A DNA stretch of 64,000 bases, from NCBI RefSeq assembly GCF_038502225.1, contig NC_091391.1:3949214-4013213 (forward strand), read 5' to 3'. Shown here one piece after another: positions 1-64,000 of this stretch. The notes under the pieces are model-generated. The model had not been told where the DNA came from. It was given only the letters and a program-made list of their open reading frames with translations, and ran no database searches. The translations under genes and the position numbers were made by a program. Position 1 is the stretch's first letter. Every line of letters starts with the position of its first letter. The stretch comes from Cherax quadricarinatus. Lineage: Eukaryota > Arthropoda > Malacostraca > Decapoda > Parastacidae.

Positions 1-96
1 CAGCAGGGTCCCCAGCAGGGTCTCCAGCAGGGTCTCCAGCAGGGTCCCCAGCAGGGTCTCCAGCAGGGTCCCCAGCAGGGTCTCCAGCAGGGTCCC
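1..96. repeat. 12-bp minisatellite, cut by the window edge
   Basis: Eight copies of a 12-bp unit (CAGCAGGGTCYC) run from the first base, with C/T variation at position 11. The left end lies outside the window. No gene is associated. Confidence 0.95.
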
Positions 97-967
97 CACA
101 ATTTACAACCTCAACACAAAATAATACACCAAGATTGAACTCAGCACTGTGACTAAAACCATTTATATTATTATTAATGTATATTACATATTCTCATATG
201 TACAATAGTTGATACATAATATTATATGAGTTATGAAAATTTATTTTCACAGGAATTATATCAGTGTCATACCTGACCATGAACTTACGTAAAATTATAA
301 AAAATCCGGATCATTTTATTAAGCCTCCTCGCATCGTTCATTGAACACAGTTATTATTATTATTATTATAATCAAGGGGGAATCGCTAAACCCGGAGGAT
401 TATACAGCTCCTGGGGGGAGGGGTATGTGGAAGGCATTCAGGCTTAATTCGGGGAACTGGAGCACAGATCTAATTCCCTAAATCAAGATCCCCTCGCCAA
501 CATCAAGGAACCTTCCCTGAGGGGTGCACACAGAGATAAAAAAAACCATAATTTAACCCTACGACAAAAAAATCTTACCAATAGTGTAATATACATACTG
601 TTATGTCCACATTATAATTTAACATTAAGAAAATTAACACAAGGTTGAACCTATTATTATGACCAACACAAAACCCTATTTATAGTTAAGAATATCATCA
701 ACCGTGGCTACGTTACTCCTGATGTATTCACAGACTCACTTTTTACTTATACGTATATGTACAAAAGTCGGAATATAATATCACGTGACATGTGACTGAA
801 CAATATGTCCACAGGATTCATAACAGTGCCCTACATGCCCGCTAACATATATAAAAATACCCGAACCAATTTGGTGCACTCCCTCGCTTTCCCATGATAA
901 AACACATCTGCATTTAAAGCTTTGCCCCATCAAGAGAGTTTTCAATCTAAAATTTATGTGCCAGGAA
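97..967. other. AT-rich non-coding DNA with an interspersed repeat
   Basis: No gene seen. A short (ATT)n tract lies at about 350-370. Positions about 376-520 carry a G-rich interspersed element ending in a CATCAAGGAACCTT motif. The same motif recurs in reverse complement at the far right end of the window (63973-64000), which shows that it is a dispersed repeat. The rest is unremarkable. Confidence 0.6.
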
Positions 968-1174
968 TACAGTGGACCCCCGGTAAACGATATTTTTTCA
1001 CTCCAGAAGTATGTTCAGGTGCCAGTACTGACCGAATTTGTTCCCATAAGGAATATTGTGAAGTAGATTAGTCCATTTCAGACCCCCAAACATACACGTA
1101 CAAACGCACTTACATAAATACACTTACATAATTGGTCGTATTCGGAGGTAATCGTTATGCGGGGGTCCACTGTA
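968..1174. mobile_element. TA-flanked MITE, about 203 bp
   Basis: The ends are inverted repeats beginning CAGTGGACCCCCG (from 970, and reversed to 1172), flanked by TA on both sides (968-969, 1173-1174). There is no coding capacity. TA duplication and CAGT ends suit a non-autonomous Tc1/mariner-like element; the superfamily is an inference. It overlaps the 3' end of the LINE pseudogene on its right. Confidence 0.75.
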
Positions 1175-1189
1175 CACTCATCCCCCCCC

Positions 1190-3584
1190 CTCATCTGGCT
1201 AAGACTAATCCTAGTCAACCATTTCACCATTAATTCTCGCAACCTACGCACATTCTTACCTCTATATTGAACTGGAAATTCTATATTCCATCTCCTTCCA
1301 TACACGACCTCATTCCTATACTTTGTTTTACAAAATGCCCAGATAAAGCCCGTATTCACACTTCCCCCTTCACCTCCCTCATACCTCACGATATATTAAT
1401 ATAATCCACTACTAAATACATGACCGCCCTCCTCACACTATCACTCACTCCCTCTATTTCCAAACTCAATGCTTTCAATACCCTTAACCTACCTCCTCCT
1501 ACCATATCCAAGACCCTACGAAACCATAGACGTACCCTTGCTATACCCTCACAAAAATACACCACATGATATGCAGTCTCCGCCTCCCCACACAAAACAC
1601 AACATGTGGACTGCACAACTCTCATCCCATACGAACGTACTTTAGTGGGTAATATCCCATGTAAAAACCTATACATAGTTCCCCCCACCCTTGACTTTAA
1701 AGGTAACTTACGAAACGCACCCCAGATACCTGCCCAATTATATAAAGGAAAGACACTCTCCCCCTCCATCACCTCATTACCCCTCACAGTCCTCCCCAAA
1801 ACGCGCACCAACATTTTTCCCGGTATGCTAACCCTCAATAAAAGTCTCAACATACACATACACTCCTCCAATTCCCTACCCTCCCCACCACTGCCGCACA
1901 TCATCCATAACCTCACCACTCACCCTTACACCCTGATCCCCACCCAACCGTATATAACTGTTTCACATACATATTTTTCAGTCTACTACACAGTGGAATT
2001 AATCCTAATCCTCCCCTCCCCAGTGATGCTGTCACGACTGTCTGCTTAAGCCAATGATAACCATATACCCAAATAAAACGCATTACCTTCTTTTGCACCA
2101 ACCTCACATCATTCTTTATCAACGGATAAACCACTGCCACATGCCACAATTTAGGGTAAATGATTGTATTTAAAACTATGACTCTCTGATGGATCGTCAG
2201 CCCACTCGTCCGTATTTCCCCCAATCTCCTTAATACTCCTTGCACAACTTAAAGAGTTGGCCTCTCTAGCTTCTTGCCCGTCTGTATAATACTCCACATG
2301 CTTTAATTTGATCTACTACCTGCCAACCATACTTTTGTCCCAAGTTCCCTCCCACCCATGAACCAACCTCTAACAATTTAGACTTAACTCCATTAACACG
2401 CATACCTGTTGCCCCACTAAATATCTCAACGATTCGATCTACATTCCTTAATCCCTCCTCTCCCCCAACTAAAACCGTCGTATCGTCAACATACCCAACT
2501 ATACCAGGAGCACCCCGCTGCCATACCCCCCTTCATCTACCCCAACATTAATCATCCTATATAAAGGATGTTGTAGACATGCGAATAGGATCTGAGACAT
2601 GGGGCATCCCTGTCTCAGTCCCCTACCCATACTAACTACCTTCCACACACGTCCATTGATTTGCACCTGTAATACTGCGCCTTTGTATAATGCCTCCGCC
2701 CATCGGACAATTTCCTCGCCTAAACCCATACGCCTCATTATCATCCATAACGTCTCTCGCTCTACACAGACATAAGCAGCCTTCCAATCCAAAGCAAGTA
2801 CACCCCCTCCACTCGTTCTACAGTCATTTACATAGTCCTTTATCCTCCCATATCCACTAATCATTGACCGCCCCCGCACACCCATTTGTCCCTTATCTAT
2901 AACCCTCCCAATAACACTACGTAACCTATTACTTAAAACCCTTGCAAACAGTTTATAATCACCGCACATTAGGATGCTATTCTGCACTTCCCCCTTCTGA
3001 ATCATGACAACGACCCCTGTTCGTTGCATCATACCTATGGTGGCCTGGTGGCTAAAGCTCCCGCTTCACACACGGAGGGCCCGGGTTCGATTCCCGGCGG
3101 GTGGAAACATTCGACACGTTTCCTTACACCTGTTGTCATGTTCACCTAGCAGCAAATAGGTACCTGGGTGTTAGTCGACTGGTGTGGGTGGCATCCTGGG
3201 GGACAAGATTAAGGACCCCAATGGAAATAAGTTAGACAGTCCTCGATGACGCACTGACTTTCTTGGGTTATCCTGGGTGGCTAACCCTCCGGGGTTAAAA
3301 ATCCGAACAAAATCTTATCTTATCTTATCTTATCTTACCTTCATTTCATTTAACAAGACCTCCCAGTTACTTAAATAAGAATCATTTGGAATACCATCAA
3401 TCCCTGGCGTCTTCCTTACATTCATCCCCTGTAACGCCATCAAAACCTCATCTTCACTTATGGGTCCCTCTATCTCCACCCTGTCTTCTGGCTCCAGGAT
3501 ACGTGTTATCCCTTCCTCCATAATATGCAAGTCCCCCATCTTCCCATTACCCCCTCTCACATATATCTCAAACCATTCATCCAT
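1190..3584 (-). pseudogene. Non-LTR retrotransposon reverse transcriptase, Tx1/L1-like, broken
   Basis: This is a LINE ORF2 remnant read right to left. The first piece (3584-3330) carries a KTPGIDGIPND motif typical of the segment just before the RT palm. The second (3032-2499) has DYKLFARVLSNRLR, a palm motif ALDWKAAY and a GRGLRQGCPMSQILF block. The catalytic YVDD motif can be read at 2493-2482, but in another frame, so a frameshift separates it from the palm. Downstream pieces (2245-1913, 1919-1386) include thumb-like sequence and a C-terminal zinc knuckle of the form CxxC...HxxxxC (CCVLCGEAETAYHVVYFC). A tRNA-derived SINE (3040-3336) splits the RT between LLNEMK and MMQRTG. Reverse transcriptases of this type copy the element's RNA at a nicked target. 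No endonuclease domain is visible upstream, so the copy is 5' truncated. The clade assignment is from motif style only. Confidence 0.85.
3040..3336 (+). mobile_element. tRNA-derived SINE, copy 1, inserted in the LINE
   Basis: The head (about 3040-3103) resembles a tRNA, with an A-box-like TGGCCTGGTGG and a B box GGTTCGATTCC at 3084-3094. CAC occupies the anticodon-like position, suggesting a tRNA-Val-like origin, but this is not certain. A body of about 200 bp follows, with a (TCTTA)n tail at 3312-3336. It interrupts an RT pseudogene. Two segments of this body are the single-copy parents of large satellites elsewhere in the window: 3122-3176 for the 57-bp array, and 3166-3197 for the 32-bp array. 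Confidence 0.9.
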
Positions 3585-3726
3585 CTTCTGTATAAATTAT
3601 TAAATTTAAAAAGAATAACTATTGTTTTTCTTTTTGGGTCACCCTGTGTGTAGTAATTACTAGTTGTCAAAGGCACTAGTCGATAGACACTTGACCTTTA
3701 TTTTCTGTGTCAGTGGGTGTACCCTC

Positions 3727-4912
3727 CCACCTAGGTAGGTAGGTACCTAGTCAGCCACCTAGGTAGGTAGGTACCTAGTCAGCCACATAGGTAGGTAGGT
3801 ACCTAGTCAGCCACCTAGGTAGGTAGGTACCTAGTCAGCCACATAGGTAGGTAGGTACCTAGTCAGCCACATAGGTAGGTAGGTACCTAGTCAGCCACCT
3901 AGGTAGGTAGGTACCTAGTCAGCCACATAGGTAGGTAGGTACCTAGTCAGCCACCTAGGTAGGTAGATACCTAGTCAGCCACATAGGAAGGTAGATACCT
4001 AGTCAGCCACATAGGAAGGTAAATACCTAGTCAGCCACATAGGAAGGTAGGTACCTAGTCAGCCACATAGGTAGGTAGGTACCTAGTCAGCCACATAGGA
4101 AGGTAGATACCTAGTCAGCCAAATAGGAAGGTAGATACCTAGTCAGCCACATAGGAAGGTAGATACCTAGTCAGCCACATAGGAAGGTAGATACCTAGTC
4201 AGCCACATAGGAAGGTAGATACCTAGTCAGCCACATAGGAAGGTAGATACCTAGTCAGCCACATAGGAAGGTAGATACCTAGTCAGCCACATAGGAAGGT
4301 AGGTACCTAGTCAGCCACATAGGTAGGTAGGTACCTAGTCAGCCACATAGGAAGGTAGATACCTAGTCAGCCACATAGGAAGGTAGATACCTAGTCAGCC
4401 ACATAGGAAGGTAGATACCTAGTCAGCCACATAGGAAGGTAGGTACCTAGTCAGCCACATAAGAAGGTAGATACCTAGTCAGCCACATAGGAAGGTAGAT
4501 ACCTAGTCAGCCACATAGGAAGGTAGATACCTAGTCAGCCACATAGGAAGGTAGATACCTAGTCAGCCACATAGGAAGGTAGATACCTAGTCAGCCACAT
4601 AGAAAGGAAGATACCTAGTCAGCCACATAGGAAGGTAGATACCTAGTCAGCCACATAGGAAGGTAGATACCTAGTCAGCCACATAGGAAGGTAGATACCT
4701 AGTCAGCCACATAGGAAGGTAGATAATCAGCCACATAGGATGGTAGATACCTAGTCAGCCACATAGGAAGGTAGATACCTAGTCAGCCACATAGGAAGGT
4801 AGATACATAGTCAGCCACATAGGAAGGTAGATACTTAGCCAGCCACATAGGAAGGTAAATACATAGTCAGCCACATAGGAAGGTAGATACCTAGTCAGCC
4901 ACATAGGAAAGA
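3727..4912. repeat. 28-bp minisatellite, about 42 copies
   Basis: The unit contains CCTAGGTAGGTAGGTACC followed by TAGTCAG. The first nine or so copies keep GGTAGGTAGGTACC; from about 3985 most read GGAAGGTAGATACC. The variants therefore lie in blocks rather than being mixed. One truncated copy lies near 4725. Not coding. Confidence 0.95.
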
Positions 4913-5165
4913 AGGTAGGTGTTTGTGTGCTTGGGTATTAAATAGGACTCCATAACTTAGTTTCGTAATAAGAGTGAAAGTCCTAGTACATGGTAGTCCC
5001 CAGAGGCCCACAAATCATTGAGATCTCCAGAAAATTAAGACTGAGTAACATAAATCACGAGCCTCGGGGATTACCTAGATAAGTGGAAGGTCGTAAATCC
5101 TGAGTGCCTCTGGACAGTGCTGGACGTTGAAGCATCGTTGCTTCTAATAACGTAGTAGTAACGGT
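4913..5165. other. Unassigned spacer
   Basis: No gene, repeat or motif recognised between the 28-bp array and the first Penelope-like terminal repeat. Confidence 0.5.
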
Positions 5166-5285
5166 GGAATTACCGACAGAATGTTAGGTAAAAGGCGCCT
5201 CTACTTCTCGGAGAAATGTATTCCCCCAGGCATCTTACGTTAATAGGTAAATGGACACAGTTACAACTAATGTGACATTTTATTG

Positions 5286-5322
5286 TGGCAACGTTTCGCT
5301 CTCCAGGAGCTTTATCAAGCCA
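5286..5322 (-). ncRNA. Hammerhead-type ribozyme motif, U3-A8 family
   Basis: Minus-strand reading: stem I UGGC, core UUGAUAA, an extra A, stem II GCUC/GAGC, then GAA, ACGU, U and stem I partner GCCA. AATAAA follows closely. Core positions 3 and 8 are U and A instead of C and G. It is the mirror of the motif at 5326-5362. Confidence 0.7.
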
Positions 5323-5325
5323 TTA

Positions 5326-5362
5326 TGGCTTGATAAAGCTCCTGGAGAGCGAAACGTTGCCA
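5326..5362 (+). ncRNA. Hammerhead-type ribozyme motif, U3-A8 family
   Basis: Stem I UGGC (5326-5329), core UUGAUAA (5330-5336), stem II GCUC/GAGC, then GAA-ACGU-U and GCCA (5359-5362). Predicted cleavage is after 5358. It is the right arm of the palindrome. Confidence 0.7.
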
Positions 5363-5823
5363 CAATAAATGTCACATTAGTTGCACTTGTGTCCTTTTAC
5401 TTTACATATTGTCGGTAATTCTACCAACTTTATTACAAGCCGTATACAAAGCTTCTGGAGAGCGAAACGTTTCCACAAAATGTCACATTAGTGGCATCTG
5501 TGTTCGTTAACCTATTAACGTAAGATGCCTGGGAGAACAGTTTTCTCTGAAAACGTTCAGGGTTATTGTAAATACCAGTGACGACGCCCGTGGCAGTTGT
5601 AACACAGACCTCAACAGCAAAACAAACTAAATCTGACGTCACCAAGGATCCCAATGTATTCTTGGGCACGACCTACTTCCACATTGAACAAATGTGACAC
5701 CGCCTATGACTGCTACACCTCTCCTACCAACGGTTTATAAGCTGCTTCTCCGCACGTATGCCGTATTCTATTCAAGATTGATGGACTGACCACATCGACT
5801 CAAGGTTGAGGGACTGATTACCT

Positions 5824-6045
5824 GGAAATATAAACACAAATGCAGTATAATGTGATCCTTTATTGACTACGTTTCGCCCACACAGTGGGCTTTTTCAAGT
5901 CACAAACAGAACTACCTGGGGTGGAAGGAACGCGAGTATTTATAGTCCGGTTCAGAATGCTGAGGTCAGGTGAAGAATGCTGCATCTGATGATGTACCGA
6001 GTGGGGTTATAGAGTCTAAAAACTTGGGTAGCTTGGAAAGGAGAT
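5824..6045 (-). mobile_element. Nested pLTR insertion, GAC family
   Basis: The left end, GGAAATATAAACAC, is shared with the independent insert at 7316. The right end differs, as expected if the RNA 3' end is fixed and the 5' end is truncated during target-primed reverse transcription. A 9-bp target duplication bounds it. One minus-strand ribozyme motif lies inside. Confidence 0.75.
5865..5901 (-). ncRNA. Hammerhead-type ribozyme motif, GAC family
   Basis: Minus strand: stem I GAC, core UUGAAAA, extra A, stem II GCCCAC/GUGGGC, then GAA-ACGU-A and GUC. AATAAA begins inside the base of stem I. Core 3-8 is U-A and position 7 is A. Confidence 0.7.
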
Positions 6046-6090
6046 TGATTACCTCATTCTCCTCCTGTTCTTCAAGATTCTCCTTTGTGT

Positions 6091-6125
6091 GGACTGATGA
6101 AGCCACTGTGTGGCGAAACGTTTCC
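6091..6125 (+). ncRNA. Hammerhead-type ribozyme motif, GGA family
   Basis: Stem I GGA (6091-6093), canonical core CUGAUGA, extra A, stem II GCCAC/GUGGC with loop UGU, then GAA-ACGU-U and UCC (6123-6125). The poly(A)-type signal AATAAA follows after two bases. This is the most canonical of the families. Confidence 0.75.
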
Positions 6126-6273
6126 TCAATAAAGATACCCAAGAGTTGCACATGTGTCTAATTTATCAATCAAGGATCCCAATGGAAATAGGTCACTCTG
6201 ACTTGTTTTTAGGGTTATCCTAAGTAATTAACACTAGTAAAATTGTACGTGTGTACCCGGAAATAAATAAATT

Positions 6274-6482
6274 TACCGTATTTTCCGGCATATAAGGCGC
6301 ACGACAAGTATCATAACGGTAAATCAGTAATTATATATAAGGGTTAATTACCCTCTTACTTTACGCTAAAGCCTAACCCAAAGCCTAACCTTGACTCTAA
6401 CCTTGATCATATAAGGCGCAGGATGATTTCAAAGACTTTTTGTGGGAAAAAAAAGGCGTCTTATATTCCTGAAAACACGGTA
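6274..6482. mobile_element. MITE with TACCGT ends, 209 bp
   Basis: Imperfect terminal inverted repeats of about 27 bp start TACCGTATTTTCCGG at the left and match the reverse complement of the right end with about five differences. TA lies at both outer borders (6274-6275, 6481-6482). No coding potential. Just left of it, at about 6175-6265, is a SINE-tail-like fragment (CAATGGAAATAGG). Confidence 0.75.
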
Positions 6483-6725
6483 CTTGATATTCAGGGAGAT
6501 GTTCTTATTAAATAGAAACCCTGGAGACTAAAGTCTTCAAGGAAGGTTACTCTTTAAGCTTGCCCGAAATGTTTTGCATAAACATGGACTTCCTGCATGC
6601 ACAAGCAACATAACATAAGAATGGAGGAACATTGCAGAAGGTCTACTGGTTGAACATTAAAATGGTATAAAATACCGACAGGTTGTTAGGTAAGACACAT
6701 ATGCAACAGTTAGGTATCTTTATTA

Positions 6726-6762
6726 TGAAACGTTTCGCCTACACAGTAGGCTTCTTCAGTCA
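6726..6762 (-). ncRNA. Hammerhead-type ribozyme motif, UGA family
   Basis: Minus strand: UGA, core CUGAAGA (C3-G8 kept, position 7 is A), stem II GCCUAC/GUAGGC, then GAA-ACGU-U and UCA. The UGA/UCA stem I replaces the GGA/UCC of other copies. Confidence 0.72.
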
Positions 6763-6855
6763 AGTACAGAAAAGTTGATAGAAGCAGAAGATAAGGGTGA
6801 TGGACTGATTACATCGTCTTCAAGTATCTTCTGCTTCTATCAACTTTTCTGTACT

Positions 6856-6892
6856 TGACTGAAGAAGCCTACTGTGTAGGCGAAACGTTTCA
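6856..6892 (+). ncRNA. Hammerhead-type ribozyme motif, UGA family
   Basis: Right arm of the foldback, the exact mirror of the motif at 6726-6762. UGA is at 6856-6858 and UCA at 6890-6892, followed by AATAAA. Confidence 0.72.
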
Positions 6893-7315
6893 TAATAAAG
6901 ATACCTAACTGTTGCATATGTGTCTTACCTAACAAGGTCTACTGGTCCATACAAGGCAGGTCCTTATCAAGACCACCTCTACCCAAACTACCCAAGAATT
7001 TACTCCCGTACCCACGACACCAATCACGCCATCTCCTCCCACTCATATATTTGTCCACTCTCTTTAATCTTTAATCCGTTATGTCTTGGTTCTTACCTGA
7101 TTCGATACATGGATGTAACCTGAATGCCTCACTTCCACCAGTCGCTGTATGACCCATACGAGTTTAGCACTTCCCCACGAATGTAATCTAATTTGAGGCA
7201 AAGATCTCTTCTGAAGGCCAAATAGAATTCTTCGAAGCATATCCCAGGAACGGGAAAGTTTTCTGGAGAATGGAAAATGAAGCGAGATGCAAGTTTGTGC
7301 TGGTAACTGGAAGAT

Positions 7316-7444
7316 GGAAATATAAACACATATGCAGTATAATGTGATCCTTTATTGACTACGTTTCGCCCACACAGTGGGCTTTTTCAAGTCACAAACA
7401 GAACTACCTGGGGTGGAAGGAACGCGAGTATTTATAGTATTTAT
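7316..7444 (-). mobile_element. Short pLTR insertion, GAC family
   Basis: A 129-bp insert bounded by the 12-bp duplication TAACTGGAAGAT (7304-7315 and 7445-7456). It starts with the same GGAAATATAAACAC end as the insert at 5824 and has a shorter 5' end. It contains one ribozyme motif and no coding sequence. Confidence 0.8.
7357..7393 (-). ncRNA. Hammerhead-type ribozyme motif, GAC family
   Basis: Same as the motif at 5865-5901: GAC / UUGAAAA / stem II GCCCAC-GUGGGC / GAA-ACGU-A / GUC on the minus strand. Confidence 0.7.
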
Positions 7445-7498
7445 AACTGGAAGATGAAGATTGAAACGCTTATGCAACATATGGGAATCTTTATTCAG

Positions 7499-7533
7499 GA
7501 GACGTTTCGCCACACAGTGGCTTCATCAGTCCA
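7499..7533 (-). ncRNA. Hammerhead-type ribozyme motif, GGA family
   Basis: Minus strand: GGA, CUGAUGA, stem II GCCAC/GUGGC, GAA-ACGU, cleavage nucleotide C, UCC. The cleavage nucleotide is C rather than U, which hammerheads allow. Confidence 0.72.
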
Positions 7534-7596
7534 ATACAAAGAGGAAAGTTTTCCAAACCATTCATCACAACTAGAAGATTCTGATATGTCTGAGAA

Positions 7597-7718
7597 GGAG
7601 GAGGAGTACTACAATTACTACTACTACCACAAGTACTATAATTACTACTACTACTACCACAAGTACTACAACTACTACTACAAGTACTACAACAACTACC
7701 ACTACCACAAATATTACT
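7597..7718. repeat. Imperfect TAC/TAT trinucleotide tract
   Basis: Runs of TAC, CAC and TAT triplets lie inside the inverted half of the pLTR. Low complexity, not coding. Confidence 0.8.
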
Positions 7719-7762
7719 GATGAATGGTTTGAAAAACCGACATGTTGAAGATTGAGACACTT

Positions 7763-7791
7763 ATGAAGCCACTGTGTGGCGAAACGTTTCC
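7763..7791 (+). ncRNA. Truncated hammerhead motif
   Basis: Begins at AUGA of the core; the 5' stem I strand and CUG are missing. Leader sequence GAGACACTT is joined directly to it, possibly through a shared ATG. Stem II, GAA-ACGU-U and UCC are intact. It should not self-cleave. Confidence 0.65.
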
Positions 7792-7940
7792 TGAATAAAG
7801 ATTCCTATATGCTGCATAAGTGTCTCAATCTTCAACTTGTCGGTTTTTCAAACCATTCATCACAACTGTCAGACACTGCAGCATCATGGGATCTTGTTAC
7901 AAAGAATTCTTCAACACTTGTTCAACCTTTGGACGAAGAC

Positions 7941-8672
7941 CTACTTCGACTAGTGGATGGTACCACTATGACCCCGCCTCCTCCTGCTTCACGTCACCTG
8001 ACTACTTCGACTAGTGGATGGTACCACTATGACCCCGCCTCCGCCTGCTTCACCTCACCTGACTACTTCGACTAGTGGATGGTACCACTATGACCCCGCC
8101 TCCGCCTGCTTCACCTCACCTCACTACTTCGACTAGTGGATGGTACCACTATGACCCCGCCTCCTCCTGCTTCACCTCACCTCACTACTTCGACTAGTGG
8201 ATGGTACCACTATGACCCCGCCTCCTCCTGCTTCACCTCACCTCACTACTTCGACTAGTGGATGGTACCACTATGACCCCGCCTCCTCCTGCTTCACCTC
8301 ACCTCACTACTTCGACTAGTGGATGGTACCACTATGACCCCGCCTCCTCCTGCTTCACCTCACCTCACTACTTCGACTAGTGGATGGTACCACTATGACC
8401 CCGCCTCCTCCTGCTTCACCTCACCTCACTACTTCGACTAGTGGATGGTACCACTATGACCCCGCCTCCGCCTGCTTCACCTCACCTCACTACTTCGACT
8501 AGTGGATGGTACCACTATGACCCCGCCTCCTCCTGCTTCACCTCACCTCACTACTTCGACTAGTGGATGGTACCACTATGACCCCGCCTCCTCCTGCTTC
8601 ACCTCACCTCACTACTTCGACTAGTGGATGATACCACTATGACCCCGCCTCCACCTGCTTCACGTCACCTCA
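7941..8672. repeat. 61-bp minisatellite, 12 copies, inside a pLTR monomer
   Basis: The unit starts CTACTTCGACTAGTGG. Twelve copies span exactly 732 bp. The parental single copy, flanked by CTAC at 8990 and 9051 (61 bp apart), is present in the next monomer. Confidence 0.95.
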
Positions 8673-8678
8673 CTACAG

Positions 8679-8685
8679 TATATAA
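8679..8685 (+). promoter_or_regulatory. TATA-like box of pLTR monomer A
   Basis: TATATAA lies about 127 bp upstream of the ribozyme at 8806. The identical box recurs one monomer later (9057) and TATA-like boxes occur at similar places in other pLTR families (near 5735 and 63451). Confidence 0.4.
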
Positions 8686-8805
8686 GCCACGTCTACGGCC
8701 CTATGCTGTACATTCTACAAGATTGATGGACTGAACACATCGACTCCAGGTTGAGGGACTGATTACCTCATTCTCCTCCTCTCCTTACGCCTTCCTCTTT
8801 GTATT

Positions 8806-8840
8806 GGACTGATGAAGCCACTGTGTGGCGAAACGTTTCC
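8806..8840 (+). ncRNA. Hammerhead-type ribozyme motif, GGA family
   Basis: GGA at 8806-8808, CUGAUGA, extra A, GCCAC/GUGGC, GAA-ACGU-U, UCC at 8838-8840. Predicted cleavage is after 8837. AATAAA at 8843-8848. Confidence 0.75.
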
Positions 8841-9056
8841 TGAATAAAGATTCCCATATGCTGCATAAGTGTCTCAATCTTCAACTTGTCGGTTTTTCAA
8901 ACCATTCATCACAACTGTCAGACACTGCAGCATCATGGGATCTTGTTACAAAGAATTCTTCAACACTTGTTCAACCTTTGGACGAAGACCTACTTCGACT
9001 AGTGGTTGGTACCACTATGACCCCGCCTCTACCTGCTTCACCTCACCTCACTACAG

Positions 9057-9063
9057 TATATAA
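9057..9063 (+). promoter_or_regulatory. TATA-like box of pLTR monomer B
   Basis: TATATAA, exactly 378 bp after the box at 8679, the same spacing as the ribozymes. Confidence 0.4.
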
Positions 9064-9183
9064 GCCACGTCTACGGCCCTATGCTGTACATTCTACAAGA
9101 TTGATGGACTGAACACATCGACTCCAGGTTGAGGGACTGATTACCTCATTCTCCTCCTCTCCTTACGCCTTCCTCTTTGTATT

Positions 9184-9218
9184 GGACTGATGAAGCCACT
9201 GTGTGGCGAAACGTTTCC
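9184..9218 (+). ncRNA. Hammerhead-type ribozyme motif, GGA family
   Basis: Same sequence as the motif at 8806-8840. Predicted cleavage is after 9215. It closes the 378-nt monomer. Confidence 0.75.
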
Positions 9219-9265
9219 TGAATAAAGATTCCTATATGCTGCATAAGTGTCTCAATCTTCAACAA

Positions 9266-9451
9266 ATATTACTACTACCCACAACAATTAAACTTCGCAC
9301 CTCACTCCTTACCTACACGTACCCTGAGCCCATGTATTGTTCATAACTGTTTGAAAATTCTTCTGGAGAGCGAAACGTTGCACATAATGTCGCGTTAGTT
9401 AGCTGTACTTGTGTCCTTTTATCTAACATGTAAGAATGACTGTAAGGGCAG
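9266..9451 (+). mobile_element. Decayed pLTR fragment (UGGC family)
   Basis: GGAGAGCGAAACGTTGC at about 9364 matches the 3' half of the UGGC-family ribozyme, followed by the family's terminal GTGTCCTTTTATCT sequence. The 5' half is not recognisable. Confidence 0.5.
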
Positions 9452-9812
9452 GTGTAAGACTGGCTAAAGTCAGTTGCAAGAGTGGCTGAAGTCAGCTGTA
9501 AGAGTGGCTGAAGTCAGCTGTAAGAGTGGCTGAAGTCAGCTGTAAGAGTGGCTGAAGTCAGCTGCAAGAGTGGCTGAAGTCAGCTGTAAGAGTGGCTGAA
9601 GTCAGCTGTAAGAGTGGCTGAAGTCAGCTGTAAGAGTGGCTGAAGTCAGCTGAAAGAGTGGCTGAAGTCAGCTGCAAGAGTGGCTGAAGTCAGCTGTAAG
9701 AGTGGCTGAAGTCAGCTGTAAGAGTGGCTGAAGTCAGCTGTAAGAGTGGCTGAAGTCAGCTGAAAGAGTGGCTGAAGTCAGCTGCAAGAGTGGCTGAAGT
9801 CAGCTATAAGAG
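9452..9812. repeat. 22-bp minisatellite, about 16 copies
   Basis: Unit AAGAGTGGCTGAAGTCAGCT plus GT or GC. It passes directly into the 36-bp array, with which it shares GTAAGAGTG, so the two may be related. Confidence 0.9.
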
Positions 9813-9925
9813 TCACTGTGAGGACCGCTGTGAAGACAGGTGTAAGAGTCGATGGAAATAAATGGTATAAAATACCGACACAATGGAAATATAAACACAT
9901 ATGCAGTATAATGTGACCCTTTATT

Positions 9926-9962
9926 GACTACGTTTCGCCCACACAGTGGGCTTTTTCAAATC
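9926..9962 (-). ncRNA. Hammerhead-type ribozyme motif, GAC family variant
   Basis: Minus strand: GAU pairs with GUC through a U-G wobble. Core UUGAAAA, stem II GCCCAC/GUGGGC, GAA-ACGU-A. Confidence 0.65.
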
Positions 9963-10178
9963 ACAAACAGATCTACCTGGGGTGGAAGGGACGCGAGTAT
10001 TTATAGTCAGGTTCAGAATGTTGAGGTCAGGTGGAGGATGCTGCATCTGATAATCTACCGATGTACTCTATAACCCCACCCGGTAGATCATCAGATGCAG
10101 CATTCTCCACCTGACCTCAACATTCTGAACCTGACTATAAATACTCCCGTACCTTCCACTCCAGGTAGATCTGTGTGT

Positions 10179-10215
10179 GACTTGAAAAACCCCACTGTGT
10201 GGGCGAAACGTTGTC
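10179..10215 (+). ncRNA. Hammerhead-type ribozyme motif, GAC family variant
   Basis: GAC, UUGAAAA, GAA-ACGU-U, GUC. The closing pair of stem II is C-C instead of G-C, so activity is doubtful. Confidence 0.6.
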
Positions 10216-13200
10216 AATAAAGGATCACATTATACTGCATATGTGTTTATATTTCCAGGTGTAAGAGTCACTGTAAAGACTACTGTGAAGACAGGTGTAA
10301 GAGTCACTGTGAAGACTGCTGTGAAGACAGGTGTAAGAGTCACTGTGAAGACTGCTGTGAAGGCAGGTGTAAGAGCCACTGTGAAGACTACTGTGAAGGC
10401 AGGTGTAAGAGTGTGAGAACTACTGTGAAGGCAGGTGTAAGAGTGTGAGGACTACTGTGAAGGCAGGTGTAAGAGCCACTGCGAAGACTGCTGTGAAGGC
10501 AGGTGTAAGAGTGTGAGGACTACTGTGAAGGCAGGTGTAAGAGCCACTGCGAAGACTGCTGTGAAGGCAGGTGAAAGTGTGAGGACTACTGTGAAGGCAG
10601 GTGTAAGAGTGTGAGGACTACTGTGAAGGCAGGTGTAAGAGCCACTGCGAAGACTGCTGTGAAGGCAGGTGTAAGAGCCACTGTGAAGACTACTGTGAAG
10701 GCAGGTGTAAGTGTGAGGACTACTGTGAAGGCAGGTGTAAGAGTGTGAGGACTACTGTGAAGGCAGGTGTAAGAGTGACTGTGAGGACTACTGTGAAGGC
10801 AGGTGTAAGAGTGAGTGTGAGGACTACTGTGAAGGCAGGTGTAAGAGTGACTGTGAGGACTGCTGTGAAGGCAGGTGTAAGAGTGAGTGTGAGGACTACT
10901 GTGAAGGCAGGTGTAAGAGTGACTGTGAGGACTACTGTGAAGGCAGGTGTAAGAGTGACTGTGAGGACTACTATGAAGGCAGGTTTAAGAGTGAGTGTAA
11001 GGACTACTGTGAAGGCAGATGTAAGAGTGAGTGTGAGGACTGCTGTGAAGGCAGGTGTAAGAGTGAGTGTGAGGACTACTGTGAAGGCAGGTGTAAGAGT
11101 GACTGTGAGGACTACTGTGAAGGCAGGTGTAAGAGTGAGTGTGAGGACTACTGTGAAGGCAGGTGTAAGAGTGACTGTGAGAACTGCTGTGAAGGCAGGT
11201 GTAAGAGTGAGTGTGAGGACTACTGTGAAGGCAGGTGTAAGAGTGACTGTGATGACTGCTGTGAAGGCAGGTGTAAGAGTGACTGTGAGGACTACTGTGA
11301 TGGCAGGTGTACGAGTGAGTGTGAGGACTACTGTGAAGGCAGGTGTAAGAGTGACTGTGAGGACTACTGTGAAGGCAGGTGTAAGAGTGAGTGTGAGGAC
11401 TACTGTGAAGGCAGGTGTAAGAGTGACTGTGAGGACTACTGTGAAGGCAGGTGTAAGAGTGACTGTGAGGACTACTGTGAAGGCAGGTTTAAAAGTGAGT
11501 GTGAGCACTACTGTGAAGGCAGGTGTAAGAGTGACTGTGAGGACTACTGTGAAGGCAGGTGTAAGAGTGAGTGTGAGGACTACTGTGAAGGCAGGTGTAA
11601 GAGTGACTGTGAGGACTACTGTGAAGGCAGGTGTAAGAGTGTGAGGACTACTGTGAAGGCAGGTGTAAGAGTGAGTGTGAGGACTACTGTGAAGGCAGGT
11701 GTAAGAGTGACTGTGAGGACTACTGTGAAGGCAGGTGTAAGAGTGACTGTGAGGACTACTGTGAAGGCAGGTGTAAGAGTGACTGTGAGGACTGCTGTGA
11801 AGGCAGGTGTAAGAGTGAGTGTGAGGACTACTGTGAAGGCAGGTGTAAGAGTGACTGTGAGGACTACTGTGAAGGCAGGTGTAAGAGTGAGTGTGAGGAC
11901 TACTGTGAAGGCAGGTGTAAGAGTGACTGTGAGGACTACTGTGAAGGCAGGTGTAAGAGTGAGTGTGAGGACTACTGTGAAGGCAGGTGTAAGAGTGACT
12001 GTGAGGACTACTGTGAAGGCAGGTGTAAGAGTGTGAGGACTACTGTGAAGGCAGGTGTAAGAGTGAGTGTGAGGACTACTGTGAAGGCAGGTGTAAGAGT
12101 GTGAGGACTACTGTGAAGGCAGGTGTAAGAGTGAGTGTGAGGACTACTGTGAAGGCAGGTGTAAGAGTGACTGTGAGGACTACTGTGAAGGCAGGTGTAA
12201 GAGTGACTGTGAGGACTACTGTGAAGGCAGGTGTAAGAGTGAGTGTGAGGACTACTGTGAAGGCAGGTGTAAGAGTGACTGAGGACTACTGTGAAGGCAG
12301 GTGTAAGAGTGACTGTGAGGACTACTGTGAAGGCAGGTGTAAGAGTGACTGTGAGGACTACTGTGAAGGCAGGTGTAAGAGTGTGAGGACTACTGTGAAG
12401 GCAGGTGTAAGAGTGACTGTGAGGACTACTGTGAAGGCAGGTGTAAGAGTGTGAGGACTACTGTGAAGGCAGGTGTAAGAGTGACTGTGAGGACTACTGT
12501 GAAGGCAGGTGTAAGAGTGAGTATGAGGACTACTGTGAAGGCAGGTGTAAGAGTGACTGTGAGGACTACTGTGAAGGCAGGTGTAAGAGTGACTGTGAGG
12601 ACTACTGTGAAGGCAGGTGTAAGAGTGAGTGTGAGGACTACTGTGAAGGCAGGTGTAAGAGTGACTGTGAGGACTACTGTGAAGGCAGGTGTAAGAGTGA
12701 CTGTGAGGACTACTGTGAAGGCAGGTGTAAGAGTGTGAGGACTACTGTGAAGGCAGGTGTAAGAGTGACTGTGAGGACTACTGTGAAGGCAGGTGTAAGA
12801 GTGTGAGGACTACTGTGAAGGCAGGTGTAAGAGTGAGTGTGAGGACTACTGTGAAGGCAGGTGTAAGAGTGACTGTGAGGACTACTGTGAAGGCAGGTGT
12901 AAGAGTGAGTGTGAGGACTACTGTGAAGGCAGGTGTAAGAGTGACTGTGAGGACTACTGTGAAGGCAGGTGTAAGAGTGAGTGTGAGGACTACTGTGAAG
13001 GCAGGTGTAAGAGTGACTGTGAGGACTACTGTGAAGGCAGGTGTAAGAGTGACTGTGAGGACTACTGTGAAGGTAGGTGTAAGAGTGTGAGGACTACTGT
13101 GAAGGCAGGTGTAAGAGTGAGTGTGAGGACTACTGTGAAGGCAGGTGTAAGAGTGACTGTGAGGACTACTGTGAAGGCAGGTGTAAGAGTGACTGTGAGG

Positions 13201-15005
13201 ACTCCTGTGAAGGCAGGTGTAAGAGTGACTGTGAGGACTGCTGTGAAGGCAGGTGTAAGAGTGTGAGGACTACTGTGAAGGCAGTTGTAAGAGTGACTGT
13301 GAGGACTACTGTGAAGGCAGGTGTAAGAGTGACTGTGAGGACTACTGTGAAGGCAGGTGTAAGAGTGACTGCGAGGACTGCTGTGAAGGCAGGTGTAAGA
13401 GTGTGAGGACTACTGTGAAGGCAGGTGTAAGAGTGACTGTGAGGACTACTGTGAAGGCAGGTGTAAGAGTGTGAGGACTACTGTGAAGGCAGGTGTAAGA
13501 GTGACTGTGAGGACTACTGTGAAGGCAGGTGTAAGAGTGACTGTGAGGACTCCTGTGAAGGCAGGTGTAAGAGTGACTGTGAGGACTGCTGTGAAGGCAG
13601 GTGTAAGAGTGACTGTGAGGACTACTGTGAAGGCAGGTGTAAGAGTGACTGTGAGGACTACTGTGAAGGCAGGTGTAAGAGTGTGAGGACTACTGTGAAG
13701 GCAGGTGTAAGAGCCACTGTGAAGACTACTGTGAAGGCAGGTGTAAGAGTGTGAGGACTACTGTGAAGGCAGGTGTAAGAGTGAGTGTGAGGACTACTGT
13801 GAAGGCAATTGTAAGAGTGACTGTGAGGACTACTGTGAAGGCAGGTGTAAGAGTGACTGTGAGGACTACTGTGAAGGCAGGTGTAAGAGTGACTGTGAGG
13901 ACTCCTGTGAAGGCAGGTGTAAGAGTGACTGTGAGGACTGCTGTGAAGGCAGGTGTAAGAGTGACTGTGAGGACTACTGTGAAGGCAGGTGTAAGAGTGA
14001 CTGTGAGGACTACTGTGAAGGCAGGTGTAAGAGTGTGAGGACTACTGTGAAGGCAGGTGTAAGAGCCACTGTGAAGACTACTGTGAAGGCAGGTGTAAGA
14101 GTGTGAGGACTACTGTGAAGGCAGGTGTAAGAGTGAGTGTGAGGACTACTGTGAAGGCAATTGTAAGAGTGACTGTGAGGACTACTGTGAAGGCAGGTGT
14201 AAGAGTGACTGTGAGGACTACTGTGAAGGCAGGTGTAAGAGTGACTGTGAAGACTACTGTGAAGGCAGGTGTAAGAGTGACTGTGAGGACTCCTGTGAAG
14301 GCAGGTGTAAGAGTGACTGTGAGGACTACTGTGAAGGCAGGTGTAAGAGTGTGAGGACTGCTGTGAAGGCAGTTGTAAGAGTGACTGTGAGGACTACTGT
14401 GAAGGCAGGTGTAAGAGTGACTGTGAAGACTACTGTGAAGGCAGGTGTAAGAGTGACTGTGAGGACTCCTGTGAAGGCAGGTGTAAGAGTGACTGTGAGG
14501 ACTACTGTGAAGGTAGGTGTAAGAGTGTGAGGACTACTGTGAAGGCAGGTGTAAGAGTGAGTGTGAGGACTGCTGTGAAGGCAGGTGTAAGAGTGTGAGG
14601 ACTACTGTGAAGGCAGGTGTAAGAGTGTGAGGACTGCTGTGAAGGCAGTTGTAAGAGTGACTGTGAGGACTGCTGTGAAGGCAGGTGTAAGAGTGTGAGG
14701 ACTACTGTGAAGGCAGGTGTAAGAGTGAGTGTGAGGACTCCTGTGAAGGCAGGTGTAAGAGTGACTGTGAGGACTACTGTGAAGGCAGGTGTAAGAGTGA
14801 CTGTGAGGACTACTGTGAAGGCAGGTGTAAGAGCCATTGCGAAGACTGCTGTGAAGGCAGGTGTAAGAGCCACTGTGAAGACTACTGTGAAGGCAGGTGT
14901 AAGTGTGAGGACTACTGTGAAGGCAGGTGTAAGAGTGTGAGGACTACTGTGAAGGCAATTGTAAGAGTGACTGTGAGGACTGCTGTGAAGGCAGGTGTAA
15001 GACAG

Positions 15006-15276
15006 GTGATCGTAGGAACCGGAAATTACAGTCAGTGTGGTGTATAATACCGTGAGAACAGGCTAGAAATATACCCTCTGAATGTAGGTTAAAACTGTCG
15101 AAACCTGACTAAGGCCATTTTGTGTAAATTGTCGGTATTTTGAGCCGAAATGTTAATATATAATTCTTAACACATGATGAATATTATACTTACCAAATAA
15201 TTACTCAATTATCTTTTTAGCTAATAAAGCATTAGAGGTTCAATTTTATTACAATTATCGTTATTACTGCACAAAT
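15006..15276. other. AT-rich spacer
   Basis: No gene seen. ATTGTCGGTATTTTGAG at about 15128 resembles the reverse complement of the pLTR border motif ACCGACA, so this is probably decayed element sequence. Confidence 0.4.
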
Positions 15277-15413
15277 AACCCGCACATGGGTGAAGATAGC
15301 TTACCACGACGTTTCGGTCCGACTTGGACCATTTACAAAGTCACACTGTGACTGCAAATGGTCCAAGTCGGACCGAAATGTCGTGGTAAGTTTCTCTCTT
15401 TTATGTGCGGGTT
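15277..15413. mobile_element. Inverted-repeat element with GGACCGAAACGTC arms
   Basis: The two arms meet at GTCACACTGTGAC near 15344 and include a GGTCC/GGACC stem followed by GAAACGTC, like the 3' half of the hammerhead families. The outer arms end in AACCCGCACAT. The 5' core (UUGUAAA) departs at position 6 and I find no stem I partner, so I do not call a ribozyme. Confidence 0.6.
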
Positions 15414-15422
15414 AGTTGTGTA

Positions 15423-17253
15423 TTGCTCCAGTCACGGTATTGTTCCAGTCACGGTGTTGTTCCAGTCACGGTATTGTTCCAGTCACGGTATTGTTCCAGT
15501 CACGGTATTGTTCCAGTCACGGTATTGTTCCAGTCACGGTATTGTTCCAGTCACGGTATTGTTCCAGTCACGGTATTGTTCCAGTCACGGTATTGTTCCA
15601 GTCACGGTATTGTTCCAGTCACAGTATTGTTCCAGTCACGGTATTGTTCCAGTCACGGTATTGTTCCAGTCACGGTATTGTTCCAGTCACGGTATTGTTC
15701 CAGTCACGGTATTGTTCCAGTCACGGTATTGTTCCAGTCACGGTATTGTTCCAGTCACGGTATTGTTCCAGTCACGGTATTGTTCCAGTCACGGTATTGT
15801 TCCAGTCACGGTATTGTTCCAGTCACGGTATTGTTCCAGTCACGGTATTGTTCCAGTCACGGTATTGTTCCAGTCACGGTATTGTTCCAGTCACGGTATT
15901 GTTCCAGTCACGGTATTGTTCCAGTCACGGTATTGTTCCAGTCACGGCATTGTTCCAGTCACGGTATTGTTCCAGTCACGGTATTGTTCCAGTCACGGTA
16001 TTGTTCCAGTCACGGTATTGTTCCAGTCACGGTATTGTTCCAGTCACGGTATTGTTCCAGTCACGGTGTTGTTCCAGTCACGGTATTGTTCCAGTCACGG
16101 TATTGTTCCAGTCACGGTATTGTTCCAGTCACGGTATTGTTCCAGTCACGGTATTGTTCCAGTCACGGTATTGTTCCAGTCACGGTGTTGTTCCAGTCAC
16201 GGTATTGTTCCAGTCACGGTATTGTTCCAATCACGATATTGTTTCAGTCACGGTATTGTTCCAGTCACGGTATTGTTCCAGTCACGGTATTGTTCCAGTC
16301 ACGGTATTGTTCCAGTCACGGTATTGTTCCAGTCACGGTATTGTTCCAGTCACGGTATTGTTCCAGTCACGGTATTGTTCCAGTCACGGTATTGTTCCAG
16401 TCACGGTATTGTTCCAGTCACAGTATTGTTCCAGTCACGGTATTGTTCCAGTCACGGTATTGTTCCAGTCACGGTATTGTTCCAGTCACGGTATTGTTCC
16501 AGTCACGGTATTGTTCCAGTCACGGTATTGTTCCAGTCACGGTATTGTTCCAGTCACGGTATTGTTCCAGTCACGGTATTGTTCCAGTCACGGTATTGTT
16601 CCAGTCACGGTATTGTTCCAGTCACGGTATTGTTCCAGTCACGGTATTGTTCCAGTCACGGTATTGTTCCAGTCACGGTATTGTTCCAGTCACGGTATTG
16701 TTCCAGTCACGGTATTGTTCCAGTCACGGTATTGTTCCAGTCACGGTATTGTTCCAGTCACGGTATTGTTCCAGTCACGGTATTGTTCCAGTCACGGTAT
16801 TGTTCCAGTCACGGTATTGTTCCAGTCACGGTATTGTTCCAGTCACGGTATTGTTCCAGTCACGGTATTGTTCCAGTCACGGTATTGTTCCAGTCACGGC
16901 ATTGTTCCAGTCACGGTATTGTTCCAGTCACGGTATTGTTCCAGTCACGGTATTGTTCCAGTCACGGTATTGTTCCAGTCACGGTATTGTTCCAGTCACG
17001 GTGTTGTTCCAGTCACGGTATTGTTCCAGTCACGGTATTGTTCCAGTCACGGTATTGTTCCAGTCACGGTATTGTTCCAGTCACGGTATTGTTCCAGTCA
17101 TGGTATTGTTCCAGTCACGGTATTGTTCCAGTCACGGTATTGTTCCAGTCACGGTATTGTTCCAGTCACGGTATTGTTCCAGTCACGGTATTGTTCCAGT
17201 CACGGTATTGTTCCAGTCACGGTATTGTTCCAGTCACGGTATTGTTCCAGTCA
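15423..17253. repeat. 17-bp minisatellite, about 108 copies
   Basis: Unit TTCCAGTCACGGTATTG, very homogeneous, with scattered single-base variants. It is open in all three plus-strand frames. Because 17 is not a multiple of 3, every frame gives the same 17-residue peptide repeat, so the 618-685 aa open frames are not evidence of a gene. Confidence 0.97.
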
Positions 17254-17254
17254 G

Positions 17255-17330
17255 GGAACGGGTGGGGTTTGAGCTCATGGCAGTGAATCCCAAATCTCCA
17301 GGCCACGGGTTCAAACCCCACCAGTTCCGT
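17255..17330. repeat. tRNA-like inverted repeat
   Basis: GGAACGGGTGGGGTTTGA at the left pairs with the reverse complement of the right half, which contains a B-box-like GGGTTCAAACCCC. Similar in style to the foldback at 20772-20965. Not a functional tRNA. Confidence 0.5.
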
Positions 17331-18260
17331 GGTTTGTTGGCAGCCGTGAGACAGGTGAGGCGAAGACATTGCAGGTCTCCACCTACGGAAAAATCACCAA
17401 GTATATGGTTACGTATATGTTTAATTCCCTGCATCAGGATCCCAGGAAATTGCTGTGTCTGACATATTGTATAAATAACTTAGGAAACCGACAACCAGAT
17501 TTTTCTTCAATTAGGTATGATTGGCTGTTAGCTAACCCCGATAAATTTGACTGACTGTACCTATACTGAGATAAAAGCCCCTCCATGTGAGGGTGAAAAA
17601 ATCACAATACCATGACTGGACCAGTACGCGAATAATTCGCACGTAGGAGAAACTTCGACGTTTCGGTCGATTAAGTAGTCACACTAACACGAAGGTAAGG
17701 GAGCCACTGTATATATATATACGTGAGTATAAAATCTACTGTTTTGTGCATGCACACATCCAGAGAGGAATATACTCCGCGGGATATATACAGTGAATAT
17801 TGGTTGCGTCCGGTGATTTAAACTCTTGACGTCACGACCAAAACAAACTCTTCCAGAGAGTCACTATTCTGTTTTGTACTTGTACATTAAAGTTAATACC
17901 TCGAAATTGACATTTCGCCCACCAGTGGCGACGTTTCGCCACTAGTGGGCGGAATGTCTTCTTTGTTCTTGTACTTTTGGCCTTATACTTTGGGGGAATT
18001 CACCCCTAACACGCAGACATTATTCTGATAATTAACATGGCTAAGCCGTCTACATGATGATTGGTAATGTTATGTGGAAGATCGTATCAAATACCTGTAA
18101 GTTGATGAATAAGACACATGTACGACAGTTGCGTAACTTCATTGTTGAAGAGTTTCGTCTACACTGGAGCTTTCTTCAGTCAGATACAGAGGCAGCAAGT
18201 GTAGTAGTGAAACGAAGTTGATGTAAACAGTCCATCAACCTTGGAGAAATATTTCTCAGT
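17331..18260. mobile_element. Mosaic of decayed pLTR fragments
   Basis: GACGTTTCGGTC (about 17657) and GAGTTTCGTC followed by TTCTTCAGTCAG (about 18141-18182) are decayed ribozyme regions in minus orientation. A 50-bp nearly perfect palindrome lies at 17909-17958. A short (TA)n is at 17711. No coding sequence recognised. Confidence 0.45.
17909..17958. repeat. 50-bp imperfect palindrome
   Basis: GACATTTCGCCCACCAGTGG and its reverse complement flank a short centre (CGACG), with two mismatches. It resembles two stem II regions placed head to head. Confidence 0.7.
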
Positions 18261-20771
<2,511 letters not shown>

Positions 20772-20965
20772 CCATACCACGGACGGGACTTGAACCCGCG
20801 GTCAGAGAGTCATAAAACTCCAGACCGACGCCTTAGCCACTGGACCAGCTGGTTACAATAAGATTCATCCAACTAGGTATATTTCTACACCATAGGAAGG
20901 TTAGCCTGTGCTAACCTGGAGTTTCGTGACGAATCGCGGGTTCTAACCCCACCCGTGGTATGGTT
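20772..20965. repeat. tRNA-like foldback
   Basis: On the minus strand, 20855-20772 reads like a tRNA with a D-arm-like GTCCAGTGGCTAAGGCG and a B box GGGTTCAAGTCCC. The plus strand of 20909-20965 repeats its 3' part, with B box GGGTTCTAACCCC. The two halves form an inverted pair. The left half could be a tRNA-derived SINE head; a functional tRNA is not supported. Confidence 0.6.
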
Positions 20966-21440
<475 letters not shown>

Positions 21441-21459
21441 TTAATATATATTATATATT

Positions 21460-22598
<1,139 letters not shown>

Positions 22599-22868
22599 GA
22601 TTCTGATATAGTCTTGGGAGGTAAAGATTCTGATATAGTCTTGGGAGGTAAAGATTCTGACATAGTCTTGGGAGGTAAAGATTCTGACATAGTCTTGGGA
22701 GGTAAAGATTCTGACATAGTCTTGGGAGGTAAAGATTCTGACATAGTCTTGGGAGGTAAAGATTCTGACATAGTCTTGGGAGGTAAAGATTCTGACATAG
22801 TCTTGGGAGGTAAAGATTCTGACATAGTCTTGGGAGGTAAAGATTCTGACCTAGTCTTAGAGACTCGA
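22599..22868. repeat. 27-bp minisatellite, 10 copies
   Basis: The unit contains GATTCTGACATAGTCTTGGG; 27 bp keeps frames open (KDSDIVLGG). Diverged single copies of the same unit remain at about 23030-23130, probably flanking relics. Confidence 0.95.
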
Positions 22869-22888
22869 AGATAGGAAGGGGGGGGGGA

Positions 22889-23010
22889 GTATTGCAGCAG
22901 GCCAACTGGCCCATGCTAGGCAGGTCTTTCTTAAATCCAAGCATTCCCATCCACGTATTTGTCCAGTCTAAACCCAAAACTAATTTTCCAAGAACTTCAG
23001 TTGATACCTC
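22889..23010 (+). repeat. Interspersed repeat, GGAGGAAC family, diverged
   Basis: AGTATTGCAGCAGGCCAACT and GGCAGGTC match the dispersed repeat also seen at 6613 and 63836. Confidence 0.55.
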
Positions 23011-23167
23011 AGGTCCTAATCTGAGGAGGTGAAGATTCTGATCTTGTCTTAGGAAGTAAAGATTCCGCAATCGTCTTATTACGATTTGGCGAGTCACTGA
23101 CCTAGTCTTACGAGGTAAAGATTCTGACTTATTACCGTAAATTATTATTGATGGGATACATTACCAA

Positions 23168-23262
23168 CAAATGGAAGAATTTCGTATTAGGGTTGAAGGA
23201 AATTCTTTTGGTAACTTTAAGAGGAAGTTCGACAAATGTCTGGTTAAGAATGGTTGGATTTG
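23168..23262 (+). pseudogene. Possible LINE RT C-terminal remnant
   Basis: The frame from 23168 ends GNSFGNFKRKFDKCLVKNGWI then a stop. It resembles the SFKxxLDK tail found at the end of many CR1/Jockey-type RT proteins. Only about 31 residues, so the identification is tentative. Confidence 0.3.
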
Positions 23263-24158
23263 AAAACGTGTGCAGGTATACAATACCGACAAGATGAAAG
23301 TTAAGACACTTGTGCAACGTCTTTATTGTAATAGTGTGTCTTAATCTTCTTTTGAAGACTTGCCAAGCATGGACCAGTAAGTCTGTTTCCGCGTTTCTCC
23401 ATTCTTTTGTTCCTATAATGCTAGATACCTGGGTATCTTCATTGACTGACGTATCACTGGTACTGTTGGCTTATTCAGTCGAATACAGAATAACACACGT
23501 GAAGTAGCAGTGGATTTTGTCTTGATAGTCCGTCACTCTTAGTATTAAGTGACGGAAAATTTGCAGTTCTGTTGCTAATCAACTTGAGCATGATCTACTT
23601 CCACTAGTGGACCACGCTCACTTATAAGGTCAACTACAGCTGCTTCACCTCACCCGTACTCTAGCATATAAGGTCTGCCTGCTTGCCCATGCTCATGCCA
23701 GGTCACCACATGGAGACGACCCGGGCCATGACGTCCTGGCGAGCCTACCTGCACCCGCCTATGCTTACATTGTTTCGATAAGCATAGCGTCAGCCTACTG
23801 GTATATTCCCCGTGCTCCTGTGACCATGACCACCAAAGGACAAGCATAAAAACTTGTCTTGGAATACATTTTGGGCCAAGAGAAATCAAGCCTGGCGGGA
23901 ATGTCCGCCAAGAAGGTCAGGTAACAAAGGGAGGTTTGTACTTCGCCCGTTAAACTGGAAGTACCCGAGGGACTGACCACCTCAAATACTGTTTCTGCAA
24001 CGTTGATTGACTGATTATACTTTTATTTCACTACTTCACCTACTACCGCTATATTTGACTGAAGAAACCTGTTGTGTAGGGGAAACCCAACTGTTGCACA
24101 TGTGTCTTAATCATCAACTTGTCAGTATTTTATACCATTGTCAACACACCTGTGCATT
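23263..24158. mobile_element. Decayed Penelope-like terminal repeat
   Basis: Bounded by the border hairpin GGTAT-ACA-ATACC-GACA (about 23274-23290) and its reversed counterpart (about 24119-24139). Two degraded ribozyme regions lie inside: minus near 23445-23490, and plus near 24057-24095 (CUGAAGA kept, stem III lost). TATAAGG sequences near 23626 and 23667 sit where other pLTRs have a TATA-like box. Confidence 0.55.
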
Positions 24159-26663
24159 AGCAGGAAGACAGTGTTGCCATTGACCAGAAGCAGGAAGACA
24201 GTGTTGCCATTAAACAAGCAGGAAGACAGTGTTGCCATTGACTAGAAGCAGGAAGACAGTGTTGCCATTGACCAGAAGCAGGAAGACAGTGTTGCCATTG
24301 AACAGAAGCAGGAAGACAGTGTTGCCATTAAGCAGAAGCAGGAAGACAGTGTTGCCATTGACCAGAAGCAGGAAGACAGTGTTGCCATTAAACAAGCAGG
24401 AAGGCAGTGTTGCCATTGACCAGAAGCAGGAAGACAGTGTTGCCATTGACCAGAAGCAGGAAGACAGTGTTGCCATTAAACAAAAGCAGGAAGACAGTGT
24501 TGCCATTTAGCAGAAGCAGGAATACAGTGTTGCCATTAAACAGAAGCAGGAAGACAGTGTTGCCATTAAACAGAAGCAGGAAGACAGTGTTGCCATTGAC
24601 CAGAAGCAGGAAGACAGTGTTGCCATTGACCAGAAGCAGGAAGACAGTGTTGCCATTAAACAGAAGCAGGAAGACAGTGTTGCCATTGACCAGAAGCAGG
24701 AAGACAGTGTTGCCATTAAACAAAAGCAGGAAGACAGTGTTGCCGTTGAACAGAAGCAGGAAGACAGTGTTGCCATTTAGCAGAAGCAGGAAGACAGTGT
24801 TGCCATTAAACAGAAGCAGGAAGACAGTGTTGCCATTAAACAGAAGCAGGAAGACAGTGTTGCCATTGACCAGAAGCAGGAAGACAGTGTTGCCATTGAC
24901 CAGAAGCAGGAAGACAGTGTTGCCATTGACCAGAAGCAGAAAGACAGTGTTGCCATTGACCAGAAGCAGGAAGACAGTGTTGCCATTGACCAGAAGCAGG
25001 AAGACAGTGTTGCCATTGACCAGAAGCAGGAAGACAGTGTTGCCATTGACCAGAAGCAGGAAGACAGTGTTGCCATTGACCAGAAGCAGGATGACAGTGT
25101 TGCCATTGACCAGAAGCAGGAAGACAGTGTTGCCATTGACCAGAAGCAGGAAGACAGTGTTGCCATTGACCAGAAGCAGGAAGACAGTGTTGCCATTAAA
25201 CAAGCAGGAAGACAGTGTTGCCATTGAACAGAAGCAGGAAGACAGTGTTGCCATTGACCAGAAGCAGGAAGACAGTGTTGCCATTGACCAGAAGCAGGAA
25301 GACAGTGTTGCCATTAAACAAGCAGGAAGACAGTGTTGCCATTAAACAAGCAGGAAGACAGTGTTGCCATTAAACAAGCAGGAAGACAGTGTTGCCATTA
25401 AACAAGCAGGAAGACAGTGTTGCCATTAAGCAGAAGCAGGAAGACAGTGTTGCCATTAAACAGAAGCAGGAAGACAGTGTTGCCATTAAGCAGAAGCAGG
25501 AAGACAGTGTTGCCATTAAACAGAAGCAGGAAGACAGTGTTGCCATTGACCAGAAGCAGGAAGACAGTGTTGCCATTGACCAGAAGCAGGAAGGCAGTGT
25601 TGCCATTGACAAGAAGCAGGAAGACAGTGTTGCCATTGACCAGAAGCAGGAAGGCAGTGTTGCCATTGACCAGAGGCAGGAAGACAGTGTTGCCATTGAC
25701 TAGAAGCAGGAAGACAGTGTTGCCATTGAACAAAAGTAGGAAGACAGTGTTGCCATTGACCAGAAGCAGGAAGGCAGTGTTGCCATTGACCAGAAGCAGG
25801 AAGGCAGTGTTGCCATTGACCAGAAGCAGGAAGACAGTGTTGCCATTGACCAGAAGCAGGAAGACGGTGTTGCCATTGAACAGAAGTAGGAAGGCAGTGT
25901 TGCCATTGACCAGAAGCAGGAAGGCAGTGTTGCCATTGACCAGAAACAGGAAGACAGTGTTGCCATTGAACAGAAGTAGGAAGACAGTGTTGCCATTGAC
26001 CAGAAGCAGGAAGACAGTGTTGCCATTGAACAGAAGTAGGAAGGCAGTGTTGCCATTGACCAGAAGCAGGAAGACAGTGTTGCCATTAAACAGAAGCAGG
26101 AAGACAGTGTTGCCATTGACCAGAAGCAGGAAGGCAGTGTTGCCATTGACCAGAAACAGGAAGACAGTGTTGCCATTGACCAGAAGCAGGAAGACAGTGC
26201 TGCCATTAAACAGAAGCAGGAAGACAGTGTTGCCATTAAACAGAAGCAGGAAGGCAGTGTTGCCATTAAACAGAAGCAGGAAGACAGTGTTGCCATTGAA
26301 CAGAAGCAGGAAGACAGTGTTGCCATTGACCAGAAGCAGGAAGACAGTGTTACCATTGACCAGAAGCAGGAAGACAGTGTTGCCATTAAACAGAAGCAGG
26401 AAGACAGTGTTGCCATTGACCAGAAGCAGGAAGACAGTGTTGCCATTGAACAGAAGCAGGAAGACAGTGTTGCCATTGACCAGAAGCAGGAAGACAGTGT
26501 TGCCATTAACCAGAAGCAGGAAGGCAGTGTTGCCATTGACCAGAAGCAGGAAGACAGTGTTGCCATTGACCAGAAGCAGGAAGGCAGTGTTGCCATTGAC
26601 CAGAAGCAGGAAGGCAGTGTTGCCATGGAACAGAAGGACGAAGACTCTGTTGCCATGGAACAG
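24159..26663. repeat. 30-bp minisatellite, over 80 copies
   Basis: The unit contains AGCAGGAAGACAGTGTTGCC plus a variable ATTGACCAG, ATTAAACAG or ATTGAACAG; some copies lack four bases (26 bp). The 30-bp length keeps frames open on both strands, giving predicted peptides of up to 469 aa that are repeat translations. Confidence 0.96.
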
Positions 26664-26896
26664 ACCATGGCATCTGCAGTTGTGACACAAAGGAGGATGG
26701 GGGCCACCAGCTCCCAGGATGGACCCTGGCTGACAGTGACCCTGGCTGACAGTGACCCTGGCTGACAGTGACCCTGGCTGACAGTGACCACCAGGACAAA
26801 CCACCACAACTCCCAGGCTCCAGCTCAGGGCTCCTTCAAGTTACCCACAAAATTCTGCCAGAGTTGAAGCAGCAACCTAACATCAAGTTCAGTGCC
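26664..26896. other. Spacer with a four-copy 16-bp repeat
   Basis: GACCCTGGCTGACAGT is repeated four times at 26722-26785. The remaining sequence between the 30-bp and 33-bp arrays shows no gene. Confidence 0.7.
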
Positions 26897-28577
26897 AAGA
26901 TCTTCAACAGTGGGAGAGACATTCTGGTCAAGATCTTCAACAGTGGGAGAGACATTCTGGTCAAGATCTTCAACAGTGGGAGAGACATTCTGGTCAAGAT
27001 CTTCAACAGTGGGAGAGATATTCTGGTCAAGATCTTCAACAGTGGGAGAGAGATTCTGGTTAAGATCTTCGACAGTGGGAGAGATATTCTGGTCAAGATC
27101 TTCAACAGTGGGAGAGAGATTCTGGTTAAGATCTTCGACAGTGGGAGAGATATTCTGGTCAAGATCTTCAACAGTGGGAGAGATATTCTGGTCAAGATCT
27201 TCAACAGTGGGAGAGAGATTCTGGTTAAGATCTTCGACAGTGGGAGAGATATTCTGGTCAAGATCTTCAGCAGTGGGAGAGATATTCTGGTCAAGTTCTT
27301 CAACAGTGGGAGAGAGATTTTGGTTAAGATCTTCAACAGTGGGAGAGATTTTCTGGTTGAGATCTTCAACAGTGGGAGAGATATTCTGGTCAAGATTTTC
27401 AACAGTGGGAGAGATATTCTGGTCAAGATCTTCAACAGTGGGAGAGATATTCTGGTCAAGATCTTCAACAGTGGGAGAGATATTCTGGTTAAGATCTTCA
27501 ACAGTGGGAGAGATATTCTGGTCAAGATCTTCATCAGTGGGAGAGATATTCTGGTCAAGATCTTCGACAGTGGGAGATATATTCTGATTAAGATCTTTGA
27601 CAGTGGGAGAGATATTCTGGTTAAGATCTTCAACAGTGGGAGAGATATTCTGGTTAAGATCTTCAACAGTGGGAGAGATATTCTGGTTAAGATCTTCAAC
27701 AGTGGGAGAGATATTCTGGTCAAGATCTTCGACAGTGGGAGATATATTCTGATTAAGATCTTTGACAGTGGGAGAGATATTCTGGTTAAGATCTTCAACA
27801 GTGGGAGAGATATTCTGGTTAAGATCTTCAACAGTGGGAGAGATATTCTGGTCAAGATCTTCAACAGTGGGAGAGATATTCTGGTCAAGATCTTCGACAG
27901 TGGGAGAGATATTCTGGTTAAGATCTTCGACAGTGGGAGAGATATTCTGGTCAAGATCTTCGACAGTGGGAGAGATATTCTGGTTAAGATCTTCAACAGT
28001 GGGAGAGATATTCTGGTCAAGATCTTCAACAGTGGGAGAGATATTCTGGTCAAGATCTTCGGCAGTGGGAGAGATATTCTGGTTAAGATCTTCAACAGTG
28101 GGAGAGATATTCTGGTCAAGATCTTCAACAGTGGGAGAGATATTCTGGTCAAGATCTTCGACAGTGGGAGATATATTCTGATTAAGATCTCTGACAGTGG
28201 GAGAGATATTCTGGTTAAGATCTTCAACAGTGGGAGAGATATTCTGGTTAAGATCTTCAACAGTGGGAGAGATATTCTGGTTAAGATCTTTAACAGTGGG
28301 AGAGATATTCTGGTCAAGATCTTCATCAGTGGGAGAGATATTCTGGTCAAGATCTTCGACAGTGGGAGATATATTCTGATTAAGATCTTCGACAGTGGGA
28401 GAGATATTCTGGTTAAGATCTTCAACAGTGGGAGAGATATTCTGGTTAAGATCTTCAACAGTGGGAGAGATATTCTGGTCAAGATCTTCAACAGTGGGAG
28501 AGATATTCTGGTCAAAATCTTCAACAGTGGGAGAGATATTCTGGTCAAGATCTTCAACAGTGGGAGAGATATTCTAA
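26897..28577. repeat. 33-bp minisatellite, about 51 copies
   Basis: The unit contains AAGATCTTCAACAGTGGGAG and ends ATTCTGGTC. It is in frame as an 11-residue repeat on both strands (for example KIFNSGRDILV). A marker pair of units (GRYILIKIFDSG) recurs at intervals of 5, 13 and 6 units, which suggests segmental copying within the array. Confidence 0.96.
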
Positions 28578-28699
28578 TCTGAACCGGTATTCCTACGAGT
28601 TAAAAGTGGTGTTAGTGATGCACTGATGATTTTCAGGGTTCTTTATCGTCAAGAACTGCAAGAGGAGTCCACTAAATCATCAATTCACCACGCACTTAC

Positions 28700-30204
28700 A
28701 CCACCACTTTAAACCAAGTCATCATCTTTCCCAACAGCAAAGTTGCCTTGAATGTCTCCCAAGTACTTGCACAAACCAACGCTAGATTCGACATTGCAAC
28801 CAGCACATGCATGAAAGACCTGACAAGGACCAAAGTGAAGAACTTTGAACTGGTCAACGCAGGTGTTTACACAATCCCTTGCGGAGGCTGTAACAAGGTG
28901 TACGTCGGTGAAACGTACCTTATAAACACGTCTTGGTCAAGGCATCAGTACATGCAGAACGATGAGTGAACTCATCACTGTATGCAAAAACAAGTGAACA
29001 CATCAGTGCATGCAGAAACCACAAGTGAACACATCAATGCATGCAGGAACCACAAGTGAACACATCAGTGCATGCAGAAACCATAAGTGAACACAATGCA
29101 TGCAGAAACCACAAGTGAACACATCAGTGCATGCAGAAACCACAAGTGAACACAATGCATGCAGAAACCAAAAGTGAACACATCAGTGCATGCAGAAACC
29201 ACAAGTGAACACAATGCTTGCAGAAACCACAAGTGAACACATCAGTGCATGCAGAAAACACAAGTGAACACAATGCATGCAGAAACCACAAGTGAACACA
29301 TCAGTGCATGCAGAAACCACAAGTGAACACATCAGTGCATGCAGAAACCAAAAGTGAACACATCAGTGCATGCAGAAACCAAAAGTGAACACATCAGTGC
29401 ATGCAGAAACCACAAGTGAACACATCAATGCATGCAGAAACCACAAGTGAACACATCAATGCATTCAGAAACCACAAGTGAACTCATCAGTGCATGCAGA
29501 AACCACAAGTGAACACAATGCATGCAGAAACCACAAGTGAACACATCACTGCATGCAGAAACCACAAGTGAACACATCACTGCATGCAGAAAGCACAAGT
29601 GAACACATCACTGCATGCAGAAAACACAAGTGAACACAATGCATGCAGAAACCACAAGTGAACACATCAGTGCATGCAGAAACCACAAGTGAACACATCA
29701 ATGCATTTAGAAACCACAAATGAACACATTGCATGCAGAAACCACAAGTGAACACATCACTGCATCCAGAAACCACAAGTGAACACAATGCATGCAGAAA
29801 CCACAAGTGAACACATCACTGCATCCAGAAACCACAAATGAACACATTGCATGCAGAAACCACAAGTGAACACATTGCATGCAGAAACCACAAGTGAACA
29901 CATTGCATGCAGAAACCACAAGTGAACACATTGCATGCAGAAACCACAAGTGAACACATCAGTGCATGCAGAAACCACAAATGAACACATTGCATGCAGA
30001 AACCACAAGTGAACACATTGCATGCAGAAACCACAACTTGAACATGTGTACAGAACGGGAACTCCAACAACACATTCAGTAACGTCTTCCTAGAGATCAA
30101 GGAAGCGAATTTCCTCAGACGTAAATGAATTGAATCATCATTAATCATTATTTCTGAGGTATTACAACGAATTGTAATCAAAACATTGAACCCCTCAATC
30201 ATAT
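28700..30204 (+). pseudogene. Penelope-like element ORF, GIY-YIG C-terminal part, broken
   Basis: The frame around 28748-28950 reads ...NAGVYTIPCGGCNKVYVGET, the GIY-YIG endonuclease signature with the cysteine-containing loop typical of Penelope-like retroelements (GVYxIPCxxCxKVYxGET). The endonuclease nicks the target for reverse transcription. The conserved arginine helix is only partly recognisable (SWSRHQYMQNDE). At that point a 31/28-bp tandem array replaces the sequence until about 30035. After it the ORF resumes with FLEIKEANFLRRK, an in-frame TGA (30126-30128), then IESSLIIIS and NPSII ending at the stop 30202-30204. This matches the RRK..ESSLI C-terminal block expected after GIY-YIG. 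No RT domain is visible upstream, where the 33-bp array lies. Domain identity is from motif recognition. Confidence 0.75.
28942..30035. repeat. 31/28-bp minisatellite born in the GIY-YIG frame
   Basis: The unit contains CATGCAGAAACCACAAGTGA followed by ACACATCAGTG (31 bp) or ACACAATG (28 bp). The first unit is the element's own coding sequence (CATCAGTACATGCAGAACGA). Confidence 0.92.
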
Positions 30205-30228
30205 AACCAGGAGTTACCTTATTTTAAA

Positions 30229-32035
30229 CTACCACTACTACTGTTACTACCACTACTACTGTTACTACCACTACTACTGTTACTACCACTACTACTGTTA
30301 CTACCACTACTACTGTTACTACCACTACTACTGTTACTACCGCTACTACTGTTACTACCACTACTACTGTTACTACCACTACTACTGTTACTACCGCTAC
30401 TACTGTTACTACCACTACTACTGTTACTACCGCTACTACTGTTACTACCACTACTACTGTTACTACCGCTACTACTGTTACTACCACTACTACTGTTACT
30501 ACCACTACTACTGTTACTACCGCTACTACTGTTACTACCACTACTACTGTTACTACCACTACTACTGTTACTACCACTACTACTGTTACTACCACTACTG
30601 CTGTTACTACCACTACTACTGTTACTACCGCTACTACTGTTACTACCACTACTACTGTTACTACCGCTACTACTGTTACTACCGCTACTACTGTTACTAC
30701 CACTACTACTGTTACTACCGCTACTACTGTTACTACCACTACTGCTGTTACTACCACTACTACTGTTACTACCGCTACTACTGTTACTACCGCTACTACT
30801 GTTACTACCGCTACTACTGTTACTACCGCTACTACTGTTACTACCACTACTACTGTTACTACCGCTACTACTGTTACTACCACTACTGCTGTTACTACCA
30901 CTACTACTGTTACTACCACTACTACTGTTACTACCACTACTACTGTTACTACCGCTACTACTGTTACTACCACTACTGCTGTTACTACCACTACTACTGT
31001 TACTACCGCTACTACTGTTACTACCGCTACTACTGTTACTACCACTACTACTGTTACTACCACTACTACTGTTACTACCACTACTACTGTTACTACCACT
31101 ACTACTGTTACTACCACTACTACTGTTACTACCGCTACTACTGTTACTACCACTACTGCTGTTACTACCACTACTACTGTTACTACCGCTACTACTGTTA
31201 CTACCGCTACTACTGTTACTACCACTACTACTGTTACTACCACTACTACTGTTACTACCACTACTGCTGTTACTACCACTTCTACTGTTACTACCACTTC
31301 TACTGTTACTACCACTACTGCTGTTACTACCACTACTACTGTTACTACCACTACTACTGTTACTACCACTACTACTGTTACTACCACTACTACTGTTACT
31401 ACCACTACTACTGTTACTACCACTACTACTGTTACTACCACTACTACTGTTACTACCACTACTACTGTTACTACCGCTACTACTGTTACTACCGCTACTA
31501 CTGTTACTACCGCTACTACTGTTACTACCACTACTACTGTTACTACCACTACTACTGTTACTACCGCTACTACTGTTACTACCGCTACTACTGTTACTAC
31601 CGCTACTACTGTTACTACCACTACTACTGTTACTACCACTACTACTGTTACTACCACTACTACTGTTACTACCACTACTACTGTTACTACCACTACTACT
31701 ACCGTACTACTGTTACTACCTGTTACTACTACTACTGTACCGCTACCGCTACTACCGCTACTACTGTTACTACCACTACTACTGTTACTACCACTACTAC
31801 TGTTACTACCACTACTACTGTTACTACCACTACTACTGTTACTACCACTACTACTGTTACTACCGCTACTACTGTTACTACCGCTACTACTGTTACTACC
31901 ACTACTACTGTTACTACCACTACTACTGTTACTACCACTACTACTGTTACTACCGCTACTACTGTTACTACCACTACTACTGTTACTACCGCTACTACTG
32001 TTACTACCACTACTACTGTTACTACCACTACTACC
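30229..32035. repeat. 18-bp minisatellite, about 100 copies
   Basis: Unit ACCACTACTACTGTTACT with frequent ACCGC variants, and one disturbed patch near 31700-31750. It starts 25 bp after the Penelope-like ORF stop. The 618-aa minus-strand frame (Val/Thr-rich) is a repeat translation. Confidence 0.96.
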
Positions 32036-32224
32036 TACAACATGGGCCAGTAGACCTACTGCAGTGCTATGCTCTTTCACCTCGTGTGGTTCTCATATCT
32101 GTACTTCGGTCCTGGAGAGCGAAACGTTGCCAAAGTATAAATGTCTCGTTAGTTGAACATGTGTCCTCTTGTCTAGCATTAGTATTTTTTAAACATAAGT
32201 TTGACATTAGCTACCCTGTATATA
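32036..32224 (+). mobile_element. Partial pLTR, UGGC family
   Basis: CCTGGAGAGCGAAACGTTGCC (about 32110-32130) is the 3' half of the UGGC-family ribozyme, and the family end GTGTCCTCTTGTCTAGCA follows. The 5' core is degraded. It may be the downstream terminal repeat of the element whose ORF ends at 30204. Confidence 0.55.
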
Positions 32225-32303
32225 CTGCTGCCTGGAGGTTGTTCCGGGGGTCAACGCCCCCGCGGCCCGTTCCATGACCAGGCCTCGCGGTGGATCAGTT
32301 CTT
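32225..32303. repeat. Interspersed GC-rich repeat fragment
   Basis: GGGGTCAACGCCCCCGCGGC and the following CCATGACCAGGCC form a GC-rich block unlike its surroundings. A related TTTACCTGGAG motif occurs at about 54562-54588. It is interrupted by the SINE. Confidence 0.45.
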
Positions 32304-32582
32304 AAGATAAGATAAGATAAGATTTCGTTCGGATTTTTAACCCCGGAGGGTTAGCCACCCAGGATAACCCAAGAAAGTCAGTGAGTCATCGAGGACTGTC
32401 TAACTTATTTCCATTGGGGTCCTTAATCTTGTCCCCCAGGATGCGACCCACACCAGTCGACTAACACCCAGGTGAACAGGACAACAGGTGTAAGGAAACG
32501 TGTCAAATGTTTCCACCCGCCGGGAATCGAACCCGGGCCCTCCGTGTGTGAAGCGGGAGCTTTAGCCACCAGGCCACCGGGC
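32304..32582 (-). mobile_element. tRNA-derived SINE, copy 2
   Basis: Reverse orientation. The (AAGAT)n tail is at 32304-32324 and the tRNA-like head with B box GGTTCGATTCC is at about 32523-32533. Body sequence matches copy 1 except for a deletion between two AGGT repeats that removes most of the 57-bp parent segment. CAC again sits in the anticodon-like position. Confidence 0.9.
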
Positions 32583-32930
32583 CACAGGATGTTACTCCCG
32601 GCCGCCACATGCAATCCAACCTCCGAGCCACAACCCAGCTCGTCAGGTTTTACAAAGGAGTCTCACAAAGCCACTTAAAATTTACAAAAACAAGATATTT
32701 TGGGTCATTTAAAGGTAAACAATGGAGTATTTCGGTTACCCAAGTAACAGCTTGGGGACGCCAATGAAAGCTTAACAAACGACGCTGCAGTGAGTTAATT
32801 ATTACTGATAACATCAAGTTTAAATTAGATAATTAGGCGATTTAGTTGCTGTTCTATTATGTGAAAGGTGAATGTTAAACGCTAGAGATGAAATGTAATT
32901 GAACTGCGTCGGAGAGTTATTTTCACTGCG
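32583..32930. other. Non-coding spacer
   Basis: No gene seen. The first 60 bp (GGCCGCCACATGCAATCCAA) look like interspersed-repeat sequence. Confidence 0.4.
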
Positions 32931-33408
32931 TTGTTCCAGATAGTGGAGGTCTTATTATTCACTGTTTGTTCCACATAGTGGAGGTCTTATTATTCACTGT
33001 TTGTTCCACATAGTGGAGGTCTTATTATTCACTGTTTGTTCCACATAGTGGAGGTCTTATTATCCACTGTTTGTTCCACATAGTGGAGGTCTTATTATCC
33101 ACTGTTTGTTCCACATAGTGGAGGTCTTATTATCCACTGTTTGTTCCAGATAGTGGAGGTCTTATTATCCACTGTTTGTTCCACGTAGTGAAGGTCTTAT
33201 TATCCACTGTTTGTTCCACATAGTGGAGGTCTTATTATCCACTGTTTGTTCCACATAGTGGAGGTCTTATTATCCACTGTTTGTTCCACATAGTGGAGGT
33301 CTTATTATCCACTGTTTGTTCCACATAGTGGAGGTCTTATTATTCACTGTTTGTTCCACATAGTGGAGGTCTTATTATTCACTGTTTGTTCCACATAGTG
33401 GAGGTCTT
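32931..33408. repeat. 35-bp minisatellite, about 14 copies
   Basis: The unit contains GTTCCACATAGTGGAGGTCT and TATTATCCACTGTTT. It passes without a break into the 34-bp array, which is a modified form of the same unit. Confidence 0.93.
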
Positions 33409-36400
33409 TATTCCCCACAGTGTTCCACACAGTGGAGATCTTTATTCCCCACAGTGTTCCACACAGTGGAGATCTTTATTACCCACAGTGTCCCACACAG
33501 TGGAGATCTTTATTCCCCACAGTGTTCCACACAGTGGAGATCTTTATTACCCACAGTGTTCCACACAGTGGAGATCTTTACTCCCCACAGTGTTCCACAC
33601 AGTGGAGATCTTTATTACCCACAGTGTTCCACACAGTGGAGATCTTTATTACCCACAGTGTTCCACACAGTGGAGATCTTTACTCCCCACAGTGTTCCAC
33701 ACAGTGGAGATCTTTATTACCCACAGTGTTCCACACAGTGGAGATCTTAATTACCCACAGTGTTCCACACAGTGGAGATCTTAATTACCCACAGTGTTCC
33801 ACACAGTGGAGATCTTAATTACCCACAGTGTTCCACACAGTGGAGATCTTAATTACCTACAGTGTTCCACACAGTGGAGATCTTAATTACCCACAGTGTT
33901 CCACACAGTGGAGATCTTAATTACCTACAGTGTTCCACACAGTGGAGATCTTAATTACCCACAGTGTTCCACACAGTGGAGATCTTAATTACCCACAGTG
34001 TTCCACACAGTGGAGATCTTAATTACCCACAGTGTTCCACACAGTGGAGATCTTTATTACCCACAGTGTCCCACACAGTGGAGATCTTTATTACCCACAG
34101 TGTTCCACACAGTGGAGATCTTTATTCCCCACAGTGTTCCACACAGTGGAGATCTTTATTCCCCACAGTGTTCCACACAGTGGAGATCTTAATTACCCAC
34201 AGTGTTCCACACAGTGGAGATCTTTATTCCCCACAGTGTCCCACACAGTGGAGATCTTTATTACCCACAGTGTCCCACACAGTGGAGATCTTTATTACCC
34301 ACAGTGTTCCACACAGTGGAGATCTTTATTCCCCACAGTGTTCCACACAGTGGAGATCTTTATTACCCACAGTGTTCCACACAGTGGAGATCTTAATTAC
34401 CCACAGTGTTCCACACAGTGGAGATCTTTATTACCCACAGTGTCCCACACAGTGGAGATCTTTATTACCCACAGTGTTCCACACAGTGGAGATCTTTATT
34501 CCCCACAGTGTTCCACACAGTGGAGATCTTTATTCCCCACAGTGTCCCACACAGTGGAGATCTTTATTACCCACAGTGTTCCACACAGTGGAGATCTTAA
34601 TTACCCACAGTGTTCCACACAGTGGAGATCTTTATTCCCCACAGTGTTCCACACAGTGGAGATCTTTATTCCCCACAGTGTTCCACACAGTGGAGATCTT
34701 TATTCCCCACAGTGTTCCACACAGTGGAGATCTTAATTACCCACAGTGTTCCACACAGTGGAGATCTTTATTACCCACAGTGTTCCACACAGTGGAGATC
34801 TTAATTACCCACAGTGTTCCACACAGTGGAGATCTTTATTACCCACAGTGTTCCACACAGTGGAGATCTTAATTACCCACAGTGTTCCACACAGTGGAGA
34901 TCTTTATTCCCCACAGTGTTCCACACAGTGGAGATCTTTATTCCCCACAGTGTTCCACACAGTGGAGATCTTTATTCCCCACAGTGTTCCACACAGTGGA
35001 GATCTTTATTCCCCACAGTGTTCCACACAGTGGAGATCTTTATTCCCCACAGTGTTCCACACAGTGGAGATCTTAATTACCCACAGTGTTCCACACAGTG
35101 GAGATCTTTATTACCCACAGTGTTCCACACAGTGGAGATCTTAATTACCCACAGTGTTCCACACAGTGGAGATCTTTATTACCCACAGTGTTCCACACAG
35201 TGGAGATCTTTATTACCCACAGTGTTCCACACAGTGGAGATCTTTATTCCCCACAGTGTTCCACACAGTGGAGATCTTTATTCCCCACAGTGTTCCACAC
35301 AGTGGAGATCTTTATTACCCACAGTGTTCCACACAGTGGAGATCTTTATTACCCACAGTGTCCCACACAGTGGAGATCTTTATTACCCACAGTGTCCCAC
35401 ACAGTGGAGATCTTTATTACCCACAGTGTCCCACACAGTGGAGATCTTTATTCCCCACAGTGTTCCACACAGTGGAGATCTTTATTACCCACAGTGTCCC
35501 ACACAGTGGAGATCTTTATTACCCACAGTGTTCCACACAGTGGAGATCTTAATTACCCACAGTGTTCCACACAGTGGAGATCTTTATTATCCACAGTGTT
35601 CCACACAGTGGAGATCTTTATTACCCACAGTGTCCCACACAGTGGAGATCTTTATTACCCACAGTGTCCCACACAGTGGAGATCTTTATTACCCACAGTG
35701 TTCCACACAGTGGAGATCTTTATTCCCCACAGTGTTCCACACAGTGGAGATCTTTATTACCCACAGTGTTCCACACAGTGGAGATCTTAATTACCCACAG
35801 TGTCCCACACAGTGGAGATCTTTATTACCCACAGTGTCCCACACAGTGGAGATCTTTATTCCCCACAGTGTTCCACACAGTGGAGATCTTTATTACCCAC
35901 AGTGTTCCACACAGTGGAGATCTTTATTACCCACAGTGTTCCACACAGTGGAGATCTTTATTACCCACAGTGTCCCACACAGTGGAGATCTTTATTACCC
36001 ACAGTGTTCCACACAGTGGAGATCTTAATTACCCACAGTGTTCCACACAGTGGAGATCTTTATTACCCACAGTGTCCCACACAGTGGAGATCTTTATTAC
36101 CCACAGTGTCCCACACAGTGGAGATCTTTATTCCCCACAGTGTTCCAAACAGTGGAGATCTTTATTACCCACAGTGTTCCACACAGTGGAGATCTTTATT
36201 ACCCACAGTGTTCCACACAGTGGAGATCTTTATTACCCACAGTGTTCCACACAGTGGAGATCTTAATTACCCACAGTGTCCCACACAGTGGAGATCTTTA
36301 TTACCCACAGTGTTCCACACAGTGGAGATCTTTATTACCCACAGTGTTCCACACAGTGGAGATCTTAATTACCCACAGTGTCCCACACAGTGGAGATCTT

Positions 36401-38417
36401 AATTACCCACAGTGTTCCACACAGTGGAGATCTTTATTACCCACAGTGTTCCACACAGTGGAGATCTTAATTACCCACAGTGTCCCACACAGTGGAGATC
36501 TTAATTACCCACAGTGTTCCACACAGTGGAGATCTTAATTACCCACAGTGTCCCACACAGTGGAGATCTTTATTACCCACAGTGTTCCACACAGTGGAGA
36601 TCTTAATTACCCACAGTGTTCCACACAGTGGAGATCTTAATTACCCACAGTGTTCCACACAGTGGAGATCTTAATTACCCACAGTGTTCCACACAGTGGA
36701 GATCTTTATTACCCACAGTGTTCCACACAGTGGAGATCTTAATTACCCACAGTGTTCCACACAGTGGAGATCTTAATTACCCACAGTGTTCCACACAGTG
36801 GAGATCTTAATTACCCACAGTGTTCCACACAGTGGAGATCTTAATTACCCACAGTGTTCCACACAGTGGAGATCTTTATTACCCACAGTGTTCCACACAG
36901 TGGAGATCTTTATTACCCACAGTGTTCCACACAGTGGAGATCTTAATTACCCACAGTGTTCCACACAGTGGAGATCTTAATTACCCACAGTGTTCCACAC
37001 AGTGGAGATCTTAATTACCCACAGTGTTCCACACAGTGGAGATCTTTATTACCCACAGTGTTCCACACAGTGGAGATCTTTATTACCCACAGTGTTCCAC
37101 ACAGTGGAGATCTTTATTACCCACAGTGTTCCACACAGTGGAGATCTTAATTACCCACAGTGTTCCACACAGTGGAGATCTTTATTACCCACAGTGTTCC
37201 AAACAGTGGAGATCTTAATTACCCACAGTGTTCCACACAGTGGAGATCTTAATTACCCACAGTGTCCCACACAGTGGAGATCTTAATTACCCACAGTGTT
37301 CCACACAGTGGAGATCTTAATTACCCACAGTGTTCCACACAGTGGAGATCTTAATTACCCACAGTGTTCCACACAGTGGAGATCTTAATTACCCACAGTG
37401 TTCCACACAGTGGAGATCTTTATTACCCACAGTGTTCCAAACAGTGGAGATCTTTATTCCCCACAGTGTTCCACACAGTGGAGATCTTTATTACCCACAG
37501 TGTCCCACACAGTGGAGATCTTAATTACCCACAGTGTTCCACACAGTGGAGATCTTTATTACCCACAGTGTCCCACACAGTGGAGATCTTTATTACCCAC
37601 AGTGTTCCACACAGTGGAGATCTTAATTACCCACAGTGTCCCACACAGTGGAGATCTTAATTACCCACAGTGTTACACACAGTGGAGATCTTTATTACCC
37701 ACAGTGTCCCACACAGTGGAGATCTTAATTACCAACAGTGTTCCACACAGTGGAGATCTTAATTACCCACAGTGTCCCACACAGTGGAGATCTTAATTAC
37801 CCACAGTGTTCCACACAGTGGAGATCTTAATTACCCACAGTGTCCCACACAGTGGAGATCTTAATTACCCACAGTGTCCCACACAGTGGAGATCTTAATT
37901 ACCCACAGTGTTCCACACAGTGGAGATCTTAATTACCCACAGTGTTCCACACAGTGGAGATCTTAATTACCCACAGTGTTCCACACAGTGGAGATCTTAA
38001 TTACCCACAGTGTCCCACACAGTGGAGATCTTAATTACCCACAGTGTCCCACACAGTGGAGATCTTAATTACCCACAGTGTCCCACACAGTGGAGATCTT
38101 AATTACCCACAGTGTCCCACACAGTGGAGATCTTAATTACCCACAGTGTTCCACACAGTGGAGATCTTAATTACCCACAGTGTTCCACACAGTGGAGATC
38201 TTAATTACCCACAGTGTCCCACACAGTGGAGATCTTAATTACCCACAGTGTCCCACACAGTGGAGATCTTAATTACCCACAGTGTCCCACACAGTGGAGA
38301 TCTTAATTACCCACAGTGTCCCACACAGTGGAGATCTTAATTACCCACAGTGTCCCACACAGTGGAGATCTTAATTACCCACAGTGTCCCACACAGTGGA
38401 GATCTTAATTACCCACA
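33409..38417. repeat. 34-bp minisatellite, about 147 copies
   Basis: The unit contains TTCCACACAGTGGAGATCTT and AATTACCCACAGTG. TTTATT and TTAATT versions alternate in the first two thirds; from about 36480 the TTAATT version dominates and TCCC replaces TTCC increasingly. Each unit holds the hairpin CCAC-ACA-GTGG. Short open frames of 64-404 aa are repeat translations. Confidence 0.96.
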
Positions 38418-38659
38418 TGTCCCCACACTGGCTTTACCACTAATTTGGTAAAGCGTCTGTGTGTGACCAGAGTTGTGAGTAATAACCTCAGTGGGAGAGC
38501 AACTTAGATAACAGGTGTTCCAAACAGTGGTGAATAAAACACTTGTGCAACACTTGGGTATATTGTAGAAACGTGTCTCCAACAAGCGAGTTCATCAGTC
38601 CTTTTCCAGAGAGTAAACTCTAGATGTGAAGATGTAATTTGAGGTGATCAGTCCCCTCA
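38418..38659 (-). mobile_element. Decayed pLTR fragment
   Basis: Minus strand near 38604-38560 reads GGACTGATGAACTCGC, then GGAG, ACACGTTTC: a GGA-family-like ribozyme with GAAA changed to ACA. The terminal sequence ACTTGTGCAACACTTGGGTA follows. Confidence 0.5.
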
Positions 38660-41600
38660 AGAGACATACACTCCTCCGTGTATATACACTGAGAGACATA
38701 CACTCCTCCGTGTATGTACACTGAGAGACATACACTCCTCCGTGTATATACACTGAGAGACATACACTCCTCCGTGTATGTATACTGAGAGACATACACT
38801 TCTCCGTGTATATACACTGAGAGACATACACTTCTCCGTGTATATACACTGAGAGACATACACTCCTCCGTGTATGTACACTGAGAGACATACACTCCTC
38901 CGTGTATATACACTGAGAGACATACACTCCTCCGTGTATATACACTGAGAGACATACACTCCTCCGTGTATATACACTGAGAGACATACACTCCTCCGTG
39001 TATGTACACTGAGAGACATACACTCCTCCGTGTATATACACTGAGAGACATACACTCCTCCGTGTATATACACTGAGAGACATACACTCCTCCGTGTATA
39101 TACACTGAGAGACATACACTTCTCCGTGTATATACACTGAGAGACATACACTCCTCCGTGTATATACACTGAGAGACATACACTCCTCCGTGTATATACA
39201 CTGAGAGACATACACTTCTCCGTGTATATACACTGAGAGACATACACTCCTCCGTGTATGTACACTGAGAGACATACACTCCTCCGTGTATATACACTGA
39301 GAGACATACACTCCTCGGTGTATATACACTGAGAGACATACACTCCTCCGTGTATGTACACTGAGAGACATACACTCCTCCGTGTACATACACTGAGAGA
39401 CATACACTCCTCCGTGTATGTACACTGAGAGACATACACTCCTCCGTGTATGTACACTGAGAGACATACACTCCTCCGTGTACATACACTGAGAGACATA
39501 CACTCCTCCGTGTATGTACACTGAGAGACATACACTCCTCCGTGTATGTACACTGAGAGACATACACTCCTCCGTGTATATACACTGAGAGACATACACT
39601 CCTCCGTGTATGTACACTGAGAGACATACACTCCTCCGTGTATATACACTGAGAGACATACACTCCTCCGTGTATATACACTGAGAGACATACACTCCTC
39701 CGTGTATATACACTGAGAGACATACACTCCTCCGTGTATATACACTGAGAGACATACACTCCTCCGTGTATATACACTGAGAGACATACACTCCTCCGTG
39801 TATATACACTGTGAGACATACACTTCTCTGTGTATATACACTGAGAGACATACACTCCTCCGTGTATGTACACTGAGAGACATACACTCCTCCGTGTACA
39901 TACACTGAGAGACATACACTCCTCCGTGTATGTACACTGAGAGACATACACTCCTCCGTGTATGTACACTGAGAGACATACACTCCTCCGTGTATATACA
40001 CTGAGAGACATACACTCCTCCGTGTATGTACACTGAGAGACATACACTCCTCCGTGTATATACACTGAGAGACATACACTCCTCCGTGTATATACACTGA
40101 GAGACATACACTCCGTGTATATACACTGAGAGACATACACTCCTCCGTGTATATACACTGAGAGACATACACTCCTCCGTGTATATACACTGAGAGACAT
40201 ACACTTCTCTGTGTATATACACTGAGAGACATACACTCCTCCGTGTATATACACTGAGAGACATACACTCCTCCGTGTATATACACTGTGAGACATACAT
40301 TTCTCTGTGTATATACACTGAGAGACATACACTCCTCCGTGTACATACACTGAGAGACATACACTCCTCCGTGTATATACACTGAGAGACATACACTCCG
40401 TGTATATACACTGAGAGACATACACTCCTCCGTGTATATACACTGTGAGACATACACTCCTCCGTGTATATACACTGAGAGACATACACTCCTCCGTGTA
40501 TATACACTGAGAGACATACACTCCTCCGTGTATATACACTGAGAGACATACACTCCTCCGTGTATATACACTGAGAGACATACACTCCTCCGTGTATATA
40601 CACTGAGAGACATACACTCCTCCGTGTATATACACTGAGAGACATACACTCCTCCGTGTATATACACTGAGAGACATACACTCCTCCGTGTATATACACT
40701 GAGAGACATACACTCCTCCGTGTATATACACTGAGAGACATACACTTCGTGTATATACACTGAGAGACATACACTCCTCCGTGTATATACACTGAGAGAC
40801 ATACACTCCTCCGTGTATATACACTGAGAGACATACACTCCTCCGTGTATATACACTGAGAGACATACACTCCTCCGTGTATATACACTGAGAGACATAC
40901 ACTCCTCCGTGTATATACACTGAGAGACATACACTCCGTGTATATACACTGAGAGACATACACTCCTCCGTGTATATACACTGTGAGACATACACTCCTC
41001 CGTGTATATACACTGAGAGACATACACTCCTCCGTGTATATACACTGAGAGACATACACTCCTCCGTGTATATACACTGAGAGACATACACTCCTCCGTG
41101 TATATACACTGAGAGACATACACTCCTCCGTGTATATACACTGAGAGACATACACTTCGTGTATATACACTGAGAGACATACACTCCTCCGTGTATATAC
41201 ACTGAGAGACATACACTCCTCCGTGTACATACACTGAGAGACATACACTCCTCCGTTTATATACACTGAGAGACATACACTCCTCCGTGTATATACACAG
41301 AGACATACACTCCTCCGTGTATATACACTGAGAGACATACACTCCTCCGTGTATATACATTGAGAGACATACACTCCTCCGTGTATATACACTGAGAGAC
41401 ATACACTTCTCCGTGTATATACACTGAGAGACATACACTCCTCCGTGTATATACACTGAGAGACATACACTTCTCCGTGTATATACACTGAGAGACATAC
41501 ACTCCTCCGTGTATATACACTGAGAGACATACACTCCTCCGTGTATATACACTGAGAGACATACACTCCTCCGTGTATATACACTGAGAGACATACACTC

Positions 41601-41830
41601 CTCCGTGTATATACACTGAGAGACATACACTCCTCCGTGTATATACACTGAGAGACATACACTCCTCCGTTTATATACACTGAGAGACATACACTCCGTG
41701 TATATACACTGAGAGACATTCACTCCTCCGTTTATATACACTGAGAGACATACACTCCTCCGTGTATATACACTGAGAGACATACACTCCTCCGTTTATA
41801 TACACCGATAGACACTCCTCTGTGTATATG
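38660..41830. repeat. 32-bp minisatellite, about 99 copies
   Basis: The unit contains AGAGACATACACTCCTCCG and TGTATATACACTG; some copies lack CCTC (28 bp). It is open in all three minus frames (874-1062 aa), each giving the same 32-residue peptide repeat. Not a gene. Confidence 0.96.
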
Positions 41831-41831
41831 T

Positions 41832-42341
<510 letters not shown>

Positions 42342-42690
42342 CCAGACTTTTTCCAAGACTTTTTTCCAGACTTTTTTCCAGACTTTTTTCCAGACTTTTT
42401 TCCAGACTTTTTTCCAGACTTTTTTCCAGACTTTTTTCCAGACTTTTTTCCAGACTTTTTTCAGACTTTTTTCCAGACTTTTTTCCAGACTTTTTTCCAG
42501 ACTTTTTTCCAGACTTTTTTCCAGACTTTTTTCCAGACTTTTTTCAGACTTTTTTCCAGACTTTTTTCCAGACTTTTTTCCAGACTTTTTTCCAGACTTT
42601 TTTCCAGACTTTTTTCCAGACTTTTTTCCAGACTTTTTTCAGACTTTTTTCCAGACTTTTTTCCAGACTTTTTTCAGACTTTTTTTCCAG
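42342..42690. repeat. 12-bp T-rich minisatellite, about 29 copies
   Basis: Unit AGACTTTTTTCC with occasional loss of CC. A T-rich degenerate tail continues to about 42906 (AGACTATTTCAGG, TTTTTTCAAG). Confidence 0.95.
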
Positions 42691-42906
42691 GTGTATTTCT
42701 CTTAGTTTTTAAGACTTATTTTCTTTATTAGACTTTTTTTTTAGACTATTTCAGGCATATTTTTTTACCCAGACTTTCCATACTTTTTCCAGACTTTTTC
42801 CACTTTTTTCAAGATTTTTTTTTCGAGATTTTTTCCCTATTTTTTTCAAATTCAGATTTTTGTTTCTTTGAAATTTTAATTTTTTTTAGACTTTTCAAAA
42901 ATTTAC

Positions 42907-45900
42907 CTAACACCCAGGTACCTACTTACTGCTAGGTGAACACTGACAGCAGGTGTAAGGTGACTAACACCCAGGTACCTACTTACTGCTAGGTGAACAG
43001 GGACAGCAGGTGTAAGGTGACTAATACCCAAGTACCTACTTACTGCTAGGTGAACACTGACAGCAGGTGTAAGGTGACTAACACCCAGGTACCTACTTAC
43101 TGCTAGGTGAACACTGACAGCAGGTGTAAGGTGACTAACACTCAGGTACCTACTTACTGCTAGGTGAACAGGGACAGCAGGTGTAAGGTGACTAATACCC
43201 AAGTACCTACTTACTGCTAGGTGAACACTGACAGCAGGTGTAAGGTGACTAACACCCAGGTACCTACTTACTGCTAGGTGAACACTGACAGCAGGTGTAA
43301 GGTGACTAACACCCAGGTACCTACTTACTGCTAGGTGAACAGGGACAGTAGGTGTAAGGTGACTAATACCCAGGTACCTACTTACTGCTAGGTGAACACT
43401 GACAGCAGGTGTAAGGTGACTAACACCCAGGTACCTACTTACTGCTAGGTGAACACTGACAGCAGGTGTAAGGTGACTAACACCCAGGTACCTACTTACT
43501 GCTAGGTGAACAGGGACAGTAGGTGTAAGGTGACAAATACCCAGGTACCTACTTACTGCTAGGTGAACAGGGACAGCAGGTGTAAGGTGGCTAACACCCA
43601 GGTACCTACTTACTGCTAGGTGAACACTGACAGCAGGTGTAAGGTGACTAACACCCAGGTACCTACTTACTGCTAGGTGAACAGGGACAGTAGGTGTAAG
43701 GTGACTAACACCCAGGTACCTACTTACTGCTAGGTGAACAGGGACAGCAGGTGTAAGGTGACTAACACCCAGGTACCTACTTACTGCTAGGTGAACACTG
43801 ACAGCAGGTGTAAGGTGACTAACACCCAGGTACCTACTTACTGCTAGGTGAACAGGGACAGTAGGTGTAAGGTGACTAACACCCAGGTACCTACTTACTG
43901 CTAGGTGAACAGGGACAGCAGGTGTAAGGTGACTAACACCCAGGTACCTACTTACTGCTAGGTGAACACTGACAGTAGGTGTAAGGTGACTAACACCCAG
44001 GTACCTACTTACTGCTAGGTGAACAGGGACAGTAGGTGTAAGGTGACTAACACCCAGGTACCTACTTACTGCTAGGTGAACAGTGACAGTAGGTGTAAGG
44101 TGACTAGCACCAAGTTACCTACTTACTGCTAGGTGAGCAGGGACAGCAGGTGTAAGGTGACTAATACCCAGGTACCTACTTACTGCTAGGTGAACAGGGA
44201 CAGTAGGTGTAAGGTGACTAACACCCAGGTACCTACTTACTGCTAGGTGAACAGGGACAGCAGGTGTAAGGTGACTAACACCCAGGTACCTACTTACTGC
44301 TAGGTGAACAGGGACAGTAGGTGTAAGGTGACTAACACCCAGGTACCTACTTACTGCTAGGTGAACTGGGACAGTAGGTGTAAGGTGACTAATACCCAGG
44401 TACCTACTTACTGCTAGGTGAACAGGGACAGCAGGTGTAAGGTGACTAACACCCAGGTACCTACTTACTGCTAGGTGAACACTGACAGCAGGTGTAAGGT
44501 GACTAACACCCAGGTACCTACTTACTGCTAGGTGAACAGGGACAGTAGGTGTAAGGTGACTAACACCCAGGTACCTACTTACTGCTAGGTGAACAGGGAC
44601 AGCAGGTGTAAGGTGACTAACACCCAGGTACCTACTTACTGCTAGGTGAACAGGGACAGTAGGTGTAAGGTGACTAACACCCAGGTACCTACTTACTGCT
44701 AGGTGAACAGGGACAGTAGGTGTAAGGTGACTAACACCCAGGTACCTACTTACTGCTAGGTGAACAGGGACAGTAGGTGTAAGGTGACTAACACCCAGGT
44801 ACCTACTTACTGCTAGGTGAACAGGGACAGCAGGTGTAAGGTGACTAACACCCAGGTACCTACTTACTGCTAGGTGAACACTGACAGTAGGTGTAAGGTG
44901 ACTAATACCCAAGTACCTACTTACTGCTAGGTGAATAGGGACAGCAGGTATAAGGTGACTTAATGCCCAAGTGCATACTTACTGCTAGGTGAACAGGGAC
45001 AGTAGGTGTCAGGTGACTAACACCAAGGTACCTACTTACTGCTAGGTGAACAGGGACAGCAGGTGTAAGGTAACTAACACCCAGGTACCTACTTACTGCT
45101 AGGTGAACAGGGACAGTAGGTGTAAGGTGACTAACACCCAGGTACCTACTTACTGCTAGGTGAACAGGGACAGTAGGTGTAAGGTGACTAACACCCAGGT
45201 ACCTGCTTACTGCTAGGTGAACACTGACAGTAGGTGAAAGGTGACTAACACCCAGGTACCTACTTACTGCTAGGTGAACAGGGACAGCAGGTGTAAGGTG
45301 ACTAACACCCAGGTACCTACTTACTGCTAGGTGAACAGTGACAGTAGGTGTAAGGTGACTAGCACCAAGTTACCTACTTACTGCTAGGTGAGCAGGGACA
45401 GCAGGTGTAAGGTGACTAATACCCAGGTACCTACTTACTGCTAGGTGAACAGGGACAGTAGGTGTAAGGTGACTAACACCCAGGTACCTACTTACTGCTA
45501 GGTGAACAGGGACAGCAGGTGTAAGGTGACTAACACCCAGGTACCTACTTACTGCTAGGTGAACAGGGACAGTAGGTGTAAGGTGACTAACACCCAGGTA
45601 CCTACTTACTGCTAGGTGAACAGGGACAGTAGGTGTAAGGTGACTAACACCCAGGTACCTACTTACTGCTAGGTGAACAGGGACAGCAGGTGTAAGGTGA
45701 CTAACACCCAGGTACCTACTTACTGCTAGGTGAACACTGACAGTAGGTGTAAGGTGACTAACACCCAGGTACCTACTTACTGCTAGGTGAACAGGGACAG
45801 TAGGTGTAAGGTGACTAACACCCAGGTACCTACTTACTGCTAGGTGAACAGTGACAGCAGGTGTAAGGTGACTAACACCCAGGTACCTACTTACTGCTAG

Positions 45901-48900
45901 GTGAACAGGGACAGTAGGTGTAAGGTGACTAACACCCAGGTACCTACTTACTGCTAGGTGAACAGGGACAGTAGGTGTAAGGTGACTAACACCCAGGTAC
46001 CTGCTTACTGCTAGGTGAACACTGACAGTAGGTGAAAGGTGACTAACACCCAGGTACCTACTTACTGCTAGGTGAACAGGGACAGCAGGTGTAAGGTGAC
46101 TAACACCCAGGTACCTACTTACTGCTAGGTGAACAGTGACAGTAGGTGTAAGGTGACTAGCACCAAGTTACCTACTTACTGCTAGGTGAGCAGGGACAGC
46201 AGGTGTAAGGTGACTAATACCCAGGTACCTACTTACTGCTAGGTGAACAGGGACAGTAGGTGTAAGGTGACTAACACCCAGGTACCTACTTACTGCTAGG
46301 TAAACAGGAACAGCAGGTGTAAGGTAACTAACACCCAGGTACCTACTTACTGCTAGGTGAACAGGGACAGTAGGTGTAAGGTGACTAACACCCAGGTACC
46401 TACTTACTGCTAGGTGAACAGGGACAGTAGGTGTAAGGTGACTAACACCCAGGTACCTACTTACTGCTAGGTGAACAGGGACAGTAGGTGTAAGGTGACT
46501 AACACCCAGGTACCTACTTACTGCTAGGTGAACAGGGACAGTAGGTGTAAGGTGACTAACACCCAGGTACCTACTTACTGCTAGGTGAACAGGGACAGCA
46601 GGTGTAAGGTGACTAACACCCAGGTACCTACTTACTGCTAGGTGAACACTGACAGTAGGTGTAAGGTGACTAACACCCAGTTACCTACTTACTGCTAGGT
46701 GAACACTGACAGTAGGTGTAAGGTGACTAGCACCCAGGTACCTACTTACTGCTAGGTGAACAGGGACAGTAGGTGTAAGGTGACTAACACCCAGGTACCT
46801 ACTTACTGCTAGGTGAACAGGGACAGTAGGTGTAAGGTGACTAACACCCAGGTACCTACTTACTGCTAGGTGAACAGGGACAGTAGGTGTAAGGTGACTA
46901 ACACACCCAGTTACCTACTTACTGCTAGGTGAACACTGACAGTAGGTGTAAGGTGACAGGTACCTACTTACTGCTAGGTGAACAGGGACAGTAGGTGTAA
47001 GGTGACTAACACCCATGGCTAGACAGTAGGTGTAAGGTGACTAACACCCAGGTACCTACTTACTGCTAGGTGAACAGGGACAGCAGGTGTAAGGTGACTA
47101 ACACCCAGGTACCTACTTACTGCTAGGTGAACACTGACAGTAGGTGTAAGGTGACTAACACCCAGGTACCTACTTACTGCTAGGTGAACACTGACAGTAG
47201 GTGTAAGGTGACTAATACCCAAGTACCTACTTACTGCTAGGTGAACAGGGACAGCAGGTGTAAGGTGACTAATACCCAGGTACCTACTTACTGCTAGGTG
47301 AACAGTGACAGCAGGTGTAAGGTGACTAACACCCAGGTACCTACTTACTTCTGGGTGAAAAGGGACAGCAGGTGTAAGGTGACTAACACCCAGGTACCTA
47401 CTTACTGCTAGGTGAACAGGGACAGCAGGTGTAAGGTGACTAACACTCAGGTACCTACTTACTGCTAGGTGAACAGTGACAGTAGGTGTAAGGTGACTAA
47501 CACCCAGGTACCTGCATACTCCTAGGTGAACAGGGACAGCAGGTGTAAGGTGACTAACACCCAAGTACCTACTTACTGCTGGGTGAACACTGACAGCAGG
47601 TGTAAGGTGACTAACACCCAAGTACCTACTTACTGCTGGGTGAACAGGGACAGCAGGTGTAAGGTGACTAATACCCAGGTACCTACTTACTGCTAGGTGA
47701 ACACTGGCAGCAGGTGTTAGGTGACTAACACCCAGGTACCTACTTACTGCTGGGTGAACACTGACAGCAGGTGTAAGGTGACTAACACCCAAGTACCTAC
47801 TTACTGCTAGGTGAACAGGGACAACAGGTGTAAGGTGACTAATACCCAGGTACCTACTTACTGCTAGGTGAACAGTGACAGCAGGTGTAAGGTGACTAAC
47901 ACCCAGGCACCTACTTACCTCTAGGTGAACAGGGACAGCAGGTGTAAGGTGACTAACACCCAGGTACCTACTTACTGCTAGGTGAACAGTGACAGCAGGT
48001 GTAAGGTGACTAACACCCAGGTACCTACTTACTGCTAGGTGAACAGTGACAGCAGGTGTAAGGTGACTAACACCTAGGTTCCTACTTACTGCTAGTTGAA
48101 CACTGGCAGGAGGTGTAAGGTGACTAACACCCAGGTACCTACTTACTGCTGGGTGAACACTGACAGCAGGTGTAAGGTGACTAACACCCAGGAACCTACT
48201 TACTGCTAGGTGAACACAGACAGCAGGTGTAAGGTAACTAACACCCAGGTACCTACTTACTGCTGGGTGAACACTGACAGCAGGTGTAAGGTGACTAACA
48301 CCCAGGTACCTACTTACTGCTTGGTGAACACTGGCAGCAGGTGTAAGGTGACTAACACCCAGGTACCTACTTACTGTTAGGTGAACACTGCCAGCAGATA
48401 TTAGATGACTAACACCCAGGTACCTACTTACTGCTAGGTGAACACTGGCAGCAGGTGTTAGGTGACTAACACCCAGGTACCTACTTACTGCTGGGTGAAC
48501 ACTGACAGCAGGTGTAAGGTGACTAACACCCAAGTACCTACTTACTGCTAGATGAACACTGGCAGCAGGTGTTAGGTGACTAACACCCAGGTACCTACTT
48601 ACTGCTGGGTGAACACTGACAGCAGGTGTAAGGTGACTAACACCCAAGTACCTACTTACTGCTGGGTGAACACTGGCAGCAGGTGTTAGGTGACTAACAC
48701 CCAGGAACCTACTTACTGCTGGGTGAACACTGACAGCAGGTGTAAGGTGACTAACACCCAAGTACCTACTTAGTGCTGGGTGAACACTGGCAGCAGGTGT
48801 TAGGTGACTAACACCCAGGTACCTACTTACTGCTGGGTGAACACTGACAGCAGGTGTAAGGTGACTAACACCCAAGTACCTACTTACTGCTGGGTGAACA

Positions 48901-49180
48901 CTGGCAGCAGGTGTTAGGTGACTAACACCAAGGTACCTACTTACTGCTGGGTGAACACTGACAGCAGGGGTAAGGTGACTAACACCCAAGTACCTATTTA
49001 CTACTGGGTGAACACTGGCAGCAGGTGTTAGGTGACTAACACCAAGGTACCTACTTACTGCTGGGTGAACACTGACAGCAGGGGTAAGGTGACTAACACC
49101 CAAGTACCTATTTACTACTGGGTGAACACTGGCAGCAGGTGTTAGGTGACTAACACCAAGGTACCTACTTACTGCTAGGT
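42907..49180. repeat. 57-bp satellite derived from the SINE body, about 110 copies
   Basis: The unit contains TAACACCCAGGTACCTACTT and ACTGCTAGGTGAACAGGGAC. In reverse complement it aligns to SINE copy 1 positions 3122-3176 with about six differences, so the array is an amplified SINE segment. Variant blocks recur, for example GACTAGCACCAAGTTACC near 44104, 45358 and 46157, showing higher-order duplication. The right part (after about 47.3 kb) is more diverged. 57 = 3 x 19, so minus-strand frames (265 and 694 aa) stay open. Confidence 0.93.
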
Positions 49181-49330
49181 TAGGCCAGAGTGGCTTTATT
49201 GAGTTATACTGAGTTAATACTCTTAATGAAAATCAGGACCCAGTGGAAATAAGTCACTCTGACTGACTTTTTTGGGTTATCCCAGGTTCTCTACACATAT
49301 GCTGCTATGTATGATAATTCTATGTAACTG
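49181..49330 (+). mobile_element. SINE/LINE 3' portion
   Basis: From about 49230, GGACCCAGTGGAAATAAGTC and TTTTTTGGGTTATCC match the middle of the SINE body (copy 1, 3211-3270). The 3' end is different and terminates in TGTATACCTGAATAAACTTA, the parent of the next array. Confidence 0.7.
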
Positions 49331-50691
49331 TATTTGTGTATACCTGAATAAACTTACTTATTTGTGTATACCTGAATAAACTTACTTACTTATTTGTGTA
49401 TACCTGAATAAACTTACTTACTTATTTGTGTATACCTGAATAAACTTACTTATTTGTGTATACCTGAATAAACTTACTTACTTACTTGTGTATACCTGAA
49501 TAAACTTACTTATTTGTGTATACCTGAATAAACTTACTTATTTGTGTATACCGGAATAAACTTACTTATTTGTGTATACCTGAATAAACTTACTTATTTG
49601 TGTATACCTGAATAAACTTACTTATTTGTGTATACCTGAATAAACTTACTTATTTGTGTATACCTGAATAAACTTACTTATTTGTGTATACCTGAATAAA
49701 CTTACTTATTTGTGTATACCTGAATAAACTTACTTATTTGCGTATACCTGAATAAACTTTCTTACTTATTTGTGTATACCTGAATAAACTTACTTATTTG
49801 TGTATACCTGAATAAACTTACTTATTTGTGTATACCTGAATAAACTTTCTTACTTATTTGTGTATACCTGAATAAACTTATTTATTTGTGTATACCTGAA
49901 TATACTTTCTTACTTATTTGTGTATACCTGAATAAACTTACTTATTTGTGTATACATGAATAAACTTACTTATTTGTGTATACCTGAAAAAACTTTCTTA
50001 CTTATTTGTGTACAACTGAATAAACTTACTTATTTGTGTATACCTGAATAAACTTACTTATTTGTGTATACCTGAATAAACTTACTTATTTGTGTATACC
50101 TGAATAAACTTTCTTACTTATTTGTGTATACCTGAATAAACTTACTTATTTGTGTAAACCTGAATAAACTTTCTTACTTATTTGTGTATACCTGAATAAA
50201 CTTACTTATTTATGTATACCTGAATAAACTTACTTATTTGTGTATACCTGAATAAACTCATTTATTTGTGTATACCTGAATAAACTTACTTATTTGTGTA
50301 TACCTGAATAAACTTATTTATTTGTGTATACCTGAATAAACTTTCTTACTTATTTGTGTATACCTGAATAAACTTTCTTACTTATTTGTGTATACCTGAA
50401 TAAACTAACTTATTGGTGTATACCTGAATAAACTTACTTATTTGTGTATACCTGAATAAACTCATTTATTTGTGTATACCTGAATAAACTTACTTACTTG
50501 TGTATACCTGAATAAACTTACTTACTTGTGTATACCTGAATAAACTTATTTATTTGTGTATACCTGAATAAACTTATTTATTTGTGTATACCTGAATAAA
50601 TTACTTATTTGTGTATACCTGAATAAACTTACTTATTTGTGTATACCTGAATAAACTTACTTATTTATGTATACCTGAATAAACTTACTTA
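49331..50691. repeat. 28-bp minisatellite from a retroelement 3' tail, about 47 copies
   Basis: The unit contains TATTTGTGTATACCTGAATA and AACTTACT, with some copies extended by TACT. It continues directly from the 3' end of the SINE-like sequence. Confidence 0.93.
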
Positions 50692-50732
50692 GCTACTGTG
50701 TTCCTGCTGCTCCTTCGTCTTCCTGTCTTCCT

Positions 50733-50859
50733 AGTAGCCTGGTGGCTAAAACTCTCGCTTCACGGTGAGGCGTCCGGGTTCGATTCCCGGCAAGAGTGGA
50801 AACATCGTGATTCTTTACACCGGTTGACCATGTTCACCCATCAGTTATAATGGGTATCT
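50733..50859 (+). mobile_element. tRNA-derived SINE head, copy 3
   Basis: A tRNA-like head with GCCTGGTGGCTAAAACTCTC and B box GGTTCGATTCC (50778-50788), then the body up to the GGGTGTTAG segment, where it turns into the 32-bp array. No 3' part follows the array. Confidence 0.85.
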
Positions 50860-53800
50860 GGGTGTTAGTGGACTGGTGTGAGTCGCATCCTGGGTGTTAG
50901 TGGACTGGTGTGGGTCGCATCCTGGGTGTTAGTGGACTGGTGTGGGTCACATCCTGGGTGTTAGTGGACTGGTGTGGGTCGCATCCTGGGTGTTAGTGGA
51001 CTGGTGTGGGTCACATCCTGGGAGTTAGTGGACTGGTGTGGGTCACATCCTGGGTGTTAGTGGACTGGTGTGGGTCACATCCTGGGTGTTAGTGGACTGG
51101 TGTGGGTCACATCCTGGGTGTTAGTGGACTGGTGTGGGTCACATCCTGGGTGTTAGTGGACTGGTGTGGGTCACATCCTGGGTGTTAGTGGACTGGTGTG
51201 GGTCGCATCCTGGGTGTTAGTGGACTGGTGTGGGTGGCATCCTGGGTGTTAGTGGACTGGTGTGGGTCGCATCCTGGGTGTTAGTGGACTGGTGTGGGTC
51301 ACATCCTGGGTGTTAGTGGACTGGTGTGGGTCACATCCTGGGTGTTAGTGGACTGGTGTGGGTCGCATCCTGGGTGTTAGTGGACTGGTGTGGGTGGCAT
51401 CCTGGGTGTTAGTGGACTGGTATGGGTCGCATCCTGGGTGTTAGTGGACTGGTGTGGGTCGCATCCTGGGTGTTAGTGGACTGGTGTGGGCCACATCCTG
51501 GGTGTTAGTGGACTGGTGTGGGTCGCATCCTGGGTGTTAGTGGACTGGTGTGGGTCACATCCTGGGTGTTAGTGGACTGGTGTGGGTCACATCCTGGCTG
51601 GTGCGGGTCACATCCTGGGTGTTAGTGGACTGGTGTGGGTCGCATCCTGGGTGTTAGTGGACTGGTGTGGGTGGCATCCTGGGTGTTAGTGGACTGGTGT
51701 GGGTCGCATCCTGGGTGTTAGTGGACTGGTGTGGGTCACATCCTGGGTGTTAGTGGACTGGTGTGGGTCACATCCTGGGTGTTAGTGGACTGGTGTGGGT
51801 CACATCCTGGGTGTTAGTGGACTGGTGTGGGTCGCATCCTGGGTGTTAGTGGACTGGTGTGGGTCACATCCTGGGTGTTAGTGGACTGGTGTGGGTCGCA
51901 TCCTGGGTGTTAGTGGACTGGTGTGGGTCACATCCTGGGTGTTAGTGGACTGGTGTGGGCCACATCCTGGGTGTTAGTGGACTGGTGTGGGTCACATCCT
52001 GGGTGTTAGTGGACTGGTGTGGGTCACATCCTGGGTGTTAGTGGACTGGTGTGGGTCACATCCTGGGTGTTAGTGGACTGGTGTGGGTCACATCCTGGGT
52101 GTTAGTGGACTGGTGTGGGTCACATCCTGGGTGTTAGTGGACTGGTGTGGGTCACATCCTGGGTGTTAGTGGACTGGTGTGGGTCACATCCTGGGTGTTA
52201 GTGGACTGGTGTGGGTCACATCCTGGGTGTTAGTGGACTGGTGTGGGTCACATCCTGGGTGTTAGTGGACTGGTGTGGGTCACATCCTGGGTGTTAGTGG
52301 ACTGGTGTGGGTCACATCCTGGGTGTTAGTGGACTGGTGTGGGTCGCATCCTGGGTGTTAGTGGACTGGTGTGGGTCGCATCCTGGGTGTTAGTGGACTG
52401 GTGTGGGTCACATCCTGGGTGTTAGTGGACTGGTGTGGGTCACATCCTGGGTGTTAGTGGACTGGTGCGGGTCACATCCTGGGTGTTAGTGGACTGGTGT
52501 GGGTCGCATCCTGGGTGTTAGTGGACTGGTGTGGGTCACATCCTGGGTGTTAGTGGACTGGTGTGGGTCACATCCTGGGTGTTAGTGGACTGGTGTGGGT
52601 CACATCCTGGGAGTTAGTGGACTGGTGTGGGTCACATCCTGGGTGTTAGTGGACTGGTGTGGGTCACATCCTGGGTGTTAGTGGACTGGTGTGGGTCACA
52701 TTCTGGGTGTTAGTGGACTGGTGTGGGTCACATCCTGGGTGTTAGTGGACTGGTGTGGGTCATATCCTGGGAGTTAGTGGACTGGTGTGGGTTACATCCT
52801 GGGTGTTAGTGGACTGGTGTGGGTCACATCCTGGGAGTTAGTGGACTGGTGGGGGTCACATCCTGGGTGTTAGTGGACTGGTGTGGGTCACATCCTGGGT
52901 GTTAGTGGACTGGTGTGGGTCACATCCTGGGTGTTAGTGGACTGGTGTGGGTCACATCCTGGGTGTTAGTGGACTGGTGTGGGTCACATCCTGGGTGTTA
53001 GTGGACTGGTGTGGGTCACATCCTGGGTGTTAGTGGACTGGTGTGGGTCACATCCTGGGTGTTAGTGGACTGGTGTGGGTCACATCCTGGGTGTTAGTGG
53101 ACTGGTGTGGGTCACATCCTGGGTGTTAGTGGACTGGTGTGGGTCACATCCTGGGTGTTAGTGGACTGGTGTGGGTCACATCCTGGGTGTTAGTGGACTG
53201 GTGTGGGTCACATCCTGGGTGTTAGTGGACTGGTGTGGGTCACATCCTGGGTGTTAGTGGACTGGTGTGGGTCACATCCTGGGTGTTAGTGGACTGGTGT
53301 GGGTCACATCCTGGGTGTTAGTTAGTGGACTGGTGTGGGTCACATCCTGGGTGTTAGTGGACTGGTGTGGGTCACATCCTGGGTGTTAGTGGACTGGTGT
53401 GGGTCGCATCCTGGGTGTTAGTGGACTGGTGTGGGTCGCCTCCTGGGTGTTAGTGGACTGGTGTGGGTCACATCCTGGGTGTTAGTGGACTGGTGTGGGT
53501 CGCATCCTGGGTGTTAGTGGACTGGTGTGGGTCGCATCCTGGGTGTTAGTGGACTGGTGTGGGTCACATCCTGGGTGTTAGTGGACTGGTGTGGGTCACA
53601 TCCTGGGAGTTAGTGGACTGGTGTGGGTCACATCCTGGGTGTTAGTGGACTGGTGTGGGTCACATCCTGGGTGTTAGTGGACTGGTGTGGGTCACATCCT
53701 GGGTGTTAGTGGACTGGTGTGGGTCACATCCTGGGTGTTAGTGGACTGGTGTGGGTCGCATCCTGGGTGTTAGTGGACTGGTGTGGGTCACATCCTGGGT

Positions 53801-54383
53801 GTTAGTGGACTGGTGTGGGTCACATCCTGGCTGTTAGTGGACTGGTGTGGGTCACATCCTGGGTGTTAGTGGACTGGTGTGGGTCACATCCTGGCTGTTA
53901 GTGGACTGGTGTGGGTCACATCCTGGGTGTTAGTGGACTGGTGTGGGTCACATCCTGGGTGTTAGTGGACTGGTGTGGGTCACATCCTGGGTGTTAGTGG
54001 ACTGGTGTGGGTCACATCCTGGGTGTTAGTGGACTGGTGTGGGTCACATCCTGGGTGTTAGTGGACTGGTGTGGGTCACATCCTGGGTGTTAGTGGACTG
54101 GTGTGGGTCACATCCTGGGTGTTAGTGGACTGGTGTGGGTCGGGAGTTAGTGGACATCCTGGGTGTTAGTGGACTGGTGTGGGTCACATCCTGGGTGTTA
54201 GTGGACTGGTGTGGGTCACATCCTGGGTGTTAGTGGACTGGTGTGGGTCACATCCTGGGTGTTAGTGGACTGGTGTGGGTCACATCCTGGGTGTTAGTGG
54301 ACTGGTGTGGGTCACATCCTGGGTGTTAGTGGACTGGTGTGGGTCACATCCTGGGTGTTAGTGGACTGGTGTGGGTCGCCTCC
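50860..54383. repeat. 32-bp satellite grown inside SINE copy 3, about 110 copies
   Basis: The unit contains GGGTGTTAGTGGACTGGTGT and GGGTCACATCCT. It equals SINE copy 1 positions 3166-3197, where a CCTGGG direct repeat (3163-3168 and 3195-3200) is spaced exactly 32 bp. Early copies carry GTCGCATCC like the parent; later ones mostly GTCACATCC. Confidence 0.95.
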
Positions 54384-54762
54384 TCACTACAGTCAAAACA
54401 CTCCTGCCTCTCCCATGCCCTGACTCGACATGTCTCCCCCGCACATCCACGCAGGCGCAGAGCGAATCTTACAAATTATATTTCTTGACAGCCCATGTTG
54501 AGATGGTTTCGACAGCTTCTAGACCTCGTCTGCAGGGGCGGCTGTGCAGGCGATGAGTTGTTTACCTGGAGTTTACCTGGAGAGAGTTTTGTCCTTTTAA
54601 GTTAAGAATAAGTCTTTAAACTTAACTGGTAATGCCATTTCTCAACATCGAACCCGGTTGGTTCTGTTCAAAATACAATTTAGAACTACAGTAATGCATT
54701 AATCATGTATATCTACATTATAAAAATATATACAGTATAATTATGGGAATTTATTTTCCACA
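54384..54762. other. Unassigned spacer
   Basis: No convincing gene. TTTACCTGGAGTTTACCTGG at 54562 is a small duplicated interspersed-repeat motif. Confidence 0.4.
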
Positions 54763-55698
54763 CATGTACTTGTATACCTTGTACATGTACTTGTATACCT
54801 TGTACATGTACTTGTATACCTTGTACATGTACTTGTATACCTTGTACATGTACTTGTATACCTTGTACGTGTACTTGTATACCTTGTACATGTACTTGTA
54901 TACCTTGTACATGTACTTGTATACCTTGTACATGTACTTGTATACCTTGTACATGTACTTGTATACCTTGTACATGTACTTGTATACCTTGTACATGTAC
55001 TTGTATACCTTGTACATGTACTTGTATACCTTGTACATGTACTTGTATACCTTGTACATGTACTGGTATACCTTGTACATGTACTTGTATACCTTGTACG
55101 TGTACTTGTATACCTTGTACATGTACTTGTATACCTTGTACATGAACTTGTATACCTTGTACATGTACTTGTATACCTTGTACATGTACTTGTATACCTT
55201 GTACATGTACTTGTATACCTTGTACATGTACTTGTATACCTTGTACATGTACTTGTATACCTTGTACATGTACTTGAATACCTTGTACATGTACTTGTAT
55301 ACCTTGTACATGTACTTGTATACCTTGTACATATACTAGTATACCTTGTACATGTACTTGTATATCTTGTACATGTACTTGTATACCTTGTACATGTACT
55401 AGTATACCTTGTACATGTACTTGTATATCTTGTACATGTACTTGTATACCTTGTACATGTACTAGTACACCTTGTACATGTACTTGTATACCTTGTACAT
55501 GTACTTGTATACCTTGTACATGTACTTGTATACTTTGTACATATACTAGTATACCTTGTACATGTACTTGTATATCTTGTACATGTACTTGTATACCTTG
55601 TACATGTACTTGTATACCTTGTACATGTACTTGTATATCTTGTACATGTACTTGTATACCTTGTACATGTACTTGTATACCTTGTACATGTACTTGTA
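54763..55698. repeat. 21-bp minisatellite, about 45 copies
   Basis: Unit of 21 bp containing TTGTACATGTACTTGTATAC, with the palindrome GTACATGTAC in each copy. The length is a multiple of three, so long frames stay open on both strands; these are repeat translations. Confidence 0.95.
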
Positions 55699-55963
55699 GA
55701 AATAATGCTCTGCATACAAGGGGCTTTTGGCATGCACACCCAATCACTATATTTCTTTGTACACATATGTATCAAGTCCAAATAAAAAATAACCAAATGA
55801 ACAAATTATTCCTGTTTTTTCTCCGTTTGTTCAGCTTATTTTCTTAAGTTAGCGTTTAACCTTTTCTCTAGTTGTTAAAGAAAACGGAGGACGTCTGTTT
55901 ACGGTAACTACACTCATTAAAACTAATAATAATAGTAACACTAATAATCTACAAGTACGTCAT
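55699..55963. other. Unassigned spacer left of the hAT element
   Basis: AT-rich, no gene or repeat recognised. Confidence 0.4.
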
Positions 55964-56600
55964 CATGGGCCGGATTAAGAAGTCTCCGGGCCCTAGGCTA
56001 TTCAGATTGGCGGGGCCCCTTTGAGTTACGGGTAAGCGAAGCGACCCCTTCCAGCTTGGGGGTGGGGGCGTCGGTGTGAGCCTGTTTAAGGTCTAATTAA
56101 ATACATTCTGGCTATTTAGATTAAATTTAATAGGGAAAGTACATCAAGACAACCAAAACCATTTACCAACAGCCATTATAACTATCTTGTTAAATCATAC
56201 ATTTTAAAGAGAATAAACTCAAGACAGCATAGTATTACTAGATTAGGCTATTAAAGTAGTGACATCATGTACCTATTATATTCAGCATAACCACTACAGC
56301 ACTATTATTCCCTTTATAAATCACTGACCATTATTGTTATCATTGCATCATGCATAAGACTATCAAATCATATAACTCAAGAAAGTAAAGAATTGTTTAT
56401 ATTCACAGGCACTTCTTAAATAAACTTTTTTCTGGGTTTCATATTGGCAAAATCATCAATTATATTCTGAAAATCAATATTTCTTGTTAGATCAGACTCA
56501 ATGGTCAACAAGGCTAGGTTACACAACTTGTCTTGGCTCATTGTAACAGAAAATGAACGTTCTCCTTCACAGTTAGTAGCTGGAAGTGTTAGGTAAAGGC

Positions 56601-57210
56601 GATACACTATGTCAACATTATGGAAGGTTTCTGATACACTATGTCAACATTATGGAAGGTTTCTGATACACTATGTCAACATTATGGAAGGTTTCTGATA
56701 CACTATGTCAACATTATGGAAGGTTTCTGATACACTATGTCAACATTATGGAAGGTTTCTGATACACTATGTCAACATTAGGGAAGGTTTCTGATACACT
56801 ATGTCAACATTATGGAAGGTTTCTGATACACTATGTCAACATTATGGAAGGTTACTGATACACTATGTCAACATTATGGAAGGTTTCTGATACACTATGT
56901 CAACATTATGGAAGGTTTCTGATACACTATGTCAACATTATGGAAGGTTTCTGATACACTATGTCAACATTATGGAAGGTTTCTGATACACTATGTCAAC
57001 ATTATGGAAGGTTTCTGATACACTATGTCAACATTATGGAAGGTTTCTGATACACTATGTCAACATTAGGGAAGGTTACTGATACACTATGTCAACATTA
57101 TGGAAGGTTACTGATACACTATGTCAACATTAGGGAAGGTTTCTGATACACTATGTCAACATTAAGTAAGGTTTCTGAGACACTATGTCAACATTATGGA
57201 AGGTTTCTGA
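56601..57210. repeat. 32-bp coding-derived minisatellite in the hAT transposase, about 19 copies
   Basis: The unit contains GATACACTATGTCAACATTA and TGGAAGGTTTCT. On the minus strand it is the transposase's own ETFHNVDIV codons. 32 bp is not a multiple of three, and the repeat has stops in reverse, so the expansion destroys the dimerisation domain. Confidence 0.95.
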
Positions 57211-59330
57211 GATACCTGCATTTCTTAAATGTTTCAAAGCAGCTGAGGGCGCACATTTTTCAGGTGGAGCTTTAATCTGATTCATATACCCAGAAAAATG
57301 AACTATTTCTTCAACAAATGTGTCCTGAACATCTGCTGAAAGGTGTTGTTGCAACTTTAATGCAGCTTCTCTCAATTCTGCATCTGGCACAGTAGTAATT
57401 TTGAACAGAAATCCAAACTTGTCATTGAGATTCTGCTAGATTTCTTTTCTTTTCACCAATTCTGTAATCAGTGAATCCAGAATGACGAAGTATGTAGCTG
57501 TCTTACATTTCTGCCTTGGTAGCAACACAATTTCATTGTCTGGGTCTTCAAAATTGCGTTTCCTCTTCCTTGACCGCTGATGATCAGCCCGGTAACTGTA
57601 GTCTTTCACCAGCAGTTTAGCTTTCTCTTCAAACATTTCAAAAGCTTCATCATTGCGAAGTGAGCTTACAAATTCCACTAAGCCTGCATAGAGGTTAGCA
57701 CAAGTAGGCATTTCAATTTCAATTTTCTGAAGTGTCTTGTTCGTGGCATTTAACCGTTCCAGTATACAGTCCCAAAGCACACAGAGTAAGGCCAATTCTA
57801 AATCTTCCAATTTTGATGCTAAGTTGGCTGCTTCGCTTCTTGTAGTTGCTGTCTGGTCTTCATCCTCTGCTATTTGGATCAAAGCAGAACGTATTTCAGC
57901 AAAGCTGTCTTTCAAAGCATGTGTTGCATCATGCTGCGCTGACCACCTTCTTGTTGATAATTATTTGATGACATCTCCATGAATGGTTGACTTGAGTATA
58001 CTCCACCGATGCGTTGAAGCAGAGAAAAAATTAAAGAGTGCTTGTAAAAGTCCAAAAAATGAAACTGCAGCGACACAACACTCCGCAGCACATGACCCAA
58101 CAAGATTAAGAGAATGTGCTGAGCAGGGCACATATTCAGCAAGTGGGTTGATTTGCTTGATACGGGCTTGCAATCCATTATATTTACCCGACATGTTACT
58201 TGCATTGTCGTAGCTCTGGCCCCGGCAATCCATAATAGAGAGATCAAGTTCAAGCAGAGTATCCAGTACTACATTCATCATTGTTTCTCCATCATGGCCT
58301 GAAAGAGGAATGAATTTTATAAAGCGCTCTACAGGCTTACCACTGGAGTCGACAAAGCGAACAATGAATGTCAATTGATCTGTATGTGAAATATCTGGTG
58401 TTGAATCTACACTTATTGCAAAGTATTTAGCAGTTTTCACAGCTGCTATGATGTTATTGAGGACCTTCTTAGTCATCAGTTCAATAAATTCATTGCATAT
58501 AGTAGATGACATGTAAGATACAGTGCCTCTTCCTGCATTCCCAAGGCGTGACACATGATTTGCTAAGAATGGATCGAATTGTGCTAACAGTTCTATGATC
58601 CCTAGGAAACTGCCATTGTTTTCCGAACCAAAAACCTCATTTTCTCCACGGAAAGCAAGTCCTCTTAGAGCTAAGAATTTTACAACAGCAACAACTTTCT
58701 AGAACTTTTCTCCAATAAGTGCGCTCTTTTTCCGTTTGATTTTCCAAATGAGAATCCAATAAGCCTTTTTTCTGTGCACGAAATACACTGGCTAAAATGC
58801 AGCTCCTGTGAGTGGTGCTGTTTTCATGTTCCTCGAAACGCTTGGAATTTTTCCAGTCATTAAACCCCTGTGTGAAGGTATTTTCTTTGGTAGAAAATAG
58901 CTTGCATGCTGAACAGTACACTTTTCCTGAGCTTTCAGAGTATACCATCCATGATCTTTTCACAGTTTCTGAATTTGCAAGCTTCCTATAAAACATAGAT
59001 GACTTTAAACAACGACGACTTCCATCGTCATAAATCCTTGCTGATTTCCTAAAGTCAATGTTCAGAGTTTGACTGAAGTTTTCTGCAATGAAAGCATTAC
59101 GTAGAGAATCTGGGATTACATTTGGCCATGAGGCAGGATCTTTTAAGACAAATCCTGTGGATGAAATGTCCGTTGAGACATAGAGAGGAGACAGAAAAGA
59201 AGTAGACGCTGGCTGAGAAATAATGGAGGGAGGGTTTCCTGTATGATCTGACGTGTTGATAAATTAGACACATGTGCAACTCTTGGGTGATAAATTAGAC
59301 ACATATGCAACTCTTGGGTATCTTTATTGA

Positions 59331-59365
59331 GGAAACGTTTCGCCACACAGTGGCTTCATCAGTCC
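59331..59365 (-). ncRNA. Hammerhead-type ribozyme motif, GGA family
   Basis: Minus strand: GGA, CUGAUGA, extra A, GCCAC/GUGGC, GAA-ACGU-U, UCC, then AATAAA after two bases. Same sequence as the motif at 6091-6125, 53 kb away. Confidence 0.75.
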
Positions 59366-59796
59366 ATACAAAGGAGAATCTTGAAGAACAGGAGGAGAAT
59401 GAGGTAATCAGTCCCTCAACCTTGAGTCGATGTGGTCAGTCCATCAATCTTGAATAGAATACGGCATACATGCTGAGAAGGAGCTTATAAACCGTTGGCA
59501 GGAGAGGTGCAGAAGTCATAGGTCGTGTAACATTTGTTCAATGTTGAAGTAGGTCGTGCCCAAGAATTAGGCAAGCGAAGAATTCCCAAGTATTAAGATC
59601 CCAAGAAGTTGCAGTGTCTGACAGGTTTGTAGATGAATGGTTCAGAGAACCGACATGTTGATAAATTAGACACATATGCAACTCTTGGGTATCTTTATTG
59701 AGGAAACGTAAAGATTGATGGACTGACCACATCGACTCAAGGTTGAGGGACTGATTACCTCATTCTTCTCCTGTTCTTCAAGTTTCTCCTACGTAT

Positions 59797-59831
59797 GGAC
59801 TGATGAAGCCACTGTGTGGCGAAACGTTTCC
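59797..59831 (+). ncRNA. Hammerhead-type ribozyme motif, GGA family
   Basis: GGA 59797-59799, CUGAUGA 59800-59806, GCCAC/GUGGC, GAA-ACGU-U, UCC 59829-59831. The downstream signal is AATAAT rather than AATAAA. Confidence 0.74.
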
Positions 59832-60149
59832 TCAATAATGATACCCAAGAGTTGCACATGTGTCTAATTTATCAACATGTCGGTTCTCTGAACCATTCAT
59901 CTACAAATGATCTGACGTATCTGCAGATTCAACTGTACTGGTAACATCAGAAACTGTTTTCGTGAGCATGTCTGTGATCTTTCTGCAGCTTCCTACATCT
60001 TTCTTCTTCTGTTCTTCTTCTTAAATTTTCTTCTTTCTTTTCTGTGACCCACTCGCATAAGAACGTCCAACATCACGTTCACGAGATGCCATAATGAGGA
60101 TGTACCACTGTCTGTAATCATGCAAATACAAACTTTTCAATATCGATTA

Positions 60150-60240
60150 TCATTAATTGTTTAATTATTATTAATTTTTTAATTATTATTATTTTTTTAA
60201 TTATTATTAATTTTTTAATTATTATTATTTTTTTTTGTCA
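60150..60240. repeat. AT-rich low-complexity tract (TTAATTATT)
   Basis: Alternating TTAATTATTATT and T-runs between the transposase start and the 32-bp array. Any promoter of the transposase would lie upstream of 60092, in or beyond this tract; none is identifiable. Confidence 0.85.
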
Positions 60241-60252
60241 ATTGGGGGGATA

Positions 60253-63200
60253 TCAGCTGTTCTGATGTAAACAAAGGCGTGAACACAGCTGTTCTGATGT
60301 AAACAAAGGCGTGAACACAGCTGTTCTGATGTAAACAAAGGCGTGAACACAGCTGTTCTGATGTAAACAAAGGCGTGAACACAGCTGTTCTGATGTAAAC
60401 GAAGGCGTGAACACAGCTGTTCTGATGTAAACAAAGGCGTGAACACAGCTGTTCTGATGTAAACAAAGGCGCGAACACAGCTGTTCTGATGTAAACAAAG
60501 GCGTGAACACAGCTGTTCTGATGTAAACAAAGGCGTGAACACAGCTGTTCTGATGTAAACAAAGGCGTGAACACAGCTGTTCTGATGTAAACAAAGGCGT
60601 GAACACAGCTGTTCTGATGTAAACAAAGGCGTGAACACAGCTGTTCTGATGTAAACAAAGGCGTGAACACAGCTGTTCTGATGTAAACAAAGGCGTGAAC
60701 ACAGCTGTTCTGATGTAAACAAAGGCGTGAACACAGCTGTTCTGATGTAAACAAAGGCGTGAACACAGCTGTTCTGATGTAAACAAAGGCGTGAACACAG
60801 CTGTTCCGATGTAAACAAAGGCGTGAACACAGCTGTTCTGATGTAAACAAAGGCGTGAACACAGCTGTTCTGATGTAAACAAAGGCGTGAACACAGCTGT
60901 TCTGATGTAAACAAAGGCGTGAACACAGCTGTTCTGATGTAAACAAAGGCGTGAACACAGCTGTTCTGATGTAAACAAAGGCGTGAACACAGCTGTTCTG
61001 ATGTAAACAAAGGCGTGAACACAGCTGTTCTGATGTAAACAAAGGCGTGAACACAGCTGTTCTGATGTAAACAAAGGCGTGAACACAGCTGTTCTGATGT
61101 AAACAAAGGCGTGAACACAGCTGTTCTGATGTAAACAAAGGCGTGAACACAGCTGTTCTGATGTAAACAAAGGCGTGAACACAGCTGTTCTGATGTAAAC
61201 AAAGGCGTGAACACAGCTGTTCTGATGTAAACAAAGGCGTGAACACAGCTGTTCTGATGTAAACAAAGGCGTGAACACAGCTGTTCTGATGTAAACAAAG
61301 GCGTGAACACAGCTGTTCTGATGTAAACAAAGGCGTGAACACAGCTGTTCTGATGTAAACAAAGGCGCGAACACAGCTGTTCTGATGTAAACAAAGGCGT
61401 GAACACAGCTGTTCTGATGTAAACAAAGGCGTGAACACAGCTGTTCTGATGTAAACAAAGGCGTGAACACAGCTGTTCTGATGTAAACAAAGGCGTGAAC
61501 ACAGCTGTTCTGATGTAAACAAAGGCGTGAACACAGCTGTTCTGATGTAAACAAAGGCGTGAACACAGCTGTTCTGATGTAAACAAAGGCGTGAACACAG
61601 CTGTTCCGATGTAAACAAAGGCGTGAACACAGCTGTTCTGATGTAAACAAAGGCGTGAACACAGCTGTTCCGATGTAAACAAAGGCGTGAACACAGCTGT
61701 TCTGATGTAAACAAAGGCGTGAACACAGCTGTTCTGATGTAAACAAAGGCGTGAACACAGCTGTTCTGATGTAAACAAAGGCGTGAACACAGCTGTTCTG
61801 ATGTAAACAAAGGCGTGAACACAGCTGTTCTGATGTAAACAAAGGCGTGAACACAGCTGTTCTGATGTAAACGAAGGCGTGAACACAGCTGTTCTGATGT
61901 AAACGAAGGCGTGAACACAGCTGTTCTGATGTAAACGAAGGCGTGAACACAGCTGTTCTGATGTAAACGAAGGCGTGAACACAGCTGTTCTGATGTAAAC
62001 GAAGGCGTGAACACAGCTGTTCTGATGTAAACGAAGGCGTGAACACAGCTGTTCTGATGTAAACGAAGGCGTGAACACAGCTGTTCTGATGTAAACGAAG
62101 GCCTGAACACAGCTGTTCTGATGTAAACGAAGGCGTGAACACAGCTGTTCTGATGTAAACGAAGGCGTGAACACAGCTGTTCTGAAGTAAACGAAGGCGT
62201 GAACACAGCTGTTCTGATGTAAACAAAGGCGTGAACACAGCTGTTCTGATGTAAACGAAGGCGTGAACACAGCTGTTCTGATGTAAACAAAGGCGTGAAC
62301 ACAGCTGTTCTGATGTAAACAAAGGCGTGAACACAGCTGTTCTGATGTAAACAAAGGCGTGAACACAGCTGTTCTGATGTAAACAAAGACGTGAACACAG
62401 CTGTTCTGATGTAAACAAAGGCGTGAACACAGCTGTTCTGATGTAAACAAAGGCGTGAACACAGCTGTTCTGATGTAAACAAAGGCGTGAACACAGCTGT
62501 TCTGATGTAAACAAAGGCGTGAACACAGCTGTTCTGATGTAAACAAAGGCGTGAACACAGCTGTTCTGATGTAAACAAAGGCGTGAACACAGCTGTTCTG
62601 ATGTAAACAAAGGCGTGAACACAGCTGTTCTGATGTAAACGAAGGCGTGAACACAGCTGTTCTGATGTAAACAAAGGCGTGAACACAGCTGTTCTGATGT
62701 AAACGAAGGCGTGAACACAGCTGTTCTGATGTAAACAAAGGCGTGAACACAGCTGTTCTGATGTAAACAAAGGCGTGAACACAGCTGTTCTGATGTAAAC
62801 AAAGGCGTGAACACAGCTGTTCTGATGTAAACAAAGGCGTGAACACAGCTGTTCTGATGTAAACAAAGGCGTGAACACAGCTGTTCTGATGTAAACAAAG
62901 GCGTGAACACAGCTGTTCTGATGTAAACAAAGGCGTGAACACAGCTGTTCTGATGTAAACAAAGGCGTGAACACAGCTGTTCTGATGTAAACAAAGGCGT
63001 GAACACAGCTGTTCTGATGTAAACAAAGGCGTGAACACAGCTGTTCTGATGTAAACAAAGGCGTGAACACAGCTGTTCTGATGTAAACAAAGGCGTGAAC
63101 ACAGCTGTCCTGATGTAAACAAAGGCGTGAACACAGCTGTTCTGATGTAAACAAAGGCGTGAACACAGCTGTTCTGATGTAAACAAAGGCGTGAAGACAG

Positions 63201-63289
63201 CTGTTCTGATGTAACCAAAGGCGTGAACACAGCTGTTCTGATGTAAACAAAGGCGTGAACACAGCTGTTCTGATGTAAACAAAGGCGTG
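60253..63289. repeat. 32-bp satellite inside the hAT element, about 95 copies
   Basis: The unit contains ACAGCTGTTCTGATGTAAAC and AAAGGCGTGAAC. A run of about ten consecutive copies (61.87-62.21 kb) carries AAACG instead of AAACA, with single copies nearby. It is open in all three minus frames for over 1000 aa with one shared 32-residue peptide repeat; not a gene. Confidence 0.97.
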
Positions 63290-63450
63290 TTGAGTGTTGC
63301 CATCTATGGTTCGGTTTATTTATTTTTATTTTATTTTATTTCATTGTTTATTTTTGTTTTGATTAATTTTTAAAAATCAATTTTACTCTCCTCCATTCTT
63401 ATGTTCTTATGACATTCCTCAGGTCACGTGCGTCACACCTCACTCTCCGC

Positions 63451-63460
63451 CTATATATAA
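63451..63460 (+). promoter_or_regulatory. TATA-like box of the AGAA-family pLTR
   Basis: TATATATAAT, about 32 bp upstream of the ribozyme motif, in the position expected from the other pLTRs. Confidence 0.3.
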
Positions 63461-63482
63461 TGTCTTTCTACCTCTGTATGTT

Positions 63483-63518
63483 AGAAGTGATCAAGGTCCC
63501 AGGACCGAAACGTTTTCT
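63483..63518 (+). ncRNA. Hammerhead-type ribozyme motif, G3-C8 family
   Basis: Stem I AGAA (63483-63486), core GUGAUCA (63487-63493), extra A, stem II GGUC/GACC, GAA-ACGU-U, stem I partner UUCU (63515-63518), then AATAAA. The core 3-8 pair is reversed to G-C. Confidence 0.68.
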
Positions 63519-63751
63519 AATAAATATGTTATAGTGTTTGCTTACGTGTCTTTCTAAACCAACTTGTCGGTATTTATTACCAAGGTTTATACCACTCTCC
63601 AAACACTTGAACTTTTTAGGTAGGGACCCCTTTGCACTTGCACCATGTGCACAGTCTTGGATGAGCCCCTGAACCCCTTGGACCGCGGGGCCCCCAAATG
63701 CGCGGGGCCCTAGGCAAATGCCTGGTTTGCCTATGCGGTAATCCGGCCCTG

Positions 63752-63972
63752 AGTACATATACAAGTTATATAGGCCTACCTGACATCAAGAATAAATCAT
63801 AATTATGAGTATTTCCCCTCGCTTTTATCGTCTTAGAACATAAGAATGGAGGAACACTGCAGAAGGCCTACTGGCCCATACAAGGCAGGTCCTTATCATA
63901 ACGACCTCTACGCAAAATTACCCAAGAAATAAGATAAATCTTCTTGTTCTCTCTAAGGAGCTGTACTGCTTA
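63752..63972 (+). repeat. Spacer with interspersed repeat, GGAGGAAC family
   Basis: At about 63836-63920 AACATAAGAATGGAGGAAC and the following CTACTGGCCCATACAAGG match the copy split at 6613-7000. Nothing else seen. Confidence 0.65.
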
Positions 63973-64000
63973 CCCCTCTTAGAAGGTTCCTTGATGCTGG
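63973..64000 (-). repeat. Start of an interspersed element, cut by the window edge
   Basis: CCCCTCTTAGAAGGTTCCTT and onwards matches the reverse complement of about 489-516 with few changes. Confidence 0.65.

Follow-up and report, generated by a model that had tools for sequence, protein, structure and literature searches.

We examined if the short repeated motifs within a 64,000-nucleotide stretch of Cherax quadricarinatus DNA (the window) could be hammerhead ribozymes whose core base pair between positions 3 and 8, a pair established by crystal structures and by double mutants made in the laboratory, differs from family to family. The initial annotation had counted fifteen hammerhead-like motifs in five families. 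This was confirmed: 14 motifs were identified by a strict descriptor, together with two degenerate copies, with five cores represented, and "fifteen" was correct to within one because the two extra copies, at 9351(+) and 10182(+), have a damaged stem II. The descriptor left positions 3, 7 and 8 free and specified UGA at 4–6, A9, 0–1 inserted nucleotides, GAA, a tetranucleotide of the self-complementary form A..U, at least 3 bp in each of stems I and II, and H17 other than G. It gave 0 matches in each of 20 dinucleotide-shuffled versions of the window versus 14 in the real sequence; a second descriptor (stem II of at least 4 bp) likewise found 14 in the real sequence and none in its reverse. 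The motifs and degenerate copies are, in window coordinates:

5286..5322, minus strand: hammerhead motif, core TTGATAA (U3-A8), stem II GCTCCTGGAGAGC; strict descriptor, ends placed by the stems
5326..5362, plus strand: hammerhead motif, core TTGATAA (U3-A8), in head-to-head orientation to the 5286..5322 motif; strict descriptor
5864..5902, minus strand: hammerhead motif, core TTGAAAA (U3-A8), stem II GCCCACTGTGTGGGC; strict descriptor
6091..6125, plus strand: hammerhead motif, core CTGATGA (C3-G8), stem II GCCACTGTGTGGC; strict descriptor
6726..6762, minus strand: hammerhead motif, core CTGAAGA (C3-G8), stem II GCCTACTGTGTAGGC; strict descriptor
6856..6892, plus strand: hammerhead motif, core CTGAAGA (C3-G8), in head-to-head orientation to the 6726..6762 motif; strict descriptor
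7356..7394, minus strand: hammerhead motif, core TTGAAAA (U3-A8); strict descriptor
7498..7532, minus strand: hammerhead motif, core CTGATGA (C3-G8), H17 = C; strict descriptor
8806..8840, plus strand: hammerhead motif, core CTGATGA (C3-G8), copy 1 of a tandem pair with 378 bp spacing; strict descriptor
9184..9218, plus strand: hammerhead motif, core CTGATGA (C3-G8), copy 2 of the tandem pair; strict descriptor
9347..9384, plus strand: degenerate copy with a damaged stem II, core TTGAAAA; regular-expression match only, strict descriptor failed
9925..9963, minus strand: hammerhead motif, core TTGAAAA (U3-A8); strict descriptor
10178..10216, plus strand: degenerate copy, core TTGAAAA, stem II without its first pair; regular-expression match only, strict descriptor failed
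59331..59365, minus strand: hammerhead motif, core CTGATGA (C3-G8); strict descriptor
59797..59831, plus strand: hammerhead motif, core CTGATGA (C3-G8); strict descriptor
63479..63522, plus strand: hammerhead motif, core GTGATCA (G3-C8), stem II GGTCCCAGGACC, an 8-bp stem I, then AATAAA; strict descriptor

Further regular-expression matches at 3145(-), 3139(-), 32472(+), 57263(-), 42299(-), 21135(-) and 17682(-) were rejected, their stems failing the strict descriptor.

The core was CTGATGA in six of the 14 strict motifs, TTGAAAA in three, CTGAAGA and TTGATAA in two each, and GTGATCA in one; positions 3-8 were thus C-G in 8, U-A in 5 and G-C in 1, i.e., Watson-Crick in 14/14. Core nucleotides U4, G5, A6 and A9 along with G12, A13 and A14 were present with stems I and II in all 14. 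Position 7, described earlier as U or A, was so in the window cores; the description did not hold outside the window, where G (TTGAGAA) and C (TTGACAA) were also found. In all 14 strict motifs stem III is represented by an ACGU without a loop, i.e., two stems rather than three are seen in the monomer, and from its sequence stem III could form only in a dimer. The missing monomer stem lowers the case for a canonical monomeric hammerhead, not the case for a motif that works like a hammerhead.

An extra A follows A9 in 14/14 window motifs and in 17/17 motifs at loci picked via the endonuclease; in a 200 kb sample chosen blind to the motif, the inserted nucleotide was A in four of the six descriptor matches, C in one and "AA" in one, the last (stem III AAAU, core GTGAATA) looking like a chance match. 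The A had been called unexplained, yet it has a precedent: the portion of PMC3705267 compared here describes an additional A that separates A9 from G10.1 in the chrysanthemum chlorotic mottle viroid plus hammerhead, tolerated with a moderately lower trans-cleaving rate. In both, the A is inserted after A9 and ahead of the first stem II pair; the viroid hammerhead, however, has a helix III and the crayfish motifs do not.

The carriers were predicted to be Penelope-like, and this was borne out by the element at locus L066 (core TTGAAAA), where an open frame at 3473-5851 (793 codons) containing RVT_1 and GIY-YIG lies between two same-strand motifs at 3448 and 6037, accompanied by an inverted motif partner; inverted neighbouring copies were seen at further loci. 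Four frames from L066, L068 and L071 each matched RVT_1 and GIY-YIG above cut-off. The GTGATCA and TTGATAA motifs adjoin their own reverse transcriptase (RT)/endonuclease sequences (58.7% identical to the L066 sequence across 484 aa, and 63% across 584 aa, respectively); the aligned parts are stop-free, identity between lineages is 55–63%, the motifs come after these coding sequences, and both elements are presumably autonomous. No RT frame for the C-G families (CTGATGA, CTGAAGA) was found in the fetched loci; the L071 frame, between CTGAAGA copies, is 98% identical to the L066 frame. Viral contigs were dropped as a place to look for relatives: among 37 stretches returned by the pattern scan, no stretch had at least 3 bp in both stems, the protein scan gave no match, and the alignment scan gave 19 loci matching only RT parts.

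The minimal type I hammerheads reported for Penelope-like elements (Cervera & de la Pena 2014; Lunse, Weinberg & Breaker 2017) are described, in the parts of PMC7761336 and PMC6155905 drawn on here, as lacking a proper helix III and occurring several per element in pseudo-LTRs, with cleavage proposed to occur in dimers. The crayfish motifs have the same helix III-less pseudo-LTR arrangement and differ, by comparison of descriptions, in having U-A or G-C at 3-8 in RT/endonuclease lineages, and in the inserted A. The motifs are probably minimal dimer-type hammerhead ribozymes in pseudo-LTRs of several Penelope-like lineages and related short elements. The Anolis Poseidon PAc hammerhead, as far as the available text of PMC11167929 goes, also lies directly upstream of an RT/GIY-YIG frame. 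Its C3-G8 pair matters by exchange, as single C3G or G8C changes abolished cleavage and the double mutant partly restored it; cleavage occurred only with the element's protein, and no RNA-seq read is reported to start or end at the cleavage site.

For the short tandem units (the 378 bp CTGATGA unit and one of about 421 bp, GCCACTGGATGGC) it is possible, if doubtful, that they are retrozyme-like non-autonomous elements spreading via small circular RNA and not remnants of Penelope-like terminal repeats. This reading concerns these units only, and can be true together with a Penelope-like hammerhead. The spacing is 378 bp at 8809/9187, 372–378 bp at other listed genome places and 421 bp at C1:4624656-4625919; metazoan retrozymes, in the portion of PMC7229834 considered, similarly form tandem arrays in which each unit spans a few hundred bp and contains a hammerhead, and metazoan repeats with type I hammerheads measure 150–450 bp. 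Retrozymes have canonical type I hammerheads with helix III and tertiary contacts, whereas the tandem-unit motifs are without stem III, as are the Penelope-like motifs, and these units have AATAAA and downstream sequence in common with the other families.

We then consider the 3-8 pair across the genome. A pattern scan of the whole genome (3.95 Gb; 3, 7 and 8 free) gave 90,554 matches, versus 3 for the reversed control pattern. U3-A8 copies numbered 66,404, compared with 4,722 that have U3 but no A at 8, and G3-C8 copies 8,763, compared with 1,439 that have G3 but no C at 8, i.e., paired to unpaired ratios of about 14:1 and 6:1; A3-U8 accounted for 76 (the counts cover the U3, G3 and A3-U8 classes). 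The claim that positions 3 and 8 covary is supported by this strong association, but mispaired families exist. The latter include two G-G families, the recurrent GTGAAGA with stem II GCCACTCGTGGC and GTGATGA, which count against a ribozyme. Family tallies within the listings of G3-C8, of A3-U8 and of U3 or G3 with a non-pairing position 8 were made by eye; by these, all but two of the listed G3-C8 places belong to one family. Because copy counts track family size and G3-C8 is nearly single-family, there may have been only two independent 3-8 exchanges. The TTGATCA, GGTCCC family was not taken as a U3-C8 family, its frequent overlapping inverted pairs being read as head-to-head junctions; nor was the L109 GTGATCA copy with stem II GCCCACTATGCGGGC, whose inverted neighbour reads TTGATAA, counted as a second G3-C8 lineage, although it was kept as one row of 17 representatives.

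Over these 17 rows stems I and II covary: the structure scored 0.731 in covariation, against 0.239 when shuffled and no more than 0.163 when slid, and pair 3-8 by itself scored 0.985, against 0.325 and no more than 0.309, with two of five measures for 3-8 not above shuffles (reached by 401 and 210 of 500). Both sides change in 10/10 pairs tested, and two rows are G-G exceptions. The rows were hand-chosen and several mispaired or wobble rows left out, which favours the ribozyme reading: L005(-) A-A, L101 C-A, L104 G-A, L105(+) U-U, L115/L116 G-G, L124 U-C, L126 G-A, and U-G in L118, L119, L120, L121 and L122. Also excluded were L098, L103 and L109(+) as decayed or odd, and extra copies of represented families (e.g., L093, L094, L096, L097, L100, L106, L107). 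L115-L126 are not a neutral sample because they were chosen from listed non-pairing classes. The fairer tally is that of 20 copies fetched by a pattern with 3 and 8 free, in which 17/20 were Watson-Crick. Watson-Crick pairing at 3-8 is mostly retained, but which pair it is varies by lineage (C-G, U-A, G-C).

Such exchange in different element lineages is the pattern that selection on a working ribozyme would be expected to leave. It could instead be coincidental if the motifs were inert hammerhead descendants amplified from a few master copies, with U3-A8 produced by a pair of frequent transitions (C to U, G to A) and no selection for pairing. Each 3-8 state indeed occurs in few lineages, non-pairing families exist, abundant families often show C-to-U changes, and the Anolis element inserted in vitro without cleavage in the experiments described in PMC11167929. 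We regard inert descendants as unlikely, given the two-sided change at all ten pairs and the excess of paired copies; U4, G5, A6, A9 and GAA are common to lineages whose RT/endonucleases are 37–45% different, and reaching G3-C8 from C-G or U-A takes two changes outside the C-to-U/G-to-A kind.

The functional interpretation in the annotation is supported in part, by stem covariation, the 3-8 association and the Penelope-like carriers, but loses part of its novelty: U3-A8 and the inserted A are not new in kind because PMC3088659 and, for the A, PMC3705267 report them. Swapped 3-8 pairs had been suggested to be new; natural U3-A8 hammerheads, the identical exchange, were reported in 2011 as several scattered examples in the portion of PMC3088659 compared, against 66,404 copies in this one genome. 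Abundant native G3-C8 may be new, as may the compact TATA-hammerhead-AATAAA layout, relative to the papers compared here; in Anolis PAc the native pair is C3-G8 and the G3-C8 was lab-made (PMC11167929), whereas the 8,763 crayfish copies are native. Natural exchange in seemingly several lineages and tens of thousands of copies makes it possible to compare cores with C-G, U-A and G-C directly, within a minimal and dimeric context.

AATAAA begins 3–5 nt past the predicted cleavage site in 36/40 copies measured, and a TATA box is present in 20/40; in the U-A and G-C lineages the motif is 33–47 nt downstream of the TATA box, and 14/14 CTGATGA and CTGAAGA copies are without one within 75 nt. Since the motif lies between TATA box and AATAAA, full-length element RNA should have it near both the 5' and 3' ends, and as ACGU is self-complementary, two copies on one transcript could pair through it into a common 4-bp stem III and work as a double hammerhead. 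Cleavage at both would strip off the cap leader along with the poly(A) end; the RNA left would be of unit length, and its 5'-OH and cyclic-phosphate ends could be joined by a ligase. We infer these RNA ends, dimer formation, cleavage and circle formation. Minimum-energy dimers from cofolding two copies of each of seven motifs contained no double hammerhead; this was set aside because energy models do not see the core, yet it lends no support. A bolder reading, which we hold to be less likely than not, is that a native U-A or G-C hammerhead with an inserted A drives whole lineages, the ribozyme being the RNA's terminal redundancy between TATA box and poly(A) signal and one dimer reaction removing cap and tail to yield a closable unit-length genome. 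If the layout mirrors real RNA ends, it provides a testable answer to the role of hammerheads in Penelope-like elements, termed "still a mystery" in the text of PMC7761336 consulted. The same placement, along with the need of Anolis cleavage for the element's protein and the independence of insertion from cleavage (as described in PMC11167929), would suit a hairpin whose core is kept as a protein-binding, reverse-transcription or promoter/poly(A) signal; this is very improbable, as such a signal predicts neither stem I pair exchange across the core, nor 3-8 pairing, nor the invariant GAA-ACGU of the rows compared (ACGU being partly demanded by the search patterns).

Hammerhead-like copies of this class go unreported by the Rfam hammerhead models: a search of the window gave 0 matches of any family at the gathering threshold, and no hammerhead family among 104 matches up to E = 5. 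The miRNA-like Rfam matches, all under the gathering score, lie mostly within satellites and inverted repeats.

We scanned the window with a descriptor that left core positions 3, 7 and 8 free and found 14 motifs, compared with 0 in 20 dinucleotide shuffles; a second descriptor, with stem II of at least 4 bp, also gave 14, and 0 on the reversed sequence. Two additional window copies had a damaged stem II, and the fifteen hammerhead-like motifs counted in the initial annotation were thus right to within one copy. Its five cores were all recovered among the strict motifs (CTGATGA, 6; TTGAAAA, 3; CTGAAGA, 2; TTGATAA, 2; GTGATCA, 1), and the extra A it described as constant separated A9 from stem II in 14 of 14, each of which also had ACGT after GAA. 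PMC3705267 describes an additional A10 in the plus hammerhead of CChMVd, where C or G was harmful and U was faster. The pattern TGANNAAG-N11-CGAAACGTT had 45,265 + 45,289 matches in the genome (3,952,656,770 bases, 7,334 contigs) and its backward-read control 2 + 1; in viral contigs it matched 37 stretches, 0 of them with both stems. Six descriptor matches, one of them chance-like, occurred in 200 kb of the genome taken from fixed places. The motifs are real, structurally coherent and tied to Penelope-like elements (PLEs); their cleavage is putative.

That PLEs carry minimal hammerheads, as the initial annotation had stated, agrees with PMC7761336 and PMC6155905, which describe them as minimal type I motifs with no known role. 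The link in this genome is seen in L066, a PLE locus with TTGAAAA motifs and two frames, 787 and 793 codons long, in inverted orientation.

Features of locus L066
3448, + strand, first motif
3473-5851, + strand, frame with RVT_1 (2.5e-10) and GIY-YIG (6.9e-08)
6037, + strand, second motif

A protein search gave 709 relatives among 7,996 candidates scored, and the named relatives among the 120 matches listed were crustaceans (Cherax, Penaeus, Portunus, Oratosquilla), which makes a crustacean the probable source of the DNA. A genome search for GIY-YIG gave 14,992 candidates, of which 150 were scored and 150 exceeded the cut-off, many being inverted neighbours a few kb apart. Motifs also followed related RT/endonuclease sequences at L111 (GTGATCA; 58.7% identity with L066 across 484 aa) and L113 (TTGATAA; 63% over 584 aa), with no stop codons in the aligned parts. 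The L111 match spans residues 311-791 only and L113 is broken further upstream, so the putative autonomy of both elements is deduced from their family. Among the loci fetched, no RT frame turned up for the C3-G8 families; at locus L071 the frame between CTGAAGA copies was 98% identical to that of L066. A 106-aa match at 28676-28987 (+), 38% identical to the Penelope-like protein, directly follows a satellite array, and the surrounding sequence has no strict hammerhead motif.

We examined the core pair 3-8 by whole-genome counts with a gap of 6-16 nt, for the classes U3, G3 and A3-U8. U3-A8 occurred 33,204 + 33,200 = 66,404 times (control, 12) and U3 with non-A at 8 4,722 times (control, 23); G3-C8 occurred 8,763 times (control, 9), G3 with non-C at 8 1,439 times (control, 51), and A3-U8 76 times (control, 7). 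Thus A8 partners 93% of U3 and C8 86% of G3, shares that rest on a few large families, so that copy number does not tell how many exchanges arose independently. Judged by eye, the listed G3-C8 places had a GGTCCCAGGACC-type stem II with two exceptions, and the non-pairing classes consisted largely of sporadic point mutants from abundant families. The recurrent exception was GTGAAGA with stem II GCCACTCGTGGC, which sets G3 opposite G8; at L117, a locus of this family, stem I and AATAAA were intact. Twenty copies fetched with positions 3 and 8 free were C-G in 10, U-A in 7 and unpaired in 3.

For covariation we aligned 17 hand-chosen, mutually related representatives with differing stems, several mispaired rows being left out; because the rows are related and selected, the test is one of consistency and not of probability. 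Both-sided changes were present in 10 of 10 pairs, paired cells made up 91.2% vs 65.1% in shuffles, and covariation over the 10 pairs was 0.731 vs 0.239 shuffled and at most 0.163 when slid. Pair 3-8 was C-G in 7 rows, U-A in 5, G-C in 2, U-G in 1 and G-G in 2, and was 88.2% paired vs 58.1% shuffled (1 of 500 shuffles as high). The covariation of 3 and 8 that had been claimed was borne out in these rows by the covariation score (0.985 vs 0.325 shuffled, reached by 0 of 500; slid, 0 to 0.309), but not by two other measures, which showed no excess over shuffles (401 and 210 of 500 reached).

Families with a swapped 3-8 pair had been put forward as possibly new. For U3-A8 this does not hold, as PMC3088659 has it in natural hammerheads; for a native G3-C8 hammerhead we found no report in coverage that was without Lunse 2017, Cervera & de la Pena 2014 and Przybilski & Hammann 2007, and its novelty is uncertain. 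PMC11167929 deals with C3/G8 exchange in a PLE hammerhead whose cleavage was protein-dependent, with insertion in vitro that did not need cleavage, and with RNA-seq that had no ends at the cleavage site. Among 198 cricket satellite sequences, C3 was mutated in four and G8 in two, according to PMC2837043.

The layout sample comprised 40 distinct copies from the window, L046-L073 and L108-L114, each with ACGT, stem II of at least 4 bp and stem I of at least 3 bp. AATAAA begins 3-5 nt past the predicted cleavage site in 36 of 40. A TATA box stood within 75 nt upstream in 20 of 40, at 33-37 or 45-47 nt upstream of position 3; all 20 were among the 26 TTGAAAA, TTGAGAA, TTGATAA or GTGATCA copies, and 0 of 14 CTGATGA and CTGAAGA copies had one. 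From usual promoter geometry, transcription would start close to stem I, which would place the motif near both ends of the full-length RNA, an arrangement comparable to the R region in LTR elements. Cleavage at both motifs would then release a unit of about 2.6 kb from L066, and small units would be released from tandem CTGATGA units (378 bp, window) and from places spaced 421 bp apart at C1:4624656-4625919 (C1, a contig of this genome). What makes the motifs interesting to us is the 3-8 pair exchanged across element lineages and their placement between a TATA box and the poly(A) signal.

CTGATGA copies stood in tandem 372-378 bp apart at 8809-9187 (+) in the window, and likewise at G000:C1:579644-580043 and C1:4100374-4101157; in this spacing they resemble retrozyme units. 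A 61-bp minisatellite of 12 copies at 7941-8676 has a sequence contained in the 378-bp hammerhead unit and apparently expanded within a single copy of it. At G000:C1:26533805-26533850 and similar pairs, two GGTCCC-family motifs were joined head to head via the palindrome TTGATCAA; junctions of this type may preserve a trace of the way in which inverted copies form.

Between 3727 and 63289, much of the window is occupied by satellite arrays, among them:
32932-38431, satellite array, 34 bp, 161 copies
60254-63289, satellite array, 32 bp, 95 copies

Overlapping open frames at 57436-59263 (-) matched DUF4371 (2.8e-18), with a zinc-finger match below cut-off, as in hAT-like DNA transposons, and reverse transcriptase fragments lay at 1386-3065 (-) (RVT_1, 1.1e-09; zf-RVT below cut-off). 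The tRNA-like matches at 3034-3105 (+) and 32514-32582 (-), just under the Rfam gathering score, adjoin GTGAACA...GAAACGT look-alikes and are possibly a tRNA-derived short element.
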